DNA of 64,000 nt from Sinonovacula constricta (taxonomy: Eukaryota > Mollusca > Bivalvia > Cardiida > Solecurtidae). Numbering within the stretch: the first letter of the stretch is position 1; each line of letters opens with the position of its first letter. The position numbers were made by a program, and so were the translations under genes. Under the pieces are notes generated by a model. It was given only the letters and a program-made list of their open reading frames with translations, searched no databases and was not told the DNA's origin. This document shows, one piece after another, positions 1-64,000 of the stretch. The stretch covers positions 25,636,694 through 25,700,693 of the forward strand of contig CM017563.1 of NCBI GenBank assembly GCA_007844125.1, in the 5' to 3' direction.

Positions 1-283
1 TGTTCTGGTACGCTTTTAATCCACATCATGGGTTATGTGCGCATGGATGTTGTGTATTGATCCTTTCCAGTGTACACGTGTTATTCATTCTCTAGTTGTC
101 GTTGTTTTTGTACGCCTATTTTTCATCTTAGTTGCCACATGTGTCTGATTCTTAGTAGCTCATGTTGTAATTCTATTTGTATATGTTTATATATATTAAG
201 TATTGTTATGTAATCTTCTGTAAAAGGAGGAAATAAAGACAACGTTTATGCAATATTTAAATATATAATATGTACTCGCAATA
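1..283. other. AT-rich intergenic sequence
   Basis: No coding exon, RNA gene or clear repeat is seen here. A short stretch near 241-265 resembles one near 686-706, suggesting a small local duplication. Confidence 0.4.
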
Positions 284-415
284 AATAGTTTTTATGTGGT
301 GTCACAGGCACTGATAAGACAGTTTAAGGCAGTCATGTTTGTTTGAAGGCAAAAACTAATGCAGGCCGGAATCTGGAAATATGTGCCGTATTAAACTCAC
401 AACTTTTAAACGGCT
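284..415 (+). mobile_element. Fragment of the GATAGTTTCC MITE family
   Basis: This stretch matches the 5' 120-130 bases of the elements at 38665-39163 and 40650-41167. Shared blocks include GGCACTGATAAGACAGTTTA and GCTAATGCAGGCC. The outer inverted repeat is mutated and the rest of the element is missing, so it is a truncated relic. The similarity was read directly; the family has no name that I know. Confidence 0.7.
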
Positions 416-794
416 TTTTATTTTGGATTTTTTTGTATGTCTAACTTTTATGCAAAACGGTAAAATCGAGAGATTTTGGTTTATTTCTTTTTCTAAATGT
501 ACGTGGAGACTCTTTGCGCCCTTATTTACGATAGTAGATAGGAATGCTCTTCGGTACGTCATTCGATGTTCGGAGTGCATGTTAACAAATTGAGATTGCC
601 TATTAGCAACGAAACATTCCATAGCCAGAAAACGTTTGTTCTGAACGGTCTATTAAGTATGCATGGTAAAATCTGACTTCGGAAGCAATGTTTATGCAAT
701 ATTTAAAGATACATTAAAGAATTCTGTAAGGTCCACGCAAATCTGAGACATAACATTTCCAGTGCTACCAGCGCGAAGGAATTCTTTTATAGTA
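416..794. other. Intergenic, nothing recognised
   Basis: AT-rich sequence. Short open frames on both strands overlap each other and have no recognisable domain or splice context. Confidence 0.4.
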
Positions 795-1240
795 TCTCAG
801 AAGTGTTTGTGGTTAATTGATTATGATTTTGGACTCTGAATCAGAGGGTTTCAAATCCCTAGACCTATCGCCTATATTTTGAAGTTTTCAAAAGGATCTT
901 ACTAAAGATTCTGATGTTTAATTCACTTGCATAAGAGAAATGTTCAACACACCAAGAAAGCAATTATAATATGCTCGAAGTGTTCTTGGTCAAATGGTTA
1001 AGGTTATAGACTCAGGATCAGATGGTTCCGAATTTAAACCTTAGACTCGTTATGACAAGTTACAAAATATCTTATTAAAGATTTGCATGATCATTAAAGA
1101 AACTTTTGAAACACACCAAGAAAGCATTTATAACGTAGTTGACGTCTTTTATATGAAGAGGTTAAGTTCGTGGCTTCGGGATCGGAGGGTTGTGGGTTCA
1201 AACCCTAGACCTGACACAAGATTAATTCCTTGTCAAGACT
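795..1240 (+). repeat. Three tandem units of a tRNA-related SINE-like repeat
   Basis: Three diverged units of about 165 bases begin near 800, 966 and 1131. Each carries a tRNA-like segment with a box-B-like core (GGTTTCAAATCC; a decayed version; GGGTTCAAACCC) followed by CTAGACC or CTTAGAC. The spacer has a shared text (CTTACTAAAGATT or CTTATTAAAGATT, then AACACACCAAGAAAGCA). Cloverleaf pairing is poor and box A is degenerate, so these are SINE-type relics rather than tRNA genes. Confidence 0.6.
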
Positions 1241-2344
1241 TTTATTACACGAACATTTACCAAAAACAGAATATGTTCGGACTAATTATTACGTCCTTAC
1301 TCCTAGATTTACTAGAAAGTAATTCTCGTCTTGGATAATAAGATAAATTATTTTTGTAATATTTCTTTCCTCTATTTAATGACAAACTAACTTTCACTTG
1401 ACAGCAACTTTTGTTGTATTCTTAATGTCAGCTCAGTGTGTAATTATAAACCGCAGTAGCAGATACTTAGGTACTAACATTGCTTTGTTAAAACACCAGG
1501 ATTAAGGACATACTAGATCGTTTTGTCTTAAATGTTTCTCTCAGTTTGTCTTCATTCATTTTACTTTAAATGTGAAAAGTAGATTAAGTTTATAAAACAT
1601 TGTTCTTTGTAAACGTAATACTATGTTCCAGAAAAATACTTTCGGAACAATAATTATTTTTGTAATGCTGCTGCACGTGACCAATTTCTGCTTGTACGCT
1701 ATAGTTTCGGTGTTAATTATAATAATTTTGAAAACTTTTGTCTTCATATTTAACCTCTTGGAAAACCTGGAAAAATGGTTTCGGGTTTTTGCTTTCATTC
1801 GTTTGAAACCATTTTATGGTCTCAGGAATAAGTCTATACGTAATACATACTTTTTCTCGAGATTGTATATAGTATACTGAAATTCAATACCTTCAAATAA
1901 AAACTTTTCAAACATGTCTTTGTTTATTGCTCCCATATTGCTTAAACCTGTTTACCTGTTCCAGGTTTTTGCGTCGCCTTTGATGCTTCGCATCAACGAC
2001 TTCTCTTGTGTACTTCTTACATTATCTTTATAATAACACTATGTGGGCGTTTAACTAATATCCAAAGCCGTATTGTTTAAACTCTTTTATTGATGCTAGA
2101 GTATGTGTTAACTATAAGGGTAATAGTTTTGAATTGAATGGATATAGACAGATAGGTAGAGATAGTGGTTGAGCTTAGAGAGGCTGATTATCAGTTAATG
2201 TAGACTAGCTACTAGTACAAGAATATGACAGTCGAGAAATAAAAAAAAAAAGTCAGTTCCAGGTACGGAATACACGGATTTTAATTTAGGTCACGACATA
2301 ACAAAGTTGTATAGTATTGTAGAGTATGGCTCTCATGCTAGCGC
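1241..2344. other. Intergenic, nothing recognised
   Basis: AT-rich sequence with short open frames on both strands that show no domain. A poly(A) run lies at about 2240. No exon or RNA gene is supported. Confidence 0.4.
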
Positions 2345-2505
2345 TCAAGCAAATATAAGGTTTCCACCACTGAATGGTTCGGTGTTAGGATAATGTGCCT
2401 GTGTATGGCTTCATGCTAGGTGTTCACGAATGGATGGTCCGGTGTCCGGATAATGTGCCTGGGTGTGGTCTCATGCCAGGTGTTCACGGCACAGAGAAGA
2501 CAGAA
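2345..2505 (+). mobile_element. SINE body fragment with internal tandem duplication
   Basis: The text around GGATAATGTGCCTGGGTGTG and CATGCCAGGTGTTCACGGCA matches, in opposite orientation, the body of the SINE at 62745-63060. Here a block of about 66 bases (mutated GGTCCGGTGTCCGGATAATG to TCATGCCAGGTG) occurs twice in tandem. The tRNA-like head is missing. Confidence 0.6.
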
Positions 2506-2656
2506 CTATATCGGTTGCATGTGTTCACCGTTTCCAAAGAAAGAGAAATGTTGGAAAACAACAGACATACACACACACACATCATACTTTTGCGTTTTCT
2601 ATCATCTTTATATTAATATAATCACCTGCCAATAATACCAGTTTTATCGATTAAAC

Positions 2657-2748
2657 ACGGTTACACCTCGTATGACGCCACGGTTACACCTCGTATGACG
2701 CCACGGTTACACCTCGTATGACGCCACGGTTACACCTCGTATGACGCC
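2657..2748. repeat. 23-bp tandem repeat, 4 copies
   Basis: The unit CGGTTACACCTCGTATGACG plus CCA is repeated four times in perfect or near-perfect register, which suggests recent expansion. Confidence 0.9.
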
Positions 2749-3211
2749 GCACTCTGTGAGCCCCAGTCACATTGTCATGAAATCGGCCCACAAATCCCCA
2801 AAATATGTATGTGCTGCAACGTTAGAAGGGAGATTTACCACTACACTTTTAACATCTTGGTATGTTTCGGCCCGAGCATTGACACCGGAGTCCCAAGTAC
2901 CTAGTTTCGACGCTCAATCGAATGTTCTACCTGGTCCGGTTTACGTTGCCAATGATATGAAAACAACACATCGATTGAAAACATAACGGTTGTTTACAGA
3001 TGCTTCGTTAGTTTCTTTTAATTGACAACTTTGGTTGAATTTGATCGCCATTTCATTGCTAAACTGATCCCGCTAATGCCTCCGTAAGTTTTCAGACGGA
3101 TGTCTTTAAATCGTTAATTTAAGCGTCACGAACTAAGTGCCGCAGATTATAGTTCCAAAAAAAACAAACAACACAGAATCTATTAAAGTGCTACTTATCC
3201 ATGTTTCTTCA
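2749..3211. other. Downstream flank of the transporter gene
   Basis: This lies 3' of the transporter stop codon and probably contains its 3' untranslated region. No strong canonical AATAAA was picked out close to the stop, and no other feature is seen. Confidence 0.35.
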
Positions 3212-4735
3212 CTATTTATCAGACAAGGCGACAAAATCTTCTTCTAGAATCGTCGGACAACTCTCAAACAAAAGCTGACTGTACATAGTGACGGTATCAA
3301 ACCCAGGAATTGTCAGATGGAAATAAACAAATGGGAAGTAAAACAATAATCCAGAAACCACAAAAATCACACCATAGAAAAATTCGATTTTAGGATTTGA
3401 AATGAACGGAGACACCAACATGAATAAACAAATAAGTAGAGCTAAAACCGGAACCACAATCGGGGAGGTGAAGATTTCGGACTTATTCGTGTTGTTCCTG
3501 TCCTCATAACGCATCTTTAGAAGAGCGATTGTGCTGAGGCTTATATTCAGGAAGTTCATGAAGCTTGTTAGGTTGATGAGCGAGTTGATATCGCCGGGAA
3601 TTAGCAAGATGAGCGGCGTGACGGCGTTGTACACCAGTGACACCATCGGGATACGAGACTTGTGGTGAAGGAAAGAAAACAATTCCGGCAGGTGACCGGC
3701 GCGGGATGCCGCAAATCGCACACGGACGTCGGAGAAAAATCCCCCGTTAAGGGCCCCATGAACTGAGCACATTACACTGATAGGGATGATAATGGCGGCA
3801 GAGCCAAGCACCTTGTCACCCCAGGCGAAGGCAACCGCTGACACAGACAGAAACTCTTTTTTGCTCATCAGCGTGAAGTAAGACACATTGGTCGTAATAT
3901 ATATTATGGTGATAAGGATCAACGACAGGATTATTGCCCTTGGTATGTTTTTCTTCGGCTTGAAAATCTCCTCAGCGATTTCGTTTACACCGGTATACCC
4001 AGAGTATGCCCACATACAACTGTATATGGCAAGAGTAAATGAAGTGACGTCATTTGTTGTACCTTCAAAAGCATTGTCAAAGTTTTCAATCTTCCCACGC
4101 CCGAGGTACACAAACCCTCCAACAGTGATGATTACTAGAGCCAAGACCTTCCACACTGTAAACAGTCCTTGGGCCATCGTGACGAAACGAACACTTACAG
4201 CATTTGTGATGGCGATCGTCATTAGCTCGGCAGCAGCGATGGACTTTCTGATGGAATCCGGAGGATCACAGTTGCCAAAGATAGGCGCACAAAGGTAGTC
4301 CGCGAAAACCAAAGCCAGGACCGCTTTTGAACCTGCCTGGCTTATGGTTGTCTGAGTCCATGAAACAAGAAAGGCCGGGATGCCACCGATGTTGGCCTTG
4401 ATATATGTGTAATCACCACCTGACCGCGGCATGCGTGCCCCGAGCTCTGCGTACACCAGTCCCAGCAGCATGGACAGCAGTCCGCACAATACCCAGACAA
4501 CTAGGCTCATTCCGACGGAACCGGCGTTCTTCAAGGCACCCTTGGGGGAGATAAAGATCCCAGACCCAATGACAGCGCCCACCACAAACGGTATTGCTCC
4601 TAATAAGCCAATACGCTGTTTAACAGCAAGACGTTCATTTTCAATCAGGATCGGTTTTCCGCCTACGACATCTACAATGTATTTATCCACAGTTGTTTCT
4701 TCACTTTCCGACGCTTTTGCATCACTCACATCCAT
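3212..4735 (-). CDS. b(0,+)AT/LAT-type amino-acid transporter (SLC7 light chain), single exon
   Basis: A 507-residue membrane transporter of the APC superfamily. SLC7 light chains exchange neutral or cationic amino acids at the plasma membrane as heterodimers with an SLC3 glycoprotein. Seen here: the TM1 signature with GSGIFISPKG near residues 55-65; about twelve hydrophobic segments; the extracellular loop DYLCAPIFGNCDPP, whose second Cys aligns with the conserved disulfide Cys to the heavy chain; NVSYFT; PGDINSL; and the tail segment SGLLFYFPFVYFH. Loop and tail match vertebrate SLC7A9 better than LAT1, but the exact subtype is inference. The start was chosen at ATG 4735 (AAAATGG, good Kozak context). 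The frame stays open 24 codons further upstream but contains no ATG. There is no intron, unlike vertebrate homologues, so a retrogene or intron loss is possible. No frame break is seen. Confidence 0.93.
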   Translation of the reverse strand: MDVSDAKASESEETTVDKYIVDVVGGKPILIENERLAVKQRIGLLGAIPFVVGAVIGSGIFISPKGALKNAGSVGMSLVVWVLCGLLSMLLGLVYAELGARMPRSGGDYTYIKANIGGIPAFLVSWTQTTISQAGSKAVLALVFADYLCAPIFGNCDPPDSIRKSIAAAELMTIAITNAVSVRFVTMAQGLFTVWKVLALVIITVGGFVYLGRGKIENFDNAFEGTTNDVTSFTLAIYSCMWAYSGYTGVNEIAEEIFKPKKNIPRAIILSLILITIIYITTNVSYFTLMSKKEFLSVSAVAFAWGDKVLGSAAIIIPISVMCSVHGALNGGFFSDVRVRFAASRAGHLPELFSFLHHKSRIPMVSLVYNAVTPLILLIPGDINSLINLTSFMNFLNISLSTIALLKMRYEDRNNTNKSEIFTSPIVVPVLALLICLFMLVSPFISNPKIEFFYGVIFVVSGLLFYFPFVYFHLTIPGFDTVTMYSQLLFESCPTILEEDFVALSDK

Positions 4736-5037
4736 TTTACAGAGTTTTTGTCTTGAAAATTGAATCAATGACCTTCCTAAGTCTGTTGATACACGTTCTC
4801 TTCTCACGCTCTTGTTTACTCTTTTATGTATTTCACACCTTGAATTCTGCCTGTCACTACCCTTTTCATTTCGCTACATGCGGACAACCTTCCCTGTCTG
4901 TTCGCTCGAATAACTTCTTATAATACAGCATACATTATGCGTGTTTCGACCGCTTGTCTCATCTCATTATAACTCTGAGCAAACATGAGCTTTTCGGAAA
5001 TGATCGGATACCTTCGCAACTTGTAACTTATACAATC
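4736..5037 (-). promoter_or_regulatory. Putative 5' flank of the transporter gene
   Basis: Immediately upstream of the chosen start on the minus strand. A TATTATAAG-like stretch lies near 4920. No other element can be assigned with confidence. Confidence 0.25.
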
Positions 5038-5109
5038 GGAACACCTCGGATAATTCACGAATCATCTCTCGGATGTATGTAGGTAGTCGGATTACCTCGG
5101 CCATTTCCC
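5038..5109 (+). repeat. Dispersed repeat, copy A (pair with 7386-7458)
   Basis: About 72 bases beginning GGAACACCTCGGATAATTCA and ending GGCCATTTCCC match 7386-7458 at nearly every base, in the same orientation. No terminal repeats were found, so its class is unknown. Confidence 0.8.
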
Positions 5110-5250
5110 TAAACAGGACTTCTTTTATGACAGACGTCAAAACAAAGATGGCAGCTCGGATGACAGCTCAATGCAGTGAATAAACATTGTTTTTCTACAT
5201 TATGCAATAATGATACAGTGATCTATTGAGTTACAGAAACGCACACTTAC

Positions 5251-5420
5251 AGCCAACATATAGGGTAGTATTTGATATACCAAACTTTTTCCAAAGCCTG
5301 TTGGCAACATGCCCAGCGTAACTGTCCCCTCAAACAATGCTTGTAAAACATCAATTTGTTGCGACATCAAATTTAAATCATCCAATTTTAATGTACCCAG
5401 CCAAGCGGTCAAAGATGCAA
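5251..5420 (-). pseudogene. RecQ-like helicase, N-terminal exon fragment
   Basis: The translation contains a Q-motif-like region (SQQIDVLQALFEG) followed by motif I, LPTGFGKSLVYQILPYML, with the GxGKS phosphate loop typical of RecQ-family DNA helicases. The frame is open up to a good donor (GGCT|GTAAGTGT, exon end 5251). The next RecQ exon was not found downstream on this strand before 3.2 kb. An in-frame ATG lies at 5367, after about 15 upstream codons, with a stop five codons before those. The flank near 5470 has GCCGGAAGT, an ETS-like site. It could be a decayed gene copy or the first exon of a gene whose next exon was lost to the transporter region. Confidence 0.6.
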
Positions 5421-5529
5421 TTGTTTATTTTTCGTGCGAACTACATTTAGGAATATTCTTCTTCCGACTTCCGGCGAACAAAACGATCGTGATTTCTATA
5501 AGTATCATTGCACTAGATTCAACCGTGGG

Positions 5530-6068
5530 TTGATTGTACCGTGACCGGAATTACCCGAGGATTGGTGCCAGTGGCTGTCGGACTTGGAAGGCGCGAATAT
5601 TAATCAAAGCGCTGTTTGAGCGGTGTAAGTTGATCACTGTACGCGATTACAAATGTGCAAATAGTCAAAATTATTCCGTAGTAAATCAAATGTACAACAC
5701 ATTCAAAAGAAGGCAACTATTCATCTATAAATAAACACTTATTTTATTATATAGATTATACATTGGAACAAAAGTTACGTCAGTCACTAACATCCGATAA
5801 TAGAAACCATTTTATCAAACATTCAATACTTTCTATATGGTTTTGCATTTTAACTTCAGTAAGGTCTAAAATTAATTCTCGTACGTACCACCGAATTCGA
5901 CCGGAATAAACTGAGTTTATAATTCACCTCTATTTACACTCTTGTGATCTGAATCTAAAAATCCAGAGTGCGTCATTCCTCTCCGAACGCGAGCGGTAGC
6001 TTTAGGGGTGGTAAGACTAAATGCCCACTGGAGGTAGAACGCCCGACATAGTCTTTGTATATTTGAAA
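5530..6068. other. Intergenic, nothing recognised
   Basis: AT-rich sequence before the LTR element. The short open frames lack any domain. Confidence 0.35.
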
Positions 6069-6072
6069 GTAT

Positions 6073-6239
6073 TGTAACGCAGGCCGGCGCTCCCCAACGG
6101 TCACCCATCCGTACACCGGCCACGGCACCGTTGCTTAACCGCGCAAATCGGGAAGCCGCTTAAACCACGTCGCTAAAGAGTTAACCAAGCAGCGAGGCTG
6201 GTTTGAAGCGCTTATATTTCTACCCCTGCGGTCGTTACA
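6073..6239 (-). repeat. 3' LTR of the TRIM-like element
   Basis: A 167-base repeat nearly identical to 6342-6508. On the minus strand it follows the polypurine tract and starts TGTAACGACC. Confidence 0.85.
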
Positions 6240-6341
6240 TTACTCCCCCCTCCGAGAAGTCTCGTCCCGAGACTTGGCCTGGGAAGTTCCGTGGGCACGC
6301 AACTCCAGTCCGGCAGTTGACTATCCCACCGCTGCCACCAA

Positions 6342-6508
6342 TTTAACGCAGGCCGGCGCTCCCCAACGGTCACCCATCCGTACACCGGCCACGGCACCGT
6401 TGCTTAACCGCGCAAATCGGGAAGCCGCTTAAACCACGTCGCTAAAGAGTTAACCCAGCAGCGAGGCTGGTTTGAAGCGCTTATATTTCTACCCCTGCGG
6501 TCGTTACA
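6342..6508 (-). repeat. 5' LTR of the TRIM-like element
   Basis: A 167-base repeat followed on the minus strand by the tRNA-Leu-type primer site. Its inner terminus is mutated from TGT to TTT on the plus strand. Confidence 0.85.
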
Positions 6509-7385
6509 GTATATTCTTTTGCTTTGTGACTGTATTTGCCACTTTTAAGATAATTCCATGCAATTTGGGGCAAAACGAAGCTGAAACATTGTAGAGTTAT
6601 GAAAATGCAAAATAAACGCACTCCTTTGCTCAATAATGAACTGGTCCATTTAGACCGGACCTAATTATTTCAATTGAAAATGCGCCGTTATACTATGCAC
6701 AACTTGCGGAGTATGTTTTAAGGGGAGGATTACCGTCTTCGCGACACAAAACAATCCTTCGCAAAGGTCCTGTTAATTAGATAATACATTGGTCTTTCTC
6801 ATAAACTTTAGTCTTGGGGTTGCCAAAAAAACGGGTTACTGTTGAGGTAGCGCAAATGTAATGGTACACCTCCAATCGAAGAGTATTGAAATAAGGGTTG
6901 AAATGCTTTAAAACTGATGTTGAGGGTTCGAATCCCTGCATGGCCTTTTTTCTACCTCTTGACTTTGACAATAATTTATGTATCACTCTTCCAGATTAAG
7001 AAGAAAACATGTATATTTTTTATTTTATTTTTATTGTTTGATTTGTACTAAATCTGATTATAATTTCGTTACCTGGTATATTCATAGTCTAAAAATGAAA
7101 ACCTTGTGGTGAAATTATTTTGTAGCATCAACCAAAATACTTTATAAAACATTGGGCAAGTCTGAAATAAATCGTTTGGCTATCAAAAGCTCGGTGTTGT
7201 TGTTTTGTTGTTGTTGCGTTTTTTTTTTGCAGTAAATTACAGTAAGCAGAAAAAAGGCAAAATCATTCTTAAACGTGTTGGGTTTGTTAACAATTAATTA
7301 CATATTTGGAAAAGTTATTTTTTCTGCTTCCAGGCATTAATAACTGACCGCAGTAGTCACGGTCATACAAGGTCAATCCTCAATA
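6509..7385. other. Intergenic with one box-B-like relic
   Basis: Near 6920 there is GAGGGTTCGAATCCCTG, which fits an RNA polymerase III box B. No matching box A or cloverleaf surrounds it, so it is probably a SINE relic. A GTT/T-rich simple tract lies near 7195-7230. Confidence 0.4.
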
Positions 7386-7458
7386 GGAACACCTCGGATA
7401 ATTCACGAATCATCTCTCGGATGTATGTAGGTAGTCGGATCACCTCGGCCATTTCCCG
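7386..7458 (+). repeat. Dispersed repeat, copy B (pair with 5038-5109)
   Basis: Nearly identical to 5038-5109, in the same orientation, with a one-base difference in GTCGGATCACCTCGG. The flanks differ beyond about 72 bases, so this is a discrete repeat. Confidence 0.8.
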
Positions 7459-8294
7459 CGGTTTTTGCGGCCCGTTCCATCGTGTATGCCCGATATATTT
7501 TATAACTGGTATCAGTTGACAACTTTTCATAACCAACATAAACAGCGAACTTCATGTTTTAAAAGCAATGATTAATATTAATGCGATTGGCGACCTGATT
7601 AAACCCACTTAAGAGGTATGATATTATTTTAGGCAAATTCAGCTAGCCTTCAAGTTCCTATATACATACCATGTTTATATTAAAACATGTCATGTTTGTT
7701 CGGGAACAGCAGCGTGTTCGCTCATATTCTTCGTCTACTTAGCACTATTTACATAGAAATCAAGACCTCCCCCCCCCCTGTAAAATGTTAAAAGGGCCCT
7801 ATATGAGAAACTAGTACACACGACATAGATTTATATTTTTATACATGTATTTTTATACCAAAGATGACGCCATGTTAAGGTTTAAGCTTCGCATGTCGTT
7901 TTTATTAAAGTTTTCATTTTGCAACACCCGTTAGTTTGGTTTATGCCAGCCTTCTTTGACATGAACTTCAGACTTTGGGTTTATTTTTTAATATATTTCT
8001 TTACTTTAAGCACTTTTTAGCATTTCCACTCATGGTCCTATTACACAGCCATTTTGTGTGCTTTTAATTTACATCTACAACAGAAATGTGCACGCAGATT
8101 CTACATTGAGCCACCGACTGAACATAAAAGGTCAAATTTGAGAAGAAAAAAATCATGTTCGTAAATTTAAAAAAACAACAACAAAACTATTAAGCATTCA
8201 GTTTTTGTTAAACTTAAAAAATGCTAAGAAAGCTGCATGTATGGTTCTAATAGAATTGTCAAATAAGTCACCTTTTTAACGTTTCTGTGTTACT
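7459..8294. other. Intergenic, nothing recognised
   Basis: AT-rich sequence with a C-homopolymer near 7770. No exon is supported. Confidence 0.35.
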
Positions 8295-8309
8295 AACGCA
8301 GTAAATTTC

Positions 8310-8556
8310 ATCGCGAATTAAACATAAAACTACCCGAAATAAAACTTCGCGAATCAGATATAAAACTACGCGAATTAGATATAAACTCTATGAATTAGAT
8401 ATAAAACTAGACGAATTAGATAAAACTAGGCGAATTAGATATAAAACTATACGAATTAGAGATGAAAATACGCGATTAAGATATAAAACTATACGAATCA
8501 GATAAGATACGAATAAGATATAAAACTACATGAATTAGATATAAAACTTCGCAAAT
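8310..8556. repeat. AT-rich ~21-bp tandem repeat
   Basis: About eleven imperfect units of GAATTAGATATAAAACTAC plus a CG, TA or AG dinucleotide. Units vary in length through small deletions. Confidence 0.85.
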
Positions 8557-8791
8557 CTCAACATGACGTTAAAACATGAACATACACGGTAAATAAGCCC
8601 ACTTAGAAATATTTTTTTAAAAACTATTTTGGTTTACACCCAATCATTATCATTTGCACGTTCAAAAGTTTAAAGTTTACGTTTAAGCTTTATTTGGTTG
8701 CTCACCGGGAAGGCTAGATTCGTAACTACCGCATTAATAATAATAGGACATAGAAAAATAACATCATTTGTTAAATTTTTAGAAACTTTAA

Positions 8792-9262
8792 AGGTGGTAT
8801 CCGACAGTTTGGATCAGAATATTTTTTTCTCCAATAACCAAATAAGTCCCTGCTACCTGAACAGATCTTGCAAAATGCTGCTAATTGATGTCCTAGATCA
8901 GTGTAAACAGTGAAACATAAATACACATTCCTCATTGTAAACAGATATTTCCTATCTGAGCCACGCTGCATAGATAGCTATTTAAGACTAGGAAAACCAC
9001 GTGACAACTAACTTTTGAGATAACGTTATATCGTCATCCGGGTAATTCACTCTGACATCGAAGCAGAGATCAGTATCGTTCTTATCAATAGATTTGGAAT
9101 TGTTGAACCGTTGGTGTGTTTTTATAGAGATTAATACTGTCAAACAATATTGGCAGTGTTCAAACTTGCGTCTATAAATGAGATTATGCAGAAATTCTGA
9201 TTCCCCAAAGCAGTGGTAAGGTAGTGTAACTTGAATTTGATACAAACTGTCGGATACCACCT
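8792..9262. mobile_element. MITE with AGGTGGTATCCGACA inverted ends, flanked by TTAA
   Basis: The ends AGGTGGTATCCGACAGTTT and AAACTGTCGGATACCACCT are inverted copies bounding 471 bases, with TTAA on both outer sides. A TTAA target site is typical of piggyBac-type insertion, but the termini do not show the usual piggyBac CCC start, so the superfamily is inference. The interior has no transposase. Interior text (CTGAACAGATCT, TTTCCTATCTGAGCCACGCT, AAAACCACGTGAC) recurs at 26485-26655. Confidence 0.8.
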
Positions 9263-10366
9263 TTAACGAGGTCACATCATGCTCAACAGACATTAAAGTT
9301 GATTGATGCTTTAACTTGCACGCACAATTACTTATTTTGCGATTGCGTGGGAAGAACGAAGGCGTAGGTTAACTTATTAACGCATTTACACTAATCTTGC
9401 GACCTTGGCACACATGTAACATTCTTTGTTTGCAAAAAAGTAAAATTGTTAAGCAAATAAATAATAACCAATCAATATTAATTCAGAAGGTTTTGGCTGA
9501 ATACCAGCTTACAAGTACAAATGTACATATTAAAAACAGTAAACATGTGTTTGTGCAAATGAAAGCCATGTACAATCGTAAATCGTAAAAAGGACACCGA
9601 AAGATCTCCATAGTGAAGCAATATTTTAATAAATATTGAAGTGCGAATCGTGTTTCTACATATACTAGCGATTAATGTCCTAAAACTGTGGTCAGACAGC
9701 TGAAATTCTCAAATAGCACGTTAGTTACTTTTTATATTTAAATTCTAGCATTAACTAAAGAGGATTCCATCGGATTTTTTTTATTTATGAATTCATTGCA
9801 GGAGATACCACATTGAACGTTAGACTATACATGTAAATATTCTATTGATGTATGTTTCATCGATATAGTTGAGACACGTGTGGATTAAAATAAGATATCT
9901 AATATATGTCCCTTTCAAAAAGCACTTGGTAATACATACTGAAATACGTAAATATTTACATAGTCGACATTTCATCTGACGATCAAACTGAGTTGTTTTT
10001 GTGCCATTGTTGTCACAAACTACATATACTATTCATAGTCTATATCGCATTAGTTCGGACACAGAAGGGAAGTGTCAGTGTACCTAGGCAGAAAAGGCGT
10101 GGACCCAGCACAGGAATCTAAAGAACCCTTGCTATAACGAGTAATGATCTACCCAGCTTACATCCCCTCCCGTATGGTTTCACTATAATCCAGGATCATA
10201 TAACATGTAAAGTGGGACTCGTTTGATGTCAGTAGAAAAAGGTATTACGATAACAAAACTTCTTGTGGTTACAGAAACCGAAATGTTGCCAGGCAAGCTG
10301 TTACAGGCTGGTGAGAGTGTTGAACCCACATACCAACAGACATCGCTAGAGTTGCTAAAGTAACTA
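9263..10366. other. Intergenic up to the 30-bp satellite
   Basis: AT-rich sequence without a recognised gene. The last 250 bases before the satellite are more GC-balanced but hold no domain or splice structure. Confidence 0.35.
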
Positions 10367-13300
10367 AGGCGACCATGACCACAGACAAACAATAAGAGGC
10401 GACCATGGCCACAGACAAACGATAAGAGGAGACCATGGCCACAAACAAATAATAAGAGGCGATCATGGCTACAGACAAACAACAAGAGGCTATCATGGCC
10501 ACAAGCAAATAATGAAAGGAGACCATGACCACAAACAATAAGAGGCGACCATGGCCACAGACAAGTAATAAGAGGCGACCCTGGTCACAGACAAACGATA
10601 AGTGGAGACCATGGCCACAGGCAAATAATAAGAGGCGACCATGGCCACAGACAACAAACGAGAGGCGACCATGGCCACAGACAACAAACGAGAGGCGACC
10701 ATGGCCAGACAACAAACGAGAGGCGACCATGGCCACAGACAAACAATAAGAGGCGACCATGGCCACAGACAAACAATAAGAGGCGACCATGGCCACAGAC
10801 AAACAATAAGAGGCGTCCATGGCAACAAACAATTAGAGGCCACCATGGTCATATGCAAATAATAAGAGGTGACCGTTGGCCATAGACAAACAATACGAGG
10901 CGACCACGGCCACAGACAAACAATAAGTGACGACCATGGCCACAGACAAATAATAAGAGGCGAACATGGCCATAGACAAACAATAAGAGGAGACCATCGC
11001 TACAGACAAATAATAAGAGGCGAACATGGCCACAGACAAACAATAAGAGGCGAACATGGCCACAGACAAACAATAAGAGGCGAACATGGCCACAGACAAA
11101 CAATAAAAGAAGACCATGGCCACAGGCAAATAATAAAAGGCGACCATGGCCACATACAAATAATAAGAGGAGACCATTGCCATAGACAAATAATAAGAGG
11201 CGACCATGGCCATAGACAAACAATAAGAGGCGTCCACGGTCACAGACAAACAATTAGAGGAGACCATGGCCACAGACAAACAATAAGAAGCCACAATGGC
11301 CATCAGCAAATAATAAGAGGCGTCCATAGCCATAGACAAACAATAAGAGGCGACCACGGCTACAGACAAACAATAAGAGGCGACCACGGCTACAGACAAA
11401 CAATAAGAGGCGGCCACGGACAAACAATAAGAGGAAACCATGGCCACAGACAAACAATTAGAGGCGGCCACGAACAAACAATAAGAGGAAACCATGGCCA
11501 CAGACAAACAATAAGAGGCGGCCACGGACAAACAATAAGAGGAAACCATGGCCACAGACAAACAATAAGAGGCGGCCACGAACAAACAATAAGAGGCGAC
11601 TATGGCCACAGACAATCGATAAGAGGAGACCATGGCCACAGACAAATAATAAGAGGCGACCATGGCTACAGACAAACAACAAGAGACGACCATGGCCACA
11701 GGCAAATAATGAAAGGAGACCATGGCAACAAACAATAAGAGACGACCATGGCCACAGACAAGTAATAAGAGACGACCATGGCCACAAGCAAATAATGAAA
11801 GAAGACCATGGTCACAAACAATAAGAGGCGACCATGGCCACAGACAAGTAATAAGAGGCGATCATGGCCACAGGCAAATAATGAAAGAAGACCATGGTCA
11901 CAAACAATAAGAGGCGTCCACGATCACAGACAAACATTAAGAGGCGATCATGGCCACAGACAATCAATAAAAGAAGACCATGGCCACAGGCAAATAATAA
12001 GAAGAGACCATGGCCATCGACAAATAATAAGAGGCGTCCACGGTCACAGACAAACAATTAGAGGAGACCATGGCCACAGACAAACAATAAGAGGAGACCA
12101 TCGCCACAGACAAATAATAAGAGGCGACCACGGTCACAAGCAAACAATAAGTGGCGACCATGGCCACAGGCAAATAATAAGAGGCGACCATGGCCATAGA
12201 CAAACAATAAGAGGCGTCCACGGTCACAGACAAACAATTAGAGGAGACCATGGCCACAAACAAAAAATAAGAAGCCACAATGGCCATCAGCAAATAATAA
12301 GAGGCGTCCATAGCCATAGACAAACAATAAGAGGCGACCACGGCTACAGACAAACAATAAGAGGCGACCACGGACAAACAATAAGAGGCGATCATGGCCA
12401 CAGGCAAATAATGAAAGGAGACCATGGCCACAGACAATCGATAAGAGGAGACCATGGCCACAGACAAATAATAAGAGGCGACCATGGCTACAGACAAACA
12501 ACAAGAGGCGATCATGGCCACAGGCAAATAATGAAAGGAGACCATGGCCACAAACAATAAGAGGAGACCATGGCCACAAACAAATAATAAGAGGCGACCA
12601 TGGCTACAGACAAACAACAAGAGGCGATCATGGCCACAGGCAAATAATGAAAGGAGACCATGGTCACAAACAATAAGAGGCGACCATGGTCACAGACAAG
12701 TAATAAGAGGCGACCATGGCCACAAGCAAACAGTAAGTGGCGACCATAGCCACAGACAAACATTTAGAGGCGACCATGGTCACAGACAAATGATAAGAGG
12801 CGACCATGGCCACAGACAAACATTTAGAGGCGACCATGGTCACAGACAAATGATAAGAGGCGACCATGGCCACAGACAAACATTTAAAGGCGACCATGGT
12901 CACAGACAAATGATAAGTGGCGACCATAGCCACAGACAAACATTTAGAGGCGACCATGGTCACAGACAAATGATAAGAGGCGACCATGGCCACAGACAAA
13001 CAATAAGAAGCGACCATGGCCACAGACAAACAATAAGAGGCGACTATGGCCACTGACAAACAATAAGAGGCGGCCACAGACAAACATTTAGAGGCGACCA
13101 TGGTCACAGACAAATGATAAGTGGCGACCATAGCCACAGACAAACATTTAGAGGCGACCATGGTCACAGACAAATGATAAGAGGCGACCATGGCCACAGA
13201 CAAACAATAAGAAGCGACCATGGCCACAGACAAACAATAAGAGGCGACTATGGCCACTGACAAACAATAAGAGGCGGCCATGGCCACAACAATTAGAGGC

Positions 13301-13556
13301 GACCATGGCTATATGCAAATAATAAGAGGCGAACATGGCAATATGCAAATAATAAGAGACGACCATGGCCACAGACAAACAATTAGAGGCGACCATGGCC
13401 ATATGCAAATAATAAGAGGCGACCATGGCCATAGACAAACAATAAGAGGCGTCCACGGTCACAGACAAATGATAAGAGCCGATCATGGCCACAGACAATC
13501 AATAAGAGGCGACCATGGCCATATGCAAATAATAAGAGGCGACCATGGTCACAGAC

Positions 13557-14700
13557 AAATAATAAGAGGCGGCCACGGCCACAAACAATAAGAGGCGGCC
13601 ACGGCCAAACAATAAGAGGCGGCCACGGCCACAGACAAACAATAAGAGGCGGACACGACCACAGACAAAAAATAAGAGGAGATGATGGCCACATAGAATA
13701 AGAGGAGACCATGACCAAAGAAAAATAATAAAAATAATAAGAGGCGGCCACGGCCACAAACAAACAATAAGAGGCGGCCACGGCCACAGACAACCAATAA
13801 GAAGCGACCATGGCCATATGCAAATAATAAGAGGAGACCATGGCTACAGACAAACAATAAAAGGCGGCCACAGCCACAAACAATAAGAGGCGACCATGGC
13901 CACAGACAAACACTAAGAGGCGGCCACGGACAAACAATAAGAGGCGGCCAGGGACAAACAATAAGAGGAAACCATGGCCACAGACAAACACTAAGAGGAA
14001 CCATGGCCAAAGACAAACAATAAGAGGCGACAATGGTCAAATACAAACAGTAAAAGGCGGCTATGGCCACAGACAAATATAGCCACAGACAAACAATAAG
14101 AGGCGGCAACGGCCACAAACAATTAGAGGCGGTAAAGTCTACAGACAAACGATAAGAGGCGACCATGGCCACAGACAAACAATAAAAAGCAACCATGGCC
14201 ACAGACAAACGATAAGAGGCGACCATAGACAAACAATAAGAGGCGACCATGGTCATATGCAAACAAAAAGAGGCGACCACGCCACAGACAAACGATAAGA
14301 GGCGGCCATAGACAAACAATAATAGGCGACCATAGGCATATGCAAACAAAAAGAGGCGACCACGCCACAGACAAAAAATAAGAAGCGGCCACAGCCACAC
14401 AGTTAGAGGCGACCATGGCCACATACATACAATAAGAGGCGACCATGGCCACAAACAAACAGTAAGAGGCGACCATGGCCACAGACAAACAACAAGAGGC
14501 GACCACAGACAAACAATAAGAAGCGGCCATGGCAATATGCAAATAAGAAGCGACCATGGCCACAGACAAACAACAAGAGGCGACGACAGCCACACAATAA
14601 GAGGCGACCATGGCCACAAACAAACAATAAGAGGCGACCATGGCCACAGGCAAACAGTAAGAGGCGACCATGGCCATATGCAAATAATAAGAGGTGGTCA
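13557..14700. repeat. Higher-order satellite block, copy 1
   Basis: This block of variant monomers, including the unusual CATAGAATAAGAGG and AAAAATAATAAAAATAATAA interruptions, recurs 1,557 bases downstream (15114-16257) with only scattered differences. It shows recent block duplication inside the satellite. Confidence 0.85.
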
Positions 14701-15113
14701 TGGCCGCAGAAAAACAATAAGAGGCGGCCACAGACAAACAATAAGAGGCGGCCGCAGACAAACAGTAAGAGGCGACTATGGCCACAAACAAACAGTAAGA
14801 GGCGACCATGGCCACAGACAAACAGTAAGAGGCGACCATGGCCACATACAAACAGTAAGAGGCGACCATAGCCACATACAAACAGTAGGAGGCGACCATA
14901 GCCACAGACAAACAATAAGAGGCGACCATGGCCACAGACAAACAACAAGAGGCGACCACAGCCACACAATAGGAAGCGACCATGGCCACAAACAAACAGT
15001 AAGAGGCGACCATGGCCACAGACAAACAGTAAGAGGCGACCATAGCCACATACAAACAGTAAGAGGCGACCATGGCCACAAACAAACAGTAAGAGGCGAC
15101 CATGGTCACAGAC

Positions 15114-16257
15114 AAATAATAAGAGGCGGCCACGGCCACAAACAATAAGAGGCGGCCACGGCCAAACAATAAGAGGCGGCCACGGCCACAGACAAACAAT
15201 AAGAGGCGGACACGACCACAGACAAAAAATAAGAGGAGATGATGGCCACATAGAATAAGAGGAGACCATGACCAAAGAAAAATAATAAAAATAATAAGAG
15301 GCGGCCACGGCCACAAACAAACAATAAGAGGCGGCCACGGCCACAGACAACCAATAAGAAGCGACCATGGCCATATGCAAATAATAAGAGGAGACCATGG
15401 CTACAGACAAACAATAAAAGGCGGCCACAGCCACAAACAATAAGAGGCGACCATGGCCACAGACAAACACTAAGAGGCGGCCACGGACAAACAATAAGAG
15501 GCGGCCAGGGACAAACAATAAGAGGAAACCATGGCCACAGACAAACACTAAGAGGAACCATGGCCAAAGACAAACAATAAGAGGCGACAATGGTCAAATA
15601 CAAACAGTAAAAGGCGGCTATGGCCACAGACAAATATAGCCACAGACAAACAATAAGAGGCGGCAACGGCCACAAACAATTAGAGGCGGTAAAGTCTACA
15701 GACAAACGATAAGAGGCGACCATGGCCACAGACAAACAATAAAAAGCAACCATGGCCACAGACAAACGATAAGAGGCGACCATAGACAAACAATAAGAGG
15801 CGACCATGGTCATATGCAAACAAAAAGAGGCGACCACGCCACAGACAAACGATAAGAGGCGGCCATAGACAAACAATAATAGGCGACCATAGGCATATGC
15901 AAACAAAAAGAGGCGACCACGCCACAGACAAAAAATAAGAAGCGGCCACAGCCACACAGTTAGAGGCGACCATGGCCACATACATACAATAAGAGGCGAC
16001 CATGGCCACAAACAAACAGTAAGAGGCGACCATGGCCACAGACAAACAACAAGAGGCGACCACAGACAAACAATAAGAAGCGGCCATGGCAATATGCAAA
16101 TAAGAAGCGACCAAGGCCACAGACGAACAACAAGAGGCGACGACAGCCACACAATAAGAGGCGACCATGGCCACAAACAAACAATAAGAGGCGACCATGG
16201 CCACAGACAAACAGTAAGAGGCGACCATGGCCATATGCAAATAATAAGAGGTGGTCA
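15114..16257. repeat. Higher-order satellite block, copy 2
   Basis: Near-identical to 13557-14700 at an offset of 1,557 bases. Differences include GACCAAGG for GACCATGG near 16110. Confidence 0.85.
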
Positions 16258-18660
16258 TGGCCGCAGAAAAACAATAAGAGGCGGCCACAGACAAACAATA
16301 AGAGGCGGCCGCAGACAAACAGTAAGAGGCGACCATGGCCACAGACAAACATTAAGAGGCGACCATGGGCACAGACAAACAACAAGAGGCGATCACAGCC
16401 ACACAATAAGAAGCGACTATGGCCACAAACAAACAGTAAGAGGCGACCATGGCCACAGACAAACAGTAAGAGGCGACCATGGCCACAAACAAACAGTAAG
16501 AGGCGACCATGGCCACAGACAAACAACAAGAGGCGACCACAGACAAACAATAAGAAGCGACCATTGCAATATGCAAATAAGAAGCGACCATGGCCACAGA
16601 CAAACAACAAGAGGCGACGACAGCCACACAATAAGAGTCGACCATGGCCACAAACAAACAATAAGAGGCGACCATGGCCACAAACAAACAGTAAGAGGCG
16701 ACCATGGCCACAGACAAACAACAAGAGGCGACCACAGACAAACAATAAGAAGCGGCCATGGCAATATGCAAATAAGAAGCGACCATGGCCACAGACAAAC
16801 AACAAGAGGCGACGACAGCCACACAATAAGAGGCGACCATGGCCACAAACAAACAATAAGAGGCGACCATGGCCACAGACAAACAGTAAGAGGCGACCAT
16901 GGCCATATGCAAATAATAAGAGGTGGTCATGGCCGCAGAAAACCAATAAGAGGCGGCCACAGACAAACAATAAGAGGCGGCCGCAGACAAACAGTAAGAG
17001 GCGACCATGGCCACAGACAAACATTAAGAGGCGACCATGGGCACAGACAAACAACAAGAGGCGATCACAGCCACACAATAAGAAGCGACTATGGCCACAA
17101 ACAAACAGTAAGAGGCGACCATGGCCACAGACAAACAGTAAGAGGCGACCATGGCCACATACAAACAGTAAGAGGCGACCATAGCCACATACAAACAGTA
17201 GGAGGCGACCATAGCCACAGACAAACAATAAGAGGCGACCATGGCCACAGACAAACAACAAGAGGCGACCACAGCCACACAATAGGAAGCGACCATGGCC
17301 ACAAACAAACAGTAAGAGGCGACCATGGCCACAGACAAACAGTAAGAGGCGACCATGGCCACAAACAAACAGTAAGAGGCGACCATGGCCACAGACAAAC
17401 AACAAGAGGCGACCACAGACAAACAATAAGAAGCGACCATTGCAATATGCAAATAAGAAGCGACCATGGCCACAGACAAACAACAAGAGGCGACGACAGC
17501 CACACAATAAGAGTCGACCATGGCCACAAACAAACAATAAGAGGCGACCATGGCCACAGACAAACAGTAAGAGGTGACCATGGCCATATGCAAATAATAA
17601 GAGGTGGTCATGGCCGCAGAAAAACAATAAGAGGCGGCCACAGACAAACAATAAGAGGCGGCCGCAGACAAACAGTAAGAGGCGACCATGGCCACAGACA
17701 AACAACAAGAGGCGACCACAGACAAACAATAAGAAGCGGCCATGGCAATATGCAAATAAGAAGCGACCATGGCCACAGACAAACAACAAGAGGCGACGAC
17801 AGCCACACAATAAGAGGCGACCATGGCCACAAACAAACAATAAGAGGCGACCATGGCCACAGACAAACAGTAAGAGGCGACCATGGCCATATGCAAATAA
17901 TAAGAGGTGGTCATGGCCGCAGAAAAACAATAAGAGGCGGCCACAGACAAACAATAAGAGGCGGCCGCAGACAAACAGTAAGAGGCGACCATGGCCACAG
18001 ACAAACATTAAGAGGCGACCATGGGCACAGACAAACAACAAGAGGCGATCACAGCCACACAATAAGAAGCGACTATGGCCACAAACAAACAGTAAGAGGC
18101 GACCATGGCCACAGACAAACAGTAAGAGGCGACCATAGCCACATACAAACAGTAGGAGGCGACCATAGCCACAGACAAACAATAAGAGGCGACCATGGCC
18201 ACAGACAAACAACAAGAGGCGACCACAGCCACACAATAGGAAGCGACCATGGCCACAAACAAACAGTAAGAGGCGACCATGGCCACAGACAAACAGTAAG
18301 AGGCGACCATGGCCACAAACAAACAGTAAGAGGCGACCATGGCCACAGACAAACAACAAGAGGCGACCACAGACAAACAATAAGAAGCGACCATTGCAAT
18401 ATGCAAATAAGAAGCGACCATGGCCACAGACAAACAACAAGAGGCGACGACAGCCACACAATAAGAGTCGACCATGGCCACAAACAAACAATAAGAGGCG
18501 ACCATGGCCACAGACAAACAGTAAGAGGTGACCATGGCCATATGCAAATAATAAGAGGTGGTCATGGCCGCAGAAAAACAATAAGAGGCGGCCACAGACA
18601 AACAATAAGAGGCGGCCGCAGACAAACAGTAAGAGGCGACCATGGCCACAGACAAACAAT
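16258..18660. repeat. Further higher-order satellite blocks
   Basis: The marker string CGGCCGCAGACAAACAGTAA recurs near 16309, 16980, 17965 and 18614. The surrounding monomer order is largely repeated, with spacings of about 670, 985 and 650 bases, so the region is built from unequal copies of one multi-monomer block. Confidence 0.75.
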
Positions 18661-19162
18661 AAGAGGCGACCATGGCCACAGACAAACAACAAGAGGCGAC
18701 CACAGCCACACAATAAGAAGCGACCATGGCCACAAACAAACAATAAGAGGCGACCATGGCCACAGACAAACAGTAAGAGGCGACCATGGCCACATACAAA
18801 CAACAAGAGGCGACCACAGCCACATACAAACAGTAAGAGGCGACCATGGCCGTAACAAACAACTAGAAGCGACCACAGCCACACAATAAAAAGCGACCAT
18901 GGCCACAAACAAACAGTAAGAGGCGACCATGGCCACAGACAAACAGTAAGAGGCGACCATGGCCACGGACAAACAATAAGAGACGACCATGGCCACAAAC
19001 AAAAAGAGACGACTATGGCCACATACAAACAGTAAGAGGCGACCATGGCCACAGACAAACAACAAGAGGCGACCATGGCCACAGACAAACAAAAAGAGGC
19101 GACCATGGCCACAGATAAACAACTAGAGGCGTCCATGGCCACAGACAAACAATTAGAGGCGA

Positions 19163-19752
19163 CCCACTCCACGGTGTATGCCATTCAGATTATCTGTAAC
19201 CGCTCTTAGGCCAATAGCGATAACTACACTGTTTTCATGTTGGTGATTAAAGCGACCTAATCAGATTTTACTGGAAGTCTCGCATTTTAGTCTTATTCCG
19301 CTTATTAAAAAAAAAGAACATGTTTCTGTTGCTTAACATTTCAAAACAATGACCGTTGACTTTACTTTTCGAATAATGAAGAAATACAAGCCCAAGTCGA
19401 GCTAAACGTTACTTTAGTTTTATCTTTTAGTTTATTCGGATCTGAATATAGCCATATTTTCTTTTTATACGTTTTTTTTTAAATTTGTGACCGAAATATT
19501 GCCCTTTTGAAAAAGAATACAATTTTTTTTTAAAAACTCCCTTTGATCAACCACCAATTGTTCATAAATATGGAGAGTTGATTTGAAGCAGAAACATCTT
19601 TGACATATGCATTATGGCGTAACTTGTCAAATAAACTAAATCTCACAATATTATCCTGTCCAACAATTGCCATGCATGCATACTGCTGGCATTCGTCGAA
19701 AAGACAACAGCTTTATTCATCCGAAAGCAAGTGATACCTGCGGATGAAACTC
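19163..19752. other. Intergenic, nothing recognised
   Basis: AT-rich sequence after the satellite. No exon or RNA gene is seen. Confidence 0.35.
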
Positions 19753-19838
19753 TACGGTGCACATACGGTCCCCATATGAAAGGGTCGGCGTAAAAACGGT
19801 GCACATACGGTCCCCATATGAAAGGGTCGGCGTAAAAA
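19753..19838. repeat. 43-bp direct duplication
   Basis: Two perfect adjacent copies of a 43-base unit starting ACGGTGCACATACGGTCCCC and ending GGGTCGGCGTAAAA. Confidence 0.9.
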
Positions 19839-22001
19839 TGTGTCCTTTTTCCTTCTCATTTCTACTGTCACCGTTGAAAATAGTAAATTCAATATTCCAC
19901 TTTTAAGGTAGAACAAATGTGCATAAAGCATAAAATTACCCGATAAAAATATTCTGTTGTTGACACAGGTAGGCTCGCCTCTCGTCATCCGCAATGAAAC
20001 CGAGATTTCCCACTTATAACAGATTTAATTTTAGAAGGTTTTCTATCGTCACTTATTTCAACCTAACCATGTCACGGCTATAGCTTGGTGGCCAAAGAAG
20101 TATAGCGGAGGCTGTACAATTGCTAGCAGTCTCAGCATAAGAATCTATGGTAAATGTAAAAGTAATTTAGGCATTAACAACGGTGAGCATATTCTTAAAA
20201 GTTTTAACATAAGTTTATTTCTAGTAAAGAAAAAACAAACACACAGATAGACACAGCTGCGTATACATCATAACAAAGGCAACGATGACGACATATATGA
20301 CAACACAACTGAAAACGATATTACTGCCAAAAGAAAAAACAAAACAATTCACACATGTAATATTTTAACTTTCTTACTTCTACCATTATAATAATTTAAG
20401 TCACATACATTACACTTTAAAAAATATTAACAAAATTTAATACTACTACTAGTACAACCGCTACTACTACTACTAGTAATTATAATAACAGCAATTACAG
20501 ATGAAACAAACGTTTTACAACTGTGTCAATAGAAAAATACTGTTCTTACATAACATGATTTCTCAACAATTATACAGTATTTAAAGCAGCATTATACAAA
20601 TATATCGATGATAATACAACTTCAGATCACAGATCTTCATATCACAGACGTTGCAAAATATATGCCAAAGAATGTAACGTTACACATATATAATAACTAT
20701 AGCGTCCCTTCCTTTGGATTTGTCCGATTGGATTGCTCTTGTTTTACAGTAAAACATACAAAAAAGCGAAAACAACTCGTCGATGTTAATACTGTTTTTG
20801 CGTAACATAGAATGAAAATAGGGCAATCAGAATAAGACGATGAATTTTGAAGTTTTTTTAAGGTATAGAATACAAAGTTGAAACACAGCGAAGATAAAAC
20901 TGTGTTAAAGCACACACCAACCAAATGAGCAATACGACTAATAAGGTAGTTCAATAACTGTGTATCTTAATAACTACACACAAAGTATAAAACACATATC
21001 GGTACATCGCAATTTGAACCCAGCAAGCACGTTATTGGGGCGGTGCCGATACTTTGCTTGTAAATTTAATTGACGTTATTGCTTGTGGGTCATTTAAAAA
21101 CAAGAAACGTGACCATGCCACGTAACCAGGTTTTCAACGATTTAACAAGTCCAATCCCAAGCTAGGTCTTCATGCAAGCTTGCTATATCCTAAGTTTCAG
21201 CAAGATTGATTTATCCAAACTGAAATTATTGACCGGAAACTATTTTTCTACTTTTAGTAACAGTGACCCTGACCTTGGCCCAAAATCCAATCCAAAGCTA
21301 AGTTTGCACACAAACTACCTGAAAACCTGGTTAAAAAGAAGACATTCATCAAATCGAAACATATATTGATAATAAAATCATTCCGAAATCGGCTTGAAAT
21401 ATTCATTGAAATACATCCTTGAAAATGTATAAATTAATGTCACTAAAGATAAATATTTACATATAAGATTGTGGGGACACGTGCCGTTGCATGTGTTACC
21501 AGCTTGACGACACTTAGACCATATAGAACATACGGCTTTCAGAAGATCACCGCGTGCTTTAAATAAAACACTTGAGGTTATTTTACTATGAGCTTAAACC
21601 TGCGAACAGCTTAAAGAAATGATTGGCCAGATCCCAAATTTTATGTAAAATCTAACATTAAGATAATTGCGTAAAGGATTAGGACGTCGGGTTCAAATTT
21701 TTTAACATTACATTGGCTTTAGTTGAAGATTTGTAGTAACTTAAGTTCTGTCAAGCATAGAGACATGTTTAATATTTCTTTGCTGATTCTGTTAGGCAAA
21801 TATGTCTTTTCGTCTTCAATGCAGAATTAAAACTAGACATTCTTATTCGCAGGGTGTATGTTCGAACTTATTATTTCACCAAATATGCAAAAGGACAAAA
21901 AAGATATTCAAAGATGATCACTGATGAGATAAACATCATCTTAGTACAAATGCGTGACATGGGAATGAAAAGATGAACAAAGTGAGTGGTACTTTAGTCA
22001 T
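19839..22001. other. Intergenic, nothing recognised
   Basis: AT-rich sequence with a short trinucleotide tract (ACTACTACT) at 20440-20480. Short open frames have no domain support. It probably includes sequence beyond the 3' end of the downstream channel cassette. Confidence 0.35.
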
Positions 22002-22002
22002 T

Positions 22003-22130
22003 TAAAGGTGGTATCCGACAGTTTGCTTATATCAAATACAATTAACACGACCTTTCCCTTGTTTAGGAAATTTAGGCACACTTTCTACATATACTCATGC
22101 TTTAGTCTAATAATGGTGATTTTAATCACT
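22003..22130 (+). mobile_element. Single end of the AGGTGGTATCCGACA MITE family
   Basis: TTTAAAGGTGGTATCCGACA opens a stretch of about 120 bases that resembles the inverse of the end at 26780-26890, sharing CTTTAGTCTAA further in. The other terminus is not found nearby, so this is a partial copy. It lies about 60 bases beyond the stop of the downstream channel cassette and may sit in its 3' untranslated region. Confidence 0.6.
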
Positions 22131-22188
22131 AAACATTGAATTGTAAGAGAGTACAAATCGTGAACAATGCGCAGTCTAAATTAGATTA

Positions 22189-22278
22189 TTATCTGTTTAT
22201 TGCTGGTGCTTCGGTCTTGTGTGTTCGTTCCCAGTCGATCTGTTTCTGTCTCTCTTTCTGGCGGATGATCTCAGCTTC
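22189..22278 (-). CDS. Downstream cassette exon 6: C-terminal tail and stop
   Basis: Acceptor ATGTTCCAG, then 29 codons and TAA. The tail is charged (EAEIIRQKERQKQIDWERTH) and continues the coiled coil. It has the same 90-base length as the exon at 47165-47076, but only about 11 of 29 residues match. Confidence 0.8.
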   Translation of the reverse strand, partial: EAEIIRQKERQKQIDWERTHKTEAPAINR

Positions 22279-25200
22279 CTGGAACATAAGGTGGTTGTGG
22301 GCTTTATAACGATTGTTCTTGTAGTGGTTTGGGTGGTAATGACATGAGTTAGTGATGATAGTGGTGATGATAAAGGTTGTGAGGATGGCGATGATGATTG
22401 ATGGCAAAGAGGAAAGAGGGTGTCTGTTTTCGAGAAAATGCTGTTGCCAGTTTACAATCACTAAGCTCCTTCCACCCCCACTCTCGCCCCAATCGCGTTG
22501 CTTCCAGTCCCTTTCGTGCTCAGTGGTTCTTTTTTAGATATATGAATGAGGATCTTGTACCCCTATTAATGACTGGATGTCGCCACAATGGCCATGATTA
22601 TTTAGATGGAAAAGGACCATCCATCCTCAAACAGCGATACTGATAATGGCTGGTAGTGGTTGTGGTGGTGATTATAACAAAGAAATCGAGAATAGCATGA
22701 TGCTGCTGCGTGTAGGTTGATGACAATAGTTATTTTGTCATATGTTTTAACAGCATAACAAGGCATACAAAGTAATAGAGAAAATGGTGGCCGGCAATCA
22801 TCAGCACCATTCGGTTGCTTTGTTTACAAGTAAGTACTGTGGCGTGAAAAATGATTTTATGTGGATACATGTACATGTATAGTCCAGTCGAATTCGGAAT
22901 ATTTTCAAATATTTGTGAGCGAGGATAACAAATTAAGAGCAATATTTCACGCACTGATCAAAAATCACTGCATACCAACAATGTTAAACGGGACTTGATA
23001 AAAGCTTTTAAGAATGGTGTTGCAATTTCATTTATAACAACAGTGCAATAAGGTATGTTAACAGCTTAACATTTTAATCTCTTGACCGATCTTGATAATG
23101 TGTAGCTTTGACAAACACAATGGATAATTAAATAAACGTGCAGAGGACAATGAACAATTAGAGGTGACAAACGTCTGAACATAATGAGAGATTCCAGCTT
23201 TATAAACAGGGGATAAACACACTGTAAACAGGATCAGACTGACTGTGAATGTATTCAAGAACACATCCCAAATAAGAAAGCATTTTTATGACAAACAGTC
23301 TAACTTTTTGTTATGGAAAACCGAGTGGTTATTTTTTTTTGTAAATGATTAAACGGATGACCCCTCAGCTACGACGTTAAATCGACAAGAAACCCCATTT
23401 TATTTTGATTTATTCGGATGTCGAAAATAGGGATTGTAGGTACCCAGAACTTTGTTTTCCTAGTCGCCTATAAGCAACAACAACAAAAACAACACAACAA
23501 CGTTTAATCTACCAGTTACACTGTCGCTTTGACTACAGTCACGCACCTGTTGCTTCATCTTGGTGACGAGGAACTGGACTTGTTCCTGCATACGGTCGAG
23601 GCGATGAATGTTCGAGTCCTTGTTGTTCTCCAGACACAGAGCCCTCTGTGTTGGAAAGAAGTCAAAACAGTTCCGCCGCAACTGTACAAAAAATTATAAT
23701 TTAACATTTGAAATAATACACAGCGACACAATTATGGTATGATAATCTAAATGTAAACTTTTGCTACGACAAGGTTAATTGGTTCATAGCAGATACCCCA
23801 TCTAGACAGCATGTGACTGGGGTAAAAAAACTGATCTCGATCTACACGAGTTGTCATTGCCTGTTCACCAGTGTACAGGCAGGCAAAGACAGTTACATGA
23901 CTGTTACCTCCAGTATATTACATGAAGATCAACAATTAAAAGGTTCAAGCACAGTAAAATGGAGATTAACAGCTTAAAGGTTCAAGCCTAGTAAAATGGA
24001 GATTAACAGCCTAAAGGTTCAAGCCTAGTAAAATGGAGATCAACAATTAAAAGGTTCAAGCCTAGTAAAATGGAGATCAACAGCTAAAAGGTTCAAGCCT
24101 AGTAATATGGAGATCCACAGCCTAAAGGTTCAAGCCTAGTAAAATGGAGATCAACAGCTTAAAGGTTCAAGCCTAGTAAAATGGAGATTAACAGCTTAAA
24201 GGTTCAAGCCTTGTAAAATGGAAATCAACAGCTTAAAGGTTCAAGCCTTGTAAAATGGAGATCAACAGCTTAAAGGTTCAAGCCTAGTAAAATGGAGATC
24301 AACAGCTTAAAGGTTCAAGCCTAGTAAAATGGAGATCAACAGCTTAAAGGTTCAAGCCTAGTAAAATGGAGATCAACAGCTTAAAGGTTCAAGCCTAGTA
24401 AAATGGAGATTAACAGCTTAAAGGTTCAAGCCTAGTGAAATGGAGATCAACAGCTTAAAGGTTCAAGCCTAGTAAAATGGAGATTAACAGCTTAAAGGTT
24501 CAAGCCTAGTAAAATGGAGATCAACAGCTTAAAGGTTCAAGCCTAGTAAAATGGAGATTAACAGCTTAAAGGTTCAAGCCTAGTAAAATGGAGATCAACA
24601 GCTTAAAGGTTCAAGCCTAGTAAAATGGAGATTAACAGCTTAAAGGTTCAAGCATAGTAAAATAGAGATTAACAGCCTAAAGGTCCAAGCCTAGTAAAAT
24701 GGAGATTAACAGCCTAAAGGTTCAAGCCTAGGAAAATGGAGATTAACAGCTTAAAGGTTCAAGCCTAGTAAAATGGAGATTAACAGCCTAAAGGTTCAAG
24801 CCTAGTAAAATGGAGATTAACAGCTTAAAGGTTCAAGCCTAGTAAAATGGAGATCAAAAGCTTAACGGTTCAAGCCTAGTAAAATAGAGATCAACAGCTT
24901 AAAGGTTCAAGCATAATAAAATAGAGATCAAAAGCTTAAAGGTTCAAGCATAGTAAAATAGAGATCAAGAGCTTAAAGGTTCAAGCAAAGTAAATAGAGA
25001 TCAAGAGCTTAAAGGTTCAAGCAAAGTAAATAGAGATCAAGAGCTTAAAAGTTCAAGCCTAGTAAAATGGAGATCAACAGCTAAAAGGTTCAAGCCTAGT
25101 AAAATGGAGATTAACAGCCTAAAGGTTCAAGCATAATAAAATAGAGATCAAAAGCTTAAAGGTTCAAGCATAGTAAAATAGAGATCAAGAGCTTAAAGGT

Positions 25201-28200
25201 TCAAGCAAAGTAAATAGAGATCAATAGCTTAAAGGTTCAAGCATAATAATATTGAGATCCACAGCAAAAAATTTCAAGCATAGTAAAATGGAGATCAACA
25301 CCTAAAAGGTTCAAGTAGAGTTAATTGGAGAACCACAGCAAAAAAGGTTCAAGCAAAGTAAAATGGAGATCCACAGCTAAAAGGTTCAAGCATAGTTTAA
25401 TGGAGATCCACAGCAAGAAGGTTAAAGCAGCGTAAAATGGAGATCCACAGCTACAAGGTTCAAGCAGCGTAAAATGGAGATCCACAGCTAAAAGGTTTAA
25501 GCAGCGTAAAATGGAGATCCACAGCAAGAAGGTTCAAGCAGCGTAAAATGGAGATCAACAGATTAAAGGTTCAAGCAGCGTAAAATGGAGATCCACAGCA
25601 AGAAGGTTCAAGCAGCGTAAAATGGAGATCCACAGCTAAAAGGTTCAAGCATAGTTAAATGGAGATCCACAGCTAAAAGGTTCAAGCAGCGTAAAATGGA
25701 GATCCACAGCTAAAGGTTCAAGCAGCGTAAAATGGAGATCCACAGCTAAAAGGTTCAAGCAGCGTAAAATGGAGATCCACCGCTAAAAGGTTCAAGCAGA
25801 GTACAAGAGACTGGTGTTTGGACTAGAGCTCCTTTTATCATGATTTCATGGCATACCTTGATTTATGTTGTTTTTTTCTTATGTAAATATAGCGTAAAAC
25901 AGATTTCCTCCAATATTGTAACATATATATGTATAAAAAAGGTGAAAAGTACGCACCATCTTATAGACAAACATCTCTAGGGACGAGTAGTCGTTGGGCC
26001 GAGTCTTGTCCAAATGGATAAAGAAGAAGAGATATGCCCAATGATTGTGTTCTCGCTGTACGTGATGGGTGAATCCCTGTGAAATATAACACATAATATA
26101 CAATATTATTAATTTGGTGTTTTAATATCGGACCAATTATTGACTGCGTACTGTAGTATTCGATTGAGCCAGCAGAGACACTGACGAAATGACAGGATTA
26201 CGATTAAGTCACCAAAAGAAACAACACTTTTCTTAATTAAATGCACGAATATCAAACAGTTATATTTTCAATTTTAACAAGACTTTTGATATCACATCAT
26301 TTAAATAAAGACGACAATTACGGGGAATGAAGAGCGCCCTTTGAAGTTGCTGATAAACCATCCACTTGTTCCTATTCTCTATTTGGCATTTGACTTCGTA
26401 CTGACATCGTTGTATCAGACAATCAAATCGTCTTTGGCCTTTGACTTCGTACTGACATAATGTTTTCATTGAACATCATAACAAACCATTATTACCTGAA
26501 CAGATCTCGCAAAATGCTGTTTATTGATGTCCTACACCTGTTTGCAAAGGGAACCATAACAGCATAATCGTCATTTCAAACATGTATTTCCTATCTGAGC
26601 CACGCTGCACAGTTGGTTATTTTAAAACTAAGAAAACCACGTGACTATGTTTTAGTTTATCCACGTCATCCGCTGTGACTTGTCTATTTTCAGCAGGAAT
26701 CCCACTCGTTGTTATTTACAGATTGGAAAAGAAGGAACATATAAGAGTTGATTAACGAGTTTTGCTGCGCTAAAATTGAGATTTTGTTGAAAATCGTCAA
26801 AGCTTAGACTAAAGTATGTATGTACAAATACCACAAAGACAGGTCAGATATTGTTACATATATTAAGTACAAAGTGTCGGATACCACCACTAATAAAGAT
26901 TGGTAGGCATAAAGAAATTGTAGTTATATGCATGAGGTAGACAGAAACGACGACAGGATATATAATTATGCAACATTGCCGTGTTCTTGCTGCACAAAAT
27001 AGATAAACTAAACGGAAGGGATTCAGTGGACGTTTATTAGATGGAGTGTTATGATTTGATGCCAAAAGAGAAACCACAATGTTTACATTGTAATGCTTTA
27101 AACATGTTTGTATTGTTATTGTTCCATCTTACAACACGAACCGGTTTCACAATTCGCATTTTTTGGCTTTATACTGCTAGAGACGAGCATATAGCAGTTA
27201 TTTATATTTAAGGTCTTCTGCTATTACCGATGTGGCAAATCTCTAACAGTTATCTTGGTGGAAAACACAAAAGAGGCTAAAGGACCGCCAGCTGTGTGAA
27301 GTTACCTCTGGAAAGATTTAACCGTTTCATTTATAGTAACTGTATTGGATTTTTATTTTAACAGTTCACCTGATTTTGTTGCTTTTCTGTGAAACAGTTT
27401 CAATATTTTTAAACATGCATTTTCAGCATATAATTATATAACCTAGATTTAATTAGTCTACAAATTAAACCCTTAGTTATGTTGATGCTGCTAAAGATAC
27501 AAGATTATAGTTGTGACTCCTTTTAAATGGCGTAAAATGGCATGAGCATGAGCAAAGGGGTTAACGGGTAGAAAAGCAAAGGCTGCATGGTTCTAATCTG
27601 AGTAAATGGGCAATGAACGCGGAGTTATGATGGAAATGCGTTATTTTCCTCTTTCGCACAAAGTTGTAGCTCGATACTTATATGCAGATAAAAGCAGGAC
27701 ATAAAATATAAAAATGGCCATGTGTTTTAATTATTGTACTACTTACATTGCCGTGCCTCTCGAAATCATAACTTTCCCTACTGCAGATGAAGCACACACT
27801 CTGCATGTCCTTGTCAACAGCCCACTGTAAGTACAAACAGTTCAATCATTAGTGGTCCTAATGTCAATTGGTCAGTAAGCATGCCAAGTTGCTTAACTTA
27901 TTATGTTATACTAACGGAAGGTGTTAAAAGTATAAAAAACAACATTATAAAGAAAGTGTGAGTGTGTGCCATGATGGCTACAGGAAGGGACTCAGTCTGT
28001 AAGTTTAAGAACCGAGTGTCAGGAAAGGACGACGTCAGAAAGCTTGAGAAATGACAGTTAGAAAGGGACGACGTCAGGAAGTTTGAGAACTGAGCGTCAG
28101 GAAGGGACGACGTCAGGAAGTTTGAGAAATGACAGTTAGGAAGGGACACCATCAAAAAGTTTAAGAACTGAGTGTCAGGAAGGGAAGCCGTCAGGAAGTT

Positions 28201-31200
28201 TAGAAAGTGAGTGTCAGGAAGGGACGACGTCAGGAAGTTTAAGAACTGAGTGTCAGGAAGGGACGACGTCAGGAAGTTTAAGAACTGAGTGTCAGGAAGG
28301 GACGCCGTCAGGAAGTTTAAGAACTGAGTGTCAGGAAGGGACGACGTCAGGAAGTTTAAGAACTGAGTGTCAGGAAGGGACGACGTCAGGAAGTTTAAGA
28401 ACTGAGTGTCAGGAAGGGACGACGTCAGGAAGTTTAAGAACTGATGTCAGGAAGGGACGACGTCAGGAAGTTTAAGAACTGAGCGTCAGGATATGGACGA
28501 CTTCTGGAAGTTTAAGAACTGAGTGTCAGGAAGGGACGACGTCTGGAAGTTTAAGAACTGAGTGTCAGGAAGGGACGACGTCAGGAAGTTTAAGAACTGA
28601 TGTCAGGAAGGGACGACGTCAGGAAGTTTAAGAACTGAGCGTCAGGATATGGACGACTTCTGGAAGTTTAAGAACTGAGTGTCAGGAAGGGACGACGTCA
28701 GGAAGTTTAAGAACTGATGTCAGGAAGGGACGACGTCAGGAAGTTTAAGAACTGAGCGTCAGGATATGGACGACTTCTGGAAGTTTAAGAACTGAGTGTC
28801 AGGAAGGGACGACGTCAGGAAGTTTAAGAACTGAGTGTCAGGAAGGGACGACGTCTGGAAGTTTAAGAACTGAGTGTCAGGAAGGGACGACGTCAGGAAA
28901 GTTAAGAACTGAGCGTCAGGAAGGGATGCCGTCTGGAAGTTTAAGAACTGAGTGTCAGGAAGGGACGACGTCTGGAAGTTTAAGAACTGAGTGTCAGGAA
29001 GGGACGACGTCAGGAAAGTTAAGAACTGAGTGTCAGGAAGGGACGACGTCAGGAAAGTTTAAGAACTGAGTGTCAGGAAGGGACGACGTCAGAAAGTTTA
29101 AGAACTGAGCGTCAGGAAAGGACGACGTCTGGAAGTTTAAGAACTGAGTGTCAGGAAAGGACGACGTCAGGAAGTTTAAGAACTGTGTGTCAGGAAGGGA
29201 CGCCGTCAGAAAGTTTAAGAAATGGGTGTCAGGAAGGGACGACGTCAGGAAGTTTAAGAACTGATGTCAGGAAGGGACGCCGTCAGGAAGTTTAAGAACT
29301 GAGTGTCAGGAAGGGACGACGTCAGGAAGTTTAAGAACTGAGTGTCAGGAAGGGACAACGTCTGGAAGTTTAAGAACTGTGTGTCAGGAAGGGATGCCGT
29401 CAGGAAGTTTAAGAACTGAGTTTCAGGAAGGGACGACGTCAGGAAGTTTAAGAACTGATGTCAGGAAGGGACGCCGTCAGGAAGTTTAAAAAGTGAGTGT
29501 CAGGAAGGGACGACGTCAGGAAGTTTAAGAACTGAGTGTCAGGAAGGGATGCCGTCAGGAAGTTTAAGAACTGAGTTTCAGGAAGGGACGACGTCAGGAA
29601 GTTTAAGAACTGAGTGTCAGGATGGGACGCCGTCAGGAAGTTTAACAACTGAGTGTCAGGAAGGGACGACGTCAGGAAGTTTAAGAACTGAGCGTCAGGA
29701 AGGGACGACGTCTGGAAGTTTAAGAACTGAGTGTCAGGAAGGGACGACGTCAGGAAGTTTAAGAACTGAGTGTCAGGAAGGGACGACGTCAGGAAGTTTA
29801 AGAACTGTGTGTCAGGAAGGGATGCCGTCAGGAAGTTTAAGAACTGAGTTTCAGGAAGGGACGACGTCAGGAAGTTTAAGAACTGATGTCAGGAAGGGAC
29901 GCCGTCAGGAAGTTTAAAAAGTGAGTGTCAGGAAGGGACGACGTCAGGAAGTTTAAGAACTGATGTCAGGAAGGGACGACATCAGGAAGTTGAAGAACTG
30001 AGTGTCAGGAAGGGACGACGTCAGGAAGTTTAAGAACTGAGCGTCAGGAAGGGACGACGTCTGGAAGTTTAAGAACTGAGCGCCAGGAAGGGACGACGTC
30101 AGGAAGTTTAAAAACTGATGCCAGGAAGGGACGACGTATGGAAGTTTAAGAACTGAGTGTCAGGAAGGGAAGACGTCAGGAAGTTTAAGAACTGAGTGTC
30201 AGGAAGGGATGCCGTCAGGAAGTTTAAGAACTGAGTGTCAAGAAGGGACGACGTCAGGAAGTGTAAGAACTGAGCGTCAGGAAGGGACGACGTCAGGAAG
30301 CTTGAGATATGGCAGTTAAGAAGGGACACAATCAAAAAGTTTAAGAAATTCCAGTTAGGAAGGGACGCCGACATAAAGTTTAATAAAATGTCCTTACCCT
30401 TACAATCCATCAAAGTGTTTTTTGCACAAAAAAAAATTCAAAGCGATAAAATACTTCATCACATTTTACTTTCAGCAAGATCTGTCAACAGTTCTGAAAC
30501 GTTTTTACTGGCTTAACAATGTACCAGTTATCGGCAATATTACTTTATCAGTTATATCCAACAAAGTCATCGATTTGGCACGTTTGAGTCGCATAACAGC
30601 TAAGTTAATAACTTTCTGTCTGATTGATTCTGTTAGTCAATTATTTATGTTATGATAAGGTCTTAACTTAAGGAGTGGCGGGCTAAAAGCTTATGTGATC
30701 GTTTGGTACCTTAGCAACATTTAGAAAAAAAAATGCCAAAACAACTGCTCAAGAGAAAATAAGTTACGTTAAGAGCCCGAAATAATGTTCTAACTGCCCC
30801 ATTACTGGAACTATAATTTGAGTTGTTGCCTTGGCTTTTCGGAGCGGTGAGTGTGTCGACCTTATTGCAATAATCATGGCATTAATAATGGCTAAATTGA
30901 ATAAACACATTAGGTGTCAATCGTGTTAACCATGTTAATTGTTAATCTAAGAGATGAGTAATTTAGACAAGGGCTTAGGCTGCGTTTGTTTCTGCTACCC
31001 CTTAATTTACAGTTTTTTGTTTTTTAGTTACTTTGGCATTCCTGAATGAAGATAACGTGTAGGAAGCGGCAATACAATAAAAATGTAGATAAGAGAAGAG
31101 CACATAAACGATACTATCCAGTACCTACAAACAGTTTTATTACTAGACCTAGTAACGATTTTGACAATATCTGTTACCTTAGAATCTCTGAGTTGAGAGA

Positions 31201-33478
31201 AGGTGTCGACTATAATGCCGAAGATGATGTTGAGGCCAATGGTTGTGATAAGGATGAAGAACGACAGGTCAAATGCAGTGATTCCAATGGCCGCCAAGAA
31301 GTCCCCGTCCATGAGATCAGAGAATGTCTGAAATACACGTTCGATGAAATTCGAAATGCATTTGAACATTGATAGCAAAACACATTGTACTTAGCGAACA
31401 TATAAATAGTCAAATACATTTTATACGCAGCAGAAACATCTACTGTATGAAACAAAAAAAAACGTACTTTTGGTCCCACATACACATAGCTGATTGAGAT
31501 TTTTGATGTTTACAAAATGTCACGTTATTTATACACACGTGTAATAATGTGCTTTCTACCCTAAGCCGAGTTTAAGCAGGTACTCTACCTAAAACACTCT
31601 TTTTTACTCGCCAATCCTCTAGAAAGCGATCATCTACATGTTTCTGACAATCGTTCTGTGTGTATATACCAATAGCTACCGTTCATGTACGCTTTCAACT
31701 TCTCTAAGGAACAATGCACAGATCCATGGTATTTACGGTATTAATATGTATATTGGGATGTTAGTCCGGTGATGACCAGAGTAAACGTTCTTTTGTAGAC
31801 TAAACGGTACACAATCCAGAGTTAACGCCTGCCAGCCTCGTGCCTCACGTAGTGTATTCACCTTGTAAAACCTCGACTTCCACAAGTCGGGTACACTCGT
31901 GTCTCACGTAGTGTATTCACCTTGTACAACCTCGACTTCCACAAGTCGGGTACACTCATGTCTCACGTAGTGTATTCACCTTGTACAACCTCGACTTCCA
32001 CAAGTCGGGTACACTCATGTCTCACGTAGTGTATTCACCTTGTACAACCTCGACTTCCACAAGTCGGGTACACTCGTGTCTCACGTAGTGTTTTCACCTT
32101 GTACAACCTCAACTTCCACAAGTCGGTTACACTCGTGTCTCACGTAGTGTATTCAACTTGTACAACCTCAACTTCCATAAGTCGGGTACACTCGTGTCTC
32201 ACGTAGTGTTTTCACCTTGTAAAACCCTCAACTTCCACAAGTCGGGTACACTTGGGTACACTTTGTTGCACGTTGTCTAGGTACAATAGACAATTTCTCT
32301 ATGCCTATGCCCAATTGCCACTATTGTGCTAAACGCTGCTTCCTCACGTCATAAAGTCTGTTCGTGCACTGGTCAACTACACTCATGCTGCACGTGACGT
32401 ACTCAACACATACGGACTCTATGTACCCTTTGTGATTTACATTCGTGCAGCACGTTGAGTACTCACCTCTTACGGACTCTGCGCACTTTGTTATTATAAC
32501 ACTTGCTGCCCGTCGAGTACTCACCTCACACAGACTCTGCGCCCTTTGTGATTAACATTCGTGCTGCACGTCGAGTACTCACTTCTTATGAACTCCCTGT
32601 GCCCTCTGTGATCTACACTCGTGCTGTACGTTGAGTATTCACCTCTAACGGACTCTACATCCATTGTGATCTACAGTCGCGCTGCACGTCGAGTAATAAC
32701 TTCTTACGGACTCTCTGTGCCCTGTGATTTACACTCGTGCTACACGTCTGGTATGCACCTCTTACGAACTCCCTACATCCTTTGCGATCTACACTCGTGC
32801 TGCACGTCGAGTACTCACCTCAAACGAACTCTCTGCGCCCTCTGTGATCTACACTCGTGCTGCACGTCGAGTACTCACCTCAAACGAACTCTCTGCGCCC
32901 TCTGTGATCTACACTCGTGCTGCCCGTCGAGTACTCACCACTAACGGACTCTCTGCGCCCTCTGTGATCTACACTCGTGCTGCACGTCGAGTACTCACCA
33001 CTAACGGACTCTCTGCGCCCTCTGTGATCTACACTCGTGGTGCAAGTCAAGTACTCACCACTAACGGACTCTCTGCGCCCTCTGTGATCTACACTCGTGC
33101 TGCACTTCGAGTACTCACCTCTGATGAACTCTCTTCATCCTTTGTGATCTACACCCGTACTGCACGTGACATAATTACCTCATACGGGCTCTTTACATCC
33201 ACTGGTCTGCTACACTCGTACTGCATGTGGCTTACTCGTCATATACGAGCTCTCTACGCCCGTGGTCAGATTCACTTACGTTGCACGTGACATATTTACC
33301 TCATAGGGGCTCTCAACAAGGCCGTGGTGTAGGATGGATACAAAACACTCGTAGATGGTCCTGCAATGGCGACCAGAGTCTGCGGTCCACATCCATTCTC
33401 GGTAGAATGCGAACAATATCAGCGAGTAAATGTAAAATATCGCCAGACCTAGTAGGGCCACGAGCATCAGCGACTTGC
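22189..33478 (-). CDS. IP3-receptor-like channel, downstream copy of the S5-to-C-terminus cassette (6 exons)
   Basis: Exons: 33478-33300, 31327-31178, 27824-27747, 26076-25957, 23681-23547, 22278-22189. They join in frame to 250 residues plus stop, beginning with a phase-1 acceptor. Order: S5 with pore loop; S6 (TTIGLNIIFGIIVDTFSQLRD); linker domain with VCFIC and HHVQREH as the C2H2 zinc site of IP3R/RyR proteins; the FFPTQRALCLEN segment; a C-terminal coiled coil. Every exon has the length and phase of its counterpart in the upstream copy (55923-47076), with about 66% identical residues by eye. No S1-S4 exons were found between 33.5 and 47 kb. It is either a 5'-truncated duplicate or an alternative 3' cassette used by the upstream exons. 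Intact frames and splice sites argue against an old pseudogene. Confidence 0.8.
23547..23681 (-). CDS. Downstream cassette exon 5: FFP..RAL segment and coiled-coil start
   Basis: Acceptor TTTGTACAG, donor CAG|GTGCGT, 45 codons. Contains FFPTQRALCLEN, matching the WFPRMRAMSL segment of IP3 receptors, then a heptad-like stretch MQEQVQFLVTKMKQQ. Confidence 0.85.
23938..25805. repeat. Intronic minisatellite, 37-bp unit, about 50 copies
   Basis: Unit AAAGGTTCAAGCCTAGTAAA plus ATGGAGATCAACAGCTT. The proximal half is homogeneous; the distal part (after 25230) drifts to CAGCGTAAAATGGAGATCCA forms. It fills most of the intron between cassette exons 4 and 5. Confidence 0.95.
25957..26076 (-). CDS. Downstream cassette exon 4: linker-domain helix with zinc-binding histidines
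   Basis: Acceptor TTTCACAG, donor ATG|GTGCGT, 40 codons. GFTHHVQREHNHWAYLFFFI carries the paired His residues of the IP3R/RyR C2H2 site. About 30 of 40 residues match the upstream copy. Confidence 0.88.
26470..26893. mobile_element. Partial MITE of the AGGTGGTATCCGACA family
   Basis: The interior from ACCTGAACAGATCTCGCAAA onward and GAGCCACGCTGCA match 8792-9262, and the right end TGTCGGATACCACC is present. The left end is missing and the right TTAA flank is lost. Inserted in the intron between cassette exons 3 and 4. Confidence 0.7.
26894..27746. other. Intron sequence, nothing recognised
   Basis: Intron between cassette exons 3 and 4. AT-rich, no exon or clear repeat besides the MITE relic before it. 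Confidence 0.4.
27747..27824 (-). CDS. Downstream cassette exon 3: CFIC zinc-site exon
   Basis: Acceptor ACTTACAG, donor AAT|GTAAGT, 26 codons. WAVDKDMQSVCFICSRESYD contains the Cys pair matching TTCFICGLERDKFD of IP3 receptors. About 21 of 26 residues match the upstream copy. Confidence 0.88.
27975..30390. repeat. Intronic minisatellite, 39-bp unit, about 60 copies
   Basis: Unit GGAAGTTTAAGAACTGAGTG plus TCAGGAAGGGACGACGTCA. Variants lack GTG (ACTGATGTCAG) or carry CTGG for CAGG. Open frames of up to 122 codons (13-residue repeat SGSLRTECQEGTT) result from a period divisible by three. It occupies most of the intron between cassette exons 2 and 3. Confidence 0.95.
30391..31177. other. Intron sequence, nothing recognised
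   Basis: Remainder of the intron between cassette exons 2 and 3. No exon or repeat stands out. Confidence 0.4.
31178..31327 (-). CDS. Downstream cassette exon 2: post-pore segment and S6
   Basis: Acceptor TGTATTTCAG, donor AAG|GTAACA, exactly 50 codons in phase 0. S6 reads TTIGLNIIFGIIVDTFSQLR, close to IVLNLIFGVIIDTFADLR of IP3 receptors. The residues before it (TFSDLMDGDF) stand where canonical channels have the end of the filter. Confidence 0.9.
31840..32275. repeat. Intronic minisatellite, 59-bp unit, about 7 copies
   Basis: Unit GTCTCACGTAGTGTATTCAC then CTTGTACAACCTCGACTTCC and ACAAGTCGGGTACACTCGT. On the minus strand each unit contains AAG|GTGAATAC, a 5'-splice-site-like string. The unit is related to the adjacent 60-bp array (shared TACACTCGTG..CACGT..GTATTCACC). 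Confidence 0.9.
32335..33299. repeat. 60-bp minisatellite built on the S5-exon splice donor, about 15 copies
   Basis: Unit TCTGTGATCTACACTCGTGC, TGCACGTCGAGTACTCACCT, CAAACGAACTCTCTGCGCCC. The array runs directly into the donor of the exon at 33478-33300: the last units (33170 and 33290) share TTACCTCATA plus GGGCTCT with the exon end. On the minus strand most units contain (G)AGGTGAGTACT or TGGTGAGTACT, close to the donor consensus. Plus-strand frames of up to 188 codons are by-products of the 60-base period. Confidence 0.9.
33300..33478 (-). CDS. Downstream cassette exon 1: S5 and pore loop
   Basis: Acceptor CTATTGCAG, phase 1, 179 bases, donor GAG|GTAAAT. S5 reads SLMLVALLGLAIFYIYSLIL; the pore region ends ILHHGLVESPYE. 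Same length and phase as the exon at 55923-55745, with about 42 of 59 residues identical. The GGGVGD filter expected after HGL is absent. Confidence 0.9.
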
Positions 33479-33559
33479 CTGCAATAGTTTAGTCGGTATG
33501 TGAATTGTAACAACGCAGTTCAGGCTGTCATGTCGACGTGTATACATTTTAATAATCTT

Positions 33560-33642
33560 TAATATTCGTAAGGCAAACAGAATCGGCGAATAAAAGGAAA
33601 ATATTGCTAGGTCCAGTATGGCCATTAACATCAACGACTCAC
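33560..33642 (-). pseudogene. Decayed partial copy of the S5 exon
   Basis: After an acceptor-like TATTGCAG at 33643, about 28 codons read ESLMLMAILDLAIFSFYSPI and then LFAL, clearly related to the S5 exon 85 bases downstream on the minus strand. Similarity stops in the middle of the S5 exon and there is no donor in the expected place. It is a local duplication relic that kept the phase-1 acceptor. Confidence 0.8.
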
Positions 33643-33734
33643 CTGCAATAGAGCGAAGATATTAGTAAAATGATTTTTGCCAATAACAAGCCAACAGTAT
33701 GAGCATATTATAACGAATAGTATATCGTCGTCCA

Positions 33735-34030
33735 ACAATGATAATAACACAATGTCGATGACGACACAATGTAAATGACACAATGTACATGACGACACAA
33801 TGTCAATGATGACACAATGTAATGATGACACAATGTACATGACGACACAATGTAAATGATGACACAATGTCAATGATGACACAATGTAAATGATGACACA
33901 ATGTAAATGATGACACAATGTACATGACGACACAATGTAAATGATGACACAATGTAAATAATGACACAATGTACATGACGAACAATGTCAATGACGACAC
34001 AATGTACATGACGACACAATGTCAATGATA
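33735..34030. repeat. ~17-bp minisatellite
   Basis: About 17 imperfect copies of ACACAATGTAAATGATG, with variants GTCAATGA and GTACATGACG. Confidence 0.9.
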
Positions 34031-34094
34031 CAACTTTGTCACTGTTGTTTGGTAAGATAACGACAGACACACTCTAAGTTGAGCTTAGTGTTCA

Positions 34095-34302
34095 AAAGAG
34101 CACAGGTGCACTTATGAGGTGCCCAGGGACATTATACTGATACCGACGAGTCAGGCGTAAAGCTGTCCCCTTAGTCCCGAGCGTTAGGAGGGACGCCACT
34201 ACTACCAACTTTAAAGTCTTTGGTTTGACCCGGCCGGTGTTCGAACCTACGACCTCCCGATCCGCAAGCCGACGCTCTACTACCTGAGCTATTGCGGCCG
34301 GT
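34095..34302 (-). mobile_element. tRNA-derived SINE
   Basis: On the minus strand the head reads GCAATAGCTCAGGTAGTAGA, then CGTCGGCTTGCGGATCGGGA and GGTTCGAACACC: good box A and box B of a tRNA-like promoter. It is followed by a tail of about 130 bases containing GTATCAGTATAATGTCCCTG. The acceptor stem does not pair as in a true tRNA and the element continues well past it. Confidence 0.75.
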
Positions 34303-34517
34303 CCTGATTTATAGATTAATCACTGTTGCTGATGAGTTACAAGTCAGCGACTCTAACCCTCGGCCACTCCTGCAAGGTTTGGTGTAGGTACATGAACACG
34401 CGGGTCCGCAATTCTTATTTAAACTTAAATCATGGCGTCACTATCGAGTCAGTGTTTGGCTCCTGACTGACGTATACAATGTCATTGACCATGTTTTCGA
34501 ATAATACGTGTGTATAT

Positions 34518-35365
34518 TAGGGATGTAAATCGAATCCCAAAACGAGATTCAAATATTCGTAACGTGTATTCGAATCACATTCGAATATTCGGAACAAATT
34601 TATATATAAGTGGCACCATAACATGGTAATTTTCCACTACATTCAATGCGTTTATTCATTGTAAAATGTTTATATTTGGTCACAATTTACATTGCAAGCC
34701 TTACTTAATGCAGAAGCTGCGGTAGATTTATGATTTTAGCATAGCATTTAACTTTAAAACGACGATTTCTTCTTTTTGAAATACAAACGGCAATATTATC
34801 AATCCGCCATTATCCTGTTTATAGTGAAGGACCAGACGGGGTGTTTCTTAACTTGGTCAGTGGTAATTTGCAAGAAAATACTGTCAGTGATGAATGCCAG
34901 TAAATGAGTTAATAATGTCATTGTTACTTAACAATTATTATTGAAACTCTTATAAAAACTTTACAGTAACCAATCAATGTTAAGATGACCTGCAGTCCCG
35001 CATTGAACTGACATGTGTGTTTATTGTACTTTAGCAAATGTTTATACAGCTGTATTGTGATGTGGGTAATGTGACTGGGTCTAAGTGGCAGAGAAGGAGC
35101 TGTGCACGGTAAGGTGATTTCAGGCTGTGTACCAGATGGCAATTCGTTATCAGGAGACATGACCCACTCCCTCTATCTTAAAGCGAGCGCGATCACATAT
35201 CGCTAGCGTCTTAAGTCGCTGGGAGACACTACGACCAACTAAAGAAACGTCTTTTCAATTTTCCTTCGAACTAAACTTAAGTGAAATAAAAATTATAAAA
35301 TATTCGAATCCTAAAATCTTTATTCGAATAGCGACTTGATATTCGAATATTCGTTAATATCCCTA
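34518..35365. mobile_element. Non-autonomous hAT-like element, 848 bp
   Basis: Inverted ends TAGGGATGTAAATCGAAT and ATTCGTTAATATCCCTA bound an AT-rich interior with many ATTCGAATATTCG motifs near both ends. Outer flanks GTGTATAT and GTATATAT differ at one base, fitting an 8-bp target duplication typical of hAT elements. No transposase frame is seen. Confidence 0.7.

Positions 35366-35455
<90 letters not shown>
35366..35455. repeat. TA dinucleotide microsatellite
   Basis: About 45 uninterrupted TA units directly at the right end of the hAT-like element. Confidence 0.95.
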
Positions 35456-35458
<3 letters not shown>

Positions 35459-37085
35459 CTATTTCTCATTGTGGGCTCACCAAGTTTTCCTTTGTCAATC
35501 AAAATGCAAATTTAAACTGTGGCAATATGGTTTGAATATATTAGATATATTGCCTATGACTGTTGCACACATAGTATCTGTTAAAAACAATTTACCAGAT
35601 TGAGAAGTATTCTCTGTCGTCGAAAACGACGTCATTATAACCACAGATACGAGGTAGATAGAGTCACAAAAGTCGGTCTGACCACAGACATATAGGAAAC
35701 TATTGGTCTATGGTCTGGCCATATACAAACAAGATTTGTCCACGCTTTTTCTCAGCTACCGTTTATGGGATGAAATAAAACTTTACAGTACAGATAAGCA
35801 CCAAGTCTATTATCGCATATCGTTGTCACGAGAGAAGGGCCTTTTAGGATTAATGTTAACTGAGTTATGGTCCTTTGTATTATATATGGTATATATTACA
35901 TAAGCTGTAGCAGTATCTTTGCCTATCTATCATCTTCAATGATAAATCTACTTAATTCTGTTGCCCAGGCGCATTTCTGCTATTATGCACTTTTACACGT
36001 GCGTAACCACCGTTAGAAAAATCGAAAAGTACCAAAAACACTAAGAAAGTCTATGCCTAACCCGGGTTAGAAATGATATATTTTATTTCCATAGTTTCTA
36101 TGTCATAAAATCTTATTACCACACCAATCAAGTTGAAGAGGTTTAAAATGATTAACTAATACACATCAGGATTTGAGTCGTTTATATTTTGCATTAAGTT
36201 CCTTGCATATCCGCATTTTACCCGTCATTCATAAGAAAGGACCGAATATATTCTAAAGTATTACTACAAAGGTATTTCCCTAGTAACTGTGCGTTACTTT
36301 AAAAAAACAGCCCAGATAACGCGCCTGTTGTTGGCATGTTGTCAATGCATCGTGCTAGACAGTACAGTACTGGAAAGCGAGTTGGCATGTAGGTAAAGAA
36401 CGAAGTTATGGTTTATATTACACAACCTATAAGATCTGGACCCAGTTTGATTTAGCAATCACTTCACTTTGAAGTTTTTGACTGCTTCAATATTCTAACT
36501 CAAATCAGACTGTCTGCTTGAAACTGTGTCTTCTGGGGGCACTTAGGGATTCTACTATAGATATACTTTTGATAACAGGAGACTATTTTGGAATGACTGA
36601 AAACAAACTTATTTCATTGACGTGTAACATTTTATGACATATAACATTGTATAGGAATAAATCAACAACAACAGTACATGGCAACAACAAAGAAAGCTTT
36701 ACTGTATATTTCCTGCTAATTTCATAATCATATAGACTGTCGAAACCATTGTACTGTAGATGCCATTAGTGCATATACATGGTAGCAAATGACTCCAGCA
36801 ACTTTCCGCTTTATCTCCACTGTTTGTCTCTTTAATCATGCAGCATTTACAACTGTACACAATCCTTTTTTTTTAGGAACAGAAACTAAAGCACTATTTG
36901 ATACACCATTCTAATAGTAAGGGATGCATGTATAAGGAATGTTTGCTTTCGCCTTAGTTTTATTAACCTGCTATGGCAAAAGTTTTAATTAAAATGCAAA
37001 TAACAATGTTTAATTGTTGTTGTTTTTTTGTTAAGAATATTTCATCAATTATTTTCACTGGCTTGCTTATTATAATAGTACTTTT
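35456..37085. other. Intergenic or intron sequence, nothing recognised
   Basis: AT-rich sequence between the two channel cassettes. A short plus-strand frame at 35703-35903 has no domain or splice context. Confidence 0.35.
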
Positions 37086-38664
37086 ATGTACGTTTACGAA
37101 CCGAACAAGTCAACCAACATCTTCCAATCTACAGTCTGTTTATCTATTTAAGACCAGGTCCAGTCAACCAACATCTTCCAATCTTCAAGCTGTTTATCAA
37201 TAAAAGACTAGGTCTAGTCAGCTAACATAATCAAATCTACAGTCTGTTTATATAAGACCAGGTCCAGCCACAAAATCTTCTAATCTACAGTCTGTTTATC
37301 AATATTAGACCAGGTCCAGTATCAACCAACATCTTGCTATCTTCAAGCTGTTTATCCATATTAGACCAGGTCTAGCCAACCAACATCTTGCCCTCTTCAA
37401 GCTGTTTATCAATATAAGACCAGGTTGAGTCAACCACCATCTTCAATGTGTTTATAAAAACAGATCAGTCAACCACCATCTTCAATGTGTTTATAAAAAC
37501 ATAGATCAGTCAACATCTTCCAATCGTCAGTATGTTTATCTGTATATAAGAACCAGAACTGCCAACCAACATATGCCAATCTTCAGTCTGTTTATCTAAT
37601 TAAGACCAGGTCCAGACAACCAAAAGTTTATCTATATAAGAACCTGACTAGCCAACCAACATCTTCCAATTGTCAGTATGTTTGTATAAAAGAACCGGGG
37701 CTGCACACCAATATCTTCCAATTATCAGTATGTTTATCTGTATATAGGAACCGGACCTGCAAACCAATATCTTCTAATCGTTGGTATGTTTATCTGTATA
37801 AAAGAACCGGAGCTGCACACCAATATCTTCCAATTGTCAGTATGTTTATCTGTATATAAGAACCGGACCTGCAAACCAATATCTTCCGATTGTCAGTATG
37901 TTTGTCTGTATATAAGAGCCGGACCTGCAAACCAATATCTTCAATCGTCAGTATGTTTATTTGTAAATAAGAACCGGAGCTGCACACCAATATCTTCCAA
38001 GCGTCAGTATATTTATCTGTATATAAGAAACGGAGCTGCAAACCAATATCTTCAATCGTCAGTATGTTTATTTGTATATAAGAGCCGGACCTGCAAACCA
38101 ATATCTTCCGATTGTCAGTATGTTTATCTGTATATAAGAAACGGAGCTGCAAACCAATATCTTCCAAGCGTCAGTATATTTATCTGTAAATAAGAACCGG
38201 AGCTGCACACCAATATCTTCCAAGCGTCAGTATATTTATCTGTATATAAGAAACGGAGCTGCAAACCAATATCTTCCAATCGTCAGTATGTTTATTTGTA
38301 TATAAGAGCCGGACCTGCAAACCAACATCTTCCAATCGTCAGTATGTTTATTTGTATATAAGAGCCGGACCTGCAAACCAATATCTTCAATTGTCAGTAT
38401 GTTTATCTGTATATAGGAGCCGGACCTGCAAACCAATATCTTCCAATAGTCAGTATGATTATCTGTATATAAGAACCGGAGCTGCACACCAATAATATTA
38501 TCTTCTAATTGTCAGTATGTTTATCTTTATATAAGAACCAGACCTGCAAACCAATATCTTCCAATTGTCAGTATGTTTATCTGTATATAAGAACCGGACC
38601 TGCAAACCAATATCTTCCAATTGTCAGTATGTTTATCTGTATATAAGAACCGGACCTGCAAACC
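37086..38664. repeat. ~56-bp minisatellite block, left part
   Basis: Units have the form GTATGTTTATCTGTATATAA, GAACCGGACCTGCAAACCAA, TATCTTCCAATTGTCA. The left third is a diverged subtype (AGACCAGGTCCAGCCAACCA). About 28 units. Confidence 0.9.
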
Positions 38665-39163
38665 GATAGTTTCCATGTGATGTCAAAGACACTGATAAGA
38701 CAGTTTAAGGAAGCCATCTTTGAAGGCAGAAGCTAATGCAGGCCGAAATCTGAAAATATGTGCTGTATTAAACTCACCACTGTGTTTTTATGTTTCAGTC
38801 TATTTTACTGAATTTTATATCAAATTTAACAGCTTTTATAAAGTATTTTAAATATCAAATCTATATATTGAAAGTTTAAAAGGTAAAAAAAAAGACAACT
38901 AAAATAGATACACTGTTAATTTTGTTTAAAGAGGAGCCAATAATTTTATTTATTTCCATGTATTTTTTCTCTGTGCATTTATCAATTTAAAAAATATTGC
39001 ATTCTAAAAATATGAACTCTCAGAGCTTTCCAATGGTGTATAACGTTTAGTTTTTGGACCACAAATGAAGAAACGCTTCTATACAATTCATCGACAAATC
39101 CCTCTAAGTTGCCATCAAAGATGGCTGCCAAGATAAGGGATCTTCACTGATGTGGAAACTATC
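38665..39163. mobile_element. MITE with GATAGTTTCC inverted ends, copy 1 (499 bp)
   Basis: Begins GATAGTTTCCATGTGATGTC and ends CACTGATGTGGAAACTATC, i.e. short inverted termini. It closely matches 40650-41167. The minisatellite continues on both sides (CCTGCAAACC before, TATCTTCCAATTGTCAG after), so it inserted inside an existing array unit. No coding capacity. Confidence 0.8.
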
Positions 39164-40465
39164 TATATCTTCCAATTGTCAGTATGTTTATCTGTATATA
39201 AGAACCAGAGCTGCAAACCAACATCTTCAAGTCTTAAGTCTGTCTATCAATATATATAAGACCAGGTCCAGCCAACCAACATCTTCCAATCTACAGCCTG
39301 TTTATCACTATAAGACCAGGTCCAGCCAATCAACATCTTACAATCTGCAGGATGTTTATCATCGTAAGACCTGGTCCAGCCAACCAACATCTTGCAATCT
39401 AGTTTGTTATCTATATAAGCCTAGGTCCTGCCAACCAATATCTTGCAATCTGCAGGATGTTTATCATCATAAGACCAGGTCCTGCCAACCAACATCTAGC
39501 AATCTAGTTTGTTTATCAATACAAGACCAAGTCCTGCCAACTAACATCTTGCAATCTAATTTATTTATCAATATAAGACCAGGTCCTGCCAACCAATATC
39601 TTGCAATCTTCAAGATGTTTATGATCATAAGACCAGGTCCAGCCAATCAGCATCTTGCAATCTAGTCTGTTTATCAATGTAAGACCAGGGCCTGCCAACC
39701 AATATCTTACAATCTTCAGCATGTTAATCAAAATAAGACCAGGTCCAGCCAACTAACATCATCCAACATTCAGTACGTTTATATATATAAGACCTGGTCT
39801 AACCATTCCAAAACCTCCAATCTTCAGTTTTTTTTATTTATTTAAGATCAGGTCCATCGAACTGACATCTTCCAATCATTAATTTGTTTATTTAAGACAA
39901 GGTCCAGTCAGCCAGCATCTTCTTATCGTCAATTTGTTTATTTAAGACCAGGTCCAGTCAACCAGCATCTTCTAATCTTCAATTTGTTTATTTAAGACGA
40001 GGTCCAGTCAACCAGCATCTTCTAATCTTCAATTTGTTTATTTATATAAAACGATGGTCCAGTCAGCCAGCATCTTCTAATCTTCAATTTGTTTATTTAT
40101 ATAAGACGATGGTCCAGTCAGCCAGCATCTTCGAATCTTCAATTTGTTTATTTATATAAGACGATGGTCCAGTCAACCAGCATCTTCTAATCTTCAATTT
40201 GTTTATTTATATAAGACGATGGTCCAGTCAACCAGCATCTTCAAATCTTCAAATTGTTTATTTATTTAAGACCAGGTCCAGTCAACCAGCATCTTCTAAT
40301 CTTCAAATTGTTTATTTATATAAGACGATGGTCCAGTCAACCAGCATCTTCAAATCTTCAAATTGTTTATTTATTTAAGACCAGGTCCAGTCAACCAGCA
40401 TCTTCTAATCTTCAAATTGTTAATTTATGACCAGGTCCAGTCAACCAGCTATCTTCCAATCTTCA
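39164..40465. repeat. 53-58-bp minisatellite block, right part
   Basis: Continues the array broken by the MITE. Two subtypes: GACCAGGTCCTGCCAACCAA with TATCTTGCAATCT (to about 39780), then GTCCAGTCAACCAGCATCTT with CTAATCTTCAATTTGTTTAT. The gradual subtype change suggests one array that drifted along its length. Confidence 0.9.
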
Positions 40466-40649
40466 GCCTCTTTTTCTTTCCTATTTGCATCCTTGCAACC
40501 TGAAAAAAAAAGATATTATTTTATTAAACTATTTGACTAAAAAAATACAGAATAATTGTGTTGACATCTTTTCTGTCACTCTTTGTGTTGAAAACATGTA
40601 ATTGAACAGCTTTTTTTAAAGATTTGTAGAAAATATACCATCTTCAATA

Positions 40650-41167
40650 GATAGTTTCCATGTGATGTCATAGGCACTGATAAGGCAGTTTAAGGCCGCC
40701 ATCTTTGAAGGCAGAAGCTAATGCAGGCTGAAATCTTTAAATATGTGCTGTATTAAACTCACCAATGTGATGTTATTTTTCAGTCTATTTTACTCGATTT
40801 TATATCAAATTTAACAGCTTTTATGAAGTATTTTAAATATCAAAACTATATTTTTATAGTTTAAAAGGTAAAAAAATACAACCAAAAAAGTTACACTGTT
40901 CATTTTGTTGAATGATGAGCCAATAATTTTATTTATTTCTGTGTATTTATTCTTTGTGCATTTATCAATATTAAAAAATATTGCATTCTAAAAATATGAA
41001 TTTTAAGAGCTTTCCAATGGTGTATAGCTTTTAATTTTTGGACCATAAATGAAGAAATTACAAGAAAATAAAATTTACACTTCTATACAATTCATCTGAA
41101 AATCACTTGAAGTTGCAAACAAAGATGGCTGCCAGGATAGGGGATCTTCACTGATGTGGAAACTATC
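40650..41167. mobile_element. MITE with GATAGTTTCC inverted ends, copy 2 (518 bp)
   Basis: Same family as 38665-39163. The flanks read ..CAATA before and TATACA after, consistent with a TA target duplication as in Tc1/mariner-like elements. The superfamily is inference. Confidence 0.8.
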
Positions 41168-41639
41168 TATACAAGGTGATTTAAAAGAGCTGGAGTTTAA
41201 AAAAAGGACATTCTAACATTGCATATATTTTAAAGAAAGTTATAGTTATAAAGCTATATTTTATAAATATGATTTAAATCATGGCTTATCTGGTCTAATT
41301 TACACATCTTAATATTTTAAAACACATTGATGTGAAGATGTCAAGTGGGAAGAGGTTTAAAACAATTTAGTCACACTTGACGCACACGGGCTTACTGCAC
41401 TGCAGCCGGAGACCAACTCCAGCCAGCTGGACCCAAACTTCCTTCCTCCACCTGATTACCCCCCCCCCCCCAATGTGATCACAGTATGAAGCCAGAAAAG
41501 TAACTATGTAAATCACAAACATATTGAATATTTAAACTATTTAATGATTGCTTTATACAGGTGTTTTGTCAGAAATATAACAAATTACGTCGGGCTTGTT
41601 GACAATGCATTTCATTAGACAAGTTACAATGATCATAGT
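41168..41639. other. Intergenic or intron sequence with C-homopolymer
   Basis: AT-rich, with a C tract at about 41459-41471. Nothing else recognised. Confidence 0.4.
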
Positions 41640-42150
41640 ATGAAGAAACTTGACCTTTGTGACCCTGACCTTTATGATAGTAATCAGGTCTTACGTGCGA
41701 CATATCCATTTAAATACTCATATACTAACAACATTGATATCACACAGACAAAGTAGCAGTATATTAGGCAGAAATGTGACCTTTGAGACCATGACCTTTG
41801 CCATAATAATCCGGTCTTATATGTGTCATATTAATTTAAATGAACATATACTAACAAAGATATTGCAGACACAAACAGCAGTATATTACACAGAGATTTG
41901 ACCTTTGTGACCTTGACCTTTGTGATAGGAATCAGGTCTTATGTGCGACATATTGATTTAAATAAACATATACTAACATAGATATTGCACAGACACAAAC
42001 AGCAGTACATAACACAGAAATGTGACCTTTGTGACCTTGACCTTTTCCATAACAACAAACATCAAAGATACTGAATGGAAAAAAACAACAAATATACAGC
42101 ATTTAGATATTAGAATAGTGTGAAATTGACCTTTGAGAGTGTGGCTTTTG
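41640..42150. repeat. ~122-bp tandem repeat with TGACCT clusters, about 4.5 copies
   Basis: Each unit starts with a TGACCTTTGTGACC-like block followed by TTGACCTTT, then ATCAGGTCTTATGTGCGACA and a stretch with ATACTAACA. The blocks begin near 41651, 41778, 41899, 42024 and, decayed, 42128. Confidence 0.85.
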
Positions 42151-45100
42151 CACACTAAGCCTTTCGCAATATCTCTAGAAACCTTTGCAGAGTAGTGCAA
42201 GCGAAAAAGTAAGGGTTAACTGTTTTGCAGTTTGTAAAAGAAAGTCAACTGTTGGCCATGTGCACTGAGTGGATAAACAACCTTGACCGTGAGCTAAGAA
42301 ATGACCAACTATCATGGGGCATAAATTAACATGCCACAGGAACGGATGAATTTCCAAAAACAGACACCTGAGGTGGACAAATCATCATTATAGTAACATG
42401 TTAACACCCTACCTTACAGGTTCTTACTTGCAAGAAATAACTGAATGTATATTGATTATTAGTTGCGTTGAAATTAAAATACATCTTACATTTCTTCAAC
42501 AATCACACATAACATTTGAGGTGTTCAAAGAGATTGTTTTATAATATCTGACTGTCATGTATTCTAAATTCATTTAACTTTGTTTAGACAGTAATGGTAT
42601 CAAAGTGTTTACCTCTAATATTTTATAATTATCGAAACTCTTTTGTCACTAACTTGCAAATTAAATAAACTATTTTTATGCTTGCATACTCATTATTTCT
42701 CTGGAAACCTTTTTTCAATTCATTAGTAAGTGCTGTTGACATTGGACTTGTTTACACCATGTTTGACTGTTGTTTTTGAAGGCCATGTGCTTAAAGCCAA
42801 AGCATACAATTTATGTCTAGATAGTGAACTAAACTATGCTAGATATATTTCAAAATTCATTTTAAAATATTTTAATGAACATTTTTATCACTGAAATACA
42901 AATAGAAATAAGCCACAGTCAATTTAACGTGCTTTCACAGCAATCTCCCTCTCTAGGAGCCTTAGTTTCGCCCTTTGGGACCAAGGAAATATCACATGTC
43001 TGCTGACATTCATAAAATGTTTATTCTTTATGTTTTGTTCTGTGTTTATAATTTTGTAACTAAGGAATCATGAATGCACTCTGAAGCACACAGAATACAT
43101 CATAAAAGCAAACATAACTGAGAAAGTAGAAACTTGAACACAGTATAAATAATGTGGAAAAAACAAACAAACAAATTAAAGGTGTAATGGGAAATAAAAT
43201 AAAGAAAGCAAAACAACTAAATCAAAACGTGACTTTAATATTAACATCAACTAAGTAACAAAGAATTACATGCTCTACTGTAAATAAAAATGGGGAGGCT
43301 AGATAACTGGCTTCTGTAAGTATTGGGTTAATTCTGCTTGCAGGAACTGTATGTAACATAGTTATTGACAATTTTCCCAATAGTGGATGTATAGTCTTTG
43401 TCATGTTAGTAGCCTCTCTATGCATTATTAGTAGTAAATATCAGTAAATATCCATATACTTTATAAAAGCACTTTCTAACATAATTAACACCTTTATATT
43501 GTGATGTTTCACAAATTCACAAAGATTTTACGAACTTGCACTTAGTTTTGAGTATGTTACATGAAAAAGAAAATAGTAAATTGTTGATATGTCATAATAT
43601 AAAGATAAAATGCTGTTTCTTTTACATTAAGTTGCATATAAACTTCTGTAGATATTTTATCTTAAAGTGGATCTGTTTTACAAAATACAACATTCATGAT
43701 TCGAAAATAAATCATCGAGTCCTAAAGTTAGCTAAATTTATTATAACATCCATTTTCTTTCAATTTTTAAATACGAAAGTAATTGACTGGTGTCAACTTC
43801 AAAATTTCTTCAATAAAAACACTCCCTTGTCCTCTAGTTTGTTGTACAAGGAAATTAAACATTACCCTAATATCTTCAACCTAACATGTTTACAGATCCA
43901 TGACACAAGTCTCTGAATACAATACATACAAATAAATAATACAGATGAATCAGCGTACATGTGCAAGTAATATGTGACTTGCTACAGTGTAGTTCTGAAT
44001 CATAAAGAACAAGAGCTACAAATTTAACCATAAAGATCATAAAACTTTTGTTAAGTAAACATGAAAAAATTACAACTAAAGAAACAGAATAAGAAAAAAA
44101 CCATTCCTCTGACATTACACAACATTGTAATAAACGCAAACGAGATGGAGGATATTTATTGATTATTGATTTTTTTTTTAAACCAATGGTCCCAAATTAC
44201 CTCCCTTGGGACCCTGTGTGAAAATAACCTTATCAATTTACTGTGGACCAGAGTGAAAATAACCTTATCAATTTACTGTGGACCAGAGTGAAAATAATAA
44301 GGTTTTCACTGGTATTTCTCTCTCTTTCACACAAAATAAAATCTCACACTCAGAAGAAAGTTACCATGTAAACAAAATTACAGGAAATCACAGACAGGAC
44401 ACCACCTGATTGTTTCCACCCTGTGTTGTTTGTTATTAATATATAATATGGACAATATCACAAATACACTGGAGATACAGATATTGCATGAACAACTACA
44501 TATTCACATGAAACAATTTGAGAAAATTTTGAATGGTACATGTGTACGTTTAGGTTCAAAAATACAGACATATAGGCATAATGTCTTGCCATGAGGGCAG
44601 AATTGTCAATCACAGTGGAAGAAAAGAATGAACAATCCTACTAGTTAATAAAAGCATTAAGAAAATATAACACACATATATTTATCACAGGTGCAAAATC
44701 ACAAGGAGGGAATAAAATCACATTGATTTCATGAAAGAATATACATTGAGTAATTGGTAAAACTCACACTTGTGTCAAAACACATGAAATTTACTGAGAA
44801 AATCTCCCAGATACATAAAACACATGAACAAAAAAATAACTCAAGGTCATGTGTCTAATGATATTTTTTAAAAACTATCAAGTTTAACGTTTGCATTTTT
44901 AATCACATAGTATAGTTCTTACTTTAGTAGCATTATTACATGTTTGTTTTTACATAAGTAACAATATCATTTTAATGTAGTTAATGGAATAAAAGAGATC
45001 AATGTCAGAAGGTGGTTTTACAACGTGTGCTTATCAAAGGAGATTGTCCTGGATATTATAGAGATCATACAATACAAGGTTTCATCATTTGTTACATCCC

Positions 45101-47075
45101 ACTGACCCTGGCCATAAGAGGGATATCCAACTATAACTGGTGAGGGTAGGACCCTGACCAATGTCTGGGTAGATCTACCAGCATACTGAAGGTCAGATGG
45201 AGTTACACAGTGCGAACTAAGTAGGTACAAGCAACTCTAACTGCCTGGCCAAGGAAATCCTTCATCAGAATATATAATGCTGGTGCCATGATCAAATTCC
45301 AGGACTGAATTATTTTGTGTTGACATATAAATGACATAGTAATTATTGTGCAACCTAAAAAACATCAAAATACAAAAAATCCCCTTCATCGAATTCAAAG
45401 ATTTTATATATTCATGCAAACCTAAAACATCTGAGAAATTAAACAAAGGTAAAGTTTTTATTTTACAAAGGTAACAACACAAAAGATAAAAAAAAAATCA
45501 AGTGGTAATTGGAAATATCTTCGAAAGTAAACAAAAATGACATCAACATACAGCAGAATAATGAAATTAGGACAAACAAAATAGAGCTGTGTTTCACAAG
45601 GTCTAATAATGCAATGTAACAAAGAGTGAAGATTTCTTAAATCAATATTTAATTGTAACACAAAATAATGTACGCTTCAAAAATAACTAAAAATAACCAA
45701 ACATAAAACTGTACAAAAAAACAAAACAAAAACGAACACTGCAAGTATATATCTAAAATTGTGCAAGAAAGTAGTAAACAAGAAAACAAATATTGACAGT
45801 TTAAGAAGAAAGACTGTGATCATGTAACATGAGGTATGTTTGTGAGAATGACACAAACTGCACTTTGTGCACCAGATGTGGTATCACTGTACATACACTG
45901 CAGGATTAATTTGAAATCAAGTTGAGCACTGTCCTGTGTAGGGGTGGATCTAGTCCTAGTCCTAGTGGGGATCTACTGTTGAGTGGGAATTTGCTTCAAT
46001 GGTAATTTGGGTGAATGGGTATGTTAAAGAACATTACTGTTGACTTCTGGGATGCCAATGATGCCTTCTGCTGTATATCTGGACCCAAAGTAAAAAAACT
46101 TTACCTCATTATTAAATTGAATTCATAAAAAATATATTTTGTGTAAAGAGAGTACAGGGCTTTGTTTTGACCGGGTATGGGGTGAAACAAGGACTTGCCT
46201 TGGGTCAGTCCAAAGCTAAATCCAAAAAGTTACAACAATCATTATACATACCAATCCATGTGAGCAGCTTTGAGTGAAGAAATAGTAACATATTAACATC
46301 AAGATAAAAACTATTGTACATGGTTATTTCATCAGGATTTCAGATGACAAAAAGTATAATATGAAATAATTTGTACAAAAACAGTTGATACAATCAATAT
46401 AAAAATGAGTTTGAGAATAAAAAATTGTAGTTTGGCACAAAACTAAACATCACCAAGCAAATGAGGGTGACAGTACACTCATTATAAAGCAATACTGCAT
46501 CTTGTCAATCAATGGTTGTACTACTGGACCTATTAAGTATTGTAAGTACATAATGAGAAGAAATAATTGATTCCATACTAAAAACAATGTTGTCATTCAG
46601 TAACTGCACAAAAATATAAATTCTCAAAGCATTATTTTCATACCTTGACAAGCTTATTTCAATTTACTAATGAAACATCACACATGAATACACTTTTTCA
46701 ACAATTACCTTCATTCAACCTCCACAACTACACCTACCTTACCAAACATTTCAACTAAAACTTAAAAATGAAATAAGCCACAGATCCATGTTAAAATAAA
46801 AAAGGTCGCCAATAATCCTCGTTTAGTAAAGTCCATCTATGGGGAATCCTTGATCTAAGTTTGCTAATACACAAATACCTCAATACTAAATAGTTTAATC
46901 CTACATCATGCTTTTTAAAGTTAATCATAAACCAAAGTTCCAAATAAATTAAAAACATAATCAGATACATACATCATACAACACACTGGTGTGGGACTCA
47001 ATATTGACACAATTACTTTCATGTTTGTCATGATCAATGTTGTCATGGTTACGTGTCTATTAGTAATGAGTGTAT
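42151..47075. other. Long AT-rich region without recognised gene
   Basis: I found no exon of the channel, no clear repeat array and no RNA gene across about 4.9 kb. A 45-base duplication (TATCAATTTACTGTGGACCA) lies at 44229-44290. A possible SINE-tail relic is near 45100-45230. The part next to 47076 should include the 3' untranslated region of the upstream cassette. Confidence 0.4.
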
Positions 47076-47165
47076 TTATTTTCTGGAATCCTCTTCCTTC
47101 TTCTTGTGAGTGTTCTCCCACTCCTCCTGCCTCTTCTTCTCCTTCTCTCTCGTTGACTGGGCCTC
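47076..47165 (-). CDS. Upstream cassette last exon: charged tail and stop
   Basis: Acceptor TTTTGTAG, 29 codons and TAA. The tail is highly charged (EKEKKRQEEWENTHKKKEED), continuing the coiled coil. Confidence 0.82.
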   Translation of the reverse strand, partial: EAQSTREKEKKRQEEWENTHKKKEEDSRK

Positions 47166-50100
47166 CTACAAAACACAATCACAAATCATATGAGTGGTCA
47201 TGTGACAATGGTAAACTAATGCTATTTCCTGATTAGCCACTTGTTCACCAGGATATTACCAAGGATATTACCTATTCAGTAAACTAATGTTGCTATGGAG
47301 ACCTAAAGATGACACTGACTGTGAAGAACACCCAGGAAGGGGTTTATGATATGGCATAGGTTGCTAAGGCGACATAGAGATGACATGGGATGCTAAGGAC
47401 ACATAAAGATGACATGGGTTGCTAAGGACACAAAGAGATGACATGGGTTGCTTATAAGACAGAGGTGACATGGGTTGCTAGGGTGACATAGAGATGACAT
47501 TGTTTGCTAAGGACACATAGAGATGATATTGGTTGCTAAGGACACATAGATATGACATTAGTTGCTAAGGACACACAGAGATGATGTAGATTGCTAAGAT
47601 GATGGGTTGCTAAGAAGACATAAAAATGACACTGGTTGCTAAGGAGACTAAGTGATGTCATGGGTTGCTAAAGAGACAAAGAGATGACACTGGTTGCTTA
47701 GGAGACATAAAGATGACATGGGTTGCTAAGGAGACATATAGATGACATGGGTTGCTAAGGAGACATAGAGATGACATTGGTTGCTAAAGAGAAATAGAGA
47801 TGACATGGGTTGCTAAGGACACATAGAGATGACATTGGTTGCTTAAAAGAAATGGAGAAGACAAAGGTTTTCCCAGGGGCCAGAGATGACATGGGTAGCT
47901 AAAGGAAGTAGATGACGTAAGTGCTAAGGAGACATAGATGATACTAGTTGCTAATGAGTCTTGAATAATGACACAAGTGTCAAAAGAGACAAAGTGATGT
48001 CCCACTAACAGTATTTCAGTTATCTGGAGACGGAAAAGATATTGGTATGATGTAAGTTGATATGGCATACAGATGACACTTGTTGCTAAGGAGGCATAGA
48101 AGTGACATTGAATGCTAAGGAACAATATAGATGACACTGCATCCTGAGATACTGAGATGACAGTGGTTGCTTGAGAGACGTAATTATGACATAAGTTGTT
48201 GAGAGCTCTCTGATCAGGATCTAAACTATTAGCTGCTTAGTCTCTGTGTATAAGTGCATCAACCCTGATATGTATGTAATATGCATAATATTAAAGCAAA
48301 AACTTCCCAAAACTTTGAAAATAAAGCACATCTTTTCAACAAACTAGGCAAGCTAAGCATTAGGACAACTCCTTGAAAAGGAAGGCAGTAACCACATATA
48401 TAACCACCAAAACACTGAAGGTTAGATAAATGTCTCCATCAAATCATTAACATGGTTGCTTAGGAGACCCTGATTTTGACTGCCAAGAAACCCAAAGGTG
48501 ACATTTGTTACAACGGTGACTAACCTGTTCCTTGAGCTTAGTAACAAGGTAGTCTATCTGTTCTTGGAGGTGAGCCATCCTCTGCTCGTTTGTGTCCTCC
48601 TCATTCTCTAGACTCAGGGCACGGTTCATCGGGAAGAATTCAAAGTCAGCCATCATCAACTACAAACCAACGCTTGATTAATTAATAGTGGATAAATTGC
48701 ATTGAAACTCTGGCAATAGCAAGAGTAGTAACTCTAAAGTTTTTGAAAGTAATTGCTGAGGGGTAAGAAGTGACATATTTTAAAAAGTGATGCTTTGATA
48801 TCTTAATTTACTTGAAGCTATGCAAACATTTAAAAAAAAAATCCACAGTTAAGGCAATTTAAAACGATCACACATAAAGGAACATCAAAATAAAGCTACA
48901 TCAAAATGTTTAAATAACGTTTGAAGAAATCAATCTAAAGATGAATTAAAAAAAACAATTAAAATCACATAACAATAAAAAGATATCAAAACAGCAATAA
49001 CTGAAGGATATAACTGTATTAAAAATAAAAATAAAATTGATAAAATAAAGCTGCTTTAAGTGTCCAAGTATCAGATGTCTTACCATCTTGTAGATATGAA
49101 GTTCCAGAGCAGAGTAATCATTGGGGCGTGTTTCATCCAGATGGATAAAGAAGAACAGGTATGCCCACTTGTTATGTTCTTGCTTCACATGCTTCAAAAA
49201 CCCCTGTAGAATAAATATTTTCTTTAATTTCTTTTAGGAATTCTAGTTTTATATGCCAAATTTAACATTCAATAAACTCATTAGAGATTAGCAAGAGTTA
49301 TGCATTTTTTTAAATAATTGGCTTGCTGTCTGTTCAATATTTTACCCAATGTAAGGACAGTTAATGGCAGACTTATCTTTACTATTGCTCAAGGCCTAGC
49401 AGCCAGTTACTTTGTACTTTTTATTCTTTAACATGTCAACATGCCACATTTTTACCAACCGGCTTTTTATTTAAACACGAGTATTTATTATTAAACTTAA
49501 CAAACATTATGAACTTAAATTTTGCATAATGTTTCAAATGGTTAATTTCATATTTATATTACTCTTTTAGATAAATGTTGCATTATTTTACAAATGCCTA
49601 ATTTCATATTTATATTTATATCACTCTTTTAGAGAAATTTTTCATTATCTTGCAAATGCTTAATTTCATATTTATGTTACTCTTTCAGAGAAATGTTGCA
49701 TTATCTCCAAAAGGTGTAAATCCATGTTTAAAACATTCCTGAAGTTTTGTATAATCTGCACTTCTTACCCCTCCTTGCCTCTCGAAGTCGTAACTTTCTC
49801 TGCTGCAGATGAAGCATACGCTCATCATATCTTTGTCAATCTCCCACTGAAATGGGGAACTACTTGTATCAAATGTCAATATGGCTGAATAAATAGAATT
49901 ATTAAATCATATTTTTTTCAGAAAACATCATTTAAGAGCAGTCGTGCACTTTGTACTAGAGAAATAACTTAAATATTTTGTGTTGTTAATTTGCTAAAAG
50001 CTTATTTGTTAATTTTTATTTAATTGTTTGGAATTTTTGAGAACACCTACTAGTATATACACGTGCATGCAACTAACATGCACTATAACATGCACTATAT

Positions 50101-53100
50101 TTCACCTTGATGTGTGACCTTGGTGTGTGAACTGACCTGGTTGTTGTTTGTTTTTTGTTACATTGCACCGATACAAATATGGTCATATTTGTGACATCAA
50201 GCTAATTATTGGTGGAGGAAGACCCCAGTCTGGATAAAACCACTGGTGCACTGCTGGTTAGCCGGGAAACCTCCCCACATGAAAGTTCTTGCCCCGATCG
50301 GGACTTGAACCCATACAGTAAGGGGCGGAGGAGTTTCAAGTAAGCAATTGCTCGGCCACAGGCACTCCCATGGACCTGACCTTGACCTTTGCTCTATGGT
50401 CCATGTCAATGCATACTCTGTTATCTATCAGCATGTAAGATTACAAAATGACACACATTTCTTGTCATTTCTATAAAAATGGTATCAATGTACCTAAACT
50501 GTCTCATACATAACATTCAACCATAAAATGTCATCTAGACTATTCTTAGAGCTCTTTTCAATTGTCAATGTTTAACAAAGTATTTTTCTAGTTACTGATT
50601 CAAATAAACTTCAACAAGAATCAATGTACACTATTCAGAAACACTACAGTTTGTAGCACTTACCTTGGAGTCTCTGAGTTGAGAGAAGGTGTCGACAATG
50701 ATACCGAAGATGATGTTCAGACCAATGGTCGTGACAATGATGAAGAAGGACACATCAAAGAAGGTGATTCCAACAGCTTGGGAGAAGCTGGGTCCCATCT
50801 GGTCTTGAAATTGCTACAATGCACAGGTGACATACTATTGGTGTTGTAGTTGAGGTAAATAATTGTGATACATTTAGTTTTATTTGTGTTTACAAACACA
50901 ATGCAGTGACACTATCATGGTCATTATAGAGACTTTCAGATATTTTGTTAAGAAAAACTTACCAAAGGATTATTGTATAAATATTAAAAGTTTGCAAATG
51001 AAACCATCTTTTTTATTGTCATCTCTTATATTTTTAAAGATTAATCTCTTTCAGACAAAATCGGAATGAGATGTTTTCATCTTTTTTTATGGCAGTAATT
51101 GTACAAAAATACTTAAATAGCACATCAACATATTTTTATTTGCTATATTCAATTTCAGCATACTGCTGTATTTCACATACTATTTTATAAAATAAGTAAA
51201 TTCAATTACAAAGTAGAAACCAAAGTACACGTCCTCAAAATAATTGGTTTACTTTTAAAAATAAAATTACAAAACATTTTTACTTTTTAACAGATATACA
51301 CAGTTTTAACATAATGGACACAATCTCTGTGATAAAATATCATCTGCAGTTGAAGTGTTTGAAAATATGACAGAATGGATTAGTACATGTTAGCAGTTTC
51401 AGAAGTATATTGGGGTAGTTGTTGGATAAGTTTCTTGCATAAATTATCAGACGAGAAGCATAAGCATTGTTAGCAGTGTACAGAATATAGGTTAGTAAAT
51501 ATAAGATTTAGCAAGCCAAACAACACATATGTAGCTGATTTTAAAACATTGCCTCTAAAATCAAGCCTTAGAAGTTAGCCATATTATTAGAGGCGATTTC
51601 TAAAAAAATATGTCCATTTTTTTTTACCTTTTATCAACATTTATTACACAACATTAAAACATACCATCCTGCAGCATTAATTTCTTCTTCCTCTTTTTAT
51701 GATCCATCCAAAATAAGGCCAACGTAATTTTTCTTCAAGAAAAGACCACGTACTTACACAGGAAATGATGCAAAACACTGTGTGTGTATGTATACGCATT
51801 GTCAAAGAACACATTTTAAGTGCTTACCATTCTAAAATGAATTTATTTTTCTATTTATATCTTTTAAATTGATCTTAAGAACCCAATAAACATAATAATC
51901 CTGACTATAGATTTAACATGTTTCCAGTCATCTGTCTTAATGTAGTGTTATTTGTTTTTCAAATACATGGCAGCGACCAGCTTTATGGTGGAGGAAGACC
52001 CCAGACAAATGCCTGGGTAGAACCACTGGCGCATCGCAAGTCAGAAGAAAGCCCTTCCCAAATTAAGTCCTTCGCCCCAAACAGGACTTGAACCCATGTG
52101 GTGAGAGGCTAAGCGGTCAGAGGAGTTACAAATCGGCGACTCTATCACTACACGACGGGCAAACCAAATGTTAACCAAGTCACAGTAACCTATGATGAAC
52201 CAGTAACGAAACATCAATAACCATCACACTGCCAAGTAATGATGTCAATTTTTCCTTAAACCATTGTCCCCACCTCCAAAAAATAATATTTCTGATGAAT
52301 CTTTATCTTTAGAATGGTTTCAGTCTTAAGCTCAAATACATCATACAACAAGCTCCTGTATTAGTCCCATTATGAAGACTACACAGCACATAGCAAATAT
52401 CTCAAGAAAGCTTCAAGTAAAAGTGCCCCAGATGGATCTCGTTCCTTTAGATATTCATTGCTGATTTTTTTAATAAAGCATACAATCATGGGGAAGGTAC
52501 AATGGCCTTCTATTTATGATTAAAACAATCAGAAACTGAGGTTGTTAAGCTTTAAACCCTTAACACTTATTATAAGGCACATGGAAATAGTGTAGATCCA
52601 GATCAACTATCTCCCCGCTGGGGGCAGTCTGGTCAGGACATGCATTATTTGATTCCGAGTTTTTGGCAATAATGGCTTTTGACGTTGTTATGTATTTTTA
52701 AGCCGAACATTTTAAAAAATTAGCATAGATTATGAACAAATGTAGCAGATCAAGAGTTATGCTTGAGACTGAGACTATTTCTAAGAACCTGATTGACCAA
52801 GAATAATTTCAAATCAAACCGACCAATCAAATATAAGAAAATGCTCTTAGAAACAAGGTTAACGTTTATTAACTTTGTCCTCAAAGTAATTATTTTAATT
52901 TTAACCAGTATACTGGTAATACTTAAAAGCAGGAAGGCACGGGTAAAGTTCTAGTCGCTTGATGCCAAGAGGATGGGGCTTAAGCCATAGTGGGAGGGCT
53001 TAATGTTGTCCTGGAAGATCCACATTGTAGGGTCCATTTACCAGGTGATTAAATGTAGGACAAAACAGTGGTATATGGACTGAAACTGTAACAGTAAGCT

Positions 53101-56100
53101 GTACACATGGAACATGTCTAAAATAATGAGTTGTTAAATAAGAATGGACCTACCAACTACAAAGTCTTCATTATGCTATTTAACAGTAAAGATATATATC
53201 CAGACTAGGCAAAAGGATAAAGGCAAAAAAGTAGAATAAATACATTTTACAGTGATCAGAAATCACATGATAAAACACATGATTCCTTCAAATAACTGAA
53301 TTTTCTCAAATGAATTATATTTTGCTTTTAAGAGAAAGAGACATTCTTAGTACTGAAACTATAAGTAAGTGAACAATAACAATTCTAGTGTGACATTTCA
53401 TTTTGCCAAAAGAAGTACAAGAACACCAATAAAAACATCTACACACATGCTTTAAGTGTTCAACACTGCTGAAGTTACTGGACAAGCTTCCTTTATAATT
53501 CACTCCACCACACCACAGCAAACAGTTCAAATCTGGCTTGAATGCATCTAATCAAGACCATATATACCTGATGCATTCCAGGACTAGAAGATTTGTATTT
53601 CAATTTAACCCTTGTTTAACCATTATTTCATTATGTGTTATTTAAAGCAGCCTTTGTCACCACAGAGAATAAATTCAGCAAGCACAGAAAGGTCAAGGCT
53701 ATCGAAGAGTTAGTAGTATATCAAAACATGCAAATTTTAGTCTAAATACTTGTACACAGCAGTATTTGTACATTTAGCCTGATATTTGTACACAGCAGTA
53801 TTTGTACATTTAGCCTGATACTTGTATACAGCAGTATTTGTACATTTAATCTGATACTTGTATACAGCAGTATTTGTACATTTAACCTGATACTTGCACA
53901 CAGCAGTATTTGTACATTTAACCTGATACTTGTATACAGCAGTATTTGTACATTTAATCTGATACTTGTACACAGCAGTATTTGTACATTTAACCTGATA
54001 CTTGTATACAGCAGTATTTGTACATTTAACCTGATACTTGTATATAGCAGTATTTGTACATTTAACCTGATACTTGTATACAGCAGTATTTGTACATTTA
54101 GCCTGATACTTGTACACAGCAGTATTTGTACATTTAGCCTGATACTTGTACACAGCAGTATTTGTACACTTAGCCTGATACTTGTACACAGCAGTATTTG
54201 TACATTTAACCTGATACTTGTATACAGCAGTATTTGTACATTTTACCTAATACTTGTACACAGCAGTATTTGTACATTTAGCCTGATACTTGTACACAGC
54301 AGTATTTGTACATTTAGCCTGATACTTGTACACAGCAGTATTTGTACACTTAGCCTGATACTTGTACACAGCAGTATTTGTACATTTAACCTGATACTTG
54401 TATACAGCAGTATTTGTACATTTAACCTGATACTTGTATGCAGCCGTATTTGTACATTTAACCTGATACTTGTACACAGCAGTATTTGTACATTTAACCT
54501 GGTACTTGTATACAGCAGTATTTGTACATTTAATCTGATACTTGTATACAGCAGTATATGTACATTTAACCTGATACTTGTATACAGCAGTATTTGTACA
54601 TTTAACCTGATACTTGTATACAGCAGTATTTGTACATTTAACCTGATACTTGTACACAGCAATATTTGTACATTTAACCTGATACTTGCACACAGCAGTA
54701 TTTGTACATTTAACCTGATACTTGTACACAGCAGTATTTGTACATTTAACCTGATACTTGTACACAGCAGTATTTGTACATTTAGCCTGATACTTGTATA
54801 CAGCAGTATTTGTACATTTAACCTGATACTTGCACACAGCAGTTTTTGTACATTTAACCTGATACTTGCACACAGCAGTATTTGTACATTTAACCTGATA
54901 CTTGTATACAGCAGTATTTGTACATTTAGCCTGATACTTGTACACAGCAATATTTGTACATTTAACCTGATACTTGCACACAGCAGTATTTGTACATTTA
55001 GCCTGATACTTGTATACAGCAGTATTTGTACATTTAACCTGATACTTGTATACAGCAGTATTTGTACATTTAACCTGATACTTGTATACAGCAGTATTTG
55101 TACATATAACCTGATACTTGTATACAGCAGTATTTGTACATTTAATCTGATACTTGTATACAGCAGTAAGCAGTATTTGTACATTTAACCTGATACTTGT
55201 ATACAGCAGTATTTGTACATTTAACCTGATACTTGTATACAGCAGTATTTGTACATATAACCTGATACTTGTATACAGCAGTATTTGTACATTTAACCTG
55301 ATACTTGTATACAGCAGTATTTGTACATTTAACCTGATACTTGTACACAGCAGTATTTGTACATTTAACCTGATATGTGTAAACTATACAATAATGATTT
55401 AAGTTTTTATTTCATTGTTTTATGTGGCTAGTATGTCTGTGTAGTACAACTATTATTTAATGGATAAATTTGATTTTTAAAGTAGAAACAACAGTTTAGT
55501 TAAGCTTAACACTTTCTGTGAGAATTATCATATAATTGTACTTAAAATGCAGCCATCAGACTGGAATATGTATGCTTGTGGAAAAAAAAACGAAAAAAAA
55601 CCACTTTAGAAATCGGATAAATCAGAGAAGTCATAAGGATCAGGTAAAACTGCACCATTTAGTGATAGTGATTAGTGAATTAGAGAAACAGACTCAAAAC
55701 TGAAGAAATTTAGTTTCTTCACCACTTAACTATCAAAAAATTACATTGTAAGTACTGTCCGCCAGTCCATGATGAAGTATAGAGATGAGACATTGGCCAA
55801 TCGTACTGCAGTGTCGGCCATTGGTGGTACTCCAGAACCAGTCACGATAGAACGCAAACAGGATCAGCGCATAAATATAGAATATAGCCAGACCAAGTAA
55901 GGCTACTAACAATAGTGACTTTCCTGTAAAGGGAGGGAGAAAAAATATAAACAACTATTACATAATATAAAAAAAAGATGGCAGCACCTAGTAATAATAA
56001 TAATAATGACTTTCCTGTAATGTGAGAGAAAGTATTATATAAATATCACATCCTGGGAAGGGTGATAGCACATATTTTCAACCTGAGACTGGCAATGTTG

Positions 56101-59100
56101 ACTGATGTGTAAATGAAGAAGTAAACAGGTGAAGGGTGGATTTGCTTGTACGAATGATATAAGAATGAGAACCTGGAAAATTGTGTAGGAAACAGATGCA
56201 TGTATGGTAAATAATAAAAAACAGAAAAACTGGTATCCCAATAGACCTGTATGTTAAGCAGGTGTATATGACAACCATGGTACATTGTAACAATTAAGTT
56301 CAGTATTCTTGATTATAAATTTGTTTGCAATACTCTTCTTGAAATAAAACATCAATTTCTAGAAATAGAACCATTATGCAGTGCTTTAATATTAAAATTG
56401 ACTTAAATGTTTTTAAAAAATAAATAAATACATATTTTTATATTTTTTCCCCATGAAATTATAGGCTACATAGAGTACTTTCACATTCAACATTTACAAA
56501 AGACCTTATACTGCAGTCTATATCAATACTTTTTTTTATCAAAAAACAAGAAGAAATATAACCAAGGGAATGTAGAATCTTGCCTACCGTTAGTGGTGAC
56601 AGCCTGAATAACACGTTTCAGGAGCTGATTCATCTCTGTGATGTGCAGCAAGTGAAACGCGAAGAAGTAACCATGGGTAACGGTCCCTGCGATAGAACAT
56701 CCCAGGAACAGCTGCAAATATATACAGAATATATATAATATTGGAACACAATAGAACATCCCAGGAACAGCTGCAAATATATACAGAATATATATAATAT
56801 TGGAACACAATAGAACAACCCAGGAACAACTGCAAATATATACAGAATATATATAATATTCGAACACAATAGAACAACCCAGCAACAACTGCAAATATAT
56901 ACAGAATATATATAATATTGGAACACAATAGAACAACCCAGGAACAACTGCAAATATATACAGAATATATATAATATTGGAACACAATAGAACAACCCAG
57001 GAACAACTGCAAATATATACAGAATATATATAATATTCGAACACAATAGAACAACCCAGCAACAACTGCAAATATATACAGAATATATATAATATTGGAA
57101 CACAATAGAACAACCCAGCAACAACTGCAAATATATACAGAGTATATCAAATATTGGAACAAAAACAGCATCAGGAGATTCAGTCTAATGTAAATGTTTA
57201 TTTATGAACTAACCCCTCATATATCTGGGTAAAAGGTACAATTGTATGAAACATTTGTAAATTGTAGAATTGTCAAATGGCATTTATATGGACTAACAAC
57301 CAACTACAATTGTGATAACAATGTGGCATATGTATGGATAAAAGTGTTTATGTGTTTGTACTTTCATTACTGATAATGCTTACATTAACCACAAATTAAA
57401 CAAGCATTTTCATTTTTTCCTGTAATGTTAATGATCTTGAACTAAGGTATTTTAATGAGATTTAAACTTAAAAATATTTTGTTAAAATGAGCAAATATGG
57501 GAATAAAACCTGCTTGTAGCTGATAGGGGTATAACACCTGCTGGTAGCTTATTTGGGCTTAACCTATGTAAAACCTGGTGATAGGGGTGTAAAACAAGCT
57601 GGTAGTGGTGTAAAACCGGCTGTAAGGGAGTAAAACCTGCTGATAAAGGTGTAAAACCAGCAGGTAGGACTGTAACACCTGCTGATAGGGGTGTAGCACC
57701 TGCTGACAGGGATGTGAGACTGGCTGATAGGGTGTATAACACCTGCTTATAGGGTGTAGCACCTGCTGATAGGGGTGTAAAACCTGTTATATATAATAGT
57801 AAAAGAGTTCATCTAAGATGCCTAACTCAAAAATTGCTGTTGTGATACATACCACATAGTAGATGGTCTTGAATCCATATGCCTTCACCTCTAGGTGGGA
57901 CTCTCCTTTCTTCTCACTCCATGCTCGTTCATCTTCTTCCTCATCATCATCAGCCTTCCTGTAGTGCATGGCAAAAAGGACGATACTAGTATTAACAAAA
58001 TCATGTTCAGAAGGATAGCTTATAAAGTCACCCTAAATCACATACAATAAGGTAGCACTGTAGTCATGTCGTAGAAAGTAGAGGCAAACAGACCCAAATA
58101 ACAAAACAAGAGGGCCATGATGGCCCTTATGGCTCACCTGATGACAAGCTTTTAGCAGGCTCAAATCTGGCATCAAGTACGGTAATTATTTACTATAGAA
58201 ATCTTTGGTGAAGACTGGACCATTAGTGAAGCCACTGGGTTGATATCATTTTCTAGAATTTTACCAAGTAACCTTCTGAATCCACATGACCCACTTCAAA
58301 ACATATGTAAGATTTCATACTGGCAAACATTCTGGCCAAGTTTGATGAAGACTGGGCCATCAATGTGTCTTCTAAGTGTTTTCGCAAGGTTTTTCTAACA
58401 TGTGACCTAGTGACCTCTTTTTTGACCCCACATGAACCAATAACGAACTCGTCCCAGATTTCATGCAAACATTCTGACCAAGTTTGGTGGAGATTGGGCT
58501 AGAAATGTAGTCTCTAGTGTGTTCACAATCTTTTTCTAAGATTTGACATAGTGACCTACTTATTGACCCTATGTGACTCAGTTATGAACTCATCCAAGAT
58601 TTCATGAAGGCAAACATTCTGATCAAGTTTGGTGGAGATTGGGCCATAAATGGGGCCTCGAGTGTGTTTACAAGCTTTTGCTAAGATTTGACCTAGTGAC
58701 CTACTTATTGACTCCACATGACCTAGTTATGAACTTATCCAAGATTTAATGCAGGTAAACATTCTGATCAAGTTTGGTGAAGATTGGTAATACATGAGGT
58801 CTTTAGTGTGTTCACAAGCTTTTTATAAAATTTGACCTACTGACCTACTTTTTGACACCACGTGACCCAGTTACGAGCTCATCTAAAATTTGATGCAGAC
58901 AAACATTCTGACCAAGTTTGGTGAAGATTGGGATATAAATGTGGTCTCTAGTGTGTTCACAAGTTTTTCCTAAAATTTGACCTCTTGACCTATTTTTGAC
59001 CCCAGGTGATCCAATAATGAACTCATCCAAGATTTCATGCAGACAAACATTCTGATCAGGTGTGATGAATAGTGTGTTCACAAGCTAAATTGTTGATGCC

Positions 59101-62100
59101 AGTCGAAAGGGTATCAGAAAAGCTCACCTTCAAACAAATGTGAATGTTACTTTTTAAAAAAACAAACATGTTGATTTTAAGGAAGGCTTCCCATAATGAA
59201 CTTTGGCCAATATCGACACATTTGGTTCGCGACGGAAGCTTTCATTTTTGCCCGATGAAAAACGTAATTTTACCAAATAACACTAAATTAATTGTTAATG
59301 TTTAGGTTAAATGTTAAAATGGTTCAAAGTATGTCATAGAGGACAAAAATTTTGACATATATCACGTTTAGAGAGAAAATATTTTCAAAAAATGCGAAGT
59401 TCTTGTCATGTGACGTTTTGGGAATTTCCTGTTTGCAAACCGAAACAACAAAAAATCCAATGCCACAAGAACGTGATTTTCGAGGAAGATTTAAGTCACG
59501 TAAGCGTCCCACAATACGGAAACAACGCAGTACAATGTTATTAATGGAACACAATTATGCAAATGTGTATTTGTGCGATGGAGATACCTGTACAAACCCG
59601 AATTTTATACTTTGTCATTTTCTATTCATGGTCTAGTGGTTAAGACATTGGACTCCTGATCGGAGGGTCCTGGGTTCGAACCCCGAAACTAACCTCATGA
59701 TGTTAGTCTTTGAGCAAGACTATTTACTGCACGCTGCTCCAGGTATTCTGTACCTGAGTACTGGTTCTACCCAGAAAGTGGACAGTTGAGAGGGATTAAT
59801 ATAAGTTAAAAAACTAGTTAACCAATCAACTATAAATAAATAGGTTTAAAATATTTGAGCAGTAATTTTGGACAAAATTTTAGTTGAAATCCAATCATAT
59901 GGAAAGTAGTGTATGTTTTTTATAAAAGTTTGTATAATTGAATGTTAGTGACTGTGTTGTAGCTTTTGTCATAATGTACAATTTAGATTAGGTGGTTGTT
60001 TTTAGCTGAAGACTTGCCTGCTGTTCAGTGAGATGCACATTCAATTTACCACAGAAAAAAAATAAGGAGACCAATATTTGCATACCTTTAATCGCTTTGC
60101 ATCAGCAGATTAATAAGACTGGTAATTTTCTTTACTGATACTTATTTGTTATTGTTATTAAGGTATCAATCTTAACAACAATCTGTACAATAGTGAAACC
60201 ATGACCACACCAACCTGAAGATACTGGTGATGTCTGCAAATGAAGGAAAGGTAGGTCTGTTGGAGATGATGTAGGAGAAGAAGATTCCCAGAGACAATAT
60301 GTTGTGTATTCCTCCCAGGATATAGATGCTCAGGTAACTGTTTTCATACCTCCATTCTGGAATGTACCTGTGTCAATAATTACATACATTGTAATGTAGA
60401 ATATTCTTAGAGACAATATGTTGGGTATCTATCTGACCCAGGGATATAGATGGACAGATAACTTTTGTTATACCTTCATTCTGGCATGAGCTTTTGTTAA
60501 CAATCTAAGTAACATACCTTCTCATTCCATTTACCATTATTTTTCACAATATCAAAATATTACAACTATTGACCAAGAAGCACTAGTCATTTATGTTTCA
60601 TGCTTTGTGATTTCTGTCATCAATATTTCAAAATAGAATTCATTAACAGAAAACTTCAGCTTAGTAAAAGAGATTGTGAAAGCATCTCTGCTGGCTCAGT
60701 CTGCAGACAGTTTGTATTCTCTGCTGGCTCAGTCAGTAGACAGTTTGTATTCTCTGCTGGCTCAGTCAGTAGACAGTTTGTATTCTCTGCTGGCTCAGTC
60801 TGTAGACAGTTTGTATTCTCTGCTGGCTCAGTCTGTAGACAGTTTGTATTCTCTGCTATACAGTTTGTATTCTCTGCTGGCTCAGTCAGTAGACAGTTTG
60901 TATTCTCTACTGGCTCAGTCTGTAGACAGTTTGTATTCTCTGCTGGCTCAGTCAGTAGACAGTTTGTATTCTCTGCTGGCTCAGTCTGTAGACAGTTTGT
61001 ATTCTCTGCTGGCTCAGTCAGTAGACAGTTTGTATTCTCTGCTGGCTCAGTCTGTAGACAGTTTGTATTATCTACTGGCTCAGTCAGTAAACAGTTTGTA
61101 TTCTAGACAGTTTGTATTCTCTACTGGCTCAGTCTGTAGAGTTTGTATACTCTGTTGGCTCATTCAGTAAAATGTTTGTATTCTCTACTGGCTCAATCTG
61201 TAGACAGTTTGTACTCTCTGCTTGCTCAGTCTGTAGACAGTTTGTATTCTCTGTTGGCTCATTCAGTGAAATGTTTGTATTTTTACTGGCTCAATCTGTA
61301 GACAGTTTGTATTCTCTGCTGGCTCAATCTGTAGACAGTTTGTATTCTCTACTGGCTCAGTCTGTAGACAGTTTGTATTCTCTGTTTGCTCATTCAGTAA
61401 AATGTTTGTATTCTCTACTGGCTCAATCTGTAGACAGTTTATATTCTCTGCTGGCTCAGTCTGTGGACAGTTTGTATTATCTGCTGGCTCAATCTGTAGA
61501 CAGTTTGTATTCTCTGCTGGCTCAGTCTGTAGACAGTTTGTATTCTCTGTTGCCACAGTCTGTAGACAGTTTGTATTCTCTGTTGGCTCATTCAGTAAAA
61601 TGTTTGTATTATCTACTGGCTCAATCTGTAGACAGTTTGTATTCTCTGCTGGCTCAGTCTGTAGACAGTTTGTATTCTCTACTGGCTCAGTCAGTAGACA
61701 GTATGTATTCTCTGCTGGCTCGGTCTGCAGACAGTTTGTATTCTCTACTGGCTCAGTCTGTAGACAGTTTGTATTCTCTGTTGGCTCAATCTGTAGACAG
61801 TTTTATTTTCTGCTGGCTCAGTCTGTAGACAGTTTGTACTCTCTGCTGCCTCAATCTGTAGACAGTTTGTCTACTCTTCTGCCTCAATCTGTAGACAGTT
61901 TGCCTTTCTCTGCTGCCTCAGTCTGTAGACAGTTTGTATTCTCTACTACCTCAATCTGTAGACAGTTTATATTCTCTGCTGCCTCAGTCTGTAGACAGTT
62001 TGTATTCTCTGCAGCCTCAGTCTGTAGACAGTTTGTATTCTCTACTACCTCAATCTGTAGACAGTTTATATTCTCTGCTGCCTCAGTCTGTAGACAGTTT

Positions 62101-63766
62101 GTATTCTCTACTACCTCAATCTGTAGACAGTTTATATTCTCTGCTGCCTCAGTCTGTAGACAGTTTATATTCTCTGCTGCCTCAGTCTGTAGACAGTTGG
62201 TATTCACAGCGAAGGGTCTCATGCTTAAATCCTGGCCTTGCTTCATAGGTTTCACTCTTCATCAATAGTCATAAGAAAAATATGATAAAAGCCTCTTAGT
62301 ATTGTTTTATGTCTCAGCACATTGTTAAAGCCACTGCCTAGTCAATTACATACCTGGGTCCTGTGTCCCCTCCCTGCCAGCACACCATGACAACGATCGC
62401 TATTGCTAGGGTGAACAGCATCACTAAGTAGTTCAAAGGCACCCTAAAAGACATAACAGCTGTGTGAACTAGATTCATAAAGCATTCATCATACACATAC
62501 CACATATCATTAAACTGCTGCTTAATGTGGCCTTACATACTATCTTACTCCTTTTATTTATATTTATTATATTTAACCCAAATCGAACATGCTTTTATTT
62601 GCAATCTCAGCATGAAATAGCAGCAAAAAAGTAGTTGTAGTGAATGTTACAGTGACTCCTAGTCCTTGTGTCTATTTCTCCCCAATGGACCAAGGGTATA
62701 TGCCTAGCAAGGACAAGAAGGTGCACGATATGGATTATTTGTTTGTTTGTTTTATGGGTTTATCGTCCCACCAACAGTATTTCAGTTATCTGGAGAGGCT
62801 GTCCACTTGTAGCAGATATAGTGCTGCCTTCACTGTGTATAGCATGCCATAAACACCTGGCATGATACCACACCCAGCCACATTATCCTGACACTGGGCC
62901 AACCAGTCGTGGAAACACCCTTATATTTGCTTGAGCATTAGCAAGGGACCTATTCCACTACCATTTTTTAATGACTTTGCTATGTCACAGCCCATGATCG
63001 AACCTGGGGCCTCCCGTACCTGGAGACGACACTCTACCGATTGCGCTACCAGGTCCGGTCGATATGGATTGTGATCACCCATAACCACTGAAGTGGGCTT
63101 CATTGTACATGCTTACAAAACTTTTGACCTGCATATATTATGCTCCAACATTTTTTAAAGTCGAACCAGGGCCTCATTTCCCATAACTCTAACTTGGAAT
63201 GCGAAAACTTGATTTTATTAGAAGATACACTGTAGATAAATAGGACAGGATTTGTGATGCATTATTTTAATCTGTGCACTGATTACTGAGATAAATGACT
63301 GACAACAGTTGCAAGCAGAACTTTACCCTGTATGGATATGCTGCAATATTTTCTATGTCAGGCCCATATTTCTAATAAACAATTAAACTTGATTAGATCA
63401 GTTAGTGTGATATCTGTGAAGTTTCTTTCTTTTATCTGGTTATTGAGCTTTAAGACATGATGTACTTGGTAGCAAAGTTTTAACCTGAGTGTCATGGCAA
63501 CGCTGACGTTCAAGTAAGTGAAAAAAGCTAGAACCAAATAGAACAAATGCAAGAATTGATTGCACTGGATTCAGATTTTTGAACCGACCGACTCACCAAG
63601 CATTAACGAGGAGTCTCCCTATAGGGTTGGCATGCACCCGTCGCTGGTACTTGATGTCCTTGATGATGTCATTGGACCAGTCCATAAAGTCTCGGATCTT
63701 ATTACTGGGTGAGGACCGATCCACCTCATACTTGAACTTCTCCTTGATCTCCTCACGTAACACTTT
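47076..63766 (-). CDS. IP3-receptor-like channel, transmembrane and C-terminal exons (11 exons, 5' part beyond window)
   Basis: Exons: 63766-63597, 62443-62354, 60367-60215, 57958-57853, 56711-56588, 55923-55745, 50813-50664, 49846-49769, 49203-49084, 48659-48525, 47165-47076. All junctions agree in phase and give 464 codons plus stop. Order: pre-S1 (RRVHANPIGRLL), S1, S2, an acidic linker (KADDDEEEDERAW), an S4-like segment with the S4-S5 linker LLKRVIQAVTTNG (compare LLNVIKSVTRNG of IP3 receptors), S5, S6, CFIC..H..H linker domain, coiled coil. IP3 receptors are tetrameric ER calcium-release channels of about 2,700 residues; the ligand-binding part must lie beyond 64 kb. Oddities: no GGGVGD filter, and no obvious S3. 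A missed phase-2 exon between 60215 and 57958 cannot be excluded. Confidence 0.85.
47282..48185. repeat. Degenerate ~33-bp intronic minisatellite
   Basis: Repeated GGTTGCTAAGGAGACATAGA with GATGACAT, in irregular spacing with many indels, filling the intron between the last two exons. A short SINE-body fragment (AACAGTATTTCAGTTATCTG) is embedded near 48005. Confidence 0.85.
48525..48659 (-). CDS. Upstream cassette exon: FFP..RAL segment
   Basis: Acceptor TTTGTAG, donor CAG|GTTAGT, 45 codons. EFFPMNRALSLENEEDTNEQ is followed by a heptad-like HLQEQIDYLVTKLKEQ. Confidence 0.88.
49084..49203 (-). CDS. Upstream cassette exon: linker helix with zinc-site histidines
   Basis: Acceptor TCTACAG, donor ATG|GTAAGA, 40 codons. 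FLKHVKQEHNKWAYLFFF matches EEHIKEEHNMWHYLCF of IP3 receptors. Confidence 0.9.
49769..49846 (-). CDS. Upstream cassette exon: CFIC zinc-site exon
   Basis: Acceptor TCAG, donor GGG|GTAAGA, 26 codons. DKDMMSVCFICSRESYDFER supplies the two Cys of the linker-domain zinc site. Confidence 0.9.
50205..50390 (-). mobile_element. tRNA-derived SINE (family shared with 51972-52170)
   Basis: Minus-strand head TGGCCGAGCAATTGCTTACT and GGGTTCAAGTCCC (boxes A and B), then a tail with CCAGTGGTTTTATCCAGACT and GGGGTCTTCCTCCACCA. The same tail ends the copy at 51972. Lies in an intron. Confidence 0.75.
50664..50813 (-). CDS. Upstream cassette exon: post-pore segment and S6
   Basis: Acceptor GCATTGTAG, donor AAG|GTAAGT, 50 codons in phase 0. 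Begins QFQDQMGPSF, then S6 TTIGLNIIFGIIVDTFSQLR, identical over S6 to the downstream copy. Confidence 0.92.
50814..51971. other. Intron sequence, nothing recognised
   Basis: AT-rich part of the large S5-S6 intron. I looked here for a phase-0 mini-exon encoding a Gly-rich filter and saw none. Confidence 0.4.
51972..52170 (-). mobile_element. tRNA-derived SINE, second copy of the 50205 family
   Basis: Minus-strand GGGTTCAAGTCCTGTTTGGG with a head near 52160. The tail carries CCAGTGGTTCTACCCAGGCA and GGGGTCTTCCTCCACCA. More diverged at the head than the other copy. Confidence 0.75.
52171..53734. other. Intron sequence, nothing recognised
   Basis: Rest of the large S5-S6 intron before the 36-bp array. 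No exon or repeat seen. Confidence 0.4.
53735..55378. repeat. Intronic minisatellite, 36-bp unit, about 45 copies
   Basis: Unit CTGATACTTGTATACAGCAG plus TATTTGTACATTTAAC, very homogeneous. Minus-strand frames up to 313 codons (12-residue repeats such as YKYQVKCTNTAV) arise only because 36 is divisible by three. Lies between the S5 and S6 exons. Confidence 0.95.
55745..55923 (-). CDS. Upstream cassette exon: S5 and pore loop
   Basis: Acceptor TTTACAG, phase 1, 179 bases, donor AAT|GTAATT. S5 SLLLVALLGLAIFYIYALIL; pore region CLISILHHGLADSTYN. HGL aligns with HGLRSGGGVGD of IP3 receptors, but the Gly-rich filter is replaced. Confidence 0.92.
56588..56711 (-). CDS. Exon: S4-like helix and S4-S5 linker
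   Basis: Acceptor TATATTTGCAG, 124 bases, donor AACG|GTAGGC. LFLGCSIAGTVTHGYFFAFH, then HITEMNQLLKRVIQAVTTN; the second half matches LVYREETLLNVIKSVTRNG of IP3 receptors. Its acceptor is the founder of the adjacent repeat array. Confidence 0.9.
56700..57150. repeat. 59/60-bp minisatellite carrying the 3' splice site and exon start, 8 copies
   Basis: Each plus-strand unit contains CCCAGGAACAACTGCAAATA then TATACAGAATATATATAATA and TTGGAACACAATAGAACA. On the minus strand this gives TTCTGTATATATTTGCAG followed by the first about 22 bases of the exon at 56711 (TTGTTCCTGGGTTGTTCTAT). Copies start near 56712, 56772, 56830, 56889, 56948, 57007, 57066 and 57125. All three minus-strand frames are open through the array. 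Confidence 0.92.
57500..57790. repeat. ~21-bp intronic minisatellite
   Basis: About 13 imperfect copies of CTGATAGGGGTGTAAAACCTG, with variable length. Lies in the intron just 3' of the acidic-linker exon. Confidence 0.85.
57853..57958 (-). CDS. Exon: acidic linker before the S4-like helix
   Basis: Acceptor GCACTACAG, 106 bases, donor GTG|GTATGT. Encodes KADDDEEEDERAWSEKKGES, then HLEVKAYGFKTIYYV. The acidic run is an unusual loop compared with vertebrate IP3 receptors. Confidence 0.88.
58105..59120. repeat. Bivalve-type tandem repeat with ~147-bp TGACCTA units, about 6 copies
   Basis: Starts AACAAGAGGGCCATGATGGC and ends with AAAAGCTCACC. Units repeat CAAACATTCTGACCAAGTTT, GGTGAAGATTGGGCC, GTGTGTTCACAAGCTTTTTC and TTTGACCTAGTGACCTAC. 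Such arrays are dispersed in many mollusc genomes as part of mobile elements; that statement is from general knowledge. Lies in the intron between 57958 and 60215. Confidence 0.8.
59121..59618. other. Intron sequence, nothing recognised
   Basis: Contains a plus-strand frame (59352-59636) that runs into the SINE and shows no domain. No exon of the channel is seen. Confidence 0.35.
59620..59800 (+). mobile_element. tRNA-derived SINE
   Basis: Head with box A TGGTCTAGTGGTTAAGACAT and box B GGGTTCGAACCCC around an anticodon-like loop CTCCTGATCGGAG. Then a body with GCAAGACTATTTACTGCACG, CTGCTCCAGGTATTC and GGTTCTACCCAGAAAG. The tRNA-like part is well preserved, but the 5' end does not pair with the 3' side. 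Confidence 0.8.
60215..60367 (-). CDS. Exon: S2 region
   Basis: Acceptor TGACACAG, 153 bases, donor TTCAG|GTTGGT. YIPEWRYENSYLSIYILGGI, then a hydrophobic HNILSLGIFFSYIISN. Phase 2 at both ends; it joins the acidic-linker exon through a split Arg codon. Confidence 0.88.
60398..60492 (-). pseudogene. Decayed partial copy of the S2 exon
   Basis: Minus-strand GCCAGAATGAAGGTAT, TCCATCTATATCCCTGGG and CCAACATATTGTCTCTAAGA align along the first two-thirds of the live S2 exon 30 bases away. TGG has become TGA (in-frame stop), small indels shift the frame, and the acceptor is lost. Confidence 0.8.
60690..62205. repeat. Intronic minisatellite, 33-bp unit, about 45 copies
   Basis: Unit CTCTGCTGGCTCAGTCTGTA plus GACAGTTTGTATT. 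After 61840 the subtype changes to CTGCCTCAGTCTGTAGACAG. Open frames (11-residue SLLAQSVDSLY) extend to 288 codons because 33 is divisible by three. Lies between the S1 and S2 exons. Confidence 0.95.
62354..62443 (-). CDS. Exon: S1
   Basis: Acceptor GTCTTTTAG, 90 bases, donor CCCAG|GTATGT. VPLNYLVMLFTLAIAIVVMV, then CWQGGDTGP, phase 2 at both ends. Confidence 0.9.
62745..63062 (-). mobile_element. tRNA-derived SINE, near full length
   Basis: Minus-strand head ACCTGGTAGCGCAATCGGTA and CCCCAGGTTCGATC supply boxes A and B. A body of about 240 bases includes GTGTCAGGATAATGTGGCTG and GATAACTGAAATACTGTTGG. The body is shared with 2345-2505 and a short piece near 48005. Confidence 0.8.
63063..63596. 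other. Intron sequence, nothing recognised
   Basis: Intron between the pre-S1 and S1 exons. No repeat or exon beyond the SINE before it. Confidence 0.4.
63597..63766 (-). CDS. Exon: cytosolic segment before S1
   Basis: Acceptor CCATGACAG, 170 bases in phase 0, donor GCTTG|GTGAGT. KVLREEIKEKFKYEVDRSSP, then DIIKDIKYQRRVHANPIGRL. The end aligns with the KKLRAQPVLYW region just before S1 of IP3 receptors. Earlier exons lie beyond 64 kb. Confidence 0.88.
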
Positions 63767-64000
63767 CTGTCATGGGATAGGAATATTATATGTTAAGCAC
63801 ATCACTTCTATTATATGATTATAAGATTATCATTGTAGGTGGACAATTTTATGGTGGGGCAACAGACTATCTAAAAGCAGATTTTCACATTGGCAGGCTT
63901 TTGTGTAATAACAAAAAACTAGAAACTTTTGTGGTGTGCCTGTAAGAAGGGTGTGTGGGGTTGGCAGTGCTAGCAGAAGTCACATCAACAGTAATGGATA
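63767..64000. other. Intron sequence at window edge
   Basis: No exon is recognised in the last 234 bases. The channel gene continues outside. Confidence 0.4.

Follow-up and report, generated by a model that had tools for sequence, protein, structure and literature searches.

One gene of the bivalve Sinonovacula constricta carries the six exons that encode its end, from S5 to the C-terminus, twice. Because a single set of front exons is followed by two intact pore ends, the gene probably makes two channels with a common body and different pores. It lies in a stretch of 64,000 nucleotides, here called the window; all positions are those of the window, and all features lie on its minus strand. 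At a probability of roughly 0.6, judged from the DNA and from related proteins, we favor one gene with two alternative 3'-terminal cassettes that would be chosen by splicing from a donor at position 56588.

Cassette A runs from 55923 to 47076, and its repeat, cassette B, lies downstream on the same strand (33478-22189), starting 13.6 kb past the stop codon of A. This layout had been described in an earlier note on the same DNA, and its coordinates, including that of the donor, proved exact to the base. In each cassette, exon 1 encodes S5 and the pore helix (A, 55745..55923; B, 33300..33478), exon 2 the pore loop and S6 (50664..50813; 31178..31327), exons 3 and 4 the first (49769..49846; 27747..27824) and second half of the zinc domain (49084..49203; 25957..26076), exon 5 the FFP motif and a presumed coiled coil (48525..48659; 23547..23681), and exon 6 the tail and stop (47076..47165; 22189..22278). 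The paired exons are equal in length, as the note had also claimed (179, 150, 78, 120, 135 and 90 nucleotides), so that A and B are tandem homologous exons of matching phase and length. All 12 acceptors have AG, all 10 internal donors have GT, and the last exon of each cassette ends in TAA. The donor at 56588 is indeed in phase 1, and joining it to A or to B gives a Gly codon (GGA or GGC). Between A and B, amino-acid identity with the stop counted is 43/60, 37/50, 21/26, 30/40, 23/45 and 12/30 for exons 1 to 6; the low value reported before for the tail, 11/29 without the stop, was reproduced. The first ATTAAA lies 177 nt past A's stop and 63 nt past B's, and the first AATAAA 1614 and 1970 nt past them, although both hexamers are common in AT-rich DNA. 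A transcript joining both cassettes would carry A's stop codon ahead of B.

Through the S4-S5 linker, the front exons form one set, which extends further upstream. Five of them lie in the window, with helix assignments that we take over from the IP3 receptor: u1 (63597..63766), the pre-S1 cytoplasmic part of the shared body, u2 (62354..62443) with the S1 region, u3 (60215..60367) with the S2 region, u4 (57853..57958) with an acidic loop and the start of S3, and u5 (56588..56711) with S3-S4, the S4-S5 linker and the shared phase-1 donor. All five match the full-length Mercenaria protein P0043 (u1 at 91%, u5 at 87%), whose residues 900 to 2597 align in order over about 114 kb and run into cassette A. 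The claim that no S1-S4 exons lie between the cassettes held up, as P0043 has no match from 47094 to 33643 or below 22216 at E 0.01; the only remnant between the cassettes in this comparison is a decayed copy of exon 1. Searching the 1.22-Gb genome for S1-S4 exons gave 17 matches, five of them u1-u5 themselves and 12 on another contig, C11, where four loci hold sister genes of the family. This search, in which the 18 best first-look candidates were scored, yielded no S1-S4 set belonging to B. DNA matches between the A and B stretches at E 1e-3 are confined to exons 2-4.

Judged by its divergence, the cassette repeat is neither chance nor a young copy, because synonymous differences are saturated (pS 0.81) and nonsynonymous ones lower (pN 0.22), a comparison that the earlier note had proposed, because there are no stops or indels between A and B, and because B retains 62 of the 66 columns that are invariant in 23 relatives (A retains 65). 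Those 23 are part of the 36 rows of our alignment and include the metagenome protein P0001; A, B, Mya_short, two fragments and eight non-bivalves were excluded from the count. The cassettes agree at 208 of 250 second codon positions and at 106 of 250 third positions (Fisher p 1.5e-21). When half of the observed differences were placed randomly, 20 of 5000 runs remained stop-free, and with all of them only one of 5000. Purifying selection on both cassettes, as these patterns indicate, agrees with alternative 3' ends. Exons 2-6 of B evolve fast, with an end branch of 0.97 vs 0.31 for those of A. Gene conversion as the source of the similarity in S6 was rejected, since the third-position identity of the two second exons (0.66) resembles that between A's second exon and the C11 genes (0.57-0.66); for B's second exon and the four C11 genes it is 0.54-0.57.

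The relatives hint at an older and smaller unit of exchange. In P0043, exon 1 follows the same S4-S5 linker and agrees with B1 at 55 of 60 residues and with A1 at 43, while its later exons resemble A. Two Mya proteins, P0005 and P0045, are identical in exons 2, 4, 5 and 6 (50/50, 40/40, 45/45 and 28/28), but in exon 1 only at 38 of 59 residues; the gene model P0005 opens with 26 odd residues and lacks exon 3. Because the two Mya proteins suggest such a pair, the two versions probably began as alternatives of exon 1, the cassette layout being a later form. The six-exon double layout was found in none of the relatives in a comparison of their proteins; these represent 90% clusters, which would conceal isoforms that differ at the 3' end alone. 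The trees comprised 34 proteins chosen by name from 162, plus A and B, and the exon identity tables 15 of these 36 rows. Two classes of exon 1 are suggested by a one-residue deletion common to Dreissena P0046 and Mya P0005 and by the LADS that A1 shares with Dreissena. We do not claim two old classes, as the best tree does not unite A1, Mya_short and Dreissena; a tree constrained to unite them is worse by 5.3 log units (p-AU 0.27). The Dreissena proteins P0046 and P0081 are 43-50% identical and thus separate genes, not isoforms.

With alternative 3' ends, nascent RNA would be spliced from 56588 either to A1 at 55923, whose acceptor is nearer and has the better pyrimidine tract, or to B1 at 33478, with A skipped over 23 kb. 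The donor fits six of nine consensus positions. The tract of A1 (0.86) is the richest of the 16 acceptors of the gene that were scored, and that of B1 (0.55 of 22 nt) is unremarkable; A should therefore dominate. The products would be two tetrameric channels with their regulatory body in common and with different pores and assembly tails. As the exchanged block includes the coiled coil, each version may assemble mostly with subunits of its own kind. The choice would have started as an alternative S5/pore-helix exon pair ahead of a single set of exons 2-6, and these exons would later have been duplicated too in this lineage, giving each exon-1 version a private 3' end. We hold the chances to be about even for this fuller picture, in which two channels with exchangeable pore-to-coiled-coil ends arise by a spliced choice grown from an ancient exon pair, possibly with mainly self-assembly. 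Alternative 3' ends had been suggested in the earlier note, and they are in part supported, by the one upstream exon set, the intact cassettes, the matching phase, purifying selection and the two exon-1 versions in Mya. Among the points against them are the need to skip six exons and A's 3' end if B is to be used, the fast evolution of B's exons 2-6, and the Mya proteins, which support alternatives of exon 1 but no second set of all six exons.

A possible, if tentative, account of the mixed resemblances is rate variation only: the cassette duplication would be specific to this lineage, exon 1 would have evolved unequally to exons 2-6, and no ancient pair of first exons would underlie the pattern. 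It is compatible with alternative 3' ends, as the gene may still splice to both cassettes. For exons 2-6, the tree test does not reject A and B as sisters (p-AU 0.296), and it rejects them only marginally for exon 1 (p-AU 0.043, uncorrected for the eight tests run). However, Mya has its two exon-1 versions beside identical exons 2, 4, 5 and 6, and the best tree of exon 1 joins B1 to Mercenaria, at modest support (77/77) and with 12 of its 13 inner branches open. More doubtful is the idea that B is the remaining 3' end of a tandem copy of the whole gene, which lost its front and is dead or dying. Among the best 120 of 162 matches, Mercenaria has a second whole gene, P0048, on a contig as long as that of P0043, and Sinanodonta has P0163 and P0047, which have consecutive gene numbers and contigs equal in length to each other, are 92% identical and represent two genes, not isoforms. 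The fast evolution of B's later exons would also fit, and there a grouping with P0048 is not rejected (p-AU 0.28). Exon 1 disfavors B as the orthologue of P0048, though, with 43/60 vs 55/60 to P0043. Moreover, the frames and splice sites of B are intact despite saturated synonymous divergence, nearly all invariant columns are kept, and the comparison with P0043 shows no relic of a front exon between the cassettes.

The main rival to alternative 3' ends treats B as a short gene in its own right, driven by a promoter of its own. Its product, started for example at the Met of exon 1 (GKSLM), would be a pore-only protein (S5-S6, zinc domain and coiled coil) that mixes into or poisons full-length tetramers. 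The distance of B from A's stop, its own stop and the Met five residues into exon 1 suit this reading, as do stand-alone proteins of this region, about 250 amino acids long, in databases for Crassostrea, Saccostrea and Mya. A 3'-terminal RyR1 transcript has reportedly been described from brain in older literature, of which our literature search found no account. We nevertheless consider a pore-only gene unlikely. The oyster proteins were rejected as evidence for it, since full-length genes match them (P0003 and P0061, from one species, at 99.6%, and P0002 and a congener's P0060 at 89%), and the short Mya protein has four exons in common with a full-length one. In addition, B has kept the Gly-completing phase-1 acceptor and GKS, for which such a protein would have no use, and no exon or start ahead of B came to light in an analysis that used no dedicated promoter or first-exon finder.

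By its domains and motifs, the gene belongs to the IP3R/RyR superfamily, in a divergent branch that lacks the GGGxGD filter. It is IP3-receptor-like, as it had been called, but no classical IP3 receptor, as the filter is missing and the IP3 pocket is partly missing in the orthologues. Neither GGGVGD nor GGGIGD occurs in the six frames of 163 kb of the contig of the window (C9) or of the four C11 loci, a search that a motif split by an intron would escape; both canonical IP3R loci on C7 of the same genome have GGGIGD. After splicing, the filter region would be LADSTYNQFQDQMG with A and LVESPYETFSDLMD with B. For the pocket, we take the IP3-contact residues to be TTGR/TTLR in the β-domain and an R/K set in the α-domain. 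Compared with human ITPR2, P0043 retains RQKLMR, has SRK for YRK in the α-domain, and lacks the TTGR/TTLR segment, with MRPV at the TTLR stretch; the comparison covers orthologues only, distant reference animals being no clean controls. Both cassettes encode the zinc domain CFICSRESYDF...H...EH. The relatives P0043 and P0045 contain all five of Ins145_P3_rec, MIR, RIH, RIH_assoc and Ion_trans, and no SPRY or RyR repeat domains at E 0.01. In the window gene, covered where the DNA matches P0043 residues 900-2597, Ion_trans was detected with A and with B. A fold reading from the predicted structure of the relative P0001 was discarded as too poor (mean pLDDT 62.6, pTM 0.35). As the C9 and C11 members have no filter motif, they may not be usual calcium-release channels.

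The gene resembles IP3 receptors (ITPR1-3) and ryanodine receptors in S5-S6, the GxxxDTF of S6, the CFIC...H...EH zinc domain and the charged tail. Unlike them, it has no GGGxGD and has two 3' cassettes per body, and its orthologues are without the TTGR/TTLR segment. To our knowledge, pore diversity in the IP3R/RyR family is otherwise found only among separate genes, and none of the open-licence papers listed in our searches deals with alternative pore cassettes in it or with this mollusc family. Alternative last exons, in which one donor serves two 3' ends with their own stops, are a general phenomenon; the clam ends differ in being homologous, six exons long and encoding the whole pore. If the gene is spliced as proposed, it would be a case of pore exchange within the IP3R/RyR family, a natural experiment on which parts of a pore can vary under one regulatory body, and a possible path by which one alternative exon grows into a full alternative gene end. 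The analysis also brings to notice two mollusc gene families that databases list under IP3 receptor types 1-3.

Among known systems, snail NALCN sets a precedent for alternative pore ends, with mutually exclusive pore exons proven by cDNA (PMC3557258). Its exons 15a/15b and 31a/31b likewise are duplicated in-frame exons that swap a pore segment within one invertebrate gene, but there a single mid-gene exon swaps a filter residue (PMC3557258). In the clam gene the duplication spans S5 through the stop, so that choosing a pore would also mean choosing a 3' end. Closer in kinship, an exon within the second SPRY domain of insect RyR is mutually exclusive, a case of alternative homologous exons in the same superfamily, although it concerns a cytosolic domain and one exon; for insect IP3Rs the same study mapped no such exons and stated that they cannot be dismissed (PMC6026295).

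Decayed partial copies of exon 1 lie just upstream of both cassettes. The copy before A1 (55953..56014) reaches a DNA score of 39 with A1, above the best of 300 shuffles (28), but only 24 with B1, where the best shuffle gives 27; the copy before B1 (33572..33642) reaches 68 with B1 and 60 with A1, where the best of 300 shuffles give 34 and 30.5. That the two are relics of one shared ancestral pair finds no support in their mutual score (35 vs 36.5 for shuffles), nor in the copy before A1, which matches only A1. Scans of the window for tRNAs and Rfam families gave no match. In favor of alternative 3' ends, the same gene also has another pair of homologous exons with AG/GT borders, at about 25.7498 and 25.7462 Mb of C9.

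The minus strand of the window carries the 3' portion of an IP3R/RyR-superfamily gene. Its five exons u1-u5 (63766-56588) reach from just before S1 to the linker between S4 and S5 and are followed in frame by the six exons of cassette A (55923-47076), which encode S5, the pore, S6, a CFIC...H...EH zinc domain, a presumed coiled coil and the stop codon. These six exons occur a second time as cassette B (33478-22189). The earlier note had described this recurrence and asked whether the two cassettes are alternative 3' ends behind the u5 donor at 56588. The two sets agree in exon lengths, phases and splice dinucleotides, and the identity pattern was borne out as well: similarity is high for S6 and for the zinc domain and drops to its lowest in the tail (165 of 250 residues identical overall).

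Front exons belonging to B were searched for in the whole genome (1.22 Gb, 177 contigs; window at C9:25636694-25700693). Cassette A gave 22 matches: the eight on C9 are all A or B exons, 12 lie on contig C11 and two on contig C7. The C11 matches fall at four loci; one cassette was seen at each, and these loci have u1, u3 and u5 matches of their own. The search with u1-u5 returned the five window exons themselves and 12 matches on C11 (17 in total), and no front exon set for B was found among the 18 best first-look candidates scored (32 with A), a scope that very weak sets may escape. Residues 900-2597 of the full-length Mercenaria protein P0043 (2601 aa) align in order over ~114 kb of C9, running into cassette A; residues 1-899 did not match anywhere within the 163 kb of C9 searched. 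Beyond cassette A, this protein matches only the B exons and a decayed exon copy ahead of exon B1. At E 0.01 it has no other match between the cassettes and none below B, in line with the earlier claim that no S1-S4 exons lie between the cassettes. The C11 loci (3.18, 3.86, 19.08 and 21.13 Mb) hold sister-family genes as two near-identical pairs, and C7 holds canonical IP3R sequence twice, in opposite orientation (43.10 and 53.49 Mb). Both sets could be recent segmental duplications or uncollapsed haplotypes.

In relatives, the first exon behaves differently from the rest. B1 shares 55/60 residues with P0043 and A1 43/60, and in exons 2-6 it is A that comes closer (A 43/50, 23/26, 33/40, 34/45 and 16/28; B 38/50, 20/26, 29/40, 24/45 and 13/28). 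Because exon 1 of P0043 follows the same S4-S5 linker, an exon of the B1 type does have its place after u5 in a full-length channel. Two Mya arenaria proteins from contigs of equal size (58,022,990), P0045 (full-length) and the short P0005 (248 aa), do not differ at all in exons 2, 4, 5 and 6 (50/50, 40/40, 45/45, 28/28), and share only 38/59 residues in exon 1. The simplest reading is that two versions of exon 1 go with a single set of exons 2-6, which we infer only, since P0005 is a gene model. The best exon-1 tree, mostly without resolved branches, groups B1 with Mercenaria (support 77/77). Forcing A1 and B1 together was rejected only marginally (p-AU 0.043), and p-AU ranged from 0.097 to 0.32 in the remaining seven tests.

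A dN/dS-type check between the cassettes, suggested earlier and run here, gave saturated synonymous sites (pS 0.81) and pN 0.22. Codons of A and B agree at position 2 in 208/250 sites and at position 3 in 106/250, and DNA matches between the two stretches are confined to exons 2-4. When half of the differences were placed randomly, the frame stayed free of stops in 20 of 5000 simulations. Among columns invariant in 23 relatives (22 of them bivalve), A retains 65/66 and B 62/66. As judged from these sequences, the pair is old and under selection.

We favour the reading, with a probability of about 0.6, that the two cassettes are alternative 3'-terminal pore ends of one gene. Such ends would account for the absence of front exons for B, for the kept phase and for the selection on B. 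It is possible that B is instead an independent pore-only gene; a dying relic fits badly. If the cassettes are alternative ends, A may be the default splice choice and B the regulated one. The splice-site scores are weakly consistent with this: the pyrimidine tract of A1 (0.86) is the richest of the 16 gene acceptors scored, that of B1 reaches 0.55, and the u5 donor matches 6/9 consensus positions.

Like the proposed clam gene, invertebrate NALCN exchanges pore segments through alternative exons (PMC3557258), and insect RyR is a member of the same superfamily with alternative exons (PMC6026295). No alternative pore end of six exons in any gene of IP3R type was found among the matches listed from open-licence papers. 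Upstream of the window, the clam gene contains a second homologous exon pair (C9 25746120-25746221 and 25749739-25749840; 34-residue matches) with AG/GT borders on both members, candidate alternative exons of the cytosolic body, which would make alternative exons in this gene less exceptional. Of the two members, the first is slightly closer to Mya P0045 (21 vs 19 identities), and the second is closer to Mercenaria (26 vs 22) and Mactra (28 vs 22).

Among solved proteins, cassette A is nearest by sequence search to IP3R2 (E 2.4e-32), then RyR2 (1.2e-22). Of the full-length relatives among the matches listed, those from bivalves and gastropods come closest (up to 80% over the query region), followed by other lophotrochozoans and more distant animals. 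Ins145_P3_rec, MIR, RIH, RIH_assoc and Ion_trans are all present in P0043 and P0045. The GGGxGD filter is in neither cassette and was not seen at the C11 loci; GGGIGD was read at both C7 loci, and a filter-like motif in 13 of 208 proteins examined, many of which are fragments. Of the residues that we take to serve the IP3 pocket, the orthologues lack the β-domain TTGR/TTLR and keep the α-domain set in part. With the domain set present in P0043 and P0045 and the filter and TTGR/TTLR absent, the latter as judged in orthologues, the gene appears to have an IP3R-like plan without these two features of IP3 receptors proper.

Decayed copies before u3, A1 and B1 suggest that exon starts of the gene have repeatedly been duplicated into the preceding intron. 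The copy adjoining u3 upstream (60370-60487) derives from the 5' part of u3 and scores 95.5, vs 28 for the best of 300 shuffles. The copy before B1 starts at 33642 with AG|GTGAGT, preceded by pyrimidine-rich sequence, a layout like that of recursive splice sites, which may be a coincidence. Just upstream of u5, a minisatellite (56692-57161; eight copies of a 59-bp unit) repeats the u5 acceptor and first exon bases in each unit, giving a row of decoy acceptors. Downstream of cassette B lies an 8.8-kb satellite (10367-19164; 30-bp unit, strong AT skew), and at 4873-3215 on the minus strand a single open frame of 553 aa encodes an amino-acid permease (Pfam AA_permease_2, E 5.6e-57).
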